Below, one piece after another: positions 1 through 64,000 of a DNA stretch of 64,000 nt. The stretch's first letter is position 1; each line of letters opens with the position of its first letter. This stretch comes from Plantactinospora sp. BC1 (lineage in GTDB: Bacteria; Actinomycetota; Actinomycetes; Mycobacteriales; Micromonosporaceae). A program made the position numbers and the translations under genes. Below the pieces are notes generated by a model. It searched no databases. It saw nothing but the letters and a program-made list of their open reading frames with translations, and was not told the DNA's origin. The DNA lies in NCBI RefSeq assembly GCF_003030345.1, contig NZ_CP028158.1:1984001-2048000 (forward strand), written 5' to 3'.

Positions 1-776
1 CGTCCGCCGAGCACCCCCATCACGATCACGAAGAGCGGGATGGTCAGCCCGAAGACGCTCTCCACGGTGACGAAGCCGATCTGGAGCGCGTAGACGCTCC
101 CCGCCACCCCACCCAGCACCCCGCTCAGCAGCATCGCCAGCATCTTGTACCGGAACGTCGCCACCCCGGTCACCTCGGCGACGTCCTCGGCGTCCCGGAT
201 CGCGGCGAGCGCGGAACCGGACCGGGTGTGCTGGACGACGTAGGCGACCGCGACCGCGAGCGTCGCCACCAGCAGCGCCAGCAGGAACTGGAACTGCTGG
301 AAGGAGCTGACCGGCCCCGGCAGCGTGGGCACCGGGACGTTCGCTCCCTGTCCCCCGTCGATCGACCGGTTGATCCGGGCGAACGCGGCCAGGATGAACG
401 GCACGGCGAGGGTCAGCAGCGCGAAGATCTCACCCCGCAGCGAGCCCAGCCGGAACGCCACCGCGCCGACCCCGAGGGCGAGCAGTCCGGAGAGGACGGC
501 CGCGATCGGCAGGGTGAGGAAGAAGTCGACGCCGTGCCGCCCGCTGAGCACCGCCGTGGTGTAGGCGCCGATCCCGACGTACGCGGCCTGGCCGAAACTG
601 AAGTAGCCGCTGTAGCCGGAGAGCAGGTTCCAGCTCGTCGCCTGGGCGATCCAGAAGCAGATCGAGCCGAGCAGTACCAGATAGAACGACCCGATCCCGA
701 GCCGGTCGGCGGAGGCGCCGAGCACGGCGAGCACCAGGAACGCCACCAGCAGCCCGACGCCACCCCGGCGGATCAC
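1..776 (-). CDS. livM: Branched-chain-type ABC transporter permease LivM (3' end beyond window)
   Basis: Second membrane subunit of a LivHM-type importer for amino acids or small carboxylates. The reading frame starts with GTG, encodes IRRGGVGLLVAFLVLAVLG and then hydrophobic segments with the LivM-typical LLSGYSGYFSFGQAAYVGIG, and stays open to the left edge, so the C-terminus is missing. The GTG overlaps the livH stop (GTGA), implying translational coupling. The ATPase genes livG and livF are not visible and would be expected further left. Family assignment is firm; the substrate is unknown, although the context suggests an aromatic or carboxylic acid. Confidence 0.88.
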   Translation of the reverse strand, partial: MIRRGGVGLLVAFLVLAVLGASADRLGIGSFYLVLLGSICFWIAQATSWNLLSGYSGYFSFGQAAYVGIGAYTTAVLSGRHGVDFFLTLPIAAVLSGLLALGVGAVAFRLGSLRGEIFALLTLAVPFILAAFARINRSIDGGQGANVPVPTLPGPVSSFQQFQFLLALLVATLAVAVAYVVQHTRSGSALAAIRDAEDVAEVTGVATFRYKMLAMLLSGVLGGVAGSVYALQIGFVTVESVFGLTIPLFVIVMGVLGG

Positions 777-1651
777 CGGACGCCTCCGGCGGCGAAGAGT
801 CCCTGCGGGCGCAGCAGCAGGGCCAGGATGATCGCCGAGAAGAGCACGAACGGCGCGGCCGCCGGGGACCAGACCGTCGAGACGACGCCGGAGAGCACCC
901 CGACCAGGATGCCGGAGGCGAAGGTACCGACCACCTCGCCGATCCCGCCGAGGATCACCACCGCGAAAACGGTGCCGAACCACTCGTACGCGGTCTCCGG
1001 GGTGAGCGCGTTCGCCAGCGCGAAGACCATCCCGGCCAGCGCGGCGGTGGCCCCGACCACCCCGCCGAGCAGGACGCTGAGCCGGCGGTGGTCGACCCCG
1101 AAGGCACCGGCGACCGCCCGGTCCTGGGCGATCGCCCGCATCGCCCGGCCGACGAAGGTACGCCGGAGCACCAGGTGTGCGCCGACCACCACCGCCACGG
1201 CGAGGCCGAACGCCAGCAGGGTGGTGACCGGGAAGACCAGCCGGCCGAGCGCGACCGACCCGGTGGCGTACGGGTTGACCGTGGCCGGCATCCGCTGGAA
1301 GTCGGCGCTCCAGACGTTGCTGACCAGCTGGATGGTGATGCTCAGCAGGCCGAAGCTGACCAGCAGCGAGTTGAACTCGCTCAGCCGCAGCCGGTCGAAG
1401 AGCCACTGGATCGCGGCGCCGGCCACGAACATCAGCGGCACCGTCACCACCAGGGTGAGGATCGGGTCGAGCCGCCACGAGGTGGCGATCTGGAAGGTGA
1501 GGTACGCGCCGAGCAGGATCAGGCCGAAGTGGGCCAGGTTGATGACGCGCAGCACCCCCCAGGTGACGGAGAGGCCGGTGGCCATCAGGGCGTAGAGGCC
1601 ACCGATCAGCGCTCCGGTGAGGGCGGCCTGGATGACGTTCATGCGGGGCAT
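773..1651 (-). CDS. livH: Branched-chain-type ABC transporter permease LivH
   Basis: 292-residue inner-membrane permease of the LivH family. The start MPRMNVIQAALTGALIGGLY, the family segment GVLRVINLAHFGLILLGAY, and the internal VILGGIGEVVGTFASGILVG loop that contacts the ATPase are all typical. About eight membrane segments are visible. It lies 115 bases behind the binding-protein gene and overlaps livM by four bases. A second ATG three codons in is possible, but the first has GAGG in front. The substrate cannot be read from the sequence. Confidence 0.92.
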   Translation of the reverse strand: MPRMNVIQAALTGALIGGLYALMATGLSVTWGVLRVINLAHFGLILLGAYLTFQIATSWRLDPILTLVVTVPLMFVAGAAIQWLFDRLRLSEFNSLLVSFGLLSITIQLVSNVWSADFQRMPATVNPYATGSVALGRLVFPVTTLLAFGLAVAVVVGAHLVLRRTFVGRAMRAIAQDRAVAGAFGVDHRRLSVLLGGVVGATAALAGMVFALANALTPETAYEWFGTVFAVVILGGIGEVVGTFASGILVGVLSGVVSTVWSPAAAPFVLFSAIILALLLRPQGLFAAGGVR

Positions 1652-1722
1652 CGCCTCGGTCTGGTCGGGTCGGCGGGCCGCCGGAGGGTACGGCCGACGG
1701 TGCGACGACGCGGTCAGGGTGG

Positions 1723-1764
1723 GCGCGTCCGGGCCCGGACGGGGGCGCCGAGGCCCGGACGCGC
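1723..1764 (-). terminator. Strong stem-loop between binding-protein gene and livH (attenuator)
   Basis: A perfect 12-bp inverted repeat (arms 1723-1734 and 1753-1764, core GCGTCCGGGC / GCCCGGACGC) with an 18-base loop starts two bases after the stop codon of the binding protein and precedes livH. Such a structure can stabilise the upstream mRNA and partly terminate transcription, giving more binding protein than permease. An alternative 16-bp palindrome lies inside it at 1726-1741. No U-tract is present. Confidence 0.6.
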
Positions 1765-1766
1765 GA

Positions 1767-3014
1767 TCAGGAACGGGCCGGGGCGAACGGCGCGGCGGCC
1801 CGGTCGGCCGGCCACACCGTCACCCAGTCACCCTTCTGGATCTGCTTGATGGCCTGGGTGGTCGGCCAGAAGTTCTGCACCTTCGGGTCGAAGCTGAGGT
1901 GCCCGCTGAAGGTGGTGTCGGCACCCTTGCCGTGCAGCGAGTCGCACATCTTCCGGTGGTCGGTGCCGTCGGTGTCCCGGACGGCGGCGGTCAGGATCTC
2001 CCAGGCGTTCCACGAGGCGGCGGCCTGGGTCTCGAAGACCGGGTACGGCAGCCCGGCCGCCTTCGCCCGCGCGGTGAAGTCGTCCACGATCTCGGTGGCC
2101 GGCGAACCGAGCCGGTCCAGGGTCGGCTTGTTCGGCTCGAACATCGACACCGAGAGCACGCCCTCGGAGACCTCGCCGAGGTCGAGCAGGGGTCCGGGCG
2201 CCGGGAAGAGGCTGAACAGCCGCTTCGGCCGGTAGTTGAGCTGCGCCATCGCCTGGAGGATGTTCACCGCGTCCACCCCGAGCCCGTTGTTGATCACCAG
2301 GTCGGGGTCGGCGTCGCGTACCTGGGTGGCGATCGGCGCCCAGTCGGTCGTCGTCGGCGGGTAGTGCACGTCGACCACCACGTCGAGGCCACGCTCCCGG
2401 GCGATGCTCAGTGCGCCGGACTTGTCATCGCCGTAGCCGTCCGAGACGAAGGCGGCCGATCCACTCTGGCTGGTCAGTACGGCGACCGTCTTCGGCGGCC
2501 CGGGCTGGGCGGCCAGCGCGTCGAAGAGCTGGGTCGGGATGAACCGGTTCGGGGTGGGCCCGATCGACCAGGCCGGGAACTGGCACTCGTACGTGAGCTG
2601 CGGGGCGAGTACGGCGGTGTGCTGGGGCATCACGTACCCGTGCCGCTGGGCGACCGCCATCGCGGAGAGGATGTTCGGGGTGGCGTACGGGCCGATGACC
2701 AGGTCGACCCGGTCCTGGCTGATCAGCCGCTCGTAGAGCTGGCTGACCTTGGACTGGTCGGACTGGTCGTCGACGACCTTCCACTCGACCTGGCGGCCGA
2801 GCAGTCCACCGGCGGCGTTGAGCCGGGCGACGTACGCCTCACCGGCGATCTTGTGGATCTGACCGGTGGCGGCGAACGCCCCGGTCAGGGAGAGGGTCGA
2901 GCCGACCACGATCGGGTCGTCGGTGGAGCCGGATCCGGAGCCGTTGCCGCATCCGGTGGCCGCCGCGCCGAGCGCCAGGACGGTGGCGACGGCGGCGAGG
3001 GAGCGCCTGCGCAT
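1767..3014 (-). CDS. ABC transporter substrate-binding lipoprotein, LivK type
   Basis: 415-residue periplasmic-binding-protein-like lipoprotein. The signal peptide ends in a lipobox (ATGC, Cys22), followed by a Ser/Gly linker. The mature part has the family pattern PIVVGSTLSLTGAFAATG and RLNAAGGLLGRQVEWKVVDD, with a middle segment DRVDLVIGPYATPN. It belongs with livHM and feeds substrate to them. The ATG was chosen because GAAAGG precedes it and the lipoprotein signal starts there; the frame is open much further upstream without coding character. Substrate unknown. Confidence 0.93.
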   Translation of the reverse strand: MRRRSLAAVATVLALGAAATGCGNGSGSGSTDDPIVVGSTLSLTGAFAATGQIHKIAGEAYVARLNAAGGLLGRQVEWKVVDDQSDQSKVSQLYERLISQDRVDLVIGPYATPNILSAMAVAQRHGYVMPQHTAVLAPQLTYECQFPAWSIGPTPNRFIPTQLFDALAAQPGPPKTVAVLTSQSGSAAFVSDGYGDDKSGALSIARERGLDVVVDVHYPPTTTDWAPIATQVRDADPDLVINNGLGVDAVNILQAMAQLNYRPKRLFSLFPAPGPLLDLGEVSEGVLSVSMFEPNKPTLDRLGSPATEIVDDFTARAKAAGLPYPVFETQAAASWNAWEILTAAVRDTDGTDHRKMCDSLHGKGADTTFSGHLSFDPKVQNFWPTTQAIKQIQKGDWVTVWPADRAAAPFAPARS

Positions 3015-3150
3015 TGTCGGGTACCTTTCGTAGCTTCGCGGGAACGGTCGGCGCGGGTACGGCCGGGGTCGCCGACCTCGTTTGTCGGCCGGGGTGCCGG
3101 CCGGCGCCGGATCGGCGCCCGTGATGTGTGTGGTCCGGTCGGCGGGGCGG

Positions 3151-3651
3151 TCAGTCGCCGGCGGCGAGGGCCCGTCGCCGCCGCAGCAACGGCGGTACGC
3201 TGCCGAGCAGCCCGACGGCCAGGGCGAGGCTGCCCCAGCCGTAGCCGGCGAACCCGTCCAGCCCGACGAGGTGGTCGAGGGACCAGGCACCCGGCCCGGT
3301 GTATGCCAGCACGACGGCCAGCGCACCGTAGACGGCGGCCACCTCGCAGCCGCCGAGGTGCGCCCAGAGCCCGTTCGGCAGGTTGACCGAGGCGGCCACC
3401 ACCATGGTGCCGAGCACGATCGCCGCGCCGAGCGGGGTGGCCAGGCCGAGCGCGACAAGTGCCGCCCCGACCAGTTCGGCGGCGCCGGCCAGCAGCGCCA
3501 TCTGCCGGCCGGGCCGGAAGCCCCAGGTGTGGAAGGTGGCGCCGGTGCCGGCGGGACCCTGGCCACGGAACCAGCCGAAGAGTTTCTGGCTGGCGTGCCC
3601 GAAGAGCAGCGCCGCGAGGAGCAGCCGGAGCAGCAGCAGCCCGAGGTTCAC
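3151..3651 (-). CDS. DoxX family membrane protein
   Basis: 166-residue protein with four hydrophobic segments and the DoxX signature: RLLLAALLFGHASQKLFGWF at the N-terminus, and FRPGRQMALLAGAAELVGA in the second segment. DoxX proteins act in thiosulfate:quinone oxidation or, more often, as poorly defined membrane redox partners. The GTG start overlaps the stop of a short upstream ORF by four bases (GTGA), so translation is probably coupled to that leader. It sits 136 bases upstream of the importer binding protein in the same direction. Why a DoxX gene leads an importer operon is unclear. Confidence 0.85.
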   Translation of the reverse strand: MNLGLLLLRLLLAALLFGHASQKLFGWFRGQGPAGTGATFHTWGFRPGRQMALLAGAAELVGAALVALGLATPLGAAIVLGTMVVAASVNLPNGLWAHLGGCEVAAVYGALAVVLAYTGPGAWSLDHLVGLDGFAGYGWGSLALAVGLLGSVPPLLRRRRALAAGD

Positions 3652-3788
3652 GCCGCACCTGCCGAACCCGGCGCGGACGGCCGGCCGGTCCGGGCGGCGG
3701 GGGCCGACCGGGCAGCGCGGCCGGCGGACCGGCGGAGCCGGACGTGACCGGTGGGAGCGGGATCTGGGACTGCGGTCGGCGGCGCCAT
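3648..3788 (-). CDS. 46-residue leader ORF coupled to DoxX
   Basis: ATG preceded by an excellent ribosome site (CGGAGGAG, about 8 bases upstream), encoding 46 residues rich in Ala, Pro, Arg and Ser (begins MAPPTAVPDPAPTGH). Its stop overlaps the DoxX GTG start as GTGA. DoxX itself has no comparable ribosome site, so this ORF is likely translated and delivers ribosomes to DoxX. There is no recognisable domain. It may be a coupling leader rather than a functional protein. Confidence 0.5.
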   Translation of the reverse strand: MAPPTAVPDPAPTGHVRLRRSAGRAARSAPAARTGRPSAPGSAGAA

Positions 3789-4123
3789 AACTTGCTCCTC
3801 CGAGGACTGAGCCCTGAGCGTCCGCTTTTGCGGACGCCCGTCCGCTGGACGGACGCGGCGCACATCACAATCTCCGCCGGTGCCTGAAAGATGTCAAGAC
3901 TCAGGGTGGAAACATTTGCACCTGGCTCCGGACTGGTGTTCGCTTGACGGTCAGATGCTGCGCGAGCGAGCCACCGACGCCGCCGCGTCCGAGCCGGACC
4001 GGGCCGGGGACACCGTCCGGCGCACCGGTTCGGCGCATGGTGAACTGGTGGGCGCTCGCCCGCCGGTCGGCCCGGCGACCCGGGCGATGGCACCGAGACG
4101 GCGACGACGGATAGAGGCGGACG
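3789..4123. promoter_or_regulatory. Divergent control region of the importer operon and IclR gene
   Basis: Contains a cluster of inverted repeats built from CGTCCG and CGGACG half-sites between 3818 and 3855: GCGTCCGC-TTTT-GCGGACGC (3818-3837), then CGTCCG-N5-CGGACG (3839-3855). The adjoining halves make CGGACG-CC-CGTCCG at 3831-3844. The last form recurs at 8214-8227 and 8344-8357. The cluster lies 43 bases upstream of the leader-ORF ATG and is the best candidate binding site for the divergent IclR protein. The remaining 270 bases towards the IclR gene show no clear promoter hexamers or gene. Confidence 0.65.
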
Positions 4124-4948
4124 ATGGCACAGCGTGGCGAAGGACCCGACTTCATCGAGGCCCTGGCCCGAGGACTGAAGGTCATCACGGTCTTCCATGC
4201 CGACCATCCCCGACTGACCCTCAGCGAGGTCGCCACCGCCGCCGGACTGGCCCGACCCACCGCCCGACGCTTCCTGCTCACCCTGGAGGAACTCGGCTAC
4301 GTCCGCGCCGAGGCCGGCAGCTACGAACTCACCCCGCGGGTACTCGAACTCGGCATGGCGTACGTCGGGGCGCTCTCGCTCTGGGACATCGCCCGCCCGC
4401 ACATGCAGGACCTGGTCGCCGCCACCGGGGAATCCAGCTCGATGGCCCAGCTCGACGGCTCGGACATCGTCTACATGGCCCGGGTCGCGGTACCGAAGAT
4501 CATCGCACTGCGGGTGCAGATCGGCACCCGGTTCCCGGCGAGCGTGACCTCGCAGGGAAAGGTGCTGCTCGCCGCGCTCGACCCGGAGACGCTCGACACG
4601 GCGCTGGCCCAGCCCAGCCGCTCCGGGGTGCAGCCGAAGGTCCGGCACAGCCGTACCGCGCTGGACGCCATGCTCCGGGAGGTCCGGGCCCGGGGCTGGG
4701 CGCTCGCCGACGACGAACTCGCCCCGGGGATCCGCTCGGTGGCGGTGCCGATCCGGGACGGCCAGGGTGCGGTCCGGGCCGCGATGAACGTCACCGTCAA
4801 CTCGGCCGAGACCAGCGTCAAGGTGCTGGTCGAGCAGCATCTGCCCCAGCTCATCCGGGCGGCCAGCGCGATCAGCGCGGACTGGGCCCGCTGGCAGTCC
4901 CGGCCGCAGGTCGAGGTGGCCGACGCCGCCACCGCCGCCCGACACTGA
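4124..4948 (+). CDS. IclR-family transcriptional regulator (PcaR/PobR-like)
   Basis: 274 residues with an N-terminal winged helix-turn-helix (about residues 10-70, LTLSEVATAAGLARPTARRF) and a C-terminal IclR effector domain (about 80-255, with FPASVTSQGKVLLAAL and GWALADDELAPGIRSVAVPI). The family includes the PcaR, PcaU and PobR regulators of protocatechuate-type catabolism, which fits the neighbouring ring-cleavage genes. It is divergent from the importer operon and convergent with the dioxygenase operon. The start has AGAGGCGG just before the ATG. The likely target is the CGGACG-N2-CGTCCG palindrome. Confidence 0.93.
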   Translation: MAQRGEGPDFIEALARGLKVITVFHADHPRLTLSEVATAAGLARPTARRFLLTLEELGYVRAEAGSYELTPRVLELGMAYVGALSLWDIARPHMQDLVAATGESSSMAQLDGSDIVYMARVAVPKIIALRVQIGTRFPASVTSQGKVLLAALDPETLDTALAQPSRSGVQPKVRHSRTALDAMLREVRARGWALADDELAPGIRSVAVPIRDGQGAVRAAMNVTVNSAETSVKVLVEQHLPQLIRAASAISADWARWQSRPQVEVADAATAARH

Positions 4949-4966
4949 CCCGAACGGCGGTGGCGG
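4926..4966. terminator. Bidirectional stem-loop between IclR gene and ligA-like gene
   Basis: A 12-bp inverted repeat (arms 4926-4937 and 4955-4966, core GCCACCGCCG / CGGCGGTGGC) with a 17-base loop spans the stop codon of the IclR gene and ends ten bases before the stop of the convergent dioxygenase alpha gene. It is well placed to end both transcripts. There is no U-tract, as usual in this GC range. Confidence 0.55.
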
Positions 4967-4975
4967 TGGCGCGGC

Positions 4976-5338
4976 TCAGGTCGCGATGTCCGGGTACGGC
5001 AGCGCGAAGTGCGCCAGCCGGGCCGCGTATTGCTTCTGGAAGGCGAGCGGTTCGGGGTGGTCCCGCTCGAACATCGCGATGAAGAGGGTCAGGGTCAGGA
5101 ACGGGTGCGCGCCCAGCTCGAAGAGCTTGACGTAGTCGTGGCTGGCCAGCGCCTCCCGCTCGGTGTCGGTGAAGCGCAGCCAGGTGCTCGCCTCGCCGGT
5201 GTGGCAGTTCAGCACCGCGTTGGCCCGTTCGGCCTCCCACCAGGCGACGGTGCCGCGCGGGTCTTCCCGGTACCGCTCGACGAGTTCGGCGTCCCGGTCC
5301 ACGGTGTAGAGGAACTTGTTCAGCAGGTACCTGCTCAC
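4976..5338 (-). CDS. Extradiol ring-cleavage dioxygenase, small (LigA-type) subunit
   Basis: 120-residue protein of the LigA superfamily, the alpha subunit of protocatechuate 4,5-dioxygenase-like class III extradiol enzymes. Begins MSRYLLNKFLYTVDRD and is helical, ending in AFQKQYAARLAHFALPYPD. LigA subunits cap the active site of LigB. The GTG start overlaps the stop of the LigB-type gene by four bases. It is the last gene of the four-gene catabolic operon. Confidence 0.85.
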   Translation of the reverse strand: MSRYLLNKFLYTVDRDAELVERYREDPRGTVAWWEAERANAVLNCHTGEASTWLRFTDTEREALASHDYVKLFELGAHPFLTLTLFIAMFERDHPEPLAFQKQYAARLAHFALPYPDIAT

Positions 5339-6216
5339 GACGCCACCCCCGTCCCGCCCGGCACCCCGTTCGGATACCAGGTGAAGTACGCCTCCATGGT
5401 GTGAAACAGGTCGAGGGTGTCGACGTGGTCCGCCTTGGCGCCCGCCCCGGCCACCCCCATCATCAGCATGAAGTCCATGAAGCCGTGGGTGGCGTTGCCG
5501 GGCGAGTGCAGGCTCTCCAGGGTCACCTCGGCCAGGCAGCGCTCCAGGTCGCCGGTGGCGATCCACTCCACCGCCTTCCGGTCGAACTCCGGGTCCGGGC
5601 CGTGCGGGCCGAACTGGCGGGGACCGCCGAGTTCCAGCGACAGGTGGCCGGTGCCGACGATCGCCACCCGCAGGTCGCTCGGCCAGGACTCGACCAGTTC
5701 CCGGACGGTCTGGCCGAGCTGCACGAACCGTTTCGGCTGCGGCAGCGGCGGCGCGAAGATGTTGGTGTAGATCGGCACGATCGGCAGGTCCGCCTCGGGA
5801 CGCAGCGTGATGATCGGGCAGGTGATGCTGTGGTCGATCCGCAGCTCGTTGCTGAACGCCAGGTCGAAGCCGGCGTCCAGCCCCTGGCGCAGCAGGTGTG
5901 CCGACAGCTCCTCCTGGCCCCGCAGCAGCATCCGGGGCAGCCCGAACTCGCGTTCCTCGTTGTACCAGTTCGCGTCGTAGAACGGGGCCTTGCCGATCAG
6001 GAACTGCGGCATGTTGTCCAGCCAGAGCTGGTGGAAGTGGTCGGAGCCGACCATCACCAGCACGTCGGGGTTGGCCCGGGTGAGGGTCTCCCGGAAGGCC
6101 AGGATCTTGCGTACCCACTCGTCCGCGAAGGGCGGCCGGTCCTCGCCCTGCGCGGTGCTGGCCCGGTAGTAGAACGGATGGTGGGTGGAGGCGATCACCG
6201 CGGCGATGGTGGCCAT
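5335..6216 (-). CDS. Extradiol ring-cleavage dioxygenase, catalytic (LigB-type) subunit
   Basis: 293 residues, close to the usual length of LigB/PmdB beta subunits (about 280-300). Expected features are present: an early His pair region (IASTHHPFYYR), VMVGSDHFHQLW with candidate Fe(II)-binding histidines, DHSITCPIITLRPE, and VAIVGTGHLSLELGG carrying the family's second-sphere His. Class III enzymes open catechol-type rings next to the diol using Fe(II) and O2. Whether the substrate is protocatechuate, gallate, a methylgallate or an aminophenol cannot be told. It starts ATG eleven bases after the lyase gene. Confidence 0.87.
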   Translation of the reverse strand: MATIAAVIASTHHPFYYRASTAQGEDRPPFADEWVRKILAFRETLTRANPDVLVMVGSDHFHQLWLDNMPQFLIGKAPFYDANWYNEEREFGLPRMLLRGQEELSAHLLRQGLDAGFDLAFSNELRIDHSITCPIITLRPEADLPIVPIYTNIFAPPLPQPKRFVQLGQTVRELVESWPSDLRVAIVGTGHLSLELGGPRQFGPHGPDPEFDRKAVEWIATGDLERCLAEVTLESLHSPGNATHGFMDFMLMMGVAGAGAKADHVDTLDLFHTMEAYFTWYPNGVPGGTGVAS

Positions 6217-6227
6217 CGCGGCTCCTC

Positions 6228-7043
6228 TCAGGCGGGGTCGGGGGGTGTGTAGCGGGCGTTGCGGTCGACGGTGCGGTAGATCTCCATCCCGATGCCGGTG
6301 CGGCGCTCCTCGGCCAGGTGGCCCAGCAGCCCGGCGGCCCGGGCCAGCAGCGCGAAGCCGCGCAGCAGCTCCGGCGGCAGCCCGAGGTCGGCCAGGGCGG
6401 CGCCGCAGACCCCGGCACCGTTCAACGGCAGGGTACGACCGAGCACCCGGGAATGGACCCGGCCGATCGCCTCGAAGAGCCGCAGGTGCGGGCCGCGCAG
6501 CCCCTCCCGCTCGGCGAGCGCGATCAGCACCGGGGTACGCGGATCGTGCACCTTGTGCACCGGGTGCCCGAGTCCGGGGACGAGCCGGCGTTCGGCCCGG
6601 GCCCGGGTGACGGCGGCCAGGGCGAGGGTGTCCCAGCCGGCGTCGTCGGTCGGCAGCTCGGTCAGGTCGGTCAGCTCGGTCAGCCCGGCCAGGGTGTCGG
6701 CGAGGAACCGGCCGCAGTCCTCGGTGACGCCGAGGAACCGGGAGCCGCCGCCGAGCAGTCCGGCGGCGAGCGCCCCCTGCAACGCCTCGGGCGCGCTCTG
6801 GTAGGTGACCCGGGCGGCGATCGCGGTCGGGGTGAAACCGTGGTCGGCGAGCGAGACGAGGACCGCCTCGAAGACGCGTACCTGGGCCGGGGTGGGTCGG
6901 CGCCCGGCGACCAGCCAGAAGGCGAGTTCACCGAAGCCCACCTGGCCGATCAGCTCGGTCGCGAGGTCGTGGCCGAGCAGCCGGATGCTGTCGGCGTCGG
7001 AGGTGCCGATCGAGGTGGGGAAGCTCAGTTCTTCGTCAGCCAC
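6228..7043 (-). CDS. Citrate-synthase-like protein, citryl-CoA-lyase type
   Basis: 271 residues, much shorter than citrate synthase (about 370-430). It keeps the second catalytic His motif (GLGHPVHKVHDPR, His160), but by my alignment the first catalytic His is Gln89 (PEALQGALAAG) and the catalytic Asp is Asn208 (LPLNGAGVCGAAL). Short homologues are usually annotated as citryl-CoA lyases. It overlaps the CoA-transferase gene by 19 bases. The pair suggests that a ring-cleavage-derived acid is activated to a CoA ester and then cleaved; this is inference. The GTG start lies inside the upstream gene. Confidence 0.75.
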   Translation of the reverse strand: MADEELSFPTSIGTSDADSIRLLGHDLATELIGQVGFGELAFWLVAGRRPTPAQVRVFEAVLVSLADHGFTPTAIAARVTYQSAPEALQGALAAGLLGGGSRFLGVTEDCGRFLADTLAGLTELTDLTELPTDDAGWDTLALAAVTRARAERRLVPGLGHPVHKVHDPRTPVLIALAEREGLRGPHLRLFEAIGRVHSRVLGRTLPLNGAGVCGAALADLGLPPELLRGFALLARAAGLLGHLAEERRTGIGMEIYRTVDRNARYTPPDPA

Positions 7044-8191
7044 GCGCGGATCTCCTCGCCGTGCTCGTCGAGCCCCGGTGGGGGCAGGTCGTACCGGGGA
7101 CGGGTGGCCGAGAAGGTGATCGGGTTGCGGACCATCGGCACCGCGTCGGCCCCCTCCCCCAGCGTCACCACCGGGTCGAGGCCGACCTGCTCGGCGAAGG
7201 CGACCCCGCGGTCGATGGTGTTGATCGGCGCGCACGGCACCCCGGCGGCGATCAGGTCGGCGAACCACTCGTCCCGGGTCCGGGTACGCAGCCGTTCGAC
7301 CAGCAGCGGACGGAGTTCCTCGCGGTTGGCGGTACGGTCCTGGTTGCGCCCGAACCGGGGGTCGTCGACCAGTTCCGGCAGCCCCAGCACCTCGCAGAGT
7401 TTGCGGAACTGGCCGTCGTTGCCGGCGATGACGATCAGTTCCCCGTCGGCCACCGGCAGCGGCTCGTACGGGAAGAGGCTCGGGTGGGCGTTGCCCATCC
7501 GGTACGGCACCACCCCGCCGGCGACGTAGCCGCTGCTGTGGTTGACCAGTCCGGACAGCGCCGAGGAGAGCAGGTTGACCTCGACGTGCTGACCGCGACC
7601 GCTGGCCGTCCGGTGGTGCAGTGCGGCCAGGATGCCGATGTTGGCGTGCATCCCGGCCATCACGTCGAAGACCGAGATGCCGGCCCGGTAGGGCGAGCCG
7701 TCCGGGTCGCCGGTGAGGCTCATCAGTCCGGAGATCGCCTGCACCATCAGGTCGTAGCCGGGCAGCGCGGCGCCGGCGCCGGTGCCGAAGCCGCTGATCG
7801 AGGCGTAGACGATGCCGGGGTTCTCCGCCGCCACCGACTCGTAGTCGAGGCCGAACCGCCGCATGCCGCCGGGCTTGAAGTTCTCGATCATCACGTCGGC
7901 GCGGGCGGCGAGGGCGCGGGCCACGGCGAGGTCCTCCGGTGACCGCAGGTCGAGGGTGATCGACCGCTTGTTCCGGTTGATCCCGAGGTAGTAGGTGGCC
8001 ACCCCGTCCCGGACCGGTGGCATCCAGGTGCGGGTGTCGTCCCCGGCCGGTCCCTCCACCTTGATCACGTCGGCGCCGAGGTCCGCCAACAGCATCGTGG
8101 CGTACGGGCCGGCGAGGATTCGGGAGAAGTCCGCCACCACCAGTCCGGCCAGCGGTCCCGGCGTGTCACCGGTACCCGGCTGATCCGCCAT
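7025..8191 (-). CDS. CaiB/BaiF family CoA-transferase (family III)
   Basis: 388 residues with the family III pattern: N-terminal PLAGLVVADFSRILAGPYAT, LGADVIKVEGPAGDDTR, INRNKRSITLDLRSPE, and Asp147 in LPGYDLMVQA at the position of the catalytic Asp. Family III enzymes move CoA between carboxylates through an aspartyl anhydride. The ATG is preceded by GGAGGCAGGAG; an upstream in-frame extension to about 8326 lacks coding character. It is first in an operon with the lyase and dioxygenase and has an operator-like palindrome at 8214-8227, immediately upstream. Confidence 0.9.
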   Translation of the reverse strand: MADQPGTGDTPGPLAGLVVADFSRILAGPYATMLLADLGADVIKVEGPAGDDTRTWMPPVRDGVATYYLGINRNKRSITLDLRSPEDLAVARALAARADVMIENFKPGGMRRFGLDYESVAAENPGIVYASISGFGTGAGAALPGYDLMVQAISGLMSLTGDPDGSPYRAGISVFDVMAGMHANIGILAALHHRTASGRGQHVEVNLLSSALSGLVNHSSGYVAGGVVPYRMGNAHPSLFPYEPLPVADGELIVIAGNDGQFRKLCEVLGLPELVDDPRFGRNQDRTANREELRPLLVERLRTRTRDEWFADLIAAGVPCAPINTIDRGVAFAEQVGLDPVVTLGEGADAVPMVRNPITFSATRPRYDLPPPGLDEHGEEIRAWLTKN

Positions 8192-8387
8192 GCTCCTGCC
8201 TCCGTCCGTCTCGCGGACGTTTGTCCGTGCTCGCAAGTCTGTTCGCGGCCAACCACCGCTGTCAACCTCCGGGCACGAATACTGCTCGTTGACAGGCGCG
8301 AAACGCCGGGACAATAATTGCGCCACCTGTTGCGCCCGCTATACGGACGATCGTCCGCGTAGATCACTCCGCCGATGGGAGTTGGCG
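8192..8387. promoter_or_regulatory. Divergent control region with CGGACG/CGTCCG palindromes
   Basis: Between the CoA-transferase and amidohydrolase genes lie CGTCCG-N5-CGGACG (8203-8219) merging into CGGACG-TT-TGTCCG (8214-8227), and a separate perfect palindrome CGGACG-AT-CGTCCG (8344-8357). One sits about 23 bases before the CoA-transferase ATG and the other 31 bases before the amidohydrolase ATG. Both match the site at 3831-3844, supporting common control by the IclR protein. The middle stretch is relatively AT-rich (GACAATAATTG around 8310-8320) and may hold promoter elements. Confidence 0.65.
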
Positions 8388-9833
8388 ATGGCCACGACCG
8401 AGTCCGACCGCCCGGTGCTGCTGCGCGACGGGCTGGTGCTGACCATGGACGACGCGCACACCGTGCTGGCCGGCGGCGACGTGCTCGTGGTCGGCGACCG
8501 CATCGCCGAGGTCGGCGTCGGGCTGACCGCCCCGGACGGCGCACTGGAGATCGACGCCAGCGGCGGCATCGTGATGCCCGGGATGATCGACACCCACCGG
8601 CACATGTGGCAGACCGCGATGCGCGGCTACGGCGCCGACTGGACGCTCACCCAGTACTTCGTCTGGTACTACCTGGAGTCCGGCAAGCTCTTCCGGCCCG
8701 AGGACATCTACGCCGGCAACCTGCTCGCCGCCATCGAGGCGATCGACGCCGGGGTCACCACCACCGTCGACTGGTCGCACGGGCTACAGACCCCGCAGCA
8801 CGCCGACGCCGCCGTCGACGCCCTGGAGGCGGTACCCGGCCGCTTCGTCCTCGCCTACGGCAACATCCAGCAGGGGCCGTGGGAGTGGGCGACCAGCCCG
8901 GAGTTCCGCGACTTCGTCGAGCGGCGCATCGCCGGCAAGGGCGACATGCTCGGCTTCCAGATGGCCTTCGACGTCACCGGCGACCCCGCCTTTCCGGAGC
9001 GGGCCGCCTTCGAGGTCGCCCGCGAACTCGGCGTACCGGTCACCACCCACGCCGGAGTCTGGGGCGCCACCAACGACGACGGCATCCGGCTGATGCACGA
9101 GAACGGCTTCATGACCCCGGCCAGCGTCTACGTGCACGCGGCCACCCTGACCCGGGACTCGTACAACCGGATCGCCGCCACCGGCGGCTCGGTCTCGGTC
9201 TCCACCGAGAGCGAGCAGAGCGCCGGCCAGGGCTACCCGCCCACCTGGCAGCTACGCCACCACGACATCCCGGTCTCGCTCTCCATGGACACCAGCGTCT
9301 GGTGGAGCGGCGACCTCTTCACCGCCATGCGCGCCACCCTCGGCGCGGACCGCTCCCGGGAACACCTGGAGGCGCACGGCAGGCAGGACACCATCACGCA
9401 CTGCCACCTGCGTGCCGAGCAGGTGGTCGAGTGGGCCACCCGGGGCGGCAGCCGCGCCCTCGGCCTGGACGACCGGGTGGGCAGCCTGACACCGGGCAGA
9501 AAGGCGGACATCGTACTGATCAAGAACGACGACTCGCCGGTGATGTTCCCGATCCTCAACCCGTACGGCCACGTCGCCTTCCAGGCGCAGCGCGGCGACG
9601 TGCACACCGTCCTGGTCGACGGCCGGCTCGTCAAGCACCGGCACCGGCTGGTCGGCGTCGACCTCGGCCAGGCCCGGCGCGCGGTGGAGCGGACCGTCGA
9701 ATACCTGATCGAGTCGATGGGGCGGGACGCCTGGGCGAAGGGCATGAACCCGGACGTCCCGGAGACGAAGGTGCGGGACAACCCGTACACGTACACCGAG
9801 TGGGACGCCGGCTCGGCCCAGTGGAAGCGCTGA
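8388..9833 (+). CDS. Amidohydrolase-superfamily deaminase/hydrolase
   Basis: 481 residues of the amidohydrolase superfamily, in the MTA/SAH deaminase and chlorohydrolase branch. Metal-site residues are visible: His70 and His72 (MIDTHRHMWQ), His221 (VPVTTHAGVW), His250 (VYVHAATL) and Asp301 (LSMDTSVWW). The N- and C-terminal beta-sandwich parts (LLRDGLVLTMDD, LTPGRKADIVLIKND) are present. It would hydrolyse an amino or chloro group, or a ring amide, of an aromatic or heterocyclic compound. The context suggests it feeds the dioxygenase pathway. The start has GGGAG upstream and a shared operator at 8344-8357. Confidence 0.87.
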   Translation: MATTESDRPVLLRDGLVLTMDDAHTVLAGGDVLVVGDRIAEVGVGLTAPDGALEIDASGGIVMPGMIDTHRHMWQTAMRGYGADWTLTQYFVWYYLESGKLFRPEDIYAGNLLAAIEAIDAGVTTTVDWSHGLQTPQHADAAVDALEAVPGRFVLAYGNIQQGPWEWATSPEFRDFVERRIAGKGDMLGFQMAFDVTGDPAFPERAAFEVARELGVPVTTHAGVWGATNDDGIRLMHENGFMTPASVYVHAATLTRDSYNRIAATGGSVSVSTESEQSAGQGYPPTWQLRHHDIPVSLSMDTSVWWSGDLFTAMRATLGADRSREHLEAHGRQDTITHCHLRAEQVVEWATRGGSRALGLDDRVGSLTPGRKADIVLIKNDDSPVMFPILNPYGHVAFQAQRGDVHTVLVDGRLVKHRHRLVGVDLGQARRAVERTVEYLIESMGRDAWAKGMNPDVPETKVRDNPYTYTEWDAGSAQWKR

Positions 9834-9849
9834 ACACCGGCGGCGGAGG

Positions 9850-10692
9850 CTAGAGCATCTCCAACGGCTGCGGGCCGCTCGGCGGCGGAAAGACCGCGTC
9901 GAGTGCGGCCAGGTCCTCCTCGCCGAGACGCAGTTCGAGTGCTCCGGCGTTCTCCCGGGTGTGCCCCGGATCCGACGAGCGGGGAATGGCGGCGACCGAG
10001 TCCTGCCGCAGCACCCAGGCCAGCGCCACCTGTGCCGGTGTGACCCGATGCCGGGCCGCGACCTCCGAGAGCTGGCCGTCGCCGAGCAGCCGGCCCTGCT
10101 CGATCGGCGAGTACGCCAGCACCGGGATCCGGTGCTCGGCCAGCCACGGCAGCAGGTCGTACTCCGGACCGCGCCGGGTCAGGTTGTAGAGGATCTGGTT
10201 CGCCGCGCAGTCGGTGCCGCCCGCCGCCATCAGGTCGACCATGTCCGACAGGTCGAAGTTGCTCACCCCCCACTGCCCGATGTCGCCCGCCGCCACCAGC
10301 TCGGCGAACGCCTCGATCGTCCCGGCCAGCGGATGGCTGCCGCGCCAGTGCAGCAGATAGAGGTCGATGTGGTCGGTGCCGAGCCGTCGCAGGCTGCGCC
10401 GACACGCCTGTACCGTGCCCTGGCGGGTGGCGTTCACCGGCAGCACCTTGTCGACCAGGAACACCTCGTCGCGGCGCCCGGCGATCGCCGACGCGACGAG
10501 TTCCTCGGCGGAGCCGCCGCCGTACATCTCGGCGGTGTCGATCATCGTCATCCCGAGGTCCAGCCCGGTACGCAGCGCCGCGATCTCGTCCTGCCGCTTC
10601 CCGGGGCTCTCCCCCAGATACCAGGTTCCCTGGCCGAGCACCGGCATCGTCCGGCCCGACGGCAACGTGATCGCGGGCATCACGACGGTCAT
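9850..10692 (-). CDS. Aldo/keto reductase
   Basis: 280 residues with the complete family tetrad: Asp in MIDTAEMYGGG, Tyr in the same motif, Lys in FLVDKVLPVN and His in LYLLHWRG. The NADPH-binding end (AAIPRSSDPGHTRENAGAL) is present. It is a cytoplasmic NADPH-dependent carbonyl reductase, most like YeaE/DkgA-type members. The ATG was chosen because CGGGAGG precedes it. It converges on the amidohydrolase gene with 16 bases between, so it need not share its regulation. Substrate unknown. Confidence 0.92.
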   Translation of the reverse strand: MTVVMPAITLPSGRTMPVLGQGTWYLGESPGKRQDEIAALRTGLDLGMTMIDTAEMYGGGSAEELVASAIAGRRDEVFLVDKVLPVNATRQGTVQACRRSLRRLGTDHIDLYLLHWRGSHPLAGTIEAFAELVAAGDIGQWGVSNFDLSDMVDLMAAGGTDCAANQILYNLTRRGPEYDLLPWLAEHRIPVLAYSPIEQGRLLGDGQLSEVAARHRVTPAQVALAWVLRQDSVAAIPRSSDPGHTRENAGALELRLGEEDLAALDAVFPPPSGPQPLEML

Positions 10693-11194
10693 CTGGCCTC
10701 CCGGCAGCGTGCGGACGCGTACTGACGACAGCGGCTCGCCGCCTACCCGTTGCGCCATCGGCCAAACACGTCGAGGTGGGAGTCTCGCACGGCGGATGCC
10801 GTTACCGGCCAATGGGTCGGCCCGGTCCCGAGGGGGTACGTCGGCAGCCCGGCAGCGGACGTACCCGGGAGGAGACCCGGCACCGGGCGTCGCAGGCGGC
10901 GGAAGGCGGCGGCCGGGCCCACCGGCGACCGGGGCCGCGATCCGTCGCCCGGGTGGGCCGCCCGGCCCCGGCCAGGCGCGACGGCGCCCGAGTGGACGGA
11001 CGACGGAAGCCGCGTCCGCGTCCGCTCGACCACCACCCCGAGGCCGCGCCGACGGCGCCACCGCCCCGGCGGCCACGGTCCCCAGTCGATCTACCGGAGG
11101 TAGGTCCGTGCTGCTCATGGCCGGCGAGGCCACCGGGTAAAGTGGCCGTCGTGCCGGCACAAGCGGGCGTCGACCGCCACCGGAAGGGACTGCA
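10693..11194. other. 502-base gene-free region upstream of chaA
   Basis: No convincing protein gene on either strand; the open frames here are Arg/Pro/Gly-rich and overlap one another. A 9-bp inverted repeat (GGGTACGTC at 10834-10842, GACGTACCC at 10858-10866) could form a hairpin. At 11108-11140 a possible 10-codon leader (VLLMAGEATG) follows CCGGAGG at good spacing, 54 bases ahead of the antiporter start. Both are suggestions only. Confidence 0.4.
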
Positions 11195-12376
11195 TTGACA
11201 CCGCCACCGGCCACCACGTCGGGCAAGTCGATCAACCGCTCGGCCACGGCGCTCCCGCTGCTCGCGGTGCTGGCGCTGGTCGCGGTCTGGGGGCGGGACC
11301 TGCCCGTCGCGGTCGAGGTCGTCGTGGTGCTCCTGCTGGCCGGCTCGGTGCTCGCCGCGGTGCACCATGCGGAGGTCGTCGCACACCGGGTCGGAGAGCC
11401 GTTCGGCTCGTTGATCCTGGCGGTCGCCGTGACCGTCATCGAGGTGGGCCTGATCATCACGCTCATGATCTCCGGAGGCCCGGGCACGGCGTCGCTGGCC
11501 CGGGACACGGTCTTCGCGGCTGTCATGATCACCTGCAACGGCATCGTCGGACTGTCGCTGCTGGTGGCCACCGCGCGCGGCCGGGTGACGCCGTTCAACG
11601 CCGAGGGTACCGGCGCCGCGCTGGCCACCGTCCTCACCCTCGCCGTGCTCAGCCTCGTCCTGCCCACCTTCACCACCAGCACGCCGGGGCCGGAGTTCAC
11701 CGGGGCCCAACTGGCGTTCGCCGCGGTGGCGTCGCTGGTCCTCTACGCCCTCTTCGTCGTGGTGCAGAACGTCCGCCACCGGGACTACTTCCTGCCGGTC
11801 GAGGACGCACCCACCCAGCGGCGACGCAAGCCCGTGCCGCCGCTCCCCGACGCCGACCCGGACGACACCGACCCGGACGACACCGACCCGGACGACGACG
11901 AGCACGCGGCGGCGCCGTCCACGCGCACCACATTGGCCAGCCTCGGGTTGCTCGTCGCCGCCCTCGTCGCGGTGGTCGGCCTGGCCAAGGTGGAGTCCAC
12001 CACCATCGAGAACGCCGTCACCGGCGCCGGCCTGCCGCACGCGGTCGTCGGCGTGCTCATCGCCCTGCTGATCCTGCTGCCGGAGACCATCGCCGCGGCC
12101 CGCAACGCCCGCCGCAGGCGGGTCCAGATCAGCCTCAACCTCGCCCTCGGCTCCGCGATGGCCAGCATCGGCCTGACCATCCCGGCCATCGCGATCGCCT
12201 CGATCTGGCTCGACGGTCCACTCCTGCTCGGCCTCGGCCCGACCCAGATCGTGCTGCTGGCGCTGACCGCCGCCGTCAGCATCCTGACCGTGATGCCCGG
12301 CCGGGCGACGGTACTCCAGGGCGCCGTGCACGTCTCCGTCTGCGCCGCGTTCCTCTTCCTCGCCACCAATCCCTGA
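11195..12376 (+). CDS. chaA: ChaA-type calcium/cation-proton antiporter
   Basis: 393-residue inner-membrane antiporter of the CaCA superfamily. Two homologous halves with about ten to eleven helices each carry an alpha-repeat: GEPFGSLILAVAVTVIEVGL in the first and ALLILLPETIAAARNARRRR in the second. The central cytoplasmic loop contains three copies of an acidic DPDDT-type unit, recalling the acidic motif of E. coli ChaA. It exports Ca2+, Na+ or K+ against protons. The start is TTG with GGAAGGGA well spaced upstream. It converges on the methyltransferase gene. Confidence 0.88.
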   Translation: MTPPPATTSGKSINRSATALPLLAVLALVAVWGRDLPVAVEVVVVLLLAGSVLAAVHHAEVVAHRVGEPFGSLILAVAVTVIEVGLIITLMISGGPGTASLARDTVFAAVMITCNGIVGLSLLVATARGRVTPFNAEGTGAALATVLTLAVLSLVLPTFTTSTPGPEFTGAQLAFAAVASLVLYALFVVVQNVRHRDYFLPVEDAPTQRRRKPVPPLPDADPDDTDPDDTDPDDDEHAAAPSTRTTLASLGLLVAALVAVVGLAKVESTTIENAVTGAGLPHAVVGVLIALLILLPETIAAARNARRRRVQISLNLALGSAMASIGLTIPAIAIASIWLDGPLLLGLGPTQIVLLALTAAVSILTVMPGRATVLQGAVHVSVCAAFLFLATNP

Positions 12377-12433
12377 GGTGGGCCGGGTCCGCGCCTGGGT
12401 CGGGCGGAGCTGCCCGGGTCCGTTCTCGGCTGG

Positions 12434-13222
12434 TCAGCGCGGAGCCGGCTTGACCGCCCGGGTGGCGAAGTAGCCGGGCAGCCAGCCGGCGGTGGCGTCG
12501 GAGTGGTGCGGTGCCTCCGCGAACCCGACGACGACGAAGCCGGCGGCGAGCTGTCCGCCGATCTGCTCGGCCAGCGTGTGGCTGTACTCCAGCGGCGCGT
12601 CCGTACCCCAGAGCCGCTCGCGCTCCTCCGCCGGGACGTGCGTGAGGTCGCTGTACGGCAGCCGGTGGCGTACCACCAGCTCGCCGCGCTGGTCCAACGC
12701 CTCGTGGTCGAAGAGGAAGACGTCGGGGTTGACGAAACCGCACAGCAGCGCGCCGCCGGGGCGCAACACCCGGAAGCACTCCCGCCACACCGGGGCGAGT
12801 TCGGGTACGAAGAGGTTCGAGACCGGATTGAAGACCAGGTCGAAGGAGGAGTCGGCGAAGACCGACAGGTCGCGCATGTCGCCGAGGACCGTCCGCAACT
12901 CCAGGCCGTCCCGGCCGGCCACCATCTCGTCCTGTTCGAGCTGGCGCGGTGAGTTGTCGAAGACGGTGACCCGGGCGCCGGCGGCGGCGAGCGTCGGGCC
13001 CTGCTGGCCGCCGCCGGAGGCGAGGCAGAGCACGTCCGCGCCCGCGAGGTCGGCCGGGAACCAGGCCCGGTCGACCGGCTGGTAGCCGATCAGTACGACG
13101 GACCAGTCCCCGGCCCGCGCGTGGGCGATGGTCTCCGCCGAGACCGGGCGGGACCATTCGTTGCCCTTCTCGACCTGCCGGTCCCAGGCGGCTCGGTTGT
13201 GCGTCACCGGGTCAGGGTTCAT
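12434..13222 (-). CDS. SAM-dependent class I methyltransferase
   Basis: 262 residues with a Rossmann methyltransferase core. Motif I is ADVLCLASGGGQQGPTLAA, followed by the acidic turn VTVFDNSPRQLEQDE, VLGDMRDLSVFADSSFDLVF and the post-motif FRVLRPGGALLCGFVNP. This matches generic actinobacterial methyltransferases of unknown substrate. It is transcribed alone or after the MerR gene 175 bases upstream. The ATG agrees with the usual N-terminus (THNRAAWDRQVEKGNEW). Confidence 0.85.
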   Translation of the reverse strand: MNPDPVTHNRAAWDRQVEKGNEWSRPVSAETIAHARAGDWSVVLIGYQPVDRAWFPADLAGADVLCLASGGGQQGPTLAAAGARVTVFDNSPRQLEQDEMVAGRDGLELRTVLGDMRDLSVFADSSFDLVFNPVSNLFVPELAPVWRECFRVLRPGGALLCGFVNPDVFLFDHEALDQRGELVVRHRLPYSDLTHVPAEERERLWGTDAPLEYSHTLAEQIGGQLAAGFVVVGFAEAPHHSDATAGWLPGYFATRAVKPAPR

Positions 13223-13397
13223 CGCCCCACGCTAGCGGCCGGGCCGTGGATCGCCGCCTGGTTTTCCGGGCACCCGTCTTGCGGCTCCGGCTGTCCACTG
13301 TCGACGGGACAGGCCGCCCCAGGGCCGGCCCGGGTCCCGGCTGCCCGACGCCGGCCGGCGAACCGGCGGCCGGCTCGCCGTGCGGTGGGCCGACCGG

Positions 13398-13787
13398 TCA
13401 GACCGGGGGTAGCCCGGACGTGAGGTCGAGGGCCGTCGCGATGAGGGCGTGTGCGCGGGCGGTGAGCGCGGTGAGCAGGCCGTGGGCATGTTCGTCGCTG
13501 TGCCGGGCGGCGGCCTGGAGGGCGTGCAGGGCGCTGTCGAGCTGGTCGAGCTTGGCGTCGAGGTCCTCGGCCACGGGCTGACGCAGCGCCGCCGCGATCT
13601 CCTGCAACGGCACACCGTGCGCCTCCAGGGCACGGATCGTGGCGATCCGCTCGATCACCTCGGGGTGGTAGAGCCGGTAGTTCCCGCCGGAGCGGGCGGC
13701 GGGGGCGATGAGGTCCAGGCTGGTGTAGAAGTCGACGGTGCGCGGTGAGACGCCGGCCTGCGCGGCCACCTCCCCGATCCGCAACAA
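13398..13787 (-). CDS. MerR-family transcriptional regulator
   Basis: About 129 residues. The N-terminal winged helix is typical (RIGEVAAQAGVSPRTVDFYT and NYRLYHPEVIERIATIRALE), followed by a coiled coil with no evident metal-binding Cys. It should regulate a promoter with a long spacer. The start is uncertain: tandem TTG codons at 13782-13787 fit the family N-terminus, while AGGAGG lies 18 bases upstream, farther than usual. The target is unknown; it may be autoregulatory or act on the methyltransferase or TerC genes beside it. Confidence 0.8.
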   Translation of the reverse strand: MLRIGEVAAQAGVSPRTVDFYTSLDLIAPAARSGGNYRLYHPEVIERIATIRALEAHGVPLQEIAAALRQPVAEDLDAKLDQLDSALHALQAAARHSDEHAHGLLTALTARAHALIATALDLTSGLPPV

Positions 13788-13902
13788 GGTCGCGTCGACG
13801 GTGCACCTCCTAGCCTCGTCCGGCGCTGTGGAAACTGTACAAGCGGCGGGCGGAACCGACCGGCGAAGGTCCCCGAAGGGCGGCGGCCACGGGGTGGCCT
13901 CC

Positions 13903-14736
13903 TCAGCCGCCCGACGGGGTCGAGTTCTCCGTCTCGGAGTTTTTCGTCCCGGAGTTCTCCGTCCCGGACGACTTCGTCTCGGACGACTTCACGTAGGTGG
14001 GGTGCAGGTGCACGGGCTGCGCCGCGCTGCGCTGCTGCCGGGCCCGTACCCGCAGGTTGAGGAACTCGACGAAGATGGAGAACGCGATCGGGCCGTACAC
14101 GTATCCCTTGGGGATGTGCTGGTCGAAGCCCTCGGCGATCAGGCTGGCGCCGATGAGCAGCAGGAACGACAGGGCCAGCATCTTGACCGTCGGGTGCGTG
14201 TTGACGAACCGGCTGACGGCGCCGGCCGAGACCAGCATGATCACCATCGCGACGACGACGGCCGCGACCATGATGAACAACTGGTCCACCATGCCGACCG
14301 CGGTGATCACCGAGTCGAGCGAGAAGACGATGTCGAGGACCAGGATCTGGGCGATCACCGCGGCGAACGACGACGTGGCCCGGGCCGAGCGGCCGTGTTC
14401 CGCACCCTCCAGATGCTCGTGGATCTCATATGTCGCCTTGCCGAGCAGGAACAACCCACCCAGTAAGAGGATCAGGTCGCGGCCGGAGATCTCCTGCCCG
14501 AGAACCGTGAAGAGCGGTGCGGTCAGTCCGATCACCCAGGAGAGTGAGGCGAGCAGCAGCAGCCGGGTGATCAGGGCCAGGGACAGGCCGATGGTGCGGG
14601 CCCGTGCCTGCTGGTGCTCGGGCAACCGGCCGGCCAGGATCGAGATGAACACCACGTTGTCGATGCCCAGTACGACCTCCAGCAGCAGCAGCGTCGCGAA
14701 CGCCACCCACAGCTCGGGGCTGCTCAAGAACTCCAT
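13903..14736 (-). CDS. TerC-family integral membrane protein with repetitive tail
   Basis: 277 residues. The TerC core spans about residues 1-240, with seven or more helices and the acidic signatures FATLLLLEVVLGIDNVVFIS and AQILVLDIVFSLDSVITAVG. TerC/Alx-type proteins are linked to Mn2+ export and metal handling during protein secretion. The last roughly 30 residues are a hydrophilic tail of repeating five-residue Ser/Thr/Glu/Lys/Asn units (SSETK, SSGTE, NSGTK, NSETE), which is unusual. The ATG has GAGGGTGAC upstream. Confidence 0.9.
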   Translation of the reverse strand: MEFLSSPELWVAFATLLLLEVVLGIDNVVFISILAGRLPEHQQARARTIGLSLALITRLLLLASLSWVIGLTAPLFTVLGQEISGRDLILLLGGLFLLGKATYEIHEHLEGAEHGRSARATSSFAAVIAQILVLDIVFSLDSVITAVGMVDQLFIMVAAVVVAMVIMLVSAGAVSRFVNTHPTVKMLALSFLLLIGASLIAEGFDQHIPKGYVYGPIAFSIFVEFLNLRVRARQQRSAAQPVHLHPTYVKSSETKSSGTENSGTKNSETENSTPSGG

Positions 14737-15003
14737 GTCACCCTCGACGTCTCGGCGTGCCGGCCCGGGGTTGCCAGCGGGTGCGAAAACCATACAGTGC
14801 CACGTCCTGCTGAAGGTGAGACGGGCACGGGTCGGGGCCGACGCTCGCTCTCCCGGGATCCGGTGATGACAGAGTGTCATCACTAAGTACCTTCTGTGAG
14901 GTTTCGCGTAACCCGTCCCAATTCGTCTCGTTCTCCGGAGGTAAGGGCGGGACTCCGCGTCTGCCCTCCACCGGTACCGCGCCTGAAATTCCACGGGGGA
15001 AAC
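14737..15003. promoter_or_regulatory. Divergent TerC / surface-protein intergenic region with 21-bp inverted repeat
   Basis: A perfect inverted repeat GTGATGACA-GAG-TGTCATCAC (14863-14883) lies about 127 bases before the TerC start and 121 bases before the surface-protein start, a good position for a regulator acting both ways. I looked for the yybP-ykoY manganese riboswitch often found before TerC genes and did not recognise its conserved loops. Confidence 0.45.
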
Positions 15004-17643
15004 GTGACGTCCATTCGGAGAACGCTGTCCATGCTGTCGGTGACACTGGTCGCCGCCGGCGCCGTACTGCACCTGCCGGCACCCGCCCTGGCCCAGCCGG
15101 GCTCCGCCAACGCCCGCGGGCTGGTGGTCGACCTCTCCGCCGACGTCGCCGGCATCGTGGTCATCGACGCGGACGCCACGATCGGCAGCGCGACCGCGCC
15201 GGCCGGTGGCGGCACCGACACCTCCACCCTGGTGGACATCTCACTGACCGGGGCGACCGGGGTGGCCGCCGACGGCACCGTCGAGGAGGTGACCGCCACC
15301 CGTGGCGCGACCGCCTCCTCCGCCTTCTCCAGCGTCAACGGCCTGAACCTGACGGTGCTCGGCATCGACGTGCTCGACGCCGGGGAGGCGAGCGCCACCG
15401 CCATCTGCCCACTGGTCGGCGCACAGACCGCCGGGACCACGCTCACCGGCCTCTCGCTCTTCGGCACCGCCGTGGTGCTGACGGCGAACGGCCCGAGCGT
15501 GCAGGGCAGCGCCGGGGTGACCGTACCGGGACTGCTCGGTGCCACCCTCAACGCGACGCTGACCCGTACCGAGACCACCACCGCGGCCGGCGCGGCGGCG
15601 ACCGCCATCCTGGCCACGCTCACCCTGACCGGGACCGTGCTCGGCGAGCCGGTGACCATCCCGGTCGGCACCGTGATCGTGGCCCAGGCAACCTGTGAAC
15701 GCCCGCCGGCACCCGCGCCGCCGACCGCGTCCGCGATCGACCCGGACTCCGGGCCACAGTCCGGCGGCCAGACCGTCACCATCACCGGTACCGGCTTCGC
15801 GCCCGGCGAGACCACGGTCACCTTCGACGGAGTACCCGCCACCGGCGTCACGGTGGCACCCGGCGGCACCTCGCTGACCGCCGTCACCCCGGCGAACCCG
15901 GTCGGCCCCGCCGCCGTCGTGGTCACCACCCCCGGCGGCTCGGCGGCACCGCTCGACTACACCTACCTGGCCGACGGCAGCGACGCCGACATCACCGGCC
16001 TGACCCCGACCTCCGGCCCGACCAGCGGCGGCACCACCGTCACCATCACCGGCACCGGCCTGACCGGCGCCGTCGGGGTCGACTTCAACGGCCTGCCCGG
16101 CACCGACTTCACCATCGATCCCGCCGGGACGACGATCACCGTCGTCACCCCGCCGAACCCGGCCGGCCCGGCCCTGGTCGAGGTCGTCTTCCCGGCCGGC
16201 CGGGTCACCGCGCCGACCTTCAGCTACGTCGCACCGACGATCACCTCGATCGTTCCGAACACCGGCCCGAGCACCGGCGGCACCAGCGTGACGATCACCG
16301 GTACCGGCCTCACCGGAGCCACCGGGGTCACCTTCGGGGACAACCCCGGCACCGACCTGGTGGTCGACCCGAGCGGCACCTCGCTCACCGTCACCACCCC
16401 GCCCGGCGCACCCGGCCCGGTCGACGTCACCGTGCTGATCCCCGGGGCCGACGCGGTCGCTCCGAACGGATTCACCTACCAGGCGGTCGCACCGACCGCG
16501 TCCGCGATCGACCCGGACTCCGGGCCACAGTCCGGCGGCCAGACCGTCACCATCACCGGTACCGGCTTCGTTCCCGGTGACACCACCGTCACCTTCGACG
16601 GGGTGCCGGCGACCGACGTCACCGTCGCTCCCGGCGGTACCTCGCTGACCGCCGTCACCCCGGCCAACGCGGTCGGCCCGGCCGCCGTCGTGGTCGGCAC
16701 ACCGGGTGGCTCGGCGGCACCGCTCGACTACACCTACCTGGCCGACGGCAGCGACGCCGTGGTGACCGGGCTCGACCCGACGACCGGCCCGACCACCGGC
16801 GGCACCACCGTCACCATCACCGGCACCGGCTTCACCGGAGCCACCGGGGTCACCTTCGACGGCGTCCCGGGGACCGGCTTCACCGTCAACCCGGCCGGGA
16901 CGACGATCACCGTCGTCACCCCGCCGAACGCCGCCGGCCCGGCCGAGGTCGCCCTGACCTTCCCGGCCGGCACCGCCGACGCCGGCACCTTCGGCTACGT
17001 CGGGCCGACGATCACCTCGGTGTCGCCGCCGGCCGGGCCGAGCACCGGCGGAACCCGGGTGACGGTCACCGGTACCGGCCTGGGCGGGGCGACCGGTGTC
17101 AACTTCGGCGGCAACCCCGGCACCGACCTGGTGGTCGACCCGAGCGGTACCTCGCTCACCGTCACCGCCCCGCCCGGCACACCCGGCACGGTGGACGTGA
17201 CGGTGCTGCTGCCCGGCGAGGACGCCGTCGCCGAGGACGGCTTCACCTACCAGGCCGTGGTGCCGGTGATCGAGACGGTCGACCCGGGTCAGGGGCCCGC
17301 CACGGGCGGAACGGTCGTGACCGTCGGCGGCAGCGGCTTCGTACCGGGGCAGACGACGGTGACCATCTGCGGGCGTACCATCCCGGCGAGCGCCGTGACG
17401 GTCGCCCCGGACGGCACCTCGCTGACGTTCCGCACTCCGGCCTGCCCGACCGGGGACGCCGCGATCACCGTCGGCACGCCGGGCGGCGTCTCCAACACGC
17501 TTTTCTTCCGGTACGTCGGGGCGCTCCCCGTCACCGGTGATCCGGTGATCTCGCTGGTCGGGGTCAGCGCCGCCGTGACGGCTCTCGGGGTCGTCCTGCT
17601 GCTGCTCGGCCGCCGACGCCGCAGCGGGCACGCTGTCGGCTGA
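15004..17643 (+). CDS. Sortase-anchored surface protein with seven IPT/TIG repeats
   Basis: 879 residues. A signal peptide (to about ALA-QPG) is followed by a choice-of-anchor-P-like N-terminal domain (residues about 35-235). Seven IPT/TIG Ig-like repeats follow, each of the form P-x-SG-x-T/S-V-TITGTGF. An LPVTG motif (841-845), a hydrophobic helix and a basic tail (RRRRSGHAVG) end the protein, as in sortase substrates. Repeats 4-6 closely copy repeats 1-3 with a 771-bp period. It is probably an adhesive or structural wall protein. The GTG start has CACGGGGGA upstream and begins the signal peptide. Confidence 0.88.
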   Translation: MTSIRRTLSMLSVTLVAAGAVLHLPAPALAQPGSANARGLVVDLSADVAGIVVIDADATIGSATAPAGGGTDTSTLVDISLTGATGVAADGTVEEVTATRGATASSAFSSVNGLNLTVLGIDVLDAGEASATAICPLVGAQTAGTTLTGLSLFGTAVVLTANGPSVQGSAGVTVPGLLGATLNATLTRTETTTAAGAAATAILATLTLTGTVLGEPVTIPVGTVIVAQATCERPPAPAPPTASAIDPDSGPQSGGQTVTITGTGFAPGETTVTFDGVPATGVTVAPGGTSLTAVTPANPVGPAAVVVTTPGGSAAPLDYTYLADGSDADITGLTPTSGPTSGGTTVTITGTGLTGAVGVDFNGLPGTDFTIDPAGTTITVVTPPNPAGPALVEVVFPAGRVTAPTFSYVAPTITSIVPNTGPSTGGTSVTITGTGLTGATGVTFGDNPGTDLVVDPSGTSLTVTTPPGAPGPVDVTVLIPGADAVAPNGFTYQAVAPTASAIDPDSGPQSGGQTVTITGTGFVPGDTTVTFDGVPATDVTVAPGGTSLTAVTPANAVGPAAVVVGTPGGSAAPLDYTYLADGSDAVVTGLDPTTGPTTGGTTVTITGTGFTGATGVTFDGVPGTGFTVNPAGTTITVVTPPNAAGPAEVALTFPAGTADAGTFGYVGPTITSVSPPAGPSTGGTRVTVTGTGLGGATGVNFGGNPGTDLVVDPSGTSLTVTAPPGTPGTVDVTVLLPGEDAVAEDGFTYQAVVPVIETVDPGQGPATGGTVVTVGGSGFVPGQTTVTICGRTIPASAVTVAPDGTSLTFRTPACPTGDAAITVGTPGGVSNTLFFRYVGALPVTGDPVISLVGVSAAVTALGVVLLLLGRRRRSGHAVG
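15721..17262 (+). repeat. Two tandem 771-bp copies of a three-IPT-domain block
   Basis: Block 1 (15721-16491) and block 2 (16492-17262) each encode three IPT/TIG domains in the same order. Long stretches are identical at DNA level, for example the 5' end (PTASAIDPDSGPQSGG) and the LDYTYLADGSDA joint. A seventh, more diverged domain follows. The pattern indicates recent segmental duplication in frame. Confidence 0.85.
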
Positions 17644-17659
17644 GCGGAGCCGAAGACGT

Positions 17660-17695
17660 CGCGGGCCCCGGGATGCAGCCATCCCGGGGCCCGCG
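17660..17695 (+). terminator. Perfect 16-bp stem-loop terminator after surface-protein gene
   Basis: Arms 17660-17675 and 17680-17695 pair perfectly (GCGGGCCCCGGGATG / CATCCCGGGGCCCGC plus one C-G) around the tetraloop CAGC, 16 bases after the stop codon. This is the clearest terminator-like hairpin in the window. No U-run follows. Confidence 0.75.
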
Positions 17696-17770
17696 TCGGG
17701 CTGCACCGGAATGCCTAACCGGCTAACGGCCGGCGGCACGCGCAGAGCGTGTCCTGTCCGGCGATTCCGC

Positions 17771-17818
17771 GCTCGGTAGTCCGCTCGGTGGTCCGCTTGG
17801 TGGTCCGCTCGGCGGTGT
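17771..17818. repeat. Four tandem 12-bp repeats
   Basis: Four near-identical 12-base units of the form GCTCGGTGGTCC, one with A and one with a T change and the last more diverged, lie between the terminator and the 3' end of the glycosyltransferase gene. The unit length is a multiple of three, but no gene clearly uses the frame. Confidence 0.7.
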
Positions 17819-17836
17819 TCGGGCGCCGAAGGGCGC

Positions 17837-19210
17837 TCAGGTCAGGGCGGAGGGCAGCGGGTCTTCGGCGCCCGGAAGCGGGGCGTGCCCGGGGTGCCGG
17901 CCGCGCCGGTCGGCGGGAAGCGCCGGCAACCGGGTCGCGGTGGCGGGGACGACCTCGTCCTCGCCGATCCGGCCGAGCAGGTAGCGACTGGTGTCGTCGA
18001 GCCGCAGTACCCGGACCCCGGGCCGGTCGTGCAGCCAGCGTCGGACGGTGGCTGCGGCGTACCACCGGTTGATTCGGCGTACCGGTGCCAGACTCCGACC
18101 GAAGGGCAGTAGGACCGGCGGCGTGGCGTGCCAGACCGAGGCGCCGTCGAACTGGACGCGCAGCCGTCGACCGCGCAACCGGCGTGGCCGGTGCACCAGC
18201 AGGGTCCGCTGGTCGTGCGTTCGCTGCCCGGTGACTATCCGGAAGTAGTGCTCGGCGGCGCACTGGCCGTCGCCGGAGAGCACCGACCACGCCCGGGTGT
18301 CGCCGTCGGGCAGTACGCCGACGTCGCCGCGCAGTGCCGCGCCCAGCTCGCGCAGGCCCAGGGCCGTCGGACGACGGGCGAGCCGGCTGCCGAGATGGTC
18401 GGCCAGCAGCACGAGCCGGAACACCGCCAGGCGGTGCCGGGGCTCGGTCGAGCGCAGGTAGCGGACCAGTCCGCCGATGCGGTGCCGGGTGCGTGTCGCG
18501 GTGCCGAGCAGCCGGTCGGAGGCGCCCCGGCCGCGCGTGGCGTCCGCCTCGGGGACCAGCCGGAGCCGGTGCCCGGCGTCCCAGAGCGAGCGGGCGAGCA
18601 TCAGGTCGTTCCCGTAGAGCGGAAAGCGTTCGTCGAGAATCCCGTCCGGCTCCAGCACCTGGCGGCGGAGCAGCAGGCAACCGGGGGTGCCGAACGGCCG
18701 GGCCCCGGACAGGTCGTCGGCATCCGGCCGGGGCCGGTCGAGCGCCGAGCGGAAACCCGGGAGCCGACGTCGCGGGGCGCCGACGGCGAGTACGGCGGGA
18801 AAGCTCGGCACCCAAAGGTGGTGCTGCCGCTCCGTGGCATCCGGGTGCAGACAGCGCGGGCTGACTCCGGCGGCGTCGGCGCGGTCACGGAGAAAGCCGA
18901 CCATGGTGTCCAGGGCGCCGGGGTGCAGTCTGACGGCGCTGGTGAGCAGCAGGATCAGCTCCCCGCCGGCCTGCCGGTACGCCTGGTTCACCGCCGCGGC
19001 GTAGCCGACGTTGCGCTCGTTGCGGATGAGCCGTACCCGTGGGTCCCCGGCCAGCAGCTCGGCGGACCCGTCCGTCGAGGCGTTGTCGACCGCGACCACC
19101 TCGATCGGGACGGCGTCGGTGCGGGCGGCCCAGAGCGCGTCGAGGCAGCGACGGGTCTCGTCCCGGCTGTTCCAGATGACCAGCAGCACCGAGACGGTCG
19201 GGCCGCTCAC
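17837..19210 (-). CDS. GT2-family glycosyltransferase with altered DxD region
   Basis: 457 residues. The N-terminal GT2 (GT-A) domain has VSVLLVIWNSRDETRRCLDAL, VAVDNASTDGSAELL and ERNVGYAAAVNQAYRQAGGE. Where relatives carry a metal-binding NPD/NxD motif, this one reads LLLTSAVRLHPGAL, so the acidic residue is missing. A later conserved part, FPLYGNDLMLARSLWDAGHRL, is recognisable. The C-terminal about 150 residues are specific to this protein. It is probably a cell-surface sugar transferase, but activity is uncertain. GTG start; relatively AT-rich DNA with TAGAAT-like sequence lies upstream. Confidence 0.8.
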   Translation of the reverse strand: MSGPTVSVLLVIWNSRDETRRCLDALWAARTDAVPIEVVAVDNASTDGSAELLAGDPRVRLIRNERNVGYAAAVNQAYRQAGGELILLLTSAVRLHPGALDTMVGFLRDRADAAGVSPRCLHPDATERQHHLWVPSFPAVLAVGAPRRRLPGFRSALDRPRPDADDLSGARPFGTPGCLLLRRQVLEPDGILDERFPLYGNDLMLARSLWDAGHRLRLVPEADATRGRGASDRLLGTATRTRHRIGGLVRYLRSTEPRHRLAVFRLVLLADHLGSRLARRPTALGLRELGAALRGDVGVLPDGDTRAWSVLSGDGQCAAEHYFRIVTGQRTHDQRTLLVHRPRRLRGRRLRVQFDGASVWHATPPVLLPFGRSLAPVRRINRWYAAATVRRWLHDRPGVRVLRLDDTSRYLLGRIGEDEVVPATATRLPALPADRRGRHPGHAPLPGAEDPLPSALT

Positions 19211-19388
19211 GGCCGCCCCGCTGCCGCGATGGTCAGCACGGTCGGTCTGCCTGGTCCGGTGGTCGTCGAGCGTGGCACCACCCGTTTGCTCCGCACCGCA
19301 ACGATTCTAATCGCGACAAATCTGGCATAAGTAACTAATCAGGTAAGCGGCCGATCGGGCTCGGTACTCGACGACGACAGCGCGGACG
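19211..19388. promoter_or_regulatory. AT-richer intergenic region with likely promoter for the GT2 gene
   Basis: The stretch 19296-19345 is much lower in GC than its surroundings and contains TAGAAT and TTACTT on the minus strand, a plausible promoter for the glycosyltransferase. It also receives readthrough from the sugar operon that ends at 19389. No clear terminator hairpin was found. Confidence 0.3.
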
Positions 19389-20237
19389 TCAGCCGAGGCG
19401 CTGCCGGATCGCCCGCAGGTAGGCGAGGTTGTCCCGGAGCCGGTCCTCCAACGGCAGGACCGTGGAGAAGTCCTCGACGGTCACCCACCCCTCGTAGCCG
19501 TGCCGGTGCAGCGCCCGCAGGTACGCCTCGACGTCGGCCTGCCCGTCGCGCAGCGTCGCCCACTCCTCGGTCCAGATCGACGAGCCGTCCGGGGTGTAGC
19601 CGGTACGGTGCCAGGCGGCATTCTTGACGTGCACGTGCGCGAGGTACGGGCCGAGCATCTGGAAGCCGGCGAGGTAGTCCTCCCGCCCCTCGACGACGAG
19701 GTTGCCGAGGTCGTGGATGACGCCGACGGCGGCCGGGTCGAGCCCGTCGACCAGCCGGATCGCGGCGGAGGCCGAGGCGACGACGGTGCGGTGGTGCAGC
19801 TCGACCAGGGCCGTGACGCCGTGCCGCGCGGCGCGTCCGGCCACCCACTCCAGGTCCCGACGGGTGGCGGCGAAGAGCTCCCGGTAGTCGGCCCGGGAGA
19901 GCGCCGGCATGGTCACCCGGACCCGTCCGGCACCGAGCCACGCGGTGGCGGCCAGCATCCGTTCGACGCCCGGCCGATCGTGGCAGGGGACGTATCCTCC
20001 CAGGGCGGAGAAGTCCAGCCCCGCCTCCCGGGTGAGCCGGGCGATCGCCGGCAGGCTCTCCTCCAGCCCGGTCAGCGGCCAGGTCGCCCGGTTGCCGGCC
20101 CAGAAGCCGGGATCGGGGGCGTCGTCCTGGTCGGTGATCCGCCACTCGACACCGTCCCAGCCCTGATAGGCGAGGATCGCCGTCACCTCGGCCGGCGTCC
20201 ACTCCGGGGTCGACGCGGTGAAGACCGAAAACCTCAT
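19389..20237 (-). CDS. Sugar phosphate isomerase/epimerase-like TIM barrel
   Basis: 282 residues of the xylose-isomerase-like TIM-barrel family (AP-endonuclease 2 fold). Candidate metal ligands are Glu in VTALVELHHRT, Asp and His in GVIHDLGNLVVEG, His in LAHVHVKNAAWHR, and Glu in GWVTVEDFS. Such enzymes isomerise or epimerise keto-sugars or inositol derivatives, often paired with a Gfo/Idh dehydrogenase. The ATG overlaps the dehydrogenase stop by four bases (ATGA) and has GGGAGAG upstream. It is the last gene of the sugar operon. Confidence 0.85.
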   Translation of the reverse strand: MRFSVFTASTPEWTPAEVTAILAYQGWDGVEWRITDQDDAPDPGFWAGNRATWPLTGLEESLPAIARLTREAGLDFSALGGYVPCHDRPGVERMLAATAWLGAGRVRVTMPALSRADYRELFAATRRDLEWVAGRAARHGVTALVELHHRTVVASASAAIRLVDGLDPAAVGVIHDLGNLVVEGREDYLAGFQMLGPYLAHVHVKNAAWHRTGYTPDGSSIWTEEWATLRDGQADVEAYLRALHRHGYEGWVTVEDFSTVLPLEDRLRDNLAYLRAIRQRLG

Positions 20238-21556
20238 CGCCGGCTCTCCCACTCCCGCTGCTCTCCCATCGACTCCGCCGACCACCCCGGCCGCTGTGCC
20301 GGCGCACCGGCGGGCTGGACGACCGAGGAGGCCAACGCCGACCCGGCCGGGCCGCCCACCGGCCCCGTCGTCACCGGTACGTCGTCGAACGCTCCCCGGG
20401 CCACCTCGTCGACCGGGATCGGCCGGCCCAGCGTCGCGGCGAGATAGACCGCCCTGACCAGGGCCAGCGCGGCGAACCCGTCCTCGACCCGGATGCTCGG
20501 CCGGCGCCCGCCGTCGATCGCCGCGACGATGTCGGCGTACTGCCGCAGGTGACCGAGGACGAAACTGTCCGGCGGCTTCGCCGCGCCGCGCAGCTCCGCC
20601 GCCGGCAGCACCCCGGCCGCCTGGTTGCCCGGCTCGGCCGGTTCGTCCGGGCCGCTCGATCCGTCCGGGCCGGTCCCCTCGGCGGCGTGCAGATACTCCA
20701 ACTGGTCGTCGTCGAGGACCGCCGAGCCACGGGTGCCGTGGATCTGGAGCCGGGCCGAGAGCCCCGGATAGGCACCGGTGCTGGCGTGCAGTACGGCGAG
20801 GGCGCCGGAGGCGAACCGGACGGTCGCCACCGCCACGTCCTCGACCTCGATGCGCTGGTGGGCGAGTCGGGAGGTGTACCCGAACACCTCGGTCGGCGGC
20901 CCGAGCAGCCAGCGCAGCAGGTCGACGGTGTGCACCGCCTGGTTCATCAGCGCGCCGCCGCCGTCCAGCGCCCAACTGCCGCGCCAGTCCGCCGAGTCGT
21001 AGTAGCGCTGGCTGCGCCACCAGGCGACGGAGGCGACCGCCGAGGTGATCCGGCCGAGCCGGCCCGCCGTCACCGCCCGGTGCACCGCGAGGCTGGCCGG
21101 GTCGAAGCGGTGCTGGCTGATCACCGAACAGACGAGTCCCCGGGTCTCGGCCTCGGCGGCCAGCCGGGCGAGCCGGCGGGCCCGGGGCAGGGAGACGTCC
21201 AACGGCTTCTCGATCACGACGTGCCGGCCGGCGCCGAGCGCCTCCTCGGTGAGACCGGCGTGCGTACCGCTCGGGGTGCAGACCACGACCAGCCCGATCT
21301 CCTGCTTGGCGAGCGCGTCGGTCAGCGACTCGTACCGGGCCGGCGGCTCGGCGCCGCTCTCCGCCGCCACCCGCTCGGCGAGCGCGCGACCGGCCGGCGG
21401 CGCCGGGTCGACGACACAGCCGACCCGCAGCCGGGGGTGCCGGAGGATGGCGGCGGCGTGGTTGCGCCCGATGACACCGCCGCCGACGATGGCGACCGGG
21501 ATCGGCGGGAGGCTCGCGCCCGGCTCCGCGCCGGTACCGGTACGTCTGGTCGTCAC
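20234..21556 (-). CDS. Gfo/Idh/MocA-family oxidoreductase
   Basis: 440 residues, longer than the usual 340-390. The NAD-binding start is IPVAIVGGGVIGRNHAAAIL, the catalytic Lys lies in HVVIEKPLDVSLP, and WALDGGGALMNQAVHTVDLLRW is typical. An extra Gly/Pro/Asp-rich stretch sits in the C-terminal half (around EGTGPDGSSGPDEPAEPG), and the tail is long. It probably oxidises the imported sugar or a glycoside at a secondary hydroxyl. The GTG start overlaps the permease stop (GTGA). Confidence 0.9.
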   Translation of the reverse strand: MTTRRTGTGAEPGASLPPIPVAIVGGGVIGRNHAAAILRHPRLRVGCVVDPAPPAGRALAERVAAESGAEPPARYESLTDALAKQEIGLVVVCTPSGTHAGLTEEALGAGRHVVIEKPLDVSLPRARRLARLAAEAETRGLVCSVISQHRFDPASLAVHRAVTAGRLGRITSAVASVAWWRSQRYYDSADWRGSWALDGGGALMNQAVHTVDLLRWLLGPPTEVFGYTSRLAHQRIEVEDVAVATVRFASGALAVLHASTGAYPGLSARLQIHGTRGSAVLDDDQLEYLHAAEGTGPDGSSGPDEPAEPGNQAAGVLPAAELRGAAKPPDSFVLGHLRQYADIVAAIDGGRRPSIRVEDGFAALALVRAVYLAATLGRPIPVDEVARGAFDDVPVTTGPVGGPAGSALASSVVQPAGAPAQRPGWSAESMGEQREWESRR

Positions 21557-22503
21557 TTGACCCCTCCCGCCGTGAGTCCGCTGATCAGGTAGCGCTGGAA
21601 GACGAGGTAGAGCAGCACCACCGGGGCGGCGCAGACGAGCGCGGCGGCCATCAGCTGGCCGTACACCGGGATGGCCCCGCCCTCCTGGGTGGCGCCGAAC
21701 ACCTGCAACGCCACCGCCGCCGTGCGGGTCTCGGGGTTGGTCAGCACCGACGCGAAGAGCACGTCGTTCCAGCCGAGCAGCAGCGCGAAGATGCCGGCGA
21801 CCACCAGGCCCGGCCAGCTCAGCGGCAGGATGACCCGGGTCAGCACCTGCCAGGCGGAGGCGCCGTCGACCCGGGCGGCCTCGTCCAGTTCCGGTGGCAG
21901 CCCGCGCAGATAGGTCACCATGACCCAGGTGGAGAAGGGCAGCGCGAAGGTCAGGTAGGTGACGAACAGCGCCCACCGGGTGCCGATGACCGGGACCCCG
22001 AGCAGTTGCGCGGCGCTGGCGAAGAGCACGAAGACCGGCAACAGCATCAGGGTGCCCGGGATGCTCTGTAGGGCGAGCAGGCCGCGCAGGATGGCCAGCC
22101 GGCCCCGGAAGGCGTACCGGACCAGCACGTACGCGCTGCCGAGCGCGACGAACGCGCAGACTGCGGCCACCGCACCGGCCACCAGCAGGCTGTTGACCAG
22201 TCCCCGGCCCAGCTCCACCGTCGACCAGATCCGCAGGTAGTTGCCGAGGTCGGGGCTGCTGGGCAGGAAGGAGCCCTCGGCCACCGAGAGGTCGGAGCTG
22301 ACCGAGGCGAAGACCATGTAGAGCACCGGGGCGAGGACCACGACCAGCAGTACGCCGAGGACGAGTACCCGCAGCGGCGCCGGCAGCAGCCGGTGGACCG
22401 CGCCGCTGCCACCACCGGGGCGGTGCCGGGGCCCGGCGGTGCCACCGGCACGTCGTGTCGCGGCGACCGCGCCCCGGGTCGTCGTCTCCTCCCGGACCGT
22501 CAT
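21553..22503 (-). CDS. Carbohydrate ABC transporter permease, MalG type
   Basis: 316-residue inner-membrane permease with six helices after a long polar N-terminus. The EAA loop is clear (LPPELDEAARVDGASAWQVLTRVILPLSWPG). The C-terminus ends FQRYLISGLTAGGVK, as usual for MalG/CUT1 proteins. It pairs with the upstream MalF-type permease; the ATG overlaps that gene's stop (ATGA). No ATPase is encoded nearby, suggesting a shared MsiK-type ATPase. Confidence 0.93.
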   Translation of the reverse strand: MTVREETTTRGAVAATRRAGGTAGPRHRPGGGSGAVHRLLPAPLRVLVLGVLLVVVLAPVLYMVFASVSSDLSVAEGSFLPSSPDLGNYLRIWSTVELGRGLVNSLLVAGAVAAVCAFVALGSAYVLVRYAFRGRLAILRGLLALQSIPGTLMLLPVFVLFASAAQLLGVPVIGTRWALFVTYLTFALPFSTWVMVTYLRGLPPELDEAARVDGASAWQVLTRVILPLSWPGLVVAGIFALLLGWNDVLFASVLTNPETRTAAVALQVFGATQEGGAIPVYGQLMAAALVCAAPVVLLYLVFQRYLISGLTAGGVK

Positions 22504-23423
22504 GCCCGGCTCCCCTCGGCCGCGCCGTCGGTGCCGACGTCGAGCCGGACCGCGCGCAGGTAGACGGCGAGCGGGACGGCGATCAGCACCAGGGAGAGCA
22601 CCGCCATCGCCGCGCTGAGCCCGAACCGGAAGTTCTGGAAGCTCTCCACATAGGTCAGCACCGGCAGCACCTCCGCGTCCCGGGGGCTCGGCACGCCGAA
22701 GAGCACGAACGGCAGCGTGAAGTTGTTGATGTTGTGCAGGAACGCGATGATCACGGCGAGCGAGACCGGCCCCCGCAGGTGCGGGAAGATCACATACCGC
22801 AGCTTGGTCCACCAGCCGGCCCCGTCGAGCGCGGCGGCCTCGTGCAGCACCGGATCGACCGCCTGGAGGCCGGCGAGGGCGAGCAGGTAGAGCAGCGGCC
22901 AGCTCGCCCAGATCTGCACCACCACCAGGGCCCAGAAGCTGCGCGGCCCGTTCAGCCACAGCCCGCCGTCGACGCCGAGCCGGGCCAGCAGTGCGTTGGC
23001 CACCCCATCGGGCTGGAGGATGATCCGCCAGACGGTGCCGACGACGAACGCCGGCAGGACGTACGGGACGAGGAAGAGCGAGCGGACGAGTCCCCGACCC
23101 CGGAACCGGTCCTGGCTGGCGAGTGCCGCGGCGACTCCGATCGGCAGGGTCAGCACGGTGACGAGCGCCGCGTACGAGGTGCTGAGCACGATGGCGTGCA
23201 CCGCCCCGGAGGCGCGTACCGCCTCGGTGTAGTTGCCCAGCCCGACGAAGGGCGCCCGCACCCACTGCCGGAACGAGTACTGGTCGAGGTCGAGCAGGGA
23301 GATGTGCAGCGCCACCGCCAGCGGCACCACGACCACCAGGACGGTCAGCGCCGCCCCGGGTGCGAGCATCCACAGCGGACGATGCCGCCGCACCCTGCGG
23401 TGTGGCGGGGCGGCTGCCGGCAT
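22500..23423 (-). CDS. Carbohydrate ABC transporter permease, MalF type
   Basis: 307 residues with six predicted helices and the EAA motif (VDPVLHEAAALDGAGWWTKLRYVIFPHLRG). It is the partner of the MalG-type permease in a CUT1 importer. The ATG overlaps the binding-protein stop by one base (TGATG); a GTG one codon earlier is possible. Confidence 0.93.
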   Translation of the reverse strand: MPAAAPPHRRVRRHRPLWMLAPGAALTVLVVVVPLAVALHISLLDLDQYSFRQWVRAPFVGLGNYTEAVRASGAVHAIVLSTSYAALVTVLTLPIGVAAALASQDRFRGRGLVRSLFLVPYVLPAFVVGTVWRIILQPDGVANALLARLGVDGGLWLNGPRSFWALVVVQIWASWPLLYLLALAGLQAVDPVLHEAAALDGAGWWTKLRYVIFPHLRGPVSLAVIIAFLHNINNFTLPFVLFGVPSPRDAEVLPVLTYVESFQNFRFGLSAAMAVLSLVLIAVPLAVYLRAVRLDVGTDGAAEGSRA

Positions 23424-24748
23424 CACTTCGCCTTGTCGAGCGCCGCCTGCGCGGACGACTGCGCCTGGGCCAGCAGGGTGTCGAGCCGGCCGTCGTCGAC
23501 CCGGCCGGCCGAGAGCCCGGGTACGGACTGCACCACCACGTTGACCAGGGCCAGCTGCACCTGGCTCCACGCCCCGCTGAACGGGGTCGCCACCGACCTC
23601 GCCGACGAGTCGACCATCGCGGCCAGTGCCGGGTCGGCCTGCAACGCCGCCGCCGCGCTCGCGTCGGTGGGCAGCTCGCCGAAGGTCTCGTAGTAGCGGC
23701 GCTGCTGCTCCGGGCTGGTCAGCAGCTTCACCAGCGCCAGGGCCAGGTCGCGGTGTCTGGTGTATTTGGCCACCACCAGGTTGTCCCCGGAGAGGATGCT
23801 GGTGGCGTCCTGCCCGTCGGCGGGCCGGGTGGTGGCGCCGGGCGGAACGGTCGGCATGACCGCGTAGCCGTACTTGCCGGCCACGGCGGAGGCGTCGAGG
23901 GTGACCTTTGAGGTCGCCGAGACCATCGGCAGGAAGGCGGCCTTTCCGGCGCCGAAGGCCGCGATCGCCTGGGCGTTCTTCCAGCCGACGGCGGCGGGGG
24001 CGACCACCTTGTCGGTCGCCAGCCAGCCGAGATACGTCTGGTAGGCGGTACGCACCACGGGGTCGTCGAGCCGGGCCCTGCCGTCGTCGACCAGCGGGTT
24101 GCCCGCCTGGAGGCTCATCGCCCAGATGAACTTCCACGGGTCGTAGCTGTCGGCGTAGGCGACCGCCATCCCGTGACGGCCGCCGGTGGTGAGCCGCTTC
24201 GCCTGCTCACGCAGCCCGTCCCAGCTCTCCGCCGGCCTGTCGATCCCGGCCGCCGCCAGCAGTTCCCTGTTGTACGCCATCACGAACGGCCGGGTGGTGA
24301 ACGGTACCCCCACCTCGTGGTCCCGGTCGGGGCCGGAGATGCCGAGCGTCGCCGGCAGGAACCGGTCCCGGCCGCCGAGCCTGGTCCAGTCGTCCGGGGT
24401 CAGTTCGAGGAACGCCCCGGTGGCGTAGACGGTGGGGGTGAAGGTGGTGCCGATCGCGTAGATGTCCGGGCCCTGCCCGGAGAGCACGGAGGTCTGAATC
24501 TTCGTCAGCTCGTCGTTGGGGGTGGCGAACGTTTCGAAGTTCACCTTCGCCCCGGACTCGCGCTCGAATGCGGCGGAGATGTCGCCGAACCATTTCCGCT
24601 GTTGTTCCGGATAGATGCTGTTGGCCCCGATGAGGACGTTGAGGGTCTCTCCCCCGCTGGTCGAGCCGCTGTCGGAACCACAGCCGGTCAACGTCGCGGC
24701 AAGGACGACCGCGCCGGACAGCGCGCCGAGGATTCTTTTCGCTGTCAT
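23423..24748 (-). CDS. ABC transporter sugar-binding lipoprotein (family 1)
   Basis: 441-residue extracellular solute-binding lipoprotein. The lipobox is LTGC (Cys23), followed by a Ser/Gly linker and the family 1 pattern (FERESGAKVNFETFATPNDEL and GQGPDIYAIGTTFTPTVYATGAFLEL). It delivers an oligosaccharide or glycoside to the MalF/MalG pair. It is first in the five-gene operon and divergent from the LacI regulator. The substrate cannot be read from the sequence. Confidence 0.92.
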   Translation of the reverse strand: MTAKRILGALSGAVVLAATLTGCGSDSGSTSGGETLNVLIGANSIYPEQQRKWFGDISAAFERESGAKVNFETFATPNDELTKIQTSVLSGQGPDIYAIGTTFTPTVYATGAFLELTPDDWTRLGGRDRFLPATLGISGPDRDHEVGVPFTTRPFVMAYNRELLAAAGIDRPAESWDGLREQAKRLTTGGRHGMAVAYADSYDPWKFIWAMSLQAGNPLVDDGRARLDDPVVRTAYQTYLGWLATDKVVAPAAVGWKNAQAIAAFGAGKAAFLPMVSATSKVTLDASAVAGKYGYAVMPTVPPGATTRPADGQDATSILSGDNLVVAKYTRHRDLALALVKLLTSPEQQRRYYETFGELPTDASAAAALQADPALAAMVDSSARSVATPFSGAWSQVQLALVNVVVQSVPGLSAGRVDDGRLDTLLAQAQSSAQAALDKAK

Positions 24749-24853
24749 GTTGCCTGCTCCTCGTGAGGAAATGCAGATAGCCGGAATGCGCCGCGACGAA
24801 AGCGGGCATCCAGGTATTTACATCGGCGACGGACTAGGGCGACCGTAACAGTC

Positions 24854-24890
24854 TGGCAATCTGGTGGCAATCGTTTGCCAACTTTTGCCA
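24854..24890. promoter_or_regulatory. LacI-type operator array
   Basis: Four copies of the half-site TGGCAA or its complement TTGCCA lie in a row: TGGCAA at 24854-24859 and 24865-24870, TTGCCA at 24875-24880 and 24885-24890. The inner pair forms a perfect TGGCAA-TCGT-TTGCCA palindrome and the whole array is symmetric. It lies 106 bases upstream of the binding-protein start and just ahead of the LacI-gene start, so it should control both directions. Confidence 0.75.
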
Positions 24891-24910
24891 CCTGTGCTTG
24901 TCTGTGCTTC

Positions 24911-25948
24911 GTGGACAGTCCTCGGCCAGCCAAGCGCAGCCGCCCGGTCACCATCACCGACATCGCCGCGCTCACCGGCGTGGCGCCGTCCACGGTCTCC
25001 CGGGCCCTCACCCGGCCCGGTCGGGTCAACCCGGTCACCCGGGAGCGGATCGAGGCGGCGGCCAGGCAGCTCAACTACGTACCGAACTCGCAGGCCAGGG
25101 CGTTGACCTCCGGCCGGACCCGGACGATCGCCGTACTCGTCTCCGGGGTGACCAACCCGTTCTACTTCGGCATCATCCGCGGCACCCAGCAGGAACTGAA
25201 GGCCGCCGGGTACGCGCACCTGCTGATCGACGTCGAGGACTCCGGCGAACTCGAAACCCAGATGCTGCACCGGATGCGGCAGTCCCTCGACGGCGCGATC
25301 CTGGCCGCGTCCCGGCTCTCCGAGCGGGAACTGATCGGCCTCGCCGCCGAGATACCCCTGGTCACCATCAACCGGGAGGCGCGCGGGGTGCCGAGCGTCG
25401 TGATCGACACCCCGGCCGGGATCGGTCAGGCGGTCGAGCACCTGATCTCGCTCGGGCACCGCGACATCGTCTACGTCTCCGGCCCGGAACGCTCCTGGCC
25501 CAGCGAGGCCCGCTGGCAGGCCATGCGGGCCACCGCCGCCGGTCACGGCCTCCAGGTACGCCGGGTCGGGCCCTTCCCGCCGGAACGGCCCTCCGGGTCC
25601 GCCGCCGCCGACGCCGTGGTCAACACCCGGGCCACCGCCTGCATCGCCTTCAACGACCTGCTCGCCATCGGCATGCTCACCCGGCTGCGAGACCGGGGCG
25701 TCCGGGTACCCGAGGACCTCAGCGTGGTCGGCTGCGACGACATCTTCGGCGCCGACTTCTGCAACCCGCCGCTGACCACCCTGACCGCCCCGATCGACCA
25801 GGCCGGTCGGGTCGCGGTGGCCATGCTGCTCTCCCGGCTCGTCGAGCGCAGCACTCCGCACCCGCCACGCCGCTCGGTGGTGCTCCCCACCCACCTCACC
25901 GTCCGGCAGTCCACCGGACCGGCCCCGGCCGAGGCCGGCCGGCCCTGA
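24911..25948 (+). CDS. LacI-family transcriptional repressor
   Basis: 345 residues from the chosen GTG. Helix-turn-helix and hinge: VTITDIAALTGVAPSTVSRA and LNYVPNSQARALTSGRTRTI. The effector-binding core is typical (VLVSGVTNPFYFGIIRGTQQ, ACIAFNDLLAIGMLTRLRDRG). It represses the divergent sugar operon and probably itself. An in-frame TTG at 24875 would start inside the operator, so the GTG at 24911, which begins just before the conserved domain, is preferred; neither has a clear ribosome site. Confidence 0.9.
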   Translation: MDSPRPAKRSRPVTITDIAALTGVAPSTVSRALTRPGRVNPVTRERIEAAARQLNYVPNSQARALTSGRTRTIAVLVSGVTNPFYFGIIRGTQQELKAAGYAHLLIDVEDSGELETQMLHRMRQSLDGAILAASRLSERELIGLAAEIPLVTINREARGVPSVVIDTPAGIGQAVEHLISLGHRDIVYVSGPERSWPSEARWQAMRATAAGHGLQVRRVGPFPPERPSGSAAADAVVNTRATACIAFNDLLAIGMLTRLRDRGVRVPEDLSVVGCDDIFGADFCNPPLTTLTAPIDQAGRVAVAMLLSRLVERSTPHPPRRSVVLPTHLTVRQSTGPAPAEAGRP

Positions 25949-26138
25949 CACCGGCCGGCGCGGGTCGCGGTACCGGATGCCAGTGGGGATCGGCATGATG
26001 TGTGGCGCGGGCGACGGCCGGTCCGTGTGCCGGGTGCGTTTCCCGGCCGCCCCTCCCCCGGCTGTCGTGGTTCGGGGGCGTCCCGGCCGGTCGCTTCGGG
26101 CAGAGCCGGACCAGACGACGGAACGAGGGTGAGCGTCG

Positions 26139-26792
26139 GTGTTCGAGACGGCGGGCCGCTCCCGGTGGGGGCGGGCGGGTGAGCGGATCGTCGACTGGCT
26201 CCGGGTGCCGAGCGTGCGGCGGGCCGTACTGGTGACCGCGGTACTCACCGGCTGCTTCGTCTGGGTCATGGTCGTGGTCGGATTCTCCTTCGCCCTGGTC
26301 GAGCACGGCGCCCGGCACTGGTGGCTGATGCTCCCCTTTGGCCTGCTCGTCCCGCTGGTCGCGCTGGCCGCCGTACGCGCCGTCCCGACCGTCGCCCGGT
26401 CCAGCAGCCGGCCGCACGGGGCGGTTCCGCCCTCGGCGGCGCCGTCCGTCCGGCACGACGGATCCGCTCCGGCCGGGGAGACCACCGTGCCGCCGGCCGG
26501 TGGCGACGCCGCCGAGGCGCCGGCAACCGAACCGGTACCGCCGGACGGCTCGTCCCGCCGGCTGCCGGTGGAGCCGCTGAGCCAGCGGGAACTTCAGGTG
26601 CTGGCCCAGTTGGCCGCCGGCCGCTCCAACCGGGAGATCGCCAACGCGCTGTACGTCGCGCCCGGCACCGTCAAGGCACACCTCAACCGCATCTTCCGCA
26701 AGCTGGAGGCGGCGAGCCGGCTCCAGGCGGTCCTGCACGCCCGCCAGGCGGGCCTGCTGGACCGGGTCGACGACGGAATAAACCCCCGCTGA
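26139..26792 (+). CDS. Membrane-anchored LuxR-type regulator
   Basis: 217 residues. Two hydrophobic helices lie near the N-terminus (about residues 29-50 and 60-82), followed by a Pro/Ala-rich linker and a C-terminal LuxR helix-turn-helix (about 145-205: LSQRELQVLAQLAAGRSNREIANALYV, split by typical spacing). There is no receiver or ligand domain. This layout suggests a DNA-binding domain tethered to the membrane, possibly released or activated by a membrane signal. GTG start with GAGGGTGAG upstream. The membrane protein 266 bases downstream could be a partner. Confidence 0.8.
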   Translation: MFETAGRSRWGRAGERIVDWLRVPSVRRAVLVTAVLTGCFVWVMVVVGFSFALVEHGARHWWLMLPFGLLVPLVALAAVRAVPTVARSSSRPHGAVPPSAAPSVRHDGSAPAGETTVPPAGGDAAEAPATEPVPPDGSSRRLPVEPLSQRELQVLAQLAAGRSNREIANALYVAPGTVKAHLNRIFRKLEAASRLQAVLHARQAGLLDRVDDGINPR

Positions 26793-27058
26793 ACCCCCGG
26801 CATGGCCATTTGGCAGACGCGGTCCAGACCGTCGGCTGCCTAGCGTCGGGCCCCTGCGTTCGATCCCACCGGAGCACGGTCCGCCGAGGCGGATCGCGAC
26901 CGCTCCGAGTGACCGGAAGACGAGGAGCCCGCCGCCACCATGAGATGCGATGCCGAGCCGAGCCAGCCCCCCGCACGCCCGCCGGAGACCTTCGGACGCG
27001 CCGCCGCCGTTGCCGCCGGGTCGGCGCCACCACCCGGGCGCGGGACGGGAGGACCGCG

Positions 27059-27763
27059 ATGAGGACGGTCACCCCCGCCGGAAGTACCCGGACATGGCTG
27101 CCACCGCTCGCGCTGGCCGTGGCGTTCGTCGCCGTCGTCGAGGGACTCTCCCTGGTGGAGTTCCTTCCGGTCCCGGTCGCGCTGCTCGTCGCGCTCGGTT
27201 GGGGGGTCGGGATCGGCCTGCTCGCCACCTGGCTGCGCGGCAGGGCGACGCTGGCCGCCTGGCTGGAGGACGGCCTCGTCGCCCTCGGCGTCGTGACGAT
27301 GGCGCTGTTCGCCTTCGGCGGTGCGGCCGGGCTCCTGATGCTCGACGCCGCACTGGAGAGCCCCACGCTGACCGGGCAGACCCTGGTGCTGATGTTCCTG
27401 CCGAGCATCCCGGTCGCGATCCTCGGGAACGTCCCGACCGAACTGGTCGTCATTCCGATGCTGCTCGTCCTCGGCTGGCGACCGGGAAGGCGGCGGATCC
27501 TCATCGTCGTCGCCGCGGCGCTGTACTTCGTACACCGGGTCTGGACCTATCTGGTCTTCTCCTCCGCCCGGCTGGACTTCGCCGAGACGGAGCGCTCCAC
27601 GACGCCGCTGACCGAGGCGGAACGCGAGCGGCTCGGCTCGGCCCTGCACGTCGACGACCCTCGCTGGATACTCAACCTGGTCATCTTCGCGGTCTTCCTG
27701 CTGGCCGCGCACTTCTCCCGGGTACGGGAACCGCGAACCCCGGCCCGGTCCGTCGGGTCGTAG
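27059..27763 (+). CDS. Uncharacterised multi-spanning membrane protein
   Basis: 234 residues, with about six hydrophobic segments (for example LPPLALAVAFVAVVEGLSLV and ILIVVAAALYFVHRVWTYLV). A polar stretch before the last helix includes TPLTEAERERLGSALHVDDPRW. No family is recognised. The ATG follows GGGAGGACC. It lies between the LuxR-type regulator and the subtilase in the same direction, but gaps of 160-270 bases leave the operon question open. Confidence 0.7.
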   Translation: MRTVTPAGSTRTWLPPLALAVAFVAVVEGLSLVEFLPVPVALLVALGWGVGIGLLATWLRGRATLAAWLEDGLVALGVVTMALFAFGGAAGLLMLDAALESPTLTGQTLVLMFLPSIPVAILGNVPTELVVIPMLLVLGWRPGRRRILIVVAAALYFVHRVWTYLVFSSARLDFAETERSTTPLTEAERERLGSALHVDDPRWILNLVIFAVFLLAAHFSRVREPRTPARSVGS

Positions 27764-27925
27764 CGGGACTGGTCGCCGCTGGTCGGGCTGGCCCGGCCAG
27801 CGGCGCCCTGCAACAGGAGTTCGACGCCGGATCGTCGATGTCACGACACCTGTAGATAGACCGACTTCACTGTAGTCAGTAGCTTTTCACTGCTGCCCGC
27901 TATCGGTCCATCTCGGAGGTCCGGC

Positions 27926-29740
27926 ATGTCCAGGCGATTGACCGCGCTCCTCGTGGGCGCCCTCGTCGTATCCGGTCAGGGGGTCGGCACCGGCGCGCAT
28001 GCCGACGGTCCCCCGGCCGGCACCGTCGACCTTCCGATGGTCGCGCCCGAGGCCCCCAACCTGGCCGGCCAGGGACAACTGGCGGTGACCCTGGTCAGCA
28101 CCGCCACCGTGGACGCCAGCCGGATCGACCCCGGAACGGTACGGCTCGGCCCGGTCGGGTCGGTCGACAACGGCGGCGCCACGGTCGCCCGCTGGGTCGG
28201 TGGCGGCTTCCTCAGCACCGTGACCGACGTGAACGCCGACGGCCGGCCGGATCTGCGGCTCTTCTTCGACAAGGAGGTGCTGCGGAGCACCGGGCAGCTC
28301 GGCGCCGCCAGTACCGCGCTGACCGTCACCGGTCGACTCCCCGACGGCCGGCCGGTACGCGGCTCGGACGGCGTGGCGCCCGCCGTCGTACTCGAGGTCA
28401 AGTTCGCGGAGACGGCGGCGGTACGCGGCACGGACCGCGCCCTGCGCAGCGAGCGGGGTCGCGACCTCGCCCCGGTCCGGACCGTCCTGGACCGGCACCG
28501 CGCCGTCGAACTCAGCCCGCTGCTGCCGGCGCAGACACTGACCCGGCTCGCCGGCGCGGCGGCGACGGCGCGAGCCCGCTCCGGCCGGGCCGTTCCGGAC
28601 ATGGCCTCCTGGTATCACCTGACCCTGCCCGCCGGGGCGGACGTGTCGGCGGCACTGCGCGACCTGCGGGCCCTGCCCGACGTGGCGTACGCCTATCCGG
28701 CGCCGGAGCCGGCACCGCCGCCCGCCACCCCCGACTTCACCTCGATGCAGGGCTACCAGCGGCCGGCGCCGCAGGGCGTCGACGCCGACCACGCCCGGCA
28801 GGACCCCCGGGCCCGGGGCGCGGGGATCCGGATCGTCGACCTGGAATACGACTGGAACCCCTTCCACGAGGACCTTCAACTGGACTGGTCCAGCGACCTC
28901 GGCGGCACCCAGTTCCCCCGCAACACCAGCTTCGCCGACGAGCACGGCACGGCGGTCTTCGGCGAACTCGTGGCCCGGGAGAACGGCTACGGGGTGACCG
29001 GTGGCGTACCGGACGCCGAGATGTTCGGCATCTCGCCGATGCAGCGGCTCAGCAGTGGCCAGACGAGCTACCGGCCGGCGGCAGCGCTGTCGCACCTCGC
29101 CCAGTTCCTCCGGCCCGGCGACGCGGTGCTGATCGAGCAGCAGACCTCCGGCCCGAACGGCGGCACCCGGTACGTGCCGGCCGAGTGGGTGCAGTCGGTC
29201 TTCGACGCGACGGTGCTGCTCACCCGGCTCGGCGCGGTGGTGGTGGCGACCGGCGGCAACGGGGGCGAGAACCTCGACGCTCCGGAGTTCCAGGGCCGGT
29301 TCGACCGGTCGGTACGCGACTCCGGCGCGATCATGGTCGGCGCCGGTTCGTCGACGAACCGGTCCCGGCTGAACTTCTCGGTCTACGGCTCCCGGCTCGA
29401 CCTCCAGGGCTGGGGGCAGAACATCACCACCACCGGCAGCAACGGCAACCTCCAGGGCGGCACCAGCCCGGCGAACCGCGACATCCGCTACACCCGGTCG
29501 TTCGGCGGCACCTCCGGCGCCGGGCCGATCGTCACCGGTGCGGTGGTGGCGATCCAGTCCTACCTGAAGGCGACCGGCCGACCGGTGCTGACCGCCACGG
29601 CGGTGAGCAGCCTGTTGAAGAGCACCGGCACACCGCAGGGCGGCGACACCACCCAGCGGATCGGGCCGCTGCCTGACCTGCGGGCCGCCCTCGGGGCCGT
29701 CCCGGTGTCGAGGGCGGCCTCGACCACTGCGGCCGACTGA
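27926..29740 (+). CDS. Secreted S8-family (subtilisin-like) serine peptidase
   Basis: 604 residues. A signal peptide (MSRRLTALLVGALVVSG to about AHA) is followed by a roughly 270-residue N-terminal part, with DVNADGRPDLRLFF resembling an FG-GAP/dockerin-like loop and a possible inhibitor-type propeptide. Then comes a subtilase domain with Asp305 (GIRIVDLEYDWN), His340 (DEHGTAVFGEL), oxyanion Asn in VVVATGGNGGE and Ser530 (FGGTSGAGPIVTG). Motifs differ from the consensus (DLE for DTG, HGTAVFG for HGTHVAG), but the triad is present. The ATG has CTCGGAGG upstream. It would cleave extracellular protein. Confidence 0.82.
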   Translation: MSRRLTALLVGALVVSGQGVGTGAHADGPPAGTVDLPMVAPEAPNLAGQGQLAVTLVSTATVDASRIDPGTVRLGPVGSVDNGGATVARWVGGGFLSTVTDVNADGRPDLRLFFDKEVLRSTGQLGAASTALTVTGRLPDGRPVRGSDGVAPAVVLEVKFAETAAVRGTDRALRSERGRDLAPVRTVLDRHRAVELSPLLPAQTLTRLAGAAATARARSGRAVPDMASWYHLTLPAGADVSAALRDLRALPDVAYAYPAPEPAPPPATPDFTSMQGYQRPAPQGVDADHARQDPRARGAGIRIVDLEYDWNPFHEDLQLDWSSDLGGTQFPRNTSFADEHGTAVFGELVARENGYGVTGGVPDAEMFGISPMQRLSSGQTSYRPAAALSHLAQFLRPGDAVLIEQQTSGPNGGTRYVPAEWVQSVFDATVLLTRLGAVVVATGGNGGENLDAPEFQGRFDRSVRDSGAIMVGAGSSTNRSRLNFSVYGSRLDLQGWGQNITTTGSNGNLQGGTSPANRDIRYTRSFGGTSGAGPIVTGAVVAIQSYLKATGRPVLTATAVSSLLKSTGTPQGGDTTQRIGPLPDLRAALGAVPVSRAASTTAAD

Positions 29741-29768
29741 GCGCCGTCGACCCCGGGCGGCAGGCGGG

Positions 29769-31643
29769 TCAGGCCCGGTGGACCGTCGGCACCATCTCGA
29801 CCGGCCGGGCCGGCTGGCCCGGCTCGGCGCAGAGCCGGGCCAGGTGCGCGATGATCTTTTCCGGGTCGTCGAACGGATCCAGCGCCGCGACCTCGGCGGG
29901 GCTCAGTGCCGGAACGGGTACGTGTGAGATCAGCGGATGCCGGGGCCGGACGTCGGCCTCGGCGGCGCCGAAGAGGTCCTCGTGCAGCTTCTCGCCGGGT
30001 CGCAGTCCGGTGTAGACGATGGCGGGCGGGTCGGGGACCTGCGCCGCGAGTCGCCGGGCGAGGTCGTCGATCCGGACCGGCTCGCCCATGTCGAGCACCA
30101 GCGCCTCGCCGTCGTTCCCGATCGCGGCGGCCTGGAGGACCAGCTGCACCGCCTCCTGCACGCTCATCAGATAGCGGGTGACGTCCGGATGGGTGACGGT
30201 GATCGGCAGTCCCGCCTCGATCTGCGCCCGGAAGGCGGTGACCACCGACCCCCGGCTGCTCAGCACGTTGCCGAACCGCACGCTGAGGAACGTACCGGGT
30301 GAGTTTGCCGCGGCGTGCGCGGTCAGGCGTTCGGTGATCCGTTTGGAGTACCCGAGCACGCTGACCGGGTCCGCCGCCTTGTCGGTGGAGATGTTCACGA
30401 ACCGGCCCACGTCCCGGGCCGCGTTGAGGACGGCCAGGGTGCCCCAGACGTTGGTCTTGACCGCCTCGCCCGGGTGCCGCTGCAACAGGGTCAGGTGCTT
30501 GAGCGCGGCGCAGTGGAAGATGACGTCGGGGCGGCGGGCCCGGACGATCCGGTCGATCCCCTCGGCGTCGCGCAGGTCGGCGAGGATCAGTTCCGGCCCG
30601 TCCAGCATGGCCCGACCCGAGAGCGAGAGTTGCAGGCCGTGCAGGGCCGACTCGTCCCGGTCCAGCATCATCAGCTCGCCGGGGTCGGCCCGCAGGATCT
30701 GCCGGCACAGCTCGGAGCCGATCGAACCGCCGGCACCGGTCACCAGCACCCGCCGGCCGGTCAGCACGGCCTCCGGCCGGCCGAGTTCGGTGACCACCTG
30801 CCGGCGGCCCAACAGGTCGTCGATCCGCACGTCGCGGACGTCCGTCACGCTGATCCGGTGGTCGACCAGTTCCCGGATCGGCGGCATGATCTTGAATGCC
30901 GCCCCGGCGGCCAGGGTGCCGGCCCGGACCGTACGGACCAGCTCCGCGTCGGCGTTCGCGACGGAGAAGATCACCGTACCGGCGCCGGTCCGGGTCACCG
31001 CCGTCGCGATGTCGCCCCGGCCGCCGTGGGTCCGCACGCCGTCCACCCGCAGGTGGCGCTTGTCGGGATCGTCGTCGAGGAGCCCGACCGGCAGGTACCG
31101 GCCGTCCGGATCGGTGAGCATCGCCCGGAGCAGCCGCTGGCCGGCGAGCCCGGCTCCGAAGATCAGCACCCGGGTGGCGGAACCCGCGCCGGGGCGCAGC
31201 GAGCGGTCCAGCCGGTACCGGTGTCCGGCCCGGACGGCGAACATCAGCAGCAGGGCCAGCGCGCCACCCACCACGGGAGCGCTGGCCGGCAGTGGACGGT
31301 CGTCCATCGGCAGCAGCGCGCCGAGCAGCACCAGGGCGGTACCGGTCGCGACGGCGGTCAGGGTGCGGGCCTCCTGGAGGCTGCCGTCCGGATGCCGGGC
31401 CCAGTACCTGCCGCAGAGCCAGGCGAGTACGGCGTGGATGGTGGCCGCGAGCAGGGCGGCACCGAGTACGCTGCCCAGCCGGCCGGCGGTGAGGTCGAAC
31501 TCGTACCTGGTCCAGGCGGCGCAGGTCATCCCCAGGATCCAGCCGGCGGCGTCCACCGCCGGCAGTGGTACGGCGTGCCGCCGGCGTACCGGTCGGGACC
31601 GGCCTACCGGTTCGGACCGGTACGGGTCCTCGGTGGGCTGCAT
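29769..31643 (-). CDS. CapD/FlaA1-type nucleotide-sugar dehydratase/epimerase
   Basis: 624 residues. An N-terminal membrane part with about four helices is followed by a Rossmann CoA-binding-like domain (VLIFGAGLAGQRLLRAML) and a C-terminal extended SDR domain. The SDR domain has VLVTGAGGSIGSELCRQIL and the active-site region NISTDKAADPVSVLGYSKR, with Tyr and Lys of the YxxxK motif. Relatives are UDP-GlcNAc 4,6-dehydratases starting capsule or O-glycan sugars such as QuiNAc, FucNAc or bacillosamine. It is divergent from the GT4 gene at 31910. Confidence 0.9.
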   Translation of the reverse strand: MQPTEDPYRSEPVGRSRPVRRRHAVPLPAVDAAGWILGMTCAAWTRYEFDLTAGRLGSVLGAALLAATIHAVLAWLCGRYWARHPDGSLQEARTLTAVATGTALVLLGALLPMDDRPLPASAPVVGGALALLLMFAVRAGHRYRLDRSLRPGAGSATRVLIFGAGLAGQRLLRAMLTDPDGRYLPVGLLDDDPDKRHLRVDGVRTHGGRGDIATAVTRTGAGTVIFSVANADAELVRTVRAGTLAAGAAFKIMPPIRELVDHRISVTDVRDVRIDDLLGRRQVVTELGRPEAVLTGRRVLVTGAGGSIGSELCRQILRADPGELMMLDRDESALHGLQLSLSGRAMLDGPELILADLRDAEGIDRIVRARRPDVIFHCAALKHLTLLQRHPGEAVKTNVWGTLAVLNAARDVGRFVNISTDKAADPVSVLGYSKRITERLTAHAAANSPGTFLSVRFGNVLSSRGSVVTAFRAQIEAGLPITVTHPDVTRYLMSVQEAVQLVLQAAAIGNDGEALVLDMGEPVRIDDLARRLAAQVPDPPAIVYTGLRPGEKLHEDLFGAAEADVRPRHPLISHVPVPALSPAEVAALDPFDDPEKIIAHLARLCAEPGQPARPVEMVPTVHRA

Positions 31644-31909
31644 CTGGGCTCCTCGCTGCGGGAAGGCGACCGACCCGCACCCGTCGGACGAAGGCCCCCG
31701 ACCAGGCAGTAAGCGGGCAATCTGCTACAAATCTCTTATCCGATGCTCCGGAGGTCGCGGGTGGGGTTCGGAGCTTTCCATCCCAAAGGTCCGGTTCTTC
31801 GCCTCCGTGACGGGTTCATCCACCCTGAGCGAGGCCCAAAAGCGACAAACGCGGTAAAGTTGGCACTGGTCGGACCAGAGCCGGCACGGCTGGGCCGCGA
31901 CAGCGAGGA
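31644..31909. promoter_or_regulatory. Divergent promoter region of the CapD-type and GT4 genes
   Basis: The region is AT-richer than its surroundings around 31720-31745 (CTACAAATCTCTTATCC) and 31840-31865 (AAAGCGACAAACGCGGTAAAG), one cluster facing each gene. They plausibly contain the two promoters; exact hexamers are not convincing. Confidence 0.35.
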
Positions 31910-33112
31910 ATGCCAGTGAAGGTGATCGTCTCCACCGAATCCCGCTTCGTCCGCACCCCGGACGGGGCGGTCTGGACCAACGGCGGTCCGACCCGGCGAT
32001 TCTTCGCCCGATACCTCTCCGGCTTCGACCAGGTCCGGGTGCTGGCCCGGGTCGCCGAGGTGACCGCGCCGCCGGACGACGCCCACCGGGTGGACGGCGA
32101 CGGCGTCTCGATCTGCCCGGTGCCGTACTACGTCGGCCCCCGGCAGTACCTGCGTCGCCGGGCGGCGGTACTCCGCGCCGTCCGGCAGGCCGCCGCCAGC
32201 GCCGACGCGGTGATCGTCCGGGCCCCCTCGCCGATCGGCACCCTGCTGGTCTCGGCCCGCCGACGGATCGGCTCGCCGTACGCGATCGAGGTGGTGGGAG
32301 ACCCCTTCGACGTCTTTGCTCCCGGGGTGGTCGAGCACCCGCTGCGCCCGCTGCTGCGCCGCCGGTACATGGCGGCGATGCGGCAGCACTGCGCCACCGC
32401 GACCGGGGTGGCGTACGTGACCGAGGCGTACCTCCAGGCCCGCTATCCGGCCGCCCCCGGCGCCGTCACCGCCAACTACTCCAGCGTCGACCTTCCGGCC
32501 GAGGCCTACGTGCCCGCGCCGCGCGGCGTCGAACGCTGCCGCGACGCCCACACGCTCATCTCGGTCGGCTCGCTGGAGCAGATGTACAAGGGGATCGACA
32601 CCCTGATCGGGGCACTTCCCCGGCTCGCCGCGGCCGGCACGCCGGTCCGGCTGGTGCACCTCGGCGACGGCCGGTACCGGCCCCGGCTGGAACGGCTCGC
32701 CGCCGACCTCGGCGTACGCCGGCAGGTGCACTTCGCCGGCACGATCAGCGCCGCCGCCGAGGTACGCCGGCAACTCGACGCCGCCGACCTCTTCGTCATG
32801 CCGTCCCGCACGGAGGGGCTGCCGAAGGCCCTCATCGAGGCGATGGCCCGGGGACTGCCCGCCGTCGCCACCTCGGTCGGCGGCATCCCCGAGCTGCTGC
32901 CCCCGGAGGACATGGTGGCCGCGGACGACGTCGCCGGCCTCGCCCGGCTGATCGGCGCGCACCTGACCCAGCCCGACCGGATGTCGACCGCCTCGGCCCG
33001 CAACCTCGCCCGGTCCCGGGACTACCTGGACGAGGAACTCACCCGCCGCCGCAACGGGTTCTACCGCGAGGTCCGGGACGCCGTCGTCCTCGGCGCCTCG
33101 GCCGGTCGCTGA
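31910..33112 (+). CDS. GT4-family glycosyltransferase
   Basis: About 400 residues with a GT-B fold. The C-terminal donor site is clear: LISVGSLEQMYKGIDTLIGA, then LFVMPSRTEGLPKALIEAMA with the EX7E motif, then SVGGIPELL. It transfers a sugar from a nucleotide donor during polysaccharide assembly. Two starts are close: ATG at 31910, or GTG at 31916, which has better spacing to GCGAGGA. The 3' end overlaps the convergent polymerase gene by 52 bases. Confidence 0.88.
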   Translation: MPVKVIVSTESRFVRTPDGAVWTNGGPTRRFFARYLSGFDQVRVLARVAEVTAPPDDAHRVDGDGVSICPVPYYVGPRQYLRRRAAVLRAVRQAAASADAVIVRAPSPIGTLLVSARRRIGSPYAIEVVGDPFDVFAPGVVEHPLRPLLRRRYMAAMRQHCATATGVAYVTEAYLQARYPAAPGAVTANYSSVDLPAEAYVPAPRGVERCRDAHTLISVGSLEQMYKGIDTLIGALPRLAAAGTPVRLVHLGDGRYRPRLERLAADLGVRRQVHFAGTISAAAEVRRQLDAADLFVMPSRTEGLPKALIEAMARGLPAVATSVGGIPELLPPEDMVAADDVAGLARLIGAHLTQPDRMSTASARNLARSRDYLDEELTRRRNGFYREVRDAVVLGASAGR

Positions 33113-34695
33113 GCGGCGGCGCCCACCGGCCCGGCCTTCGCCCGCAGCACCGTGGTCGCGAAGAGCACCGCCAGGCCCACCGGCGCGAAGCGGGTGAGCA
33201 GGACGATGGTGATGTTGTCCAGGTCGCTGGTGAGCATGAGCACGGACGCCAGGCACAACGACGGCGCCAGGATCCTGGGTGCCAGCCGGTCACCGTCCCG
33301 GGCCCGCAGGTAGAGCGAGGTGACCCCGCGGATCAGCAGGCCCAGCACCAGGAACGAGGCGACGGCGCCGGCCGGACCGAAGTTCAGCATCGCCTCCCCG
33401 GCGATGCCGTAGACCCGGCTGACCCACCGTCCCGACTCGTAGTCGAACGCCCCCGGACCGGCGATCACCTCGGTACCGAAGTCGATTTTGCTCGGCACCC
33501 GTTCCGGCAGCACCGCCCGGGGAACCACCGTCGTCAGGTCGCCGAGATAGGACACGCCGTAGCCGAGCTCACCGACGCCGGAACGCTTGCGGTCCAGCAG
33601 TACCGCCTGGATGTCGGCCCGGGCCAGGTCGCCCAGGAGCAGCGTGGGCACGTCCCGGCCGGTCTCGGCGGAGAGCTGCGTGACGCTGCGCCCACTGCGC
33701 ACGGCGTCGACCGCCTGGGTACCGCCGCTCTTGTAGATCCCGTACAGGTACATGAAGCAGACGAAGAAGAGCGCGACGATCGCCAGCGCCTTGCGGGAGA
33801 CCTGGACGACCAGCAGGTGCACCAGGATCAGGCCGAGGAGCACCGGCCAGACCGTGTTGCTCCGGCTGCCGCGCAGGCCACCGACCAGGAACTGCACGAC
33901 CGCCAGCCCGACCAGCAGCAGCGCCACCACGCCGGGACGGCCGACGAGGGTACGACGCCAGCGCAGCAGCACGAGCAGGAAGGTCAGCAGCGGGAACGAC
34001 TCGGCCAGGATCAGCAGCCAGCCCGTCCCGGAGAGGACGCCCCGCTCACCGGTCATCGCGGTCAGATATCCGCTGAATCCGCCGAACATGGCGATCTCGA
34101 CGCCGAACGCCAGCACCCCGAGCGCCACGGCGACGGCCACGACCCGCACGAGCCGCTTCTCGTCCACCCGGAACCGTCCGCCCCCGGCCCGGCGCCGGTA
34201 CGCCGGCAGCACCAGGACGATCCGGTAGAGCAGCAACCCGATGCAGTTCAGTACGGCCATCGCGCCGAGCGCGTCCCGCCAGCTCGTCGGCGGCTGCACA
34301 GTCGCCGGCCAGTAGTCGAGCATGACGTGCAGCAGCGGGGCCAGGAAGAAGAAGTGGAAGCCCAGCAGACCGAGCATCGCCCGCGGGTCGAAGACGTCCA
34401 GTCGACGGCGCAGCCAGGCCGCCACGTCCACGCCGACCAGCACCCCGCAGGCGGCGACCGGGACGACGAACGGATGCCAGAGCAGCGGCTCGACGGCCAA
34501 CAGTACGGCGGTGATCGTCCCCACCAGGGCAGCGGCGAGCAGCAGGTCGCCCTGGAGGTCGGCGGCGGCCCGCCGCACGCCGCCCGGCATCACCGGGACC
34601 ACGACGTCCGGCACCGCCGGACCGCCGCCGGAGCGCCGGGACGACGGCCGGAGCCGGCCCGTCCCCGCGACCCGCGCCGGCTCACGACGGTCCAC
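33061..34695 (-). CDS. Wzy-like polysaccharide polymerase (O-antigen polymerase family)
   Basis: 544 residues with about twelve hydrophobic segments and a long extracellular loop (from YKSGGTQAVDAVRSGRSVTQ to the IDFGTEVIAGPGAFDYESG region), typical of oligosaccharide-repeat-unit polymerases. It would join lipid-linked repeat units outside the membrane. The GTG start overlaps the FkbM gene by 14 bases. It is the last gene of a long operon starting at 43080. Confidence 0.78.
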   Translation of the reverse strand: MDRREPARVAGTGRLRPSSRRSGGGPAVPDVVVPVMPGGVRRAAADLQGDLLLAAALVGTITAVLLAVEPLLWHPFVVPVAACGVLVGVDVAAWLRRRLDVFDPRAMLGLLGFHFFFLAPLLHVMLDYWPATVQPPTSWRDALGAMAVLNCIGLLLYRIVLVLPAYRRRAGGGRFRVDEKRLVRVVAVAVALGVLAFGVEIAMFGGFSGYLTAMTGERGVLSGTGWLLILAESFPLLTFLLVLLRWRRTLVGRPGVVALLLVGLAVVQFLVGGLRGSRSNTVWPVLLGLILVHLLVVQVSRKALAIVALFFVCFMYLYGIYKSGGTQAVDAVRSGRSVTQLSAETGRDVPTLLLGDLARADIQAVLLDRKRSGVGELGYGVSYLGDLTTVVPRAVLPERVPSKIDFGTEVIAGPGAFDYESGRWVSRVYGIAGEAMLNFGPAGAVASFLVLGLLIRGVTSLYLRARDGDRLAPRILAPSLCLASVLMLTSDLDNITIVLLTRFAPVGLAVLFATTVLRAKAGPVGAAAQRPAEAPRTTASRTSR

Positions 34696-35572
34696 CGCTC
34701 GGTTCGGGTTCCGCCGCGCGACCGCGCGACGGCGGGACGAGCGCGGACGGCGCCGGCCGGGACGCGTAGACGTAGTACGGGATCCACGGCCGGGGGTCCC
34801 GGGGACGGGTCCGGATGGAGTACCCGGCCGCGTTCAACAGCGCGGTGACCTCGTCGAAGGTGCGCTGCCAGCCCCGCCCCGGCAGGTCCGCCAGGAAGTC
34901 GTGGCAGGAGACCACGAGGTGGCGTACCCGGTCCAGCGCCCCGGTCGAGCCGGCCAGCACGGCCGCCTCCGCCCCCTCGATGTTCATCTTGAGCAGGTCG
35001 ACCCGCCGCACGTCGAGCGTCGTCAGGATCTCCTCCAGGGTCCGCCCGGGCACCAGCACCCCGGCGGCCGGGTCCGAGGTCAGCCCGTTGCGGATGTGCA
35101 GCTCCGGATCGTCCTCGATGAGCACCGGCCCCGGCCGGCCGACCACCGCGCACTGCAGCGTCGTCACGTTGGTCAGCCCGTTCTCCGCCACGGTGCGGGT
35201 CAGGCAGCGGAAGGTGCGGGGATGCGCCTCGATGCTGACCACCCGACCTTCCGGACCGACCAGCCGGGAGAAGAGCCGCACCTCGCCGCCGACCCCGGCA
35301 CCGATGTCCAGCACGGTGTCGCCCGGCTGCGGCCGGTAGTCGTGCAGGAAGACGTCGGTGGTCATCCGGTCCTGCATCGCCGGTGTCGGGCCACCGACCC
35401 GGGTGTTCACCAGCACCCCGTCGCGGTACCGGTGGATCCAGTCGCCGTCGTCGTGGCGCAGCACGCAGCGGCCACGCGCGCGGACCGACAGGTAGCCGGA
35501 GCCGATCAGCGCGGTCAGCCGGGGGTCCAGCCCGGTCCGGACGATCCCGCCCAGCCGACTCCGCAGGCTCAT
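34682..35572 (-). CDS. FkbM-family methyltransferase
   Basis: 296 residues. The SAM site is DTVLDIGAGVGGEVRLFSRL, followed by VSIEAHPRTFRCLTRTVAEN and RVDLLKMNIEGAEAAVLAGS, the FkbM hallmarks. It probably O-methylates a sugar of the exopolysaccharide. The ATG overlaps the epimerase stop (ATGA). Confidence 0.88.
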   Translation of the reverse strand: MSLRSRLGGIVRTGLDPRLTALIGSGYLSVRARGRCVLRHDDGDWIHRYRDGVLVNTRVGGPTPAMQDRMTTDVFLHDYRPQPGDTVLDIGAGVGGEVRLFSRLVGPEGRVVSIEAHPRTFRCLTRTVAENGLTNVTTLQCAVVGRPGPVLIEDDPELHIRNGLTSDPAAGVLVPGRTLEEILTTLDVRRVDLLKMNIEGAEAAVLAGSTGALDRVRHLVVSCHDFLADLPGRGWQRTFDEVTALLNAAGYSIRTRPRDPRPWIPYYVYASRPAPSALVPPSRGRAAEPEPSGGPS

Positions 35573-36567
35573 CGCCGCGGCCCCGGCTCGGCCGGCCCGG
35601 CGGACGCCCCGACGTGGTCGCGGTACCACTCGAAGGTCCGGCGGACACCCTCCTCCAGCGGCACCTCCGGCTCGAAGCCGGTCAGCCGGCGCAGCAGGCC
35701 GAGGTCGGGGCAGCGCCGGGCGACCGAGTCGGCCGGGGCGGGCAGCGCGGCCAGCGCGGTGTCGACCCGGGCCACCCGCAGCACCAGCTTGGCCAGGTCC
35801 GCGATGTTGGTCTCCTCGGTGTCGTTGCCGATGTTGACCACGCCGGGTGCCTCCGGCAGCCGCATCAGCCGCAGCACCGCCTCGACCGCGTCGTCGACGT
35901 GGCAGAAGGCCCGCGACTGGTCGGCGCCCCAGACCCGGAACGGGTTCTCCGCACCGAGCGCCCGCAGCACCATCTCCGGGATGACGTGGTCGGCACCCAT
36001 CCGGGGGCCGTAGACGTTGTGGAAGCGGCCGATCACCAGGTGGCAGCCCTTCGCGGCGGCGCCGTGCAGCAGGGCGGCCTCGCCGAGCAGCTTGCTGATC
36101 CCGTACGCGAACCGGGGCGCGGCCACGTTCGGCACGAGTACCGGCACCCGCTCGTCGGTCGGCACCGGCACCACGCCGGCGGTCACCCCGCCGGCGTAGA
36201 CCTCGCTGGTGGAGCTGAAGAAGACCCGGTCACCGGGGGTCAGCCAGTCCAGCAGGTGCAGTGCGGTCAACGTGTTCACCCGGACCACCCGGCTCGGGTC
36301 GGCCGCCACGTTGCGTACCCCGACGACCGCCGCCAGCAGGTAGATCTGGTCGTACCCGTGCGGCAGGGCGGCCCAGGCCGAGGGGCGGGTCAGGTCGGCC
36401 GAGACGACCTCGACGCCGGCCGAGGAGACCACCTCGGCCAACTCGTCGTCCCAGCGGCCCCGGGAGAAGTCGTCCACGCAGGTCACCTGGTGGCCCTCGG
36501 CGACGAGCCGGCGGGTCAGGTGCAGTCCGATGAACCCGGCACCGCCGAGCACGAGAGCGCGGCTCAT
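35569..36567 (-). CDS. NAD-dependent epimerase/dehydratase (extended SDR)
   Basis: 332 residues. NAD-binding LVLGGAGFIGLHLTRRLV, active-site Ser in RVFFSSTSEVYAGG and YGISK (Tyr and Lys), and C-terminal FEPEVPLEEGVRRTFEWYRD. The overall pattern resembles UDP-xylose synthase and dTDP-glucose 4,6-dehydratase relatives. It supplies a modified nucleotide sugar to the locus. The ATG overlaps the dehydrogenase stop (ATGA). Confidence 0.9.
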   Translation of the reverse strand: MSRALVLGGAGFIGLHLTRRLVAEGHQVTCVDDFSRGRWDDELAEVVSSAGVEVVSADLTRPSAWAALPHGYDQIYLLAAVVGVRNVAADPSRVVRVNTLTALHLLDWLTPGDRVFFSSTSEVYAGGVTAGVVPVPTDERVPVLVPNVAAPRFAYGISKLLGEAALLHGAAAKGCHLVIGRFHNVYGPRMGADHVIPEMVLRALGAENPFRVWGADQSRAFCHVDDAVEAVLRLMRLPEAPGVVNIGNDTEETNIADLAKLVLRVARVDTALAALPAPADSVARRCPDLGLLRRLTGFEPEVPLEEGVRRTFEWYRDHVGASAGPAEPGPRR

Positions 36568-37895
36568 GCCGGCACCGTCGGCAGCGTCCGGGCGCCGGCC
36601 TGTCCGCGCGCCGGCCGGTAACCGATCCCCGCGTACCGGACACCGGCGGCGACGAGGGCCGCCTCGTCGAGGATCCGCCACGAGTCGTAGACCACCGCCG
36701 GACGGACCTCGCCGAGCAGCTTCTCGACCTGGATGGCGCAGTAGTCCGGGTGGTCGGTGAGCACCAGCACGGCGTCGGAGTTCCGGAACGCCTCGTCCAG
36801 GCTGACCGGCTCGCCGCCGTGCCGCCGGATGACCTCGGGCGGGACCAGCGCGTCGTGCCCGGAGACGGTCAGCCCGGCGGCCTGGAACATCGGCATCATG
36901 GTGTCGATCGGAGCGCCGCGCATGTCGTCGGTGGGCGGCCAGCCCTTGTACGCCCAGCCCAGCACGGCCAACCGGGCACCGGCGGTCTCTCCCCGCTCCT
37001 GGCGGAGCAGCTCCACCACCGTCTCGGCCACGTGTCCGGGCAGCCGTTCGTTGAGCCGGCGCGCGGCGGCGACCAGGAAGGGCGGCGCGTCCCCGGCGCT
37101 CTCCACCATCAGGTACGGGTCCTTGGAGAGGCAGCCGCCGCCGACGTACCCGGGCCGGGCGAGGTCGGGGCGCGGATAGTCGAGGTTGGCGGCCCGGATC
37201 ACCTCCAGCGGGTCGAGCCCGTGCCGCTCGGCGACCAGGGCGACCTCGTTGCCGTAGGCGTAGATCAGGTCGGTGTGGCAGTTGTTCGAGAGCTTGACCA
37301 GTTCGGCCGCCTCCAGGCTGGAGACCGGCACGATCTGCCGGGCGATCCCGGCGAAGAGGTCCTGGCCGGCCCGCAGGCTCTGCTCGTCGAGCCCGCCGAC
37401 CACCTGCGGCAGTTCGACGAGTTCGCGCAGCGCCTGCCCCTGGATGGTGCGTTCCGGCGCCATCACCAGGCGGGCGGTCCCCCAGCTCCGGGTCAGCGCC
37501 GGCAGCACCACCCGGCGGCAGGTCCCGACCGGCACGGTGCTGCGCACCACCACCAGCGTCTCCGGCGCGCAGGTGCGGGCGACGTCGGCGGCCGCCCGGG
37601 CCAGGTTCGTCAGGTCGGGTCGGTGGGTGTGCGGGTCGACCGGGGTGGAGACGCAGATGATGACGGCGTCGACCTCGGGATCCAGTTCGGTCCGCAGGCT
37701 GAGCGAGTCGCCCACCGCGGCACCGAGGATCCGTTCCAGGCCGGGCTCGAAGAGGTGCAGCCGGCCGCGCCGCAGCGACTCCAGCACCTCGGGGTTCGCG
37801 TCCACGCCGCAGACCCGGTAGCCCCGCTCGGCCAGGACCGCGCTGAGCGTCAGCCCGACGTAACCGAGTCCTACGACGCCGATTCTTGGATACAC
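36564..37895 (-). CDS. UDP-sugar 6-dehydrogenase (UDP-Glc/UDP-ManNAc dehydrogenase family)
   Basis: 443 residues with all three domains: NAD-binding [20 protein letters not shown], central VSSLEAAELVKLSNNCHTDL, catalytic Cys in GYVGGGCLSKDPYLM, and C-terminal AVLGWAYKGWPPTDDMRGAP. It oxidises a UDP-hexose to a uronic acid, so the polymer is probably acidic. The GTG start has AAAGGAG in front and lies inside the preceding gene (25-base overlap). Confidence 0.93.
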   Translation of the reverse strand: MYPRIGVVGLGYVGLTLSAVLAERGYRVCGVDANPEVLESLRRGRLHLFEPGLERILGAAVGDSLSLRTELDPEVDAVIICVSTPVDPHTHRPDLTNLARAAADVARTCAPETLVVVRSTVPVGTCRRVVLPALTRSWGTARLVMAPERTIQGQALRELVELPQVVGGLDEQSLRAGQDLFAGIARQIVPVSSLEAAELVKLSNNCHTDLIYAYGNEVALVAERHGLDPLEVIRAANLDYPRPDLARPGYVGGGCLSKDPYLMVESAGDAPPFLVAAARRLNERLPGHVAETVVELLRQERGETAGARLAVLGWAYKGWPPTDDMRGAPIDTMMPMFQAAGLTVSGHDALVPPEVIRRHGGEPVSLDEAFRNSDAVLVLTDHPDYCAIQVEKLLGEVRPAVVYDSWRILDEAALVAAGVRYAGIGYRPARGQAGARTLPTVPA

Positions 37896-38848
37896 GCCGA
37901 CTCCTTTGGCTGTGCTGGCGGGGTGACGGACGGGACCACGCCCCGGTCCGGGAGCTGGATGCCGGCGGTGGCGTACCACAGCGCCGAGACGGAGGCCGGC
38001 AGGTCGTAGCTGGGCCGCCAGCCGAGCAGGTCGGCGGCGGCGCGGATGTCGGCACACGCCCAGCCGACCCCGCCCGACCGGGAGGTGCCGGGCGGGCCCG
38101 CCTCCTCCTCGATCCGGCCGGTGAAACCGGCGGCCCGGGCCAGCAGCTGCACCGCGGTCCGGGTCGGCACGGCACGACCGCTGCCGATGTTGAAGATTCG
38201 TCTGGGCAGGGCCCGGATCCGTACCGCGGCCCGGACCGCGAGCGCCACGTCCCGGACGTCGACGAAGTCGCGGTGGGCGTCGAGGCTGCCCAGCACGATC
38301 CGGTCCTCGCCCCGGGCCAGCGCCTGGCGCAGCAGTAGAGCGGCGCGGCCGAGGACGTTGCCGGTGGGCAGGCCGGGGCCGACCGGGTTGAAGACCCGCA
38401 GCACCACCCCGTCGACCCGGCCGGCCCGGCAGGCCAGCTCGACGAGCCGGGTACCGGCCAGGTGGCTGACGCCGTACGCCCCGATCGGGCGGGTGGCGGC
38501 GGATTCGTCGGCCGCCTCACCCGGCGGGATCGGGCCGTACTCGCCGGCCGAGCCGATCCGGACGAGCCGGGCCCGTGGCGCGCCGGCGGCGACCGCCTCG
38601 ACGAGTTTCGCCGTCACCAGCGTGTTGGCCAGGACGAGTTGGTCGTCGGTGCCGTCCAGCGCGCCCGTACAGTTGACGACCGCGTCCGGTGCGACCGCCC
38701 GGACCAGTCGGGTCAGCTCCCGGAGTTCGACGGTGCCGAGGTCGCAGTCGGCGCGTCCGGGGCAGCGCAGTTCGGCGTCGGGGGCGAGTACGGCCCGGAC
38801 CTGCCGCCCGACGAACCCCGACGCCCCGAAGAGCAGTACGGTGCTCAC
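37871..38848 (-). CDS. NAD-dependent sugar epimerase/reductase (RmlD/GalE-like)
   Basis: 325 residues: [37 protein letters not shown] and YGVSHLAG. The usual catalytic YxxxK reads YGVSH, with His in place of Lys, so activity may be changed. Later motifs [14 protein letters not shown] and [18 protein letters not shown] are normal. The GTG overlaps the nucleotidyltransferase stop (GTGA). Confidence 0.83.
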
Positions 38849-39573
38849 ACCGGCTCCGGCACGGTCGAGGGCAGCAGCAGCGGCCGGAGCATCTCGAACG
38901 ACCGGTTGGCCTCGTCGTAGTCCTCGGGCCGGCCGATGTCCAGCCAGTAGCCGTCGAAGTCGTAGCTGGCCGGCAGCCGCTCCTGGGCGATCAGGTCGAG
39001 CATGAGCTGGTCGAACCCGAAGGCGAGTCCGGCCGGGTAGGACTCGATCGCGGCGGCGGAGAGGCCGTAGACGCCCATGCTGACCCGGTAGTCGAGGGTG
39101 GGCTTCTCCTCGAACCGCACCACCCGGCCGTGTTCGGTGGCGAGCACCCCGAAGTCGATTTTGACGGTACGCCGGAACGTGGCGACGGTGAGCGGGGCGC
39201 CGGAGTCGGCGTGCACCCGCAGCAGGTCGGCGTAGTCCAGGTCGGTGAGGATGTCGCCGTTCATCACGAGGAAGTGCTCCGGCAGCCGGTCGCGCATCAT
39301 GAACAGCGGGCCGACCGTCGACAGCGGGACGTGTTCCTCCAGGTATTCCACCTCGATGCCGAACCGGGAGCCGTCTCCGACGAAGGCCCGGACCAGCGAA
39401 CCCAGGTGGTTGATCGCCAGTGTCGCCCGGGTGAAGCCCCGCGCGGCGAGCTGCCGCAGCACGATCTCCAGTACGGCGTAGCTGTCCCCGATCGGCACCA
39501 GCGGCTTGGGCAGCGCGGTCGTGTACGGCCGCAGCCGGACACCCTTGCCGCCCGCCATGATCACTACATGCAT
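38845..39573 (-). CDS. Sugar-phosphate nucleotidyltransferase
   Basis: 242 residues. The nucleotide-binding signature [20 protein letters not shown] is intact, as are [25 protein letters not shown] and [14 protein letters not shown]. It makes an NDP-sugar from a sugar-1-phosphate (glucose-, mannose- or heptose-type). The ATG overlaps the preceding epimerase by ten bases. Confidence 0.92.
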
Positions 39574-40580
39574 GTCGCCCCCTGTCCACCCGTCGCGCCC
39601 TGAGCCGGCACCAGCACCGGTGCCGCCGGGGCGACACCCCGACCGCCGGCGAGTTCGATCTCGAACCAGGCCACCGTCGAACGGAGCCCGTCGGGCAGCG
39701 GTGCCGGCTCGACGCCGGGAAAGAGTTCGCGGAGCAGCGCGCCGTCCGCCTGGGAATGCCGCACGTCGCCCGGACGCGGCGCGGCGACCTGTCGGGGGAT
39801 CGGCCGGCCGAGCACCGTCTCCAGGGCCGCGACCAGGTCACGCAGGCTGGTCCGGGTCTCGAAGGCGAGGTTGACCGGCTGGTCGTGCCGCACGCCGCGC
39901 CGGACGGCGTCGAGCAGGACGGCGGAGACGGTGTCCACGTGGGTGAAGTCGCGGGACTGGTTGCCGTCGCCGTAGAAGACCACGGGTTCGCCGGAGAGTG
40001 CCGCGTGGACGAACCGGGGGATCACCGCGGCGTACGGGTGGTCGTGCCGCTGCCGGGGTCCGTACACGTTGAAGAACCGGAAGGCGAGCGCGGCGATCCC
40101 GTACGACGCCTGGTAGGCCAGCGTGTACGCCTCGGTGGCGAGCTTGCTCGCCGCGTACGGGCTCAGCGGCCTGGTCCAGTCCAACTCGTTCTTGGGCAGT
40201 CCCGGGTTCGCCCCGTAGACCGATGAGGAGGAGGCGACGACGACGTGGCCGACCTCGTGCCGGCGGGCCGCCTCCAGCACCAGCACCGTTCCGGTGGCGT
40301 TGGCGGCGTGCGAGTCGAGCGGGTACCGCACCGAGCGCGGCACGCTGGGCAGGGCCGCCAGGTGCACGACGGCGTCCCGGCCGGCCATCGCCCGGTCCAG
40401 CGCCGTCTGGTCCAGGATGGACGCCTCGACGAGTTCGACGTCCCGGTCGCGCAGGTTGCCGGCCCGGCCGGTGGAGAGGTCGTCGATGACGCGCACGTCG
40501 GTGATCGCCGGATCGGCCAGCGCGGACTCGACCAGGTTGGACCCGATGAATCCGGCTCCGCCGGTCACGAGAAGTCGCAT
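39564..40580 (-). CDS. UDP-glucose 4-epimerase-type SDR
   Basis: 338 residues: [40 protein letters not shown], active-site [15 protein letters not shown] and YAASK (Tyr and Lys), then [20 protein letters not shown]. It most resembles UDP-GlcNAc/UDP-glucose 4-epimerases of the WbpP/GalE group. It starts the lower part of the operon after a 125-base gap that is AT-rich at its distal side. Confidence 0.9.
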
Positions 40581-40705
40581 CGCACGGCCCCCTCCCTATC
40601 CACCGGCGCGGCACCGCTGGACGGGTGCGCTCGGTCTCCGGCTCCCGGACGGAGGGGTGAGGTACCGGGAGCGGCAGTGTTGACGACGTCAGGCTACCGT
40701 CGCTA

Positions 40706-41995
40706 TTAACCCTTTACGGTGATTTTGAGCATGTTTATACTATTTTCTGGTTGCTCGGCTGCTCGTCGTACCAGCCGCCACCGCAACAGTGTCCAGGCTC
40801 CGACGGAGAGTGCCGCGTACAACACGCAGCAGGCCAGCGCCGCGCCGGCCAGCCCGAGCAGCGAAACCAGCGAGGTGTAGGCCAGCACCGCCAGCACGCA
40901 GCCCGCCGCACCCAGCAGCCCGGCCGTACCCATCCAGCCGCCACCGAGCAGTCCCCGGCTCGCCACCTCGAACGGCGCCAGGATCACCCCCGCGCCGAGC
41001 AGGGCGGGCAGCAGGAACCGCACCGGGGCGAACTCCGGACCGAAGACCGGGACGACCAGCACCCAGCCGGCCACCGCCACCGGCACGCTGAACGCGGCCG
41101 CCCAGCGGACCGCCCGCCAGGCGGCACGCCGGACGAAGTCCAGGCCACGGCCCGCCGCCACCTCCCGGAGCGCGAGCTGCCCCATCGCGGCCGGCACCAG
41201 GGCGGGCAGTCCACTGATCGTCACCGCCAGCGAGTAGACGGCGACGTCGGCCGGGCCGGCGACCGCACCGAGCACGTAGCGGTCCAGCCGCATCACCACC
41301 ACCAGCCCCAGGGTCATGCCCAGGGCGCGCACCCCGGCGCCGGGCAGCTCGACGAGGCGGCGCCACGGCAGCGACGGGAGCGCGAAGAGCCCGGCAGCGC
41401 GCAGGCGTACGGCCTGCCAGCCGCCGGCCACCGCCATCAGCAGACCCTGACCGAGCAGCAGCGCCCACGCCGTACGGTCCAGGGCGGCCGCGCCGACGAC
41501 GCCCAGCGCACCGGCCAACGCCACCAGCGCCGCCCAACCGCTGCCGGCGCGGAACCGGCCACCCGCGTACCAGGCGTCGGGCAGCTGGGTGAGCGCGACC
41601 TGACCGGCGGCGTTGACGAAGACGCCGACCAGCAGTGCCGGTCCGGCCAGTTCGGGACCGATCAGCGGGGCGGAGAGGGCGCAGAGCAGCACGGCGAGCA
41701 CCCCGGCGGCGCCGGCCGACAGCACCGTCCACCAGGCGAACGAGGCGACCAGGAGCTGCCGCCCGACGGCGTCGGCGCCGGGGATCCGCGACCGCAGCGC
41801 CGACCCGGTGCCCATCCCGACCAGCAGCGCGGCGACGCTGCCGAAGGTCACCCCGAGCACCATCAGGCCCCGGTCGTGCGGGCCGAGCAGCCAGGTCGCC
41901 ACCACGGCACCGCCGGCCACCAGCGCGGCGCGCAGCGCGCCGAAACCGGTCAGCCCGACCAGCGGCGAGGAGCGCAGCCGGTTCAGCGGGCCCAC
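40706..41995 (-). CDS. Wzx-like polysaccharide flippase (MATE/MOP superfamily)
   Basis: About 429 residues with some twelve hydrophobic segments, for example LVATWLLGPHDRGLMVLGVT near the N-terminus and RYVLGAVAGPADVAVYSLAV in the middle. These are typical of lipopolysaccharide/exopolysaccharide flippases. The last residues (NSINMLKITVKG) are encoded by notably AT-rich DNA, unlike the rest. The GTG at 41995 is chosen; a GTG at 42007 is also possible. Either overlaps the upstream GT4 gene. Confidence 0.82.
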   Translation of the reverse strand: MGPLNRLRSSPLVGLTGFGALRAALVAGGAVVATWLLGPHDRGLMVLGVTFGSVAALLVGMGTGSALRSRIPGADAVGRQLLVASFAWWTVLSAGAAGVLAVLLCALSAPLIGPELAGPALLVGVFVNAAGQVALTQLPDAWYAGGRFRAGSGWAALVALAGALGVVGAAALDRTAWALLLGQGLLMAVAGGWQAVRLRAAGLFALPSLPWRRLVELPGAGVRALGMTLGLVVVMRLDRYVLGAVAGPADVAVYSLAVTISGLPALVPAAMGQLALREVAAGRGLDFVRRAAWRAVRWAAAFSVPVAVAGWVLVVPVFGPEFAPVRFLLPALLGAGVILAPFEVASRGLLGGGWMGTAGLLGAAGCVLAVLAYTSLVSLLGLAGAALACCVLYAALSVGAWTLLRWRLVRRAAEQPENSINMLKITVKG

Positions 41996-43080
41996 ATCCG
42001 GGTCCACTCGGCCACCGCGCGCGGCAGCACGAAGGGTGAACCGAGCAGGCTGCGCCGGATCCGGTGCCGCTGCGTCGCGGAGGTCTCCGCGAGATCCAGC
42101 GCGACCCGGGCCCACCGCTCGGGCCCGGCGGCGAGCGGCAGCAGCGTGACACCCTCCACCTGGGCACCGACCTCGCGCAGGCACGCCAGGTCGCTGGCCA
42201 GCACCGGCAGGCCGAGGGCCAGCGCCTCGAGCACCACGCCGGGCAACCCCTCCCGGCGGGACGGCAGCACGAAGACGTCGGCCGCGGCCAGCACCTCGGT
42301 CACCTCGTCGACCTCGCCGGCCAGCACGATCCCGGGCTCTTCCGGGAACTCCGGGTAGACCGAGGTGAGATCGACGACCCCGCCCGGGCCGGCCAGCAGC
42401 AGCGTGCTGTCCGGACGGATCCGGCGGGCGGCGCGGAGGAGTTCGACCAGGTACGGCCGGTTCTTCGCCTCGGCCGCCCGACCGAGGTGCAGCAGTACCG
42501 GCGTCTCCGGCGCGATGCCCCAGCGGCGCCGGGCGGCGGCCCGGTCGGCGCCGGCCAGCCGGGCGACGTCCACACTGTTGTAGAGCACCCGGTAACGGCG
42601 GTCGCCGGGGCGGGGCCCGGCGAACGCGAGGGCCGCTTCGGTCACCCCGACCACGTCGGTGCTGACCTGGCGCAGCAGGAGCCGCAACCCGGCCCGGCGC
42701 AGCCGGCGGCCCGGCCGGTCGGCCCGGCCGTCGCCCTCGCTCCACATCCGGGCCACCCGGACCGGTACGCCGAGCACCCGGGCCACGCCGAGCACGACGG
42801 CGCTGCTGAGGCTGACGTGCGCGACGACGACGTCCGGGCGCAGGGTCCGCAGGCAGTGCCAGAGCCTGGGCAGGAAGAGCCGCGCGGGCCGGAGTGGACA
42901 CTGCCTGACCTGTGCGCCGGCGACCCGGAACAGGTGGGCGAGGCTGCCCTCCGTGCCGCCCAGCGTGACGAAGGTCTGCGCGAACTCGTCGGCGGGCACC
43001 GCACGGCAGATGTCCAGGGAGACCGTCTCGGCGCCACCCCGGTCCAGGGAACCGACGACGTGCGCCACCCGCACTGTCAC
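41983..43080 (-). CDS. GT4-family glycosyltransferase
   Basis: 365 residues with a GT-B fold. N-terminal VAHVVGSLDRGGAETVSLDI is the classic GT4 start. The donor site is VLLHLGRAAEAKNRPYLVEL and FVLPSRREGLPGVVLEALAL (EX7E). GTG start with AGGAGGGG at ideal distance. It is the first gene of the nine-gene minus-strand polysaccharide operon. Confidence 0.9.
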   Translation of the reverse strand: MTVRVAHVVGSLDRGGAETVSLDICRAVPADEFAQTFVTLGGTEGSLAHLFRVAGAQVRQCPLRPARLFLPRLWHCLRTLRPDVVVAHVSLSSAVVLGVARVLGVPVRVARMWSEGDGRADRPGRRLRRAGLRLLLRQVSTDVVGVTEAALAFAGPRPGDRRYRVLYNSVDVARLAGADRAAARRRWGIAPETPVLLHLGRAAEAKNRPYLVELLRAARRIRPDSTLLLAGPGGVVDLTSVYPEFPEEPGIVLAGEVDEVTEVLAAADVFVLPSRREGLPGVVLEALALGLPVLASDLACLREVGAQVEGVTLLPLAAGPERWARVALDLAETSATQRHRIRRSLLGSPFVLPRAVAEWTRMWAR

Positions 43081-43215
43081 TGCGGCCCCTCCTGGTCCCG
43101 GCGAGCACACCGGCGTCGAACCGATCGGACGCGACGCGCCCCAGTTTTGTCCATCTTAGCATGGAAGACGCATATACGTCCGTTATGGTCCAACGGTAGC
43201 TTGAGGAGGCCGCCG

Positions 43216-44493
43216 GTGGACAGCATCTCCGTGACCAACGAACGTGCCGGGTCGGCGCGGCTGCGGATCGTCGTGGTGTTGAAGACCAACACCGGCGGTC
43301 TCTGGACCGTCCCGCAGGTCGAGGCGCTCCGGGCGCGCGGCCACGACGTGCGGATCGTCCTCCCGCCCGGCCAGGGCCGGCTGACGGCGGAACTCGCGGC
43401 CCGGGGCTTTGCGGTGGTTCCCTCCCCCTTCGACTTCCGGTTCCGGCCGGCGCCCGGCGTACTCCGGGCACTGTGGCGACTGCGCCGGCTGCTGCGCGAC
43501 CTCCGGCCCGACGTCGTCCACTACCACCTGTACGCCTCGGCGATGGCCATCCGGCTCGCCGCCGCCGGACTGGGAGTCCGCAAGGTCCACATGGTCGCCG
43601 GGCCGCTCTTCCTCGAATCGCCGATCATCCGGCGGGTCGAACGACTCCTGTGGCGGATGGACGATCTCGTCGTCTGCGGCACCGAGTTCACCTCCCGGCT
43701 CTACGGGCGACTCGGCTGCCCCCCGGGCCGGCGACCGGTGGTGACCTACGGGGTGGACACCGAACGGTTCAGCGTCGACCACCTGCTGCGCGAGCGCGGC
43801 CAGCCCACGCACCGGCCGGCACACGCGGAGCTGCGCAGGAAGGTCCGCGCGGACCTCGGGGTGGCCGACGACGTGCTGCTGGTCGTCATGGTCGCCTTCG
43901 TCTACCCGCCGCGCCACCTGGTCCACCGGGGCCGAGGCATCAAGGGCCACGACGTCCTGCTGACGGCCTGGGACCGGTTCCACGCCCGCCACCCCCGCTC
44001 CCACCTGCTGCTGGTCGGCGGCGGATGGAACCAGGCCGGCCGGGCGCACCGGGCCGAGCTGATCCGGCGCTTCCGGGTGACCGAGCGCGCCGACGTCACC
44101 TGGACCGATTCGGTCACCGAGGTCCGCGAGGTGTACGCCGCCGCCGACCTGAGCGTCAGCCCGTCGCTCTCCGAGGGGCACGGCGCGGTCGTCGAGGCCA
44201 GCGCGATGGGGGTACCGAGCATCGTCAGCGACGCCGGAGGACTGCCCGAGACCGTCGACGAGTACGCCGGCTGGGTGGTACCGGCCGACGACGCCGCCGC
44301 GCTGGAGGCGGCACTCGACACCGCCGGGCAGGAGTTCCGGGCCGGACGCCTGCCGGCCCGGGGTACCAACGCCCGGCGCCGCGCCGTGGCACTCTTCGAC
44401 AGCGCGGCCGCCGCCACCCGGCTCGCCGCGATCATCGAACAATCCGTCGCGGCCGGGTCGGCCCCGGAGGTCAGGTCAGCAGTTCCCCGTTGA
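43216..44493 (+). CDS. GT4-family glycosyltransferase
   Basis: 425 residues: RIVVVLKTNTGGLWTVPQVE, VHYHLYASAMAIRLAAAGLG, and the donor site VSPSLSEGHGAVVEASAMGV, where the two Glu are one residue closer than in EX7E. Divergent from the minus-strand polysaccharide operon with 135 bases between, so co-regulation is likely. GTG start with TTGAGGAGG upstream. The 3' end overlaps the convergent aldehyde dehydrogenase gene by 23 bases. Confidence 0.88.
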   Translation: MDSISVTNERAGSARLRIVVVLKTNTGGLWTVPQVEALRARGHDVRIVLPPGQGRLTAELAARGFAVVPSPFDFRFRPAPGVLRALWRLRRLLRDLRPDVVHYHLYASAMAIRLAAAGLGVRKVHMVAGPLFLESPIIRRVERLLWRMDDLVVCGTEFTSRLYGRLGCPPGRRPVVTYGVDTERFSVDHLLRERGQPTHRPAHAELRRKVRADLGVADDVLLVVMVAFVYPPRHLVHRGRGIKGHDVLLTAWDRFHARHPRSHLLLVGGGWNQAGRAHRAELIRRFRVTERADVTWTDSVTEVREVYAAADLSVSPSLSEGHGAVVEASAMGVPSIVSDAGGLPETVDEYAGWVVPADDAAALEAALDTAGQEFRAGRLPARGTNARRRAVALFDSAAAATRLAAIIEQSVAAGSAPEVRSAVPR

Positions 44494-46018
44494 CCCGGCG
44501 CGGAATGCCCAGCGGGTTGGCCGCCCGCAACGCCGCCGGCAGCAGCTCGTCGGGCATCCCCTGGTAGGCGACGGGACGCAGGAAACGGCGCACCGCCGTC
44601 ACCCCGACCGAGGTGTGCAGCGAGCCGGTGGTGGCCGGCCACGGCCCGCCGTGCTGCATCGCCCAGGTCACCGCGACCCCGGTCGGCCAGCCGTTCCAGA
44701 TCACCCGGCCGGCCCGCCGGGCCGCGAGGTCGACCACCCGGGCCGCCACCGGGTCGTCGGCGCCCTCGCCGTGCACGGTGGCGGTCAGCGCGCCGGGTAC
44801 GACGTTCAGCGCCGCCAGCAACTCCGCCTCGTCGGCGTACTCCACCAGCAGGGCGGCCGGGCCGAAGCACTCCTCCAGCAGCCGCTCGGCCTGCCGGACG
44901 AGGTCACCGGCCGAGACCGCCAGCAGTTGGGCACCGGCCCGGTATCCGGGCTCGTCGACCGGGGCGGGCGGGACGATCGTCCGTACCCCGGGCACCTCGG
45001 CCAGGGCGGCGGCCTCCTCCTGGTACGCGTCGCGGATCCGGGCGTTCAGCAGCGGGCCGAGCGACGCCGCGCCGACCGCCTTGCCGAGTACCCCCTCCAG
45101 CTGGTGGCCGACGGGCAGGAAGAGCAGCCCCGGCTTGGTGCAGAACTGCCCCGAACCGAGGGTGACCGAGCCGACGAACGCCTCGGCGATCGTGTTGCCC
45201 CGGGCGGCCAGCGCCGCCGGGGTGACCACGGTCGGGTTCAGCGAGCCGAGTTCGCCGTAGAACGGGATCGGGTCGGGGCGGCCGGCGGCGAGGTCGGCCA
45301 GCGCCCGGCCACCGGTGGCGGAGCCGGTGAAGGAGCCGGCCGCGATCGCCGGATGGGTGATCAGGGCCCGGCCGGCCTCCATCCCCCGGACCACCGCGAA
45401 GGTGCCGACCGGGGCACCCCCCTCGGCGAGCGCGTTGGCGACCAGCGCGCCGCAGAGGTCGGAGAGTCCGGGGTGGCCCGGATGCGCCTTCACCACGACC
45501 GGGCAGCCGGCGGCCAGCGCGCTGGCCGTGTCGCCGCCCGGCACCGAGAAGGCGAGCGGGAAGTTCGACGCCGCGTAGACCGCGACCGGGCCGACCGGGA
45601 CCAGCATCCGGCGCAGGTCCGGTCGGGGCGCCGGCAGCGCGTCCGGATCGGGCAGGTCGATCACCGCCTCCAGGAACGACCCCTCGGCCACCGCGTCGGC
45701 GAACATCTCCAACTGCACCCGGGTCCGGGTCAGCTCGCTGTGCAGCCGGGCCGTGCCGAGACCGGTCTCGGCGTCGCCGAGCGCGACGATCTCGTCCCGG
45801 GAGCCCTCCAGCGCGGCGCCGATCCGGCGGAGCAGGTCCGCGCGGGTGGTCAGCGGCAGTGCCGCGTACGCGGGTGCGGCGGCGGCCGCCAGCCGGCAGA
45901 CCGCGTCCAGTCCGTCGGTACCGGTGTGCGGCACCGGATGACCGGTCGGCGCGCCGGTGTAGGGGTTCATCGGCTGGTCGGTGTCCATGCCAGTCTCCGT
46001 CGGTCCAGTGTGGGTCAC
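44471..46018 (-). CDS. Aldehyde dehydrogenase, 2-ketoglutarate semialdehyde dehydrogenase type
   Basis: Up to 515 residues. Catalytic Cys293 (LGSGQFCTKPG) and general base Glu256 (IPFYGELGSLNP) are present, with NADP-type FSVPGGDTASALAAGCPVVV and SFTGSATGGRALADL. The layout (Q-F-C-T-K-P-G, Y-G-E-L-G-S-L-N-P) is that of alpha-ketoglutarate semialdehyde dehydrogenases, the last step of hydroxyproline and pentose oxidation. GTG at 46018 overlaps the redoxin stop (GTGA); an internal ATG at 45988 with GGAG upstream is an alternative start. Confidence 0.9.
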   Translation of the reverse strand: MTHTGPTETGMDTDQPMNPYTGAPTGHPVPHTGTDGLDAVCRLAAAAAPAYAALPLTTRADLLRRIGAALEGSRDEIVALGDAETGLGTARLHSELTRTRVQLEMFADAVAEGSFLEAVIDLPDPDALPAPRPDLRRMLVPVGPVAVYAASNFPLAFSVPGGDTASALAAGCPVVVKAHPGHPGLSDLCGALVANALAEGGAPVGTFAVVRGMEAGRALITHPAIAAGSFTGSATGGRALADLAAGRPDPIPFYGELGSLNPTVVTPAALAARGNTIAEAFVGSVTLGSGQFCTKPGLLFLPVGHQLEGVLGKAVGAASLGPLLNARIRDAYQEEAAALAEVPGVRTIVPPAPVDEPGYRAGAQLLAVSAGDLVRQAERLLEECFGPAALLVEYADEAELLAALNVVPGALTATVHGEGADDPVAARVVDLAARRAGRVIWNGWPTGVAVTWAMQHGGPWPATTGSLHTSVGVTAVRRFLRPVAYQGMPDELLPAALRAANPLGIPRRVNGELLT

Positions 46019-46665
46019 GGGGCGAGTACCAGTTTCCGCAGCGTGCTGTCGAGGGTGGCGGCGTCCACCCCGCCGGGCCAGCCCCGCAGCAGCGTGCCGC
46101 CCTTGGCGACGACGACCACCGCCGGGGGTTCCCGGACCGCGTACGCCCGCGCTATGCGCTGGTCACCGTCGACCAGTACCGGATATTCCACCCGGTGCCG
46201 GCGCAGGTACTCCTGGAGGGCGTCCGGGTCGTCCTCGCCGGCCACCCCGACGAAGACCACCCGGTCGCGGTGCTCGCGGGCCAGTTCGCCGAGGGCGTCC
46301 TGCCGTCCGGCGCAGGTGTTGCACCAGGAGCTGAAGAAGGTCAGCACCACCGGCCGGTCGGCCCACAGCTCCGCCACCGCCAGCGCGCTGCCGTCGGTCA
46401 GCGTACCCGTGACCTTCGGGGCGCCCGGCAGGTCGGTCGGCGCCGGTCGCAGCGCCAGGTCGCTCGGCACCGGGCCGGGCAGTCCGGCGGCACCGCCGGC
46501 CACCGGCGGGGTCGGCTCGGGGTCCGCGCCGTCACCGGTGCAGCCGGTGGCGAGCACCGCGACCGTCACGGCGACCCCGACCAGCGCGGCGAGCCGGCCC
46601 CGGCGCGGCCGACCGGCCCGGTGCGACGCGGCGACGGTGGGCTCGGCGGCTTTCCGGGCGGTCAC
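46015..46665 (-). CDS. TlpA/ResA-like thioredoxin-fold lipoprotein
   Basis: 216 residues. A basic n-region of about 25 residues and a hydrophobic stretch lead to lipobox LATGC. The thioredoxin domain carries the redox motif CNTC (VLTFFSSWCNTCAGRQDAL) and cis-Pro region REPPAVVVVAKGG. It is a membrane-anchored extracytoplasmic thiol-disulfide protein. It is coupled by GTGA overlaps both to the lipoprotein gene before it and to the aldehyde dehydrogenase after it. Confidence 0.87.
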   Translation of the reverse strand: MTARKAAEPTVAASHRAGRPRRGRLAALVGVAVTVAVLATGCTGDGADPEPTPPVAGGAAGLPGPVPSDLALRPAPTDLPGAPKVTGTLTDGSALAVAELWADRPVVLTFFSSWCNTCAGRQDALGELAREHRDRVVFVGVAGEDDPDALQEYLRRHRVEYPVLVDGDQRIARAYAVREPPAVVVVAKGGTLLRGWPGGVDAATLDSTLRKLVLAP

Positions 46666-47102
46666 GACGGCACCACCGCGACCAGCGCGGGCCCCTCGCT
46701 GTCGTCCCTGGTCAGCGGGATCGGCCGGCGGTCGTCGACGATCAGCCGGTACGCGTCCCGGTCGGCCACCGAGACCGGGACGGCGAACTCGCAGTACGTC
46801 GGGATGCGCGCCACCTCCAGGTCCTCGGCGAAGGTCCGGACCGACGTGCCGGGCGGCAGTTCGCCCTCGGCCAGGGTCTCGCCGTCGCCGTCCACCACCC
46901 GGTAGGCCGCCCTGTTGTGGAAGTGCGTGTACGGCCCGGTGCCGGCGCACTCGACGCCCTCGGGCCGGATGTTGATGTCCCGGACCAGCACCCGGACGGT
47001 CATCGCGGCCCGTGGCTCCTCGTCGTCGCCGCACCCGGTCAGCGGTGCGAGCAGCAGCAGCGGCAGTACCGCCAGCAGGTGGCGGTAGCGGACCCGCCGC
47101 AT
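46662..47102 (-). CDS. Small lipoprotein of unknown function
   Basis: 146 residues. MRRVRYRHLLAVLPLLLLAP is a lipoprotein signal with LTGC (Cys24). The mature part is a likely beta-rich domain with two Cys (GVECAGTG and IPTYCEFAV) that may form a disulfide, which would suit the neighbouring CxxC redoxin. No family recognised. ATG with CGGAGGAAAG upstream; longer in-frame extension lacks a signal. It follows the metalloprotease gene by 80 bases. Confidence 0.72.
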   Translation of the reverse strand: MRRVRYRHLLAVLPLLLLAPLTGCGDDEEPRAAMTVRVLVRDINIRPEGVECAGTGPYTHFHNRAAYRVVDGDGETLAEGELPPGTSVRTFAEDLEVARIPTYCEFAVPVSVADRDAYRLIVDDRRPIPLTRDDSEGPALVAVVPS

Positions 47103-47182
47103 CTTTCCTCCGGGATGGTCGGAGCGAGGTGCCCGGGAGGCGGTGCGGGGTGCACCACCTCCCGGGCGTCCCGCCGGGCGCG

Positions 47183-49225
47183 TCAGGACTTCTGGACGCG
47201 GCACTGCTTGGTGACGGTCTTCGTCGGGTCGCTCTCCGAGGTGGCGGTGAGCTTGACGACGCCGGTCTGGGTGGCCGACGGGGTCGCCCCCACCGAGACC
47301 CGGACCGGGGTGGACTTGCCGAACCCGGCCGTGGCCAGCGCGTTCGGCACCTCGACCCGCCAGCCCTTGCCGTTCACCTCCGCGGTGAGCCGGTAGACGT
47401 CCGACTTGAGGTAGGCCGTCGCGTTCTCCGGGTGCGCCTGGCCGCCGGCCGCGTACGCCCCGGTGTTGGTCAGGGTGAACGAGCAGGTGACGCCCCGGTT
47501 GGTCGGCCGGGTCGCGGTGGTCACCTCGCCGGCCGAGAGCGCCACGCCGTGGCTGCTCGGTCCGGCGCCGTCGAGCGAGCGCACCGCCACCGTGTACGAC
47601 AGCACGCCGTCGCCGTTGCGCTTCAGGTCGAGGACGTAGAAGTGCAGCCGGTTGGCCTCGTCCACGTACTCGTACTCGCTGCCCGACCGGGTGCCGGCGT
47701 GGAACAGCGCGTCGGAGAGCTGCCGGTAGTCCCCCATGGTGATCTTCTGCGGGGTGCCGTCCGGCTGGTAGAAGTCGATCATGTCGATGTCCTGCGGGTT
47801 GGCGTCGACCACCCAGACGAAGGGAGCGCTGTCGGCGTTCTTCGTCTTGGAGAGCAGCACGCCGCTGTCCGGGGTGAACGAGTCCGCACCCATCCGGTCC
47901 ACGACCTCGACGGTGTAGTTGTTGAAGCTGCCGCCGTCGCAGAGCGGGTCGGTGCTGGTGTCGCAGGCCGGCGACCGGTCCCGGTTCATCGCGATGTTGA
48001 TCCCGGTGAGCCCCTTCGGGCCGGCGTCCACCGCCCGGGCGGTCACCGTCGCCACCACCATGCCGGAGGTGGCCAGCGCCTCCCGGCTCAGCCGCAGCAG
48101 GTGCTCCTCACCGAGCAGGCCGATCTTCATCTTGTCCCGGACGGTGTGCAGCGAACCCATCGAACCGCCGTTCACCGGCGGGATCTGCCACCGGGTGTGC
48201 GGACCGCCGGGCCCGTTGAACGAGCCGCGCGACATCATGCTCCAGATGCCGGTGTACGCCCGCCGCAACGGTGTGCCGTACGGGTTGTTGTAGTTGTCGC
48301 CGATGCTGAGCAGGTGGCTCAGCTCGTGCGCGTACACGCCCATGCCGGAGCTCTCGGCCTGGGTCGAGGAGCCGCCACCGGCGTTCGGCCAGATGGTCGA
48401 GGCCGCCTTCCAGGAGGTCCACTCGACATACCGGGTACGCGCGTAGTTCGGCAGGTTCGGGTCCGGCGGACCCCAGGCGTCCGGCACGTCCTCCTTGGTC
48501 TGGAACATCATCTGGCCGAACTCCTGCCAGGTGGACGACTCGTCCTGCCCAGCGGAGAGGATGAAGACCAGCTCGAACGAGTCGGCCACCTCGTCGCCGA
48601 CCGCCGCCCGCCAGGCGCCCAGCCCGTCGGTGCGGATGTTCTTGGCACACTGCTCGCCGCTCGGGCAGGCGCCCGGGTTGAAGCCGTTGTCGATGCCGTA
48701 CTGGTAGGACTTCGCCGGCATCTCGTACGGGCCGAAGCCGGTCAGGTCCACCCCGTACCGGCCGTTGGAGTCCTGCATCCAGTACTCGTGCAGGGTGTGG
48801 CCCTTGTTCAGCTCGTTGGGCTTGTTCAGGAAGTCGGTGTAGAAGCCCGCGACCTGGTCGCGCGGGATGTTCGCCGCCGTCGACTGGGGGTTGCCGAAGA
48901 CCGTCGACCGGGGCCGCTGGGTGACCACGAACGGCTGGTCCGGATAGTCGAGGGTGACCAGAGCGATCTTGAAGTTGCGGACCGAGCCGGCCACGGTCGG
49001 GTCGGCCCAGTTCGTGTTCGGCGGCGTGACGTAGTCGTCCCAGGTCATGCCGTCCGGGTTCTCCCAGGACTGCGGGTCGAGCACGTCGAACGGGCCGGTG
49101 CCGCCGGCCGGGTTGCCCGGTGCGGCCGAGGCCGGCGTCGTGGCGACACCGGCGACCAGTGCCGCCGCGAGCGTCGCCGCCAGCGCCGACCGCCACGCGG
49201 TGCGTCTGGTGGACAGTAGGTGCAT
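47183..49225 (-). CDS. Secreted M6-like metalloprotease (copy 1)
   Basis: 680 residues. A signal peptide (to about ASA-APG) precedes a catalytic domain with zinc motif HELSH (His300, Glu301, His304), followed by LLSIGDNYNNP where Asp may be the third ligand, then WSMMSRGSFNGPGGPH supplying a Met-turn-like segment. The C-terminal about 110 residues form an Ig-like domain (VTCSFTLTNTGAYAAGGQAH). Relatives are M6 (immune-inhibitor-A-like) proteases. A paralogue lies at 54380-56416. The ATG follows GAGAGGTGA. A gap of 259 bases separates it from the epimerase gene. Confidence 0.87.
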   Translation of the reverse strand: MHLLSTRRTAWRSALAATLAAALVAGVATTPASAAPGNPAGGTGPFDVLDPQSWENPDGMTWDDYVTPPNTNWADPTVAGSVRNFKIALVTLDYPDQPFVVTQRPRSTVFGNPQSTAANIPRDQVAGFYTDFLNKPNELNKGHTLHEYWMQDSNGRYGVDLTGFGPYEMPAKSYQYGIDNGFNPGACPSGEQCAKNIRTDGLGAWRAAVGDEVADSFELVFILSAGQDESSTWQEFGQMMFQTKEDVPDAWGPPDPNLPNYARTRYVEWTSWKAASTIWPNAGGGSSTQAESSGMGVYAHELSHLLSIGDNYNNPYGTPLRRAYTGIWSMMSRGSFNGPGGPHTRWQIPPVNGGSMGSLHTVRDKMKIGLLGEEHLLRLSREALATSGMVVATVTARAVDAGPKGLTGINIAMNRDRSPACDTSTDPLCDGGSFNNYTVEVVDRMGADSFTPDSGVLLSKTKNADSAPFVWVVDANPQDIDMIDFYQPDGTPQKITMGDYRQLSDALFHAGTRSGSEYEYVDEANRLHFYVLDLKRNGDGVLSYTVAVRSLDGAGPSSHGVALSAGEVTTATRPTNRGVTCSFTLTNTGAYAAGGQAHPENATAYLKSDVYRLTAEVNGKGWRVEVPNALATAGFGKSTPVRVSVGATPSATQTGVVKLTATSESDPTKTVTKQCRVQKS

Positions 49226-49450
49226 CCAGTCACCTCTCGTTCTCCCTGGGTGCGCCGACGGCGCTCCACTGCGGTGCGCGGGACACCCTCCCCGTGCTGA
49301 TGGCACCGGTTGGGCTCCTGTCCCGACACCTCCGGCCCGATCATCCATGATCACGCGACGCGAATCTATGCGGCCCGATCCGCGACGTCACCCTACAGAT
49401 GTCGTCGGGTGCCCCGACCGGTTCCGACACCTGCCGAAGCCGTCCGCCCG

Positions 49451-49486
49451 GACCCGCCGAATCGGACGGTCCGGGACCGGCGGGTC
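49451..49486 (-). terminator. Stem-loop at the end of the hydroxyproline operon
   Basis: GACCCGCCG (49451-49459) pairs with CGGCGGGTC (49478-49486), the latter covering the epimerase stop codon. A smaller palindrome CGGTCC-G-GGACCG sits inside (49467-49479). This may end or attenuate the hydroxyproline transcript before the metalloprotease gene. Confidence 0.4.
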
Positions 49487-50489
49487 AGATCCGGAAGCCC
49501 TCCGGGAACGGATCCTCCGGGTCGAGCAGGTACTGCGCGGTACCGGTGATCCAGGCCCGGCCGGTGACCGTCGGTACCACCGCCGGCAGCTCGCCGACCG
49601 TGGTGGTGCCGACCAGCCGGCCGGTGAAGCGGGTCCCGATCACCGACTCGTTGACGAACGGCGTCTCCAGCCCGAGCAGGCCACGCGCGTGCCGCTGGGC
49701 CATCCGGGCCGAGGTGCCGGTGCCGCACGGTGACCGGTCCACCCAGCCGGGGTGGATCACCACCGCGTTGCGGGCATCCGCACCGTCGGTGCCGTCCTGC
49801 ACCACCTGGACGTGCCGGCAGTCGTCGATCGCCGGGATCGTGGGGTGCCGGGGCGGCGCCTGCTCGTTGATCGCGTCCATGATCCGCAGCCCGCGCGCGA
49901 TCAGCTCCGGCACCGCCGCCGGCTCGACCGGCAGCCCCAGGTCGGCGGCGTCCACGATGGCGTAGAAGTTGCCACCGAAGGCCATGTCGTAGCGGATGGT
50001 GCCGATCTCCCCGCCCACCTCGACCTTCCGGTCGGCGGCGAGCAGGAACGACGGCACGTTCCGCAGCGTCACCCCGGTCGCCCGGCCGTCCCGGACCGCG
50101 ACGTCCACGCTGACCAGCCCGGCCGGGGTGTCCAGCCGGATCGTGGTGACCGGCTCGACGACCGGCACCATCCCGGTCTCCACCAGCACGGTGGCCACCC
50201 CGATGGTGCCGTGCCCGCACATCGGCAGGCAGCCGGAGACCTCGATGAACAGCACCCCGACGTCGGCGTCCGGCCGGGTCGGCGGCTGGAGGATCGCCCC
50301 GGACATCGCCGAGTGGCCGCGCGGCTCGCACATCAGCAGCCGGCGCAGCCCGTCCCGGTCCCGCTCGAAGAGCCGCTTGCGCTCCAGCATGGTGTCGCCG
50401 GGCAGCACCCCGACACCACCGGTGATCACCCGGGTCGGCATCCCCTCGGTGTGCGAGTCGACGGCATGCAGGACCAGCCGGCTACGCAT
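49485..50489 (-). CDS. 4-hydroxyproline 2-epimerase (proline racemase superfamily)
   Basis: 334 residues. Both catalytic cysteines are present: Cys91 (SGCLPMCGHGTIG) and Cys255 (DRSPCGTGTSARM). A Cys/Cys pair fits a racemase/epimerase and argues against the Thr-containing trans-3-hydroxyproline dehydratases. It would turn trans-4-hydroxy-L-proline into cis-4-hydroxy-D-proline. Proline racemase is an alternative on sequence alone; the neighbouring dehydrogenase, deaminase and semialdehyde dehydrogenase favour hydroxyproline. It overlaps the DapA-family gene by eight bases. Confidence 0.9.
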   Translation of the reverse strand: MRSRLVLHAVDSHTEGMPTRVITGGVGVLPGDTMLERKRLFERDRDGLRRLLMCEPRGHSAMSGAILQPPTRPDADVGVLFIEVSGCLPMCGHGTIGVATVLVETGMVPVVEPVTTIRLDTPAGLVSVDVAVRDGRATGVTLRNVPSFLLAADRKVEVGGEIGTIRYDMAFGGNFYAIVDAADLGLPVEPAAVPELIARGLRIMDAINEQAPPRHPTIPAIDDCRHVQVVQDGTDGADARNAVVIHPGWVDRSPCGTGTSARMAQRHARGLLGLETPFVNESVIGTRFTGRLVGTTTVGELPAVVPTVTGRAWITGTAQYLLDPEDPFPEGFRI

Positions 50490-51378
50490 CGGCGTCGGCC
50501 TTCAACGCCCGCTCCATTTCCTTGGTCACCTGGATCCGGGCCGGCTCGGCGAGGGCGCCCCGGGGTGGCCGGCACGGGCCGCCGTACCGGCCGGCCAGCT
50601 CCATGCCGAGCTTGATGGCCTGGACGAACTCCGGCTTCGAGTCCCAGCCGAAGATCGGGTGCAGCTCGGTGTAGAGCGGCAGCGCCGCCGCCAGGTCGCC
50701 GGCCCGGCACAGCTCGTAGAGGCGTACGGAGAGCCGGGGCAGCGCGTTCGGGAAGCCGGCGATCCAGCCGGTGGCCCCACAGACCACCAGCTCCAGCAGT
50801 ACGTCGTCGGCGCCGGCCAGTACGTCCAGGTGCGGGACGAGGTCGCGGATGCGGTGCAGCCGGCGTACGTCCCCGCTGAACTCCTTCACCGCCACCACTC
50901 CGTCGGTCTCGGCGACCGCCGCCAGCAGTTCCGGGGTGAGGTCCACCTTGGTGTCGAACGGGTTGTTGTACGCCACCACCGGCAGCCCGACCGCGGCCAC
51001 CTCCCGGTAGTGCGCGAGCACGTCCACGTCCCGGGCCGCGTAGGTGTTCGGCGGCAGCGCCAGTACGGCGTGCGCGCCGGCCGCGAGCGCCTGCTCGGCC
51101 CAGTGCCGGGACTGCCGGCTGCCGTACCCGCCGACGCCGGGGACCACCGAGAAACCGGCCGGGGCCGCCTCGACGGTGGCGCGGACCACGTCGGCCCGTT
51201 CCGCGTCGGAGAGGTTCTGGTACTCCCCCAGCGAACCGCACGGGGTCACGCCGTGACAGCCCTCCTCGGCCAGCCACCGGACGTGCTCCTGCAACCGGTC
51301 GAAGTCGACGGAGAGGTCGTCGCGGAACGGGGTGGGGATGGCGACGACGACACCCTGCCATGGTTTGCGAGCTGTCAC
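50482..51378 (-). CDS. DapA-family lyase, probable 1-pyrroline-4-hydroxy-2-carboxylate deaminase
   Basis: 298 residues of the DHDPS/N-acetylneuraminate-lyase family. Schiff-base Lys165 (GVVAVKEFSGD) and Tyr137 (VVAYNNPFDTKVD) are in place, with CHGVTPCGSLGEYQNLSD as the substrate-carboxylate loop. In hydroxyproline catabolism this family deaminates the pyrroline to 2-ketoglutarate semialdehyde; the context supports that role over lysine synthesis. The GTG overlaps the FAD-subunit stop (GTGA). Confidence 0.87.
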   Translation of the reverse strand: MTARKPWQGVVVAIPTPFRDDLSVDFDRLQEHVRWLAEEGCHGVTPCGSLGEYQNLSDAERADVVRATVEAAPAGFSVVPGVGGYGSRQSRHWAEQALAAGAHAVLALPPNTYAARDVDVLAHYREVAAVGLPVVAYNNPFDTKVDLTPELLAAVAETDGVVAVKEFSGDVRRLHRIRDLVPHLDVLAGADDVLLELVVCGATGWIAGFPNALPRLSVRLYELCRAGDLAAALPLYTELHPIFGWDSKPEFVQAIKLGMELAGRYGGPCRPPRGALAEPARIQVTKEMERALKADADA

Positions 51379-52787
51379 TGGGCTGGTCCTTCCTCGGCGA
51401 CGGCACCCAGGGGTACCGGCATGACGATCTGACGCTTGGCGAAGTCTTCGAGCGGCTGGTCCCGGCCGGAGGCGGCGGCGAGCAGGCAGGCGGCGGCCCG
51501 GCCGCAGACCCGGCCCTGGCACAGCCCCATCCCGACCCGGGTGACGAGCTTCAGCGCGCGGACGTCGTCCAGGCCGTACCGGGCCACGTCGGCGCGGAGC
51601 CGGCCGGCGGTGACCTCCTCGCAGCGGCAGATCACGGTCTCGTCGCGCAGCCAGCCGGTCCAGCCGTCCGGCACCCGGTGCACCCGGTGCATGGCGGCGG
51701 CGAAGCGGCGCTGCCGGGCGGTGCGGCGTACGACCGGCGCGGCGGCCCGGGCCAGCCCGGCGTCGTCGAGCAGCCCCAGCCGGTGCGCGGCGGCGAGTCC
51801 GGCCAGCCGCCCCTCGTCGACGGCGAGGTCGGCACCGCCGATCCCGGTCGCCTCGCCGGCCACCAGCACCCCCGGTACCCCGCTGCGGCCGAACTCGTCC
51901 ACGACGACTACCAGGCTGCCGTCGGCCGGGTCGGTCCGGGTGGCACAGCCGAGCGCGACGGCGAGGTCGACCGACGGGGTGAAGCCGTGTCCGACGCAGA
52001 CCGCGTCGACCGGCACGCTCCGGGTCACCTCGCCGGCCCGCCAGTCGGCGTCCACCCGGCGCACCGTGGCGCGCAGCCCGGTGCCCTCCTCCACCACCTC
52101 GGTGACCGCCTGGCCGCGCCAGAGCGGTATCCGGTGCCGGCGCAGCGCGCCGAGGTACCGGGCCGCCTCGGCGAGCTTGCCCGGCGCCCCGGCGACCGCC
52201 AACGGGTGCCGGTACCAGCGGCGCAGCGGAGCCGCCTCGACCACCCCGGCGACCTCGGCACCGGCCGCGGCCAGCCCGGCGGCGACGACGAGCAGGAACG
52301 GGCCGGTACCGGCGATGAGTACCCGCCGGCCGACCAGTACGCCCTGCCCCTTGGCGAGCGCCTGGGCGGCCCCGGCGGTGACCACGCCGGGCAGGTCCCA
52401 GCCGGGGAAGGGCAGCACCCGGTCGTACCCGCCGGGGGCCAGCACCACGACGGGCGCCGCCAGGGTGGTCGGCCCGGCCGGGCCGGAGAGCCGCAGCGTC
52501 GCCCCACCGTCGGCACCGCCCGGTTCGGCGGACCAGACCTGGTCTCCGGAGCGGACGGTGATCCGAGGATGGGTGCCGGCCCGGCGCAGCAGGTCGGCGA
52601 AGCGGGCCGGATGCCGGGCCGGCCGGACGCCTCGCACGGTCGGCTGGCGCAGGTACTGCCCGCCGGGCCGCTGGCCCAGGTCGACCACGGTGACCTCGGC
52701 ACCGGCCTCCGCCGCCGCGAACGCGGCGGCGAGTCCGGCCGGACCGGCGCCGACCACGGCCAGCCGGCCGGTTCCGCCGCCGCTCAT
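51375..52787 (-). CDS. D-hydroxyproline dehydrogenase, FAD/NAD-type subunit with BFD-like Fe-S domain
   Basis: 470 residues resembling HcnB/OoxA subunits. FAD motif RLAVVGAGPAGLAAAFAAAE, second nucleotide motif GRRVLIAGTGPFLLVVAAGL, and C-terminal BFD-like [2Fe-2S] cysteines (ICRCEEVTAGRL and GMGLCQGRVCGRAAA). It passes electrons in a multi-subunit dehydrogenase with the next two proteins upstream. The ATG overlaps the ferredoxin-like gene's stop (ATGA). Confidence 0.88.
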   Translation of the reverse strand: MSGGGTGRLAVVGAGPAGLAAAFAAAEAGAEVTVVDLGQRPGGQYLRQPTVRGVRPARHPARFADLLRRAGTHPRITVRSGDQVWSAEPGGADGGATLRLSGPAGPTTLAAPVVVLAPGGYDRVLPFPGWDLPGVVTAGAAQALAKGQGVLVGRRVLIAGTGPFLLVVAAGLAAAGAEVAGVVEAAPLRRWYRHPLAVAGAPGKLAEAARYLGALRRHRIPLWRGQAVTEVVEEGTGLRATVRRVDADWRAGEVTRSVPVDAVCVGHGFTPSVDLAVALGCATRTDPADGSLVVVVDEFGRSGVPGVLVAGEATGIGGADLAVDEGRLAGLAAAHRLGLLDDAGLARAAAPVVRRTARQRRFAAAMHRVHRVPDGWTGWLRDETVICRCEEVTAGRLRADVARYGLDDVRALKLVTRVGMGLCQGRVCGRAAACLLAAASGRDQPLEDFAKRQIVMPVPLGAVAEEGPAQ

Positions 52788-53116
52788 CGGACTCCCTCTC
52801 CGGCACGCAACCCGGACGGGTCCCCCGGCTCCGCGCCGGTTTCCACCACGTCGCCGGGCTCGGCCGGGCGCAGGCAGGCCCGCACACCCGGCTCGCCGTT
52901 GCAGACGACCAGGCAGTCGAAGCAGATCCCGATGCCGCAGAAGACGCCGCGCGGCCGGCCGGCGAACCGGGTCCGCCGGGTGCTCCGGCGACCGGCGGCC
53001 AGCAGCGCCGCCGCCAGCGTCTGGCCGGCGCGCACCGGTACCTCCCCGCCGTCGACGGTGATCGTGAAGCCGTCCGGACCGCCGGCCCGGCCGTCGGCGG
53101 GCTCAGGCGGCGGCAC
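52784..53116 (-). CDS. D-hydroxyproline dehydrogenase, small [2Fe-2S] subunit
   Basis: About 110 residues resembling HcnA/OoxC-type ferredoxin-like subunits: FTITVDGGEVPVRAGQTLAA, then cysteines in GVFCGIGICFDCLVVCNGEP and RACLRP. GTG at 53116 is chosen because GGAG lies seven bases before it; ATG at 53131 would add five residues. It overlaps the DAO-type gene by 14 bases. Confidence 0.85.
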   Translation of the reverse strand: MPPPEPADGRAGGPDGFTITVDGGEVPVRAGQTLAAALLAAGRRSTRRTRFAGRPRGVFCGIGICFDCLVVCNGEPGVRACLRPAEPGDVVETGAEPGDPSGLRAGEGVR

Positions 53117-54302
53117 CGGCGGTCTCCACATCGGACGAGAAGCGGGCCGGGGCGAACGGGTGCAGCGGCAGGTCGGTCGGCTCACCGGTCACCACCTGGG
53201 CGACCAGGTGCCCGGTGGCCGGCGCCAGCCCGATCCCGGCGCCCTCGTGCCCGTGCGCGTGCACCAGCCCGGGGACGCGCGGGTCGGCGCCGATCACCGG
53301 CAGGTGGTCCGGGGAGAACGGCCGGAAACCGTGGTAGACCCGCATCGCCCGGACCGCCGCCAGCGGTGGGAAGAGCCGTACCGCGCCCTGGGCCAGCCGG
53401 CGGACCGCCTCGGCGTTGTGGCGCCGGTCGAAGTCGACGAGTTCCCGGCTGGCGCCGATCAGGATGGTGCCGGCCGGGGTGCCCTCGACGACCGTCGAGG
53501 TCTGCAACCCGGCGTCGCCGCTGGCCACGTTGTCGAGATAGTCGGCCGAGTAGACCTTGTGCCGGACCAGCGGCGGCACCGGCTCGGTGACCAGGATGAA
53601 GCCCCGGCGCGGCGCGACCGGGGTGTCGGCGCCGGCCAGCCCGGCGAGCCGGCCGGCCCAGGCTCCGGCCGCGTTCACCACCTGCCCGGCGGCCACCGGA
53701 CCGGCACCGGTCCGCACCCCGACCACCCGGCCGACGTCGTCCCGGAGCATCGCGGTGACCTCGGTGCGCAGCCGCACCTCGGCGCCGTGCTGCCGGGCGG
53801 CGGCCAGCAGCGCGACCGTCGCCTTCGCCGGCATGAGCTGCATGTCCTGCGGATAGAAGAGGCCGCCGGCCAGCTCCGGGGTGATCGCGGGCTCGCGCTC
53901 GCGCACCCCGGCCGGATCGAGCGGCTCGACGAGTACGCCCGCCGCCGCCTGTGCCCGGGCGGTCGCCCGCAGGCCGGCCAGCCCGGCCGCGCCGTCGGCG
54001 CCCGGACCCACCCCGGTGACCACCAGGCCGCCCTTGGGCTCCAGCTCGATGTCGCCGTACCGGTCGCCGAGGTCGGCCGCCCAGCGCCGCCAGAGACCGT
54101 TGCTGAGCAGCGCCAACTCCAGTTCCGGGCCGGGCAGCTTGTCCGAGACCAGCAGGTTGCCCTCGCCGGAACCGGTGGCACCGGCGACCAGACCGGCCCG
54201 CTCCAGTACGACGACGGTCAGCCCCCGCCGGGCGCAGGCGTACGCGCAGGCCGCGCCGACGATACCGGCGCCGACCACCACCACGTCGAAGCTGCCCGCC
54301 AT
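53103..54302 (-). CDS. D-hydroxyproline dehydrogenase, DAO-type FAD catalytic subunit
   Basis: 399 residues of the D-amino-acid/glycine oxidase family. N-terminal FDVVVVGAGIVGAACAYACA binds FAD; GGLVVTG, the VVNAAGAWAGRLAGLAG motif and C-terminal YHGFRPFSPDHLPVIGADPR are typical of HcnC/OoxB-type subunits. It would oxidise cis-4-hydroxy-D-proline to the pyrroline. Its ATG lies 77 bases after the second metalloprotease gene, so the two may share a transcript. Confidence 0.88.
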   Translation of the reverse strand: MAGSFDVVVVGAGIVGAACAYACARRGLTVVVLERAGLVAGATGSGEGNLLVSDKLPGPELELALLSNGLWRRWAADLGDRYGDIELEPKGGLVVTGVGPGADGAAGLAGLRATARAQAAAGVLVEPLDPAGVREREPAITPELAGGLFYPQDMQLMPAKATVALLAAARQHGAEVRLRTEVTAMLRDDVGRVVGVRTGAGPVAAGQVVNAAGAWAGRLAGLAGADTPVAPRRGFILVTEPVPPLVRHKVYSADYLDNVASGDAGLQTSTVVEGTPAGTILIGASRELVDFDRRHNAEAVRRLAQGAVRLFPPLAAVRAMRVYHGFRPFSPDHLPVIGADPRVPGLVHAHGHEGAGIGLAPATGHLVAQVVTGEPTDLPLHPFAPARFSSDVETAGAAA

Positions 54303-54379
54303 GCCCTTCCCTCCGTCACCCCGGCCGGACCACCTCCCGCACGCCGGCCGGGGCAGAGGTGGTCCAGCGGTCCGTTCCG

Positions 54380-56416
54380 CTACCGGTTCACCCGGCAGGT
54401 GGCCGTCGCCGTCCGGCTCGGATCACTCTCCGATCGGGCCGTCAGGGTGACCCGGCCGACCTGGGTCGCCCCGGCGGTGGCGGTGGCCACCGCCCTGACG
54501 TTCACGGTCCGGCCGAACTCGGCCGTGGTCAAGGCGTTGGGCAGGGTGACCGCCCAGCCCGCCCCGTTGACCGTGGCGGAGAGCCGGTAGACGTCCGCGC
54601 GCAGGTACGCCGAGGCGTCCTCCGGGTGCGCCTGGCCACCGGCGACGTACCGGCCGGTGTTGGTGACGGCGAAGGTGCAGGTCGCGCCCCCGCCGGTCGG
54701 GCTGCCGGTGGGGCTGCCCGAGGCGGCCGCCCCGACGCCCCGCACCGAACTGCCGGCCCCGTCGAGGTGCCGCACGCCCAGGGTGTACGACAGCACACCG
54801 TCCGCGCCGACCCGCCGGTCGAGCACGTAGAAGTGCAGCCGGTTGGCGGTGTCGACGTACTCGTACTCGCTGCCGGAGCGGGTGCCGGCGTGGAACAGCG
54901 CGTCGTTGAGCTGCCGGTAGTCGGCGATCGTCCGCTTCACCGGGGTACCGTCCGGCCGGTAGTAGTCGACCATGTCGATGTCCTGCGGGTTGGCGTCGAC
55001 GACCCAGGTGAAGCAGGTGTAGCCGCAGGTGTTCGTCTCGGCGTCCTTGTTCCTGGCCAGCAGCACCCCGTTGTCCGGGGTGAACGAGTCCGCGCCGATC
55101 CGCTGCACGGTCTCCAGGCTGTACCAGTTGTAGACCGGGGTGCCCGGGCAGAGCGGGTCGGTGTTGATGTCACAGGCCGGGGTGAGGTCCCGGTCCATGC
55201 CGATCCGGACGCCCTGGATGTCCCGGGCCGCCGGCACCGCCGTACGCGCCTTGACGGTCACCACCGCGACACCTGTGGTGCGCAGCGCCTCCCGGGAGAG
55301 CCGGAGCACCTGCGCCTCGTCGATGTGCCCGAGCTTGAGCTTGCTGCGCAGGGTCTGCCCGGCCGGCATCGCCGCGCCCTGGGCCGCCGGCACCACCCAG
55401 CGGTTGTGCGGACCGCCCGGGCCGTTGAACGAGCCCCGGTCCATCACGTCCCAGGTCCCCGACCCGACCCGCCGGTACGGCGACACGTACGGATTGTTGT
55501 TGTTGTCGGCGATCCCGAAGGTGTGCGCGATCTCGTGCGTGATGGTGCCGGAACTCTCGCCCTGCCGCATGCTGGACGAGCCCCAGAGCTGGGAGCCGGC
55601 CTTCCAGGAGGTCCAGTCGACATAGCGGGACCGCACCCAGTTCGGCAGGTTCGGGTCCGGTGGGCCCCAGGCGTCCGGCACGTCCTCGCGGGTCTGGAAC
55701 ATCATCTCGCCGAACTCCTGCCAGACCGACGTCTCGTCGTAGCCGGCGTAGACCCGCAGCACCAGGTCGAACCGGTTGCGCACGTCGGCGCCCTCGGCGG
55801 CCCGCCACAGCGCGTCCACGTCGGCGTCGAGGTTGCCGTTGCAGGTGGAGCCGGCCGGGCAGCCGGTGCCGTTCTGCCCGATGTCGTTGAGCCCGTACTC
55901 GAACTGCTTGCGGGGCAGCCGGTACGGGCCGAACGGGGTGAACTCGACCCCGACCCGCCCGTTGGTCTGCTCCATCCAGTATTCGTGCACCGTGTGGCCG
56001 TGGTTGAGCGCGCTCGGCGTACCCCAGAAGTCGGCGTAGAACCGGGCCACGTCGGCCCGGGCCACCGGGTTGACCTGCGGGTTGCGGAACGGGTCCGAGC
56101 CCCGGTTCTGGGTGATCACGAACGACTGGTCGGGATAGTCGGCGGCGACCAGGGCGATCCGCAGCTTGCGCTGGCTCGGCTGGCGGCTCGGGTCGGCCCA
56201 GTTCGCGCCGGGCACCGGCCGGTAGTCGTCCCAGGTCATCGTCTCCTGGTCCTGCCAGGTCTGCGGGTCGACCGGGTCCAGTGGCGCGGCCGCGGTGCCC
56301 GGGCCGGCCTGGGCCGGTCCGCTCGCGGGCCCGGTGAGCAGGGCGGAGGCGGCGACGACCGCGACGGCCGCGGCGAACGCCCTGCGGAGCTGGTCTGTGC
56401 GGGTGGCGCGACGCAA
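54380..56416 (-). CDS. Secreted M6-like metalloprotease (copy 2)
   Basis: 678 residues, clearly paralogous to the gene at 47183-49225 along its whole length. Signal peptide to about AQA-GPG; zinc motif HEIAH (His294, Glu295, His298) followed by TFGIADNNNNP; WDVMDRGSFNGPGGPH; C-terminal Ig-like domain (ATCTFAVTNTGRYVAGGQAH). It has extra cysteines around NTCGYTCFTW not seen in copy 1. TTG start with GAAGGAG five bases before it; a nearby ATG is out of frame. It heads the minus-strand hydroxyproline gene set. Confidence 0.87.
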   Translation of the reverse strand: MRRATRTDQLRRAFAAAVAVVAASALLTGPASGPAQAGPGTAAAPLDPVDPQTWQDQETMTWDDYRPVPGANWADPSRQPSQRKLRIALVAADYPDQSFVITQNRGSDPFRNPQVNPVARADVARFYADFWGTPSALNHGHTVHEYWMEQTNGRVGVEFTPFGPYRLPRKQFEYGLNDIGQNGTGCPAGSTCNGNLDADVDALWRAAEGADVRNRFDLVLRVYAGYDETSVWQEFGEMMFQTREDVPDAWGPPDPNLPNWVRSRYVDWTSWKAGSQLWGSSSMRQGESSGTITHEIAHTFGIADNNNNPYVSPYRRVGSGTWDVMDRGSFNGPGGPHNRWVVPAAQGAAMPAGQTLRSKLKLGHIDEAQVLRLSREALRTTGVAVVTVKARTAVPAARDIQGVRIGMDRDLTPACDINTDPLCPGTPVYNWYSLETVQRIGADSFTPDNGVLLARNKDAETNTCGYTCFTWVVDANPQDIDMVDYYRPDGTPVKRTIADYRQLNDALFHAGTRSGSEYEYVDTANRLHFYVLDRRVGADGVLSYTLGVRHLDGAGSSVRGVGAAASGSPTGSPTGGGATCTFAVTNTGRYVAGGQAHPEDASAYLRADVYRLSATVNGAGWAVTLPNALTTAEFGRTVNVRAVATATAGATQVGRVTLTARSESDPSRTATATCRVNR

Positions 56417-56734
56417 CGCATCTCCTTCGGGTCGGGGGCTCGGGTGCCGGGGTGTTCGGGTGCCGGGTGCTCGGACCGGCCGGGGCGCGGGAGGTCGCGG
56501 CCCCGGTCGGCGGATGTCGCAAGCACGGTAAGGACAGCGACGTTTCCGGGTCTTCGGACAGATGCAGGAAGCCCGCTGGGCGGATCAGGACTTCTGTCGG
56601 GACTTGTGCCGTACGCCCCGAAGCACTTGCGTCGCGGGCCGGTGCCGTCGGAGGGTGAGGACCGGCGGTGCACCACGTCGGGCCACCCGACGGGGTGGGC
56701 CGGCGGCCGGCCACGGGGAGGATCAGGGGAAGGC
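56417..56734. promoter_or_regulatory. Divergent control region of metalloprotease 2 and the PucR-type regulator
   Basis: 318 bases without a gene. Features: a 16-base tandem repeat (TCGGGTGCCGGG at 56440-56451 and 56456-56467) in the presumed 5' leader of the protease gene, and a pair of direct repeats GGACTT at 56588-56593 and 56600-56605, a 12-bp period that could be a regulator site. Promoter hexamers are not obvious. Confidence 0.4.
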
Positions 56735-57967
56735 ATGCACACGGAGCTGCAACGGATCGTCGACGCGGTGGCGGCCCGGGTGGGCCGGCCGGCGCTGATC
56801 GAGGACCGCCGGCAGCGGGTGGTCGTGTACAGCGAGCACACCGGACTGATGGACGACGTACGCAAGACCTCCATCCTGCGCCGGCACACCACGCCCGAGG
56901 TCATCTCCTGGTTCCACGACGTCGGCATCATGAAGGCCCGTACCCCGGTCCGCACCCCGGCCTGCCCGGAGCTGGACCTGCTGCCCCGGCTCTGCGTGCC
57001 GATCACCCACCACGACCTGCTGCTCGGCTTCGTCTGGTTCATCGACGCCGACGGCGGGATGACCGATGACGACATCGAGACCGTGACCCGGGCGATGTCC
57101 GACCTCTCCCTCGCGCTCTACCGGGAGAACCTGCTCGGCGAGCTGGCCTCGCAGCGGGAGGCGGAGGCGGCCCGGACGCTGCTGGTGGACAGTCCGGAGA
57201 TCCGGGCCGAGGCGGTCCGTTCGCTGCTCGCCGAGGGGGTGGTCGCCGCCGACGGGCCGGCCAACGCCGTGGTGGCGCAGCTGGTGCCGGCCCGGGGGCA
57301 GGTACTCGACGAGGTGGCCCGGATCGCCCTGGAACAGGTGCTGGTGGCCACCCGCCGCTGGGTCGGGGTACGCGAGGCGCTGCACCTGGTCCGGCACGAC
57401 CAGGGAGTACTGCTGATCTGCGGTGCTCAGGGTGCCGGCCGGCCCTCCGCCGAGGCGACCGCCAGGCACCTGAGCGAGGCGCTGCACAAGGCGACCCGGA
57501 GCCTGCCCTCGGTGGCCCGGGTGGTGGTCGGGATCGGCGAGCCCCGGCCCCGGCTGGCCGAGGTGGTGCACGCCTACGACGAGGCGCTCCAGTCGGCCCG
57601 GGTGGGTGGGCAGCTCTCCGCGCTCGGCCCGATCATCGCCTGGTCGAACCTCGGCATCTACCGGATGCTGTCCCGGATGAACGGCCAGCACCTCGACGTC
57701 GCGGGCGTGCACCCGGGGCTGGAGCGGCTGCTGCGCGACGACTCCAACCAGGTGCTGCTGGAGACGCTGGAGGCGTACCTCGACCTGGCCGGGAACGCGC
57801 ATGCCACGGCCGAGCAGCTGCGGCTGCACCGCACCACGCTCTACTACCGGCTGCACCGGGTGGAGCAGCTCGCCGAGACCGACCTCAAGGACGGCAACGA
57901 GCGGCTCTGCCTGCACCTGGCGCTGAAACTCGGCCGGCTCACCGGTCACTACCGACCGGCGAACTGA
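56735..57967 (+). CDS. PucR/CdaR-type transcriptional regulator
   Basis: 410 residues. The N-terminal part is GAF-like (LIEDRRQRVVVYSEHTGL to LGFVWFIDADGGM). The middle is a CdaR GGDEF-like region (VGIGEPRPRLAEVVHAYDEA) and the C-terminus is the PucR-family helix-turn-helix (AYLDLAGNAHATAEQLRLHR, TTLYYRLHRVEQL). Family members activate catabolic genes in response to pathway intermediates. It is divergent from the protease/hydroxyproline set and 57 bases upstream of the GH127 gene, making it the likely local activator. ATG with AGGGGAAGG upstream. Confidence 0.9.
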   Translation: MHTELQRIVDAVAARVGRPALIEDRRQRVVVYSEHTGLMDDVRKTSILRRHTTPEVISWFHDVGIMKARTPVRTPACPELDLLPRLCVPITHHDLLLGFVWFIDADGGMTDDDIETVTRAMSDLSLALYRENLLGELASQREAEAARTLLVDSPEIRAEAVRSLLAEGVVAADGPANAVVAQLVPARGQVLDEVARIALEQVLVATRRWVGVREALHLVRHDQGVLLICGAQGAGRPSAEATARHLSEALHKATRSLPSVARVVVGIGEPRPRLAEVVHAYDEALQSARVGGQLSALGPIIAWSNLGIYRMLSRMNGQHLDVAGVHPGLERLLRDDSNQVLLETLEAYLDLAGNAHATAEQLRLHRTTLYYRLHRVEQLAETDLKDGNERLCLHLALKLGRLTGHYRPAN

Positions 57968-58024
57968 CCCTCCGGCCCCGTCCCGGCCGCGACCCGCGGC
58001 GTCGGCAACACCGAGGAGGCCACC

Positions 58025-60961
58025 GTGAGCGAGCACCTGTCCCGACGGGACGCCCTGCGCCTCGGCGCGCTGGCGGCCACCGTACCCGCCGCCGCCTCGG
58101 TCGGGCCGGCCCGGGCCGACGCGGCGGCGCCGACCGGCGACGCCGGGACCGGCGCGGACCCCGGACCGCTCCCCCGGCCCGGCTGGGTCGCCGACAACTG
58201 GGTGGTCAAGCCGTTCGCCCTCAACCAGGTGGCGCTGCGCGACGGGATCTTCCAGCAGAAGCGGGACCGGATGCTCAACTACGCGCGGAACTATCCGGGC
58301 ACCGGGGGCGTCCTCGACGGCCCCGACCGGATGCTGCACCTGTTCCGGGCCAACGCCGGGCTGCCCGCCCCGGGCACCTGGCCGGGCGGCTGGGACACCC
58401 CGAACCACCTGCTCCGGGGCCACTTCACCGGGCACTACCTGACGATGCTGGCGCAGTGCTACGCCGACACCGGCGAGGAGATCTTCCGGGAGAAGCTCGA
58501 CTACCTGGTGACCGAGCTGGGCAGGTGCCAGCGGGAACTCGACCGGCGCAACTTCGGCCGGGTCGCCGGCCGCGCGGGTCGGGCCGTCCGGCTCGGCGAC
58601 CCGCACCCCAACCAGTACGTCCTGATGCCGGCCGGAATCCTCGACGGCGTCACCGAGCTCACCGTCGCCACCTGGGTGAACCTGGCGGCCGCGCAGACCG
58701 CCGCCCGGATCTTCAGCTTCGGCGCCGGGCCGCAGTCCTACCTGTCGCTGACCGCCCGGATCGCCGCCGGTGCCGGCCCGAGGTTCGCGATCACCACCGG
58801 CGGCAGTGCCGGCGAGCAGCGGGTCGACGCCACCGTGCCCGTCCCGGTCGGCGAGTGGGCGCACCTGGCGGTCACCCTCTCCGCCGCCGACGCCACCGCC
58901 CGGATCTACCTCGACGGTGCCGAGGTCGGCGCCGGCGCCGTGACGCTCGGCCCGGCCAACCTCGGCCGGACCACCGACAACTGGATCGGCCGCTCCCCCG
59001 CCAACAACGATCCGCTGCTCACCGCGACAGTGGACGACCTGCGGATCTACGACCGGGCACTCGGCCCGGACGAGATCCGCGCGCTCGCCGCACCGGACGG
59101 GACGGCCGGCACGTCGACCGCGGCCACCCCGCTGGCCTGGTACCGGTTCGAGGAGGAGGGCGAGACCGCCGCCGACCACTCGGGCAACGGCCACGCCGCC
59201 ACGATCGTCGGCACCGCCCACCCCGGTTTCCTGGCCGCGTTCCCGGAGGGGCAGTTCAGTCGCCTCGAACCGCCGACGTTCCAGCCGAACAGCGGGCCGA
59301 ACGCCGTCTGGGCGGTCTGGTACACCTGCCACAAGATCATGCGCGGCCTGCTCAACGCGTACCAGTTGGTCGGCAACGAGGAGGCGCTGGCGATCGTCTT
59401 CCGGATGGGCGACTGGGCGCACAGTCGACTCAGCCGGATCAGCCGGGCCGACCTGGACCGGATGTGGGACATCTACAGCGCCGGTGAGGCCGGCTCGATG
59501 AACGAGGTGATGGCCGAACTCTCCGCCCTGGCCCCCGACCGCGAGCGACGCGCCCGGTACCTCGACACGGCGAAGGCGTTCACCTTCAGCACCCTCTTCG
59601 CCGCCTCCCTGGCACAGCGGGACGAACTCGCCGGCCGGCACGCCAACCAGTACATGGCGCCGAACATCGGCTACCTGCGGATCTTCGAGCGGACCGGCGA
59701 GCGCGACTACCACCGGGCGGCCCGGAACTTCTGGTCCATGGTGGTGCCGCACCGGATTTTCAGCAACGGCGGTGCCGGGCAGAGCGAACACTTCCGGGCG
59801 CGCGGGATCATCACCTCCGGGTTCACCTCCGGCAGCGATCCCCGGCACGCCGAGACCTGCTGCGCGTACAACATGCTCCGGCTGACCCGGAACCTCTTCT
59901 TCCACGACCCGGACCCGGCGTACCTGGACTACTACGAGAAGGCGCTGCACAACCAGATCCTCAGCTCCCGCCGGGACGTCGACAGCGTCACCAGCACCGA
60001 GGTGACGTACCACCAGAACATGTGGCCCGGCCGGTCACGGCGGATCGGCAACGTCGTGGAATACAGCCGGTACGGCGGCAACGGAAGCTGCTGCAACGGC
60101 ACCGGCCTGGAGAGCCACACCAAATACCAGGAGACGATCTACTTCCGCTCGGCGGACGACTCCGCCCTCTACGTCAACCTCTTCATCGCCTCCGTGCTGA
60201 CCTGGCCGGAACGGGGCTTCGTGATCAGCCAGGAGACGGCCTATCCGACCGAGGGCGCCAGCACGCTCCGGTTCGACCGGGGGCACGGCCGGCTGCGGGT
60301 GAAGCTCCGGGTGCCGTCCTGGGCCGGCGCCGACTACACCGTCCGGGTCAACGGTCGCCAACAGCACGTGAAGGCGGTGCCGGGCAGCTATCTCACCCTC
60401 GACCGGTGGTGGCGGGAGGGCGACCGGATCGACATCTCGATGCCGCTGCGCTTCCGGGTGGAGAAGGCTCTCGACGACAGGTCGGTACAGTCCATCATGT
60501 ACGGTCCGACGCTGATGGTCGTCCGGGACGCCACCCCCAGCTACCGCGAGTTCACGTTCTTCCCCACCCTCGGGCTGGACGGCGACCTCGGCAGGGCGAT
60601 CCAACCCACCGGGACGCCGATGCACTTCAGCACCCACGGCTACCTGCTGGCCCCGTACTACGTCTCCGACCCGGTGCCGGGAGAGTTCAACGCCTACCAC
60701 CCGTACGTCCGGCGGGTCGAGCCGGAGGTGGTGTTCGGGTCGGTCCGCACCGGCGTACCCAACGACGGCCTGCGGGACGCCGACGGCGAGACCTTCCTCG
60801 ACCGGGTCTGGGCGGCGGCGCCGTTCCGCCGGCACGGCGACTTTCTCCGTACCGTCAGGGACGTCTCGGACGAGTGGCTGGCGGCCGGCCGGCACACCGC
60901 CGCGCAGCGCCGGGCCATCCTCGTCGCGGCGGTCCGTGCCCGCCGGGACCTGGCGCACTGA
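58025..60961 (+). CDS. Tat-exported GH127 beta-L-arabinofuranosidase with inserted LamG-like domain
   Basis: 978 residues. Tat signal (SRRDALRLG). The GH127 (DUF1680) barrel is split by a LamG/concanavalin-like segment (about residues 180-395). Zn/nucleophile residues fit HypBA1: Glu610, Cys612 (HAETCCAYN), Cys689 and Cys690 (NGSCCNGTG), with the same 2- and 77-residue spacings as Glu338, Cys340, Cys417, Cys418. The acid/base Glu is not assigned with certainty (Glu588 is a candidate). It would remove beta-L-arabinofuranose from hydroxyproline-linked arabino-oligosaccharides. GTG start with GAGGAGG upstream. Confidence 0.88.
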   Translation: MSEHLSRRDALRLGALAATVPAAASVGPARADAAAPTGDAGTGADPGPLPRPGWVADNWVVKPFALNQVALRDGIFQQKRDRMLNYARNYPGTGGVLDGPDRMLHLFRANAGLPAPGTWPGGWDTPNHLLRGHFTGHYLTMLAQCYADTGEEIFREKLDYLVTELGRCQRELDRRNFGRVAGRAGRAVRLGDPHPNQYVLMPAGILDGVTELTVATWVNLAAAQTAARIFSFGAGPQSYLSLTARIAAGAGPRFAITTGGSAGEQRVDATVPVPVGEWAHLAVTLSAADATARIYLDGAEVGAGAVTLGPANLGRTTDNWIGRSPANNDPLLTATVDDLRIYDRALGPDEIRALAAPDGTAGTSTAATPLAWYRFEEEGETAADHSGNGHAATIVGTAHPGFLAAFPEGQFSRLEPPTFQPNSGPNAVWAVWYTCHKIMRGLLNAYQLVGNEEALAIVFRMGDWAHSRLSRISRADLDRMWDIYSAGEAGSMNEVMAELSALAPDRERRARYLDTAKAFTFSTLFAASLAQRDELAGRHANQYMAPNIGYLRIFERTGERDYHRAARNFWSMVVPHRIFSNGGAGQSEHFRARGIITSGFTSGSDPRHAETCCAYNMLRLTRNLFFHDPDPAYLDYYEKALHNQILSSRRDVDSVTSTEVTYHQNMWPGRSRRIGNVVEYSRYGGNGSCCNGTGLESHTKYQETIYFRSADDSALYVNLFIASVLTWPERGFVISQETAYPTEGASTLRFDRGHGRLRVKLRVPSWAGADYTVRVNGRQQHVKAVPGSYLTLDRWWREGDRIDISMPLRFRVEKALDDRSVQSIMYGPTLMVVRDATPSYREFTFFPTLGLDGDLGRAIQPTGTPMHFSTHGYLLAPYYVSDPVPGEFNAYHPYVRRVEPEVVFGSVRTGVPNDGLRDADGETFLDRVWAAAPFRRHGDFLRTVRDVSDEWLAAGRHTAAQRRAILVAAVRARRDLAH

Positions 60962-60970
60962 CCGTCGGCG

Positions 60971-61300
60971 TCACCGGTCGTCGGCCCGCAGCGACTCCTC
61001 GGTCGCCTCGGCCACCCGGCGCGACAGCTCCGCCCGGGCGGCCCGGACGGTGGCCAGGATCTCCTCGGCCACCCGGGCCGCCGGCTGCTGCCGGGTCCGC
61101 TCGTCCAGCCGGAGGTCGACCAGCGCCCCGGACGAGTCGAGCGTCACCTCGACCAGCCCGTCGGCGCCGCGCGTCGTCACCCGCAGCCCGGCCAGCCGAC
61201 GGGACAGCTCGGCGGCCCGCTCCGCCCGGTCGGCGGAGGACGCCTGCCACGCCTGCACCCGGCGCCGGGCCGCTTCGAGTTCCGCCTCGTTGCTCCACAT
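60971..61300 (-). CDS. YbaB/EbfC-family-like DNA-binding protein
   Basis: 109 residues: a helical N-terminus (ELEAARRRVQAWQASSADRA), a beta core (GLVEVTLDSSGALVDLRLDE) and a helical C-terminus. This is the YbaB pattern seen in many actinobacterial small proteins, often near secretion or cell-division genes. It probably binds DNA as a dimer. The ATG has GGAGGATT upstream. It converges on the GH127 gene with nine bases between. Confidence 0.75.
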   Translation of the reverse strand: MWSNEAELEAARRRVQAWQASSADRAERAAELSRRLAGLRVTTRGADGLVEVTLDSSGALVDLRLDERTRQQPAARVAEEILATVRAARAELSRRVAEATEESLRADDR

Positions 61301-61489
61301 CCCGGAATCCTCCCCGCGGTCGCCACCGACAAGTCTGCCGGTTTCCGCTGTCCGGCACCCGGTGCACCGCCGCCGACCGCACACCCTCGACCGGGCGCGC
61401 GTCGACGAGTGGGCGAGCGCCTCGGGGCGTCATCCGCCGGGCGGCCCGGCGTCGAACCGTGCACTGTCGAGTGTCGGGGCGGCGGGTGG

Positions 61490-62323
61490 TCAGGGGATCG
61501 GCAGGACCGGGCGCACCGGGGTCTCGTCGGTGAGGCCGCCGTCGTAGACGACCTCGGCCAGCTCCGCCTCCCGGTAGGCGGTGGCGAGGGTGAGCCAGCT
61601 CAGGAAGCTGCCGTACCCGCCGCAGAGCGCCGAGCCGCCGTCGCCGCCGCAGAACACGTCCGGCTCGGTGGTGAACTCGGAGCGGTACGGGTCGTCGCCG
61701 ATGACCAGGCCGAAGAGGTTCGGCTCCTGGATCAACGGCACCCTGCCGTACGGTTCGCCCTCCGGATAGTCGTCGCCCCAGCGGAACAGGGTGGCGGCCC
61801 CGGCGCCGCAGGCGTACTCCCACTCGTCGGGGGTCGGTGGCCGAAGGCCCCGGCGGGCGAGCCCGGCCATCAGCCAGGCGTGGTCGTGCTCCCCCTCGCC
61901 GTCGTCGAGATCGGCCTCGTCGTCGACCGCCAGCAGCGTCCCGGCCTCCACCGAGCGCACGGCGACGAGTCGAGCCGGCACCGAGACCCGGCGCGGCGGC
62001 GAGGTGGTCTCGGCGACGAAACGATCGAGCGGCCCGGTCAGCCCCCACTCGTCGGCGGCCTCGGCGAAGTCGGCGAGCTGCCGGGCGCTGGGACGCAGCC
62101 GGGCCGCGTCGTGGCCGAGTTGCACCGTACCGCCCGGCACCAGGGCGTAGCGGATGCCGTCGCGGTCGAAGAAGGCGACCCGGCCGGTCCGGCCGGCGTA
62201 CCCGTGCGGGGCGGTGCCGGCGAGCCGGGCGTCGAGGCTCCGGGCGATGGCGGCGGCGGTCCGGTCGGCAGCCTCGTCGGAGAGATCCGACCAGGCGGAC
62301 AGGGTGAGATCGGCATGCGACAC
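61490..62323 (-). CDS. Formylglycine-generating-enzyme-like (SUMF1-domain) protein
   Basis: 277 residues. The region LRPPTPDEWEYACGAGAATL and FRWGDDYPEG, then NLFGLVIGDDPYRSE, matches the FGE-sulfatase fold. The usual RGGSW motif with downstream catalytic Cys reads FCGGDGGSALCGGYGSFLSW, so the active site is altered, though two Cys are present. No sulfatase gene is in the window. The function is uncertain; it may bind rather than oxidise. GTG start, eight bases after the next gene's stop. Confidence 0.65.
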   Translation of the reverse strand: MSHADLTLSAWSDLSDEAADRTAAAIARSLDARLAGTAPHGYAGRTGRVAFFDRDGIRYALVPGGTVQLGHDAARLRPSARQLADFAEAADEWGLTGPLDRFVAETTSPPRRVSVPARLVAVRSVEAGTLLAVDDEADLDDGEGEHDHAWLMAGLARRGLRPPTPDEWEYACGAGAATLFRWGDDYPEGEPYGRVPLIQEPNLFGLVIGDDPYRSEFTTEPDVFCGGDGGSALCGGYGSFLSWLTLATAYREAELAEVVYDGGLTDETPVRPVLPIP

Positions 62324-62330
62324 CCGGGCA

Positions 62331-63026
62331 TTATGCCCGCAGCCGGTACTCCGCCCGGCCGTCGACGCCGGGGCAGCAGGTCAGCCGGCCGTCGACGCCG
62401 GGGCGGCCGTTCAGGTAGCCGACGATCCGCTCGTCGGTCCAGCCGTGGCTGGCCCGCAGGCCACGGGCGACGGTGGCCAGGTACGCCGGGGCCGGCGGGT
62501 TCGGCGGCACCTCCCCGGCCCGCCAGGGCGCGGTGAGGGTGAGCACCGGGTGCCCGTCGAGGATGCCGGCGCAGACCACCGTCTCGTACCGGCCCGGGCC
62601 GGCACTGGCCCGACCGGCGGCGACGGCGGCGGCGATCAGGTCCAGCGGACCGCTCGGCAGCCGGTGCATCTCCTGCGCGGCGACGTCCGCGAACTGGTCG
62701 GCGGAGAGCAGGTACGCCCGAGCGGCGACCACACCGGGCAGCCCCGGGTCGTAGAAGGCCATCCCACCGGACCAGGTCCGCGATTCGAGGGCGAAGTAGA
62801 GACCGCCGGGAAGCAGCACCGGGCGGTCGTCCCGGGGCGGGCTGCCGTCCCGGCACCCGGGATGGTCACGCTGACCGCCCACCGGTCGGCCACCACCGAG
62901 ATAGCAGCCGAACCGGTCGGCGTCCAGGTTCGACCCGTACGCCGCGTACCAGACCGGGTCGAGGCCGGTTACCGGGGCGCCGGGGCGGCGACTGAGCAGG
63001 ATCGGTTCGGGTACGGTCATCGCCAC
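62331..63026 (-). CDS. Gamma-glutamylcyclotransferase-like protein
   Basis: About 231 residues. PVWYAAYGSNLDADRFGCYL is the GGCT-fold nucleotide/substrate loop (YGSN), and GGLYFALESRTWSGGMAFYD is typical of the actinobacterial group that databases sometimes mislabel as histone deacetylase. Ends in a short repeat, two copies of an RPGVDG/CPGVDG-like unit. Start GTG at 63026 or ATG at 63020. It ends eight bases before the FGE-like start; the two may be co-transcribed. Confidence 0.68.
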   Translation of the reverse strand: MAMTVPEPILLSRRPGAPVTGLDPVWYAAYGSNLDADRFGCYLGGGRPVGGQRDHPGCRDGSPPRDDRPVLLPGGLYFALESRTWSGGMAFYDPGLPGVVAARAYLLSADQFADVAAQEMHRLPSGPLDLIAAAVAAGRASAGPGRYETVVCAGILDGHPVLTLTAPWRAGEVPPNPPAPAYLATVARGLRASHGWTDERIVGYLNGRPGVDGRLTCCPGVDGRAEYRLRA

Positions 63027-63027
63027 G

Positions 63028-64000
63028 TCAGTCCCGGGTCAGCAGGTAGGCCCGGTCCGGGTCGATCCGCACGTTGACGCTGGTGCCCTCGGCGAGAGCC
63101 TCCCGGGGATCGGCGCCGGGATCGGTCACGGTCAGCGTGCCGCTGGTGGTCTCGATCTCGTAGTCCACGGCCGGTCCGTGGAACGTCGAACGGAGCACCG
63201 CGCCGATGCCGGTCCCGCCGTCGGTGACCGGCGCCAGTGTCATGGTCTCCGGCCGGGCCATCAGATAGGTGTCGTCGCCGTTCGCCGACACCTGGGGGTG
63301 GGCCGCCACGGTCAGCCGCTGCCCGAGGGCGTGCACCACGGCCCGGCCGTCGCCGACCCGCTCCGGCAGCACCTCGACGAAGTTGGCCCGCCCGATGAAG
63401 TCCGCGACGAAGACGCTGGCCGGGCGCAGGTAGATCTCTCCCGGCACGGCCACCTGCTCGACCCGTCCCCGGTTCATCACCACGATCCGGTCCGACATGC
63501 TCATCGCCTCGTCCTGGTCGTGCGTGACGTAGATGCTGGTGATCCCGAACATCCGCTGGATGCGCCGGATCTCCGCGCGCATCGAACCCCGCAGCTTGGC
63601 ATCCAGATTGGACAGCGGCTCGTCGAAGAGCAGCACCTTCGGCTGCACGACCAGGGCCCGGGCCAGGGCGACCCGCTGCTGTTGACCGCCGGAGAGTTCG
63701 TGCGGGCTCCGGTCCTCCAGACCGACCAGATTCATGCTGGTCAGCGCCATCCGCATGCTGGTGGCGACCTCCTCGCGGCCACGTCGCCGCAGCCTGAGCC
63801 CGTACGCGATGTTCTCGCCGACCGTGAGGTGCGGAAAGAGGGCGTAGCTCTGGAAGACCATCGCCATCGGACGCCGCTGGGGTGGCATCGAGTCGATCAC
63901 CCTGTCGTCGAGCCGGATCTGTCCACTGGTGGCGTCCTCGAAGCCGGCGACCATCCGCAGCGTGGTGGTCTTGCCGCACCCGGACGGCCCGAGCAGCGTG
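63028..64000 (-). CDS. ABC transporter ATPase, PotA/FbpC type (5' end beyond window)
   Basis: At least 323 residues; the first codons lie past the right edge. All ATPase motifs are present: Walker A GPSGCGKTTT, Q-loop VFQSYALFPHLT, signature ELSGGQQQRVALARAL, Walker B VLLFDEPLSNLD, His switch VTHDQDEA. The C-terminal TOBE domain starts around FIGRANFVEVLPE. It energises an importer for a polyamine, iron, thiamine or phosphonate-type substrate. Partner genes must lie to the right. Confidence 0.92.
   Translation of the reverse strand, partial: TLLGPSGCGKTTTLRMVAGFEDATSGQIRLDDRVIDSMPPQRRPMAMVFQSYALFPHLTVGENIAYGLRLRRRGREEVATSMRMALTSMNLVGLEDRSPHELSGGQQQRVALARALVVQPKVLLFDEPLSNLDAKLRGSMRAEIRRIQRMFGITSIYVTHDQDEAMSMSDRIVVMNRGRVEQVAVPGEIYLRPASVFVADFIGRANFVEVLPERVGDGRAVVHALGQRLTVAAHPQVSANGDDTYLMARPETMTLAPVTDGGTGIGAVLRSTFHGPAVDYEIETTSGTLTVTDPGADPREALAEGTSVNVRIDPDRAYLLTRD

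What the first reader, a model, noticed from the sequence alone, without database searches (positions are those of the whole stretch)
44471..60961. Candidate extensin (hydroxyproline-rich glycoprotein) utilisation locus
Seen: two secreted M6-like metalloproteases, a GH127 arabinofuranosidase, and genes for epimerase, three-part D-hydroxyproline dehydrogenase, DapA-family deaminase and semialdehyde dehydrogenase, plus a PucR-type activator between the arms. Known: GH127 HypBA1 releases L-arabinose from Hyp-linked beta-L-arabino-oligosaccharides, and the epimerase, dehydrogenase, deaminase and ketoglutarate-semialdehyde dehydrogenase form the bacterial trans-4-hydroxyproline route. Inference: the locus couples outside proteolysis and deglycosylation of plant extensins to complete oxidation of the freed hydroxyproline. 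I know of no described locus joining all these steps.
Basis: partly seen in the sequence, partly recalled or inferred. Interest (0 to 1): 0.85.

Follow-up and report, generated by a model that had tools for sequence, protein, structure and literature searches.

The report
Plant hydroxyproline-glycoprotein utilisation locus in actinobacteria
This stretch of an actinobacterial genome looks like a kit for eating plant cell-wall proteins rich in hydroxyproline: secreted proteases, an enzyme that strips off arabinose, and the enzymes that burn the freed hydroxyproline; similar kits recur in other actinobacteria, but the substrate has not been tested.

Summary
The genes are there, with corrections. 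PucR and the "GH127" are both on the plus strand, 57 bp apart. The glycosidase keeps all catalytic residues but is nearest to GH146 structures, not HypBA1; GH146 includes enzymes that cut Araf-beta1-Hyp. In the window's genus (Plantactinospora) it is linked to the Hyp genes in only 3 of 5 genomes with the epimerase, at two positions. The linkage recurs elsewhere: 9 of 15 Glycomyces, 2 of 5 genus g7, 11 of 80 named loci (Microbacterium, Jiangella, one Streptomyces), and 10 of 12 Microbacterium genomes carrying that enzyme, usually with an oligopeptide importer and often with proline peptidases. In other loci (18 Streptomyces, 2 Dactylosporangium) the neighbour is an M9 collagenase, absent from this genome. 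Best reading: a hydroxyproline-burning core with exchangeable front ends, here one for arabinosylated plant glycoproteins. Extensin cleavage by M6 is inference. New variant of a known kind.

The parts
44471..45988 (-). Aldehyde dehydrogenase, putative alpha-ketoglutarate semialdehyde dehydrogenase step
   Evidence: Aldedh 1.6e-42; KGSADH-type models far under cut-off; homologues sit in Hyp clusters of Glycomyces, Microbacterium and Jiangella
46015..46665 (-). Thioredoxin/TlpA-ResA-like lipoprotein
   Evidence: AhpC-TSA 2.9e-13; gene model; lipobox by eye
46662..47102 (-). Small lipoprotein of unknown function, co-conserved with M6a
   Evidence: gene model; follows M6a in g1, g11 and G137
47183..49225 (-). 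Secreted M6-family metalloprotease M6a
   Evidence: TIGR03296 158.1 bits, cut-off 110.8; HELSH at residue 300; signal peptide by eye
49485..50489 (-). 4-hydroxyproline 2-epimerase (proline racemase family, both catalytic Cys kept)
   Evidence: Pro_racemase 1.8e-130; C91 and C255 invariant in alignment A3; that these are the catalytic Cys is recalled
50482..51378 (-). [quoted passage not shown]
   Evidence: DHDPS 6.7e-51; gene model
51375..52787 (-). D-hydroxyproline dehydrogenase alpha subunit (FAD/NAD, Fer2_BFD)
52784..53116 (-). D-hydroxyproline dehydrogenase gamma subunit (2Fe-2S)
   Evidence: Fer2_4 1.3e-25
53103..54302 (-). D-hydroxyproline dehydrogenase beta subunit (DAO)
   Evidence: DAO 1.5e-71
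54380..56416 (-). Second secreted M6-like metalloprotease M6b, first gene of the minus-strand run
   Evidence: 57% identical to M6a; TIGR03296 94.9 bits, below cut-off; HEIAH at residue 294
56552..56598 (.). Candidate operator: two CTTCKGNC copies 39 bp apart (56552, 56591)
   Evidence: 2-5 copies in the same intergenic region of 7 of 10 loci examined; inference, no binding data
56735..57967 (+). PucR-family regulator
   Evidence: HTH_30 4.6e-19, GGDEF_2 1.9e-7
58025..60961 (+). Secreted (Tat-like signal, by eye) GH146-type beta-L-arabinofuranosidase with inserted LamG domain
   Evidence: PF07944 1.2e-75, Laminin_G_3, Glyco_hydro127M; nearest structure 5opj; E588, E610, C612, C689, C690 kept
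27938..29740 (+). S8 subtilase, a possible displaced member: its homologue lies beside or inside the locus in two other Plantactinospora genomes
   Evidence: Peptidase_S8 7.2e-15; homologues in L021/L092 (G092) and L022 (G032)

Best explanation
A nutrient locus for plant (or algal) proteins whose hydroxyprolines carry beta-L-arabinofuranose, extensins being the likeliest. Proposed steps: secreted M6 proteases open the protein chain; the Tat-secreted, LamG-bearing GH146-type enzyme removes arabinose from Hyp; peptides or free Hyp enter the cell by systems not identified in this window; L-Hyp is epimerised to D-Hyp, oxidised by the three-subunit dehydrogenase, deaminated to ketoglutarate semialdehyde and oxidised to 2-oxoglutarate. 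PucR probably switches it on. Shown by sequence: gene content, conserved active sites, recurrent linkage. Inferred: substrates, the KGSA step, secretion, regulation, extensin cleavage by M6. Relatives show the same core with an oligopeptide importer, Xaa-Pro peptidases and an enzyme without an evident signal peptide, that is, import first and deglycosylation inside.
For: Hyp core genes. GH146 catalytic residues kept (residues defined in PMC10850190, passages); GH146 Bll4HypBA1 and XeHypBA1 act on Araf-beta1-Hyp. A PF07944-family gene within 11 kb of the epimerase in at least 14 of 150 family genomes (match list was cut), in three genera with different gene orders. 11 of 80 named loci: Microbacterium 5, Jiangella 5, Streptomyces 1; an Opp ATPase (45% identity or more) is present in 10 of those 11 against 13 of the other 69 (Fisher 6e-6) and S33 in 6 of 11 against 4 of 69 (2.5e-4). 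In the Microbacterium genus 12 of 198 genomes have this enzyme near full length at 60% identity or more, the query's own genome included; all 12 have the epimerase (29 of 198 overall; hypergeometric 1e-11) and in 10 of 12 the two are about 1 kb apart. Jiangella carries the window architecture (Tat-like signal in 5, LamG insert checked in L124) beside its Hyp genes. No M9 collagenase in this genome. In G032 the glycosidase lies at the other end of the same locus.
Against: Within the genus only 3 of 5 epimerase-bearing genomes have the glycosidase in the locus; P. endophytica does not. Its 70-74% homologues in G021, G091 and G137 are not beside Hyp genes. M6 occurs without the epimerase in 32 of 56 genomes, and G113 keeps M6a-Lpp-TlpA-AldDH without it. 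GH146 also includes arabinan and beta1,3 enzymes, so family membership does not fix the substrate. 14 other Microbacterium genomes have a 48-51% homologue; 13 of them lack the epimerase and in the last (G558) it is over 1 Mb away. In the phylum sample five further genomes have both genes but far apart. No transporter or arabinose gene was recognised between 44471 and 60961; an ABC ATPase lies just beyond at 63028, its substrate not examined. Clusters share ancestry, so counts are not independent events. No expression or activity data.
Confidence: 0.6

Rival explanations
1. Collagen or gelatin utilisation: M6 proteases act on animal collagen, whose Hyp is burned by the core; the glycosidase is an unrelated neighbour.
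For: S. coelicolor HypR controls Hyp genes together with an M9 collagenase (PMC6608401, passages); a Colwellia collagen gene cluster joins M9, peptidases and Hyp genes (PMC7883544, passages); an M9-type gene lies in 20 of 80 named Hyp loci. M6 is linked to the Hyp genes more steadily (5 of 5) than the glycosidase (3 of 5) in this genus.
Against: 16 of 150 family genomes have any PF01752 match (13 over the cut-off), all listed; this genome and the other genomes with the M6-Hyp or GH127-Hyp arrangement (23 in all, counted) are not among them. GH146-type enzyme and M9 never share a named locus (0 of 80; Fisher 0.057, not significant). Beta-L-arabinofuranosidase has no role on collagen that I know of (recalled).
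Confidence: 0.2
2. A standard Hyp operon with unrelated neighbours: protease and glycosidase are there by chance or by general regulation.
For: The Hyp core is common (66 of 150 family genomes have an epimerase hit above 60% identity, three of them split or partial); patchy linkage of the glycosidase within the genus.
Against: Recurrent linkage in several families with different orders; M6 within 10 kb of the epimerase in 12 of 24 genomes that have both, where chance gives about 0.06 (my estimate, descent ignored).
Confidence: 0.12
3. The glycosidase works on pectic arabinan or arabinogalactan side chains, and the locus serves plant cell-wall material in general rather than Hyp-arabinosides.
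For: Nearest structure is 5opj, which I recall as BT0349; BT0349 is described as active on arabinan-derived oligosaccharides; the LamG-bearing GH146 Bll3HypBA1 is beta1,3-specific.
Against: Does not explain why the gene recurs with Hyp catabolism, an oligopeptide importer and proline peptidases.
Confidence: 0.25
4. The epimerase is a proline racemase and the operon burns proline or D-proline.
For: Top NCBIfam score is PRK13969 proline racemase (361.5, cut-off 556), slightly above 4-Hyp epimerase PRK13971 (350, cut-off 376).
Against: Nearer its cut-off for the Hyp epimerase; the DapA-type deaminase and three-part dehydrogenase match the Hyp route of SCO6289-6293, where deleting the epimerase abolished growth on Hyp but not on proline (PMC6608401, passages).
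Confidence: 0.05

Closest known systems
HypR regulon of Streptomyces coelicolor (SCO6289-6294 plus M9 collagenase SCO5912)
   Same: Same beta-gamma-alpha-DapA-epimerase order and a co-regulated secreted protease (PMC6608401, passages)
   Different: GntR repressor and a collagenase elsewhere on the chromosome; no glycosidase among the regulon genes seen; here PucR, M6 and a GH146-type gene adjoin the core
Colwellia collagen utilisation gene cluster
   Same: Secreted protease, peptidases, Hyp epimerase, dehydrogenase, deaminase in one cluster (PMC7883544, passages)
   Different: M9 collagenase front end, gammaproteobacterial, no arabinofuranosidase mentioned in the passages seen
Bifidobacterium longum HypAA-HypBA2-HypBA1 system and Bll4HypBA1 (GH146)
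   Same: Removes beta-L-Araf from Hyp in HRGPs; ABC importer in the cluster (PMC7263609; PMC10850190, passages)
   Different: Imports beta-Ara2 to use the arabinose; the passages seen describe no Hyp catabolism
Xanthomonas euvesicatoria XeHypAA/BA2/BA1
   Same: HRGP deglycosylation; a prolyl oligopeptidase gene, a pseudogene there, lies beside it (PMC6085000, passages)
   Different: GH121-based; no Hyp catabolic genes mentioned in the passages seen
Svx metallopeptidase of Pectobacterium
   Same: Secreted metalloprotease shown to cleave extensins (PMC13164431, passages)
   Different: Described there as a two-domain gluzincin; relation to M6 not tested here

Membership tests
GH127 (HypBA1 type) | Closest characterised structure is HypBA1 | tested here: not met
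   3wkw 7.3e-10 against 5opj 8.3e-71; that 3wkw is HypBA1 is recalled
GH146 | Closest to GH146 structures over the catalytic and middle domains | tested here: met
   5opj 242.5 bits, 8k7y 125.7 bits; that 5opj is BT0349 and 8k7x/8k7y are Bll3HypBA1 is recalled
GH146 | Acid/base Glu, Zn Glu and Cys, Cys nucleophile | tested here: met
   E588, E610, C612, C689, C690, aligned with E694, E723, C725, C804, C805 of Bll3HypBA1 (alignment, residues; matched by spacing)
GH146 | Beta-L-arabinofuranosidase activity | not testable with these tools
   -
Bacterial trans-4-hydroxyproline pathway | Epimerase with two catalytic Cys | tested here: met
   C91, C255
Bacterial trans-4-hydroxyproline pathway | Three-subunit D-Hyp dehydrogenase | tested here: met
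   DAO, Fer2_4, Pyr_redox_2/Fer2_BFD in order; activity untested
Bacterial trans-4-hydroxyproline pathway | DapA-family deaminase | tested here: met
   DHDPS family 6.7e-51; activity untested
Bacterial trans-4-hydroxyproline pathway | Alpha-ketoglutarate semialdehyde dehydrogenase | tested here: inconclusive
   Aldedh family, but 79.2 bits against cut-off 750 and 60.9 against 770 for the specific models
M6 metalloproteases (TIGR03296) | Score over cut-off and HExxH | tested here: inconclusive
   M6a met; M6b has HEIAH but 94.9 bits, under 110.8
Collagen utilisation cluster | M9 collagenase | tested here: not met
   no PF01752 match in the genome
B. longum/Xanthomonas HRGP system | GH121 and GH43 partners | not tested
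   no search for these families was made

The most novel reading that the evidence does not exclude
Across actinobacteria the hydroxyproline-burning core is a shared chassis carrying exchangeable front ends for different Hyp proteins: M9 collagenase for animal collagen, or a GH146-type enzyme with an oligopeptide importer, prolyl aminopeptidase and aminopeptidase P for arabinosylated plant glycoproteins. In the Glycomyces/Microbacterium form the glycopeptide is imported whole and stripped of arabinose in the cytoplasm; in Plantactinospora and Jiangella stripping is outside. To my knowledge this would be the first complete route from HRGP to central metabolism.
Probability: 0.45. Interest if true: 0.75.

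Novelty: new variant of a known kind. Interest (0 to 1): 0.6.

Why it matters
Extensins and other Hyp-rich glycoproteins are abundant, resistant plant wall proteins, and how soil and plant-associated bacteria use their protein part is little described. If right, one locus type explains complete use of both sugar and amino acid, gives a genome marker telling plant-Hyp users from collagen users, and offers candidate enzymes (GH146, prolyl peptidases, M6) for taking HRGPs apart.

Tried and rejected
HypBA1-type GH127 assignment: rejected on similarity to solved structures. Plain collagen reading: lowered by absence of M9. M6a structure prediction: with only four sequences the model was useless (mean pLDDT 32.3), so no fold search was made; phmmer found no solved relative of M6a at 0.01. 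Phylum sample of 296 genomes: besides G000, five genomes (G172, G277, G310, G342 of family f4 genus g50; G416 of f8) have both the enzyme and the epimerase but hundreds of kb apart or on different contigs, so no linkage there; the wider result came. Recurring unknown neighbours looked like local lineage synteny and were not used. A GH127-family tree places window-type and Jiangella-type together at 94/91, not a starred branch; it does not settle how many times linkage arose. A candidate operator upstream of the glycosidase: one copy in G032, a weaker one in G058, none in the 71-base stretch (57960-58030) covering the short gap before it in the window; too weak to claim. A GH36 glycosidase abutting the dehydrogenase in G037 would, as an alpha-galactosidase, fit Ser-alpha-Gal of extensins, but the only NCBIfam hit at 1e-10 is to beta-L-arabinopyranosidase, far under its cut-off, and it is a single case.


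Full report
WHAT IS THERE. The window lies at 1984001-2048000 of an 8.33 Mb single-contig genome. Gene models from ORF and codon statistics give a minus-strand run of ten genes: M6b, D-Hyp dehydrogenase beta, gamma, alpha, DapA-type deaminase, epimerase, M6a, small lipoprotein, thioredoxin-like lipoprotein, aldehyde dehydrogenase. Five neighbouring pairs overlap by 4-14 bases. Divergent from it, on the plus strand, come PucR and, 57 bp later, the glycosidase. PucR was not found in the first scans because I looked on the minus strand.

THE GLYCOSIDASE. PF07944 matches in two pieces around an inserted LamG domain; the genome has five PF07944 genes in all. Nearest solved structures are 5opj (8.3e-71), 8k7y (1.6e-35) and 8k7x (5.5e-35), with HypBA1 3wkw at 7.3e-10. 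The paper on Bll3HypBA1 (PMC10850190, passages) places that LamG-bearing enzyme and BT0349 in GH146 and reports that GH146 Bll4HypBA1 and XeHypBA1 cut Araf-beta1-Hyp. Its catalytic residues correspond to E588, E610, C612, C689, C690 here; they are kept in 30 of 32 aligned rows, paralogues included, and the other two rows are cut by a locus end. The protein's start carries SRRDALRLG followed by a hydrophobic stretch and looks like a Tat signal (my reading; no predictor was run).

CONSERVATION IN THE FAMILY. The same 150 family genomes were searched with M6b, the glycosidase, the epimerase and dehydrogenase alpha and with PF07944 and PF01752; a PucR search failed and was not repeated. Of 7 genomes of the window's genus seen in the listings (G000, G032, G058, G078, G092, G104, G113), 5 have the epimerase, all 5 with M6 beside it, and 3 of the 5 with the glycosidase in the locus; G104's contig is cut short, but its best glycosidase hit anywhere is 37% identical. 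In G058 an Xaa-Pro dipeptidyl peptidase (S15) sits between PucR and the glycosidase. In G032 the glycosidase is at the other end, between aldehyde dehydrogenase and the lipoprotein genes, with an MFS gene and a subtilase. In all, 24 genomes have both M6 and an epimerase at 60% identity or more; in 12 they are within 10 kb (g1 5, g11 3, g32 2, g37 1, g22 1), in G137 18 kb. Thirty-two of 56 M6 genomes lack that epimerase, so M6 is not tied to Hyp.

A SECOND FORM OF THE LOCUS. In Glycomyces and g7 the glycosidase belongs to one co-directional cluster with Opp genes, S33, M24B, GntR, dehydrogenase, deaminase, epimerase and aldehyde dehydrogenase; some stretches fetched begin inside it, so SBP5 was seen in g7 only. 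The Glycomyces enzyme also matches GH146 structures best (5opj 3.3e-55, HypBA1 1e-7) but lacks an evident signal peptide (by eye). G067 and G098 of g7 keep S33 and the core without the glycosidase. The S33 protein is closest to 8jgm/8jgn (the latter the AT3g61540 entry), with weaker proline iminopeptidase hits; the M24B protein to aminopeptidase P. A review says S33 prolyl aminopeptidases could break down Pro- and Hyp-rich peptides (PMC9147577, passages).

NAMED ACTINOBACTERIA. One scan of genome contigs with the epimerase alignment A3 gave 80 loci. A GH127-family enzyme at 40% identity or more is in 11: Microbacterium L105, L119, L121, L131, L135; Jiangella L124, L128, L141, L146, L155; Streptomyces sp. 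NBC_01549 L158, where the enzyme is cut by the locus end but long in the genome. L124 repeats the window architecture, Tat-like signal and LamG insert. L131 has a further enzyme with the GH127 C-terminal domain just past the cluster, and L121 a relative of it. M9-type collagenases are in 20 of 80 (18 Streptomyces, 2 Dactylosporangium), 13 at 46% identity or more and 7 at 24-26%, one of the seven (L110) checked by Pfam. No locus has both (Fisher 0.057, not significant). M9 also lies about 4-5 kb from the epimerase in G036, G064 and G095. In 198 genomes of the Microbacterium genus, 12 have the enzyme at 60% identity or more nearly full length (one, G624, with an in-frame stop); in 10 it is about 1 kb from the epimerase, in G459 10 kb, in G552 190 kb; all 12 are among the 29 with the epimerase (hypergeometric 1e-11, not corrected for descent, and the query's own genome G444 counts). 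G548 had only fragments and was left out. Fourteen further genomes have a 48-51% homologue; 13 of these lack the epimerase.

REGULATION. The intergenic region between PucR and the diverging operon holds repeated CTTCKGNC words: 2 in G000, G058, G092 and G031, 4 in G048 and G068, 5 in G010, 1 in G032 and G021, 0 in G077, at spacings of 23-24 and 36-41 bp; the window as a whole has 0.34 per kb. The pattern was derived from nine of these ten regions. This is a candidate operator only.

COMPARISON. Protease plus Hyp catabolism is known for collagen: the HypR regulon (PMC6608401, passages) and the Colwellia cluster (PMC7883544, passages). Hyp-arabinoside removal is known from Bifidobacterium and Xanthomonas (PMC7263609, PMC10850190, PMC6085000, passages). 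An extensin-cleaving metallopeptidase is known (PMC13164431, passages). HRGP degradation has been proposed from genomes of Latescibacteria (PMC4454575, passages). I found no paper joining arabinofuranosidase and Hyp catabolism in one locus in searches. This is limited: only open-licence papers are held, and searches listed 15 of 35, 20 of 97 and 15 of 119 matching papers.

VERDICT. The Hyp core is near certain; the coupling of a GH146-type enzyme to it is a real, recurrent actinobacterial arrangement; the extensin substrate and the role of M6 are plausible and untested. New variant of a known kind.

Noticed in passing
window 29769-44493: A block that includes sugar-nucleotide and glycosyltransferase genes (UDP-sugar dehydrogenase, nucleotidyl transferase, epimerase, glycosyltransferases) separates the locus from the subtilase gene 27938-29740, whose homologue adjoins it in P. 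endophytica (L092), as if inserted there.
   Followed up: partly
L051, L116, L147 and the M9-bearing Streptomyces loci: M9 collagenase genes lie next to Hyp clusters, an apparent collagen counterpart of the same core.
   Followed up: partly
   Followed up: no
L105:10999-12000: A delta-1-pyrroline-2-carboxylate reductase-like gene (below NCBIfam cut-offs) beside the epimerase in Microbacterium suggests trans-3-hydroxyproline is handled too.
   Followed up: no
L029:10940-13006: A GH36 glycosidase abuts the Hyp dehydrogenase in G037, between an oligopeptide importer and the core.
   Followed up: partly
window 46015-49225: M6a, a small lipoprotein and a thioredoxin-like lipoprotein stay together even where the Hyp epimerase is absent (G113) or 18 kb away (G137), a module of unknown role.
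   Followed up: partly
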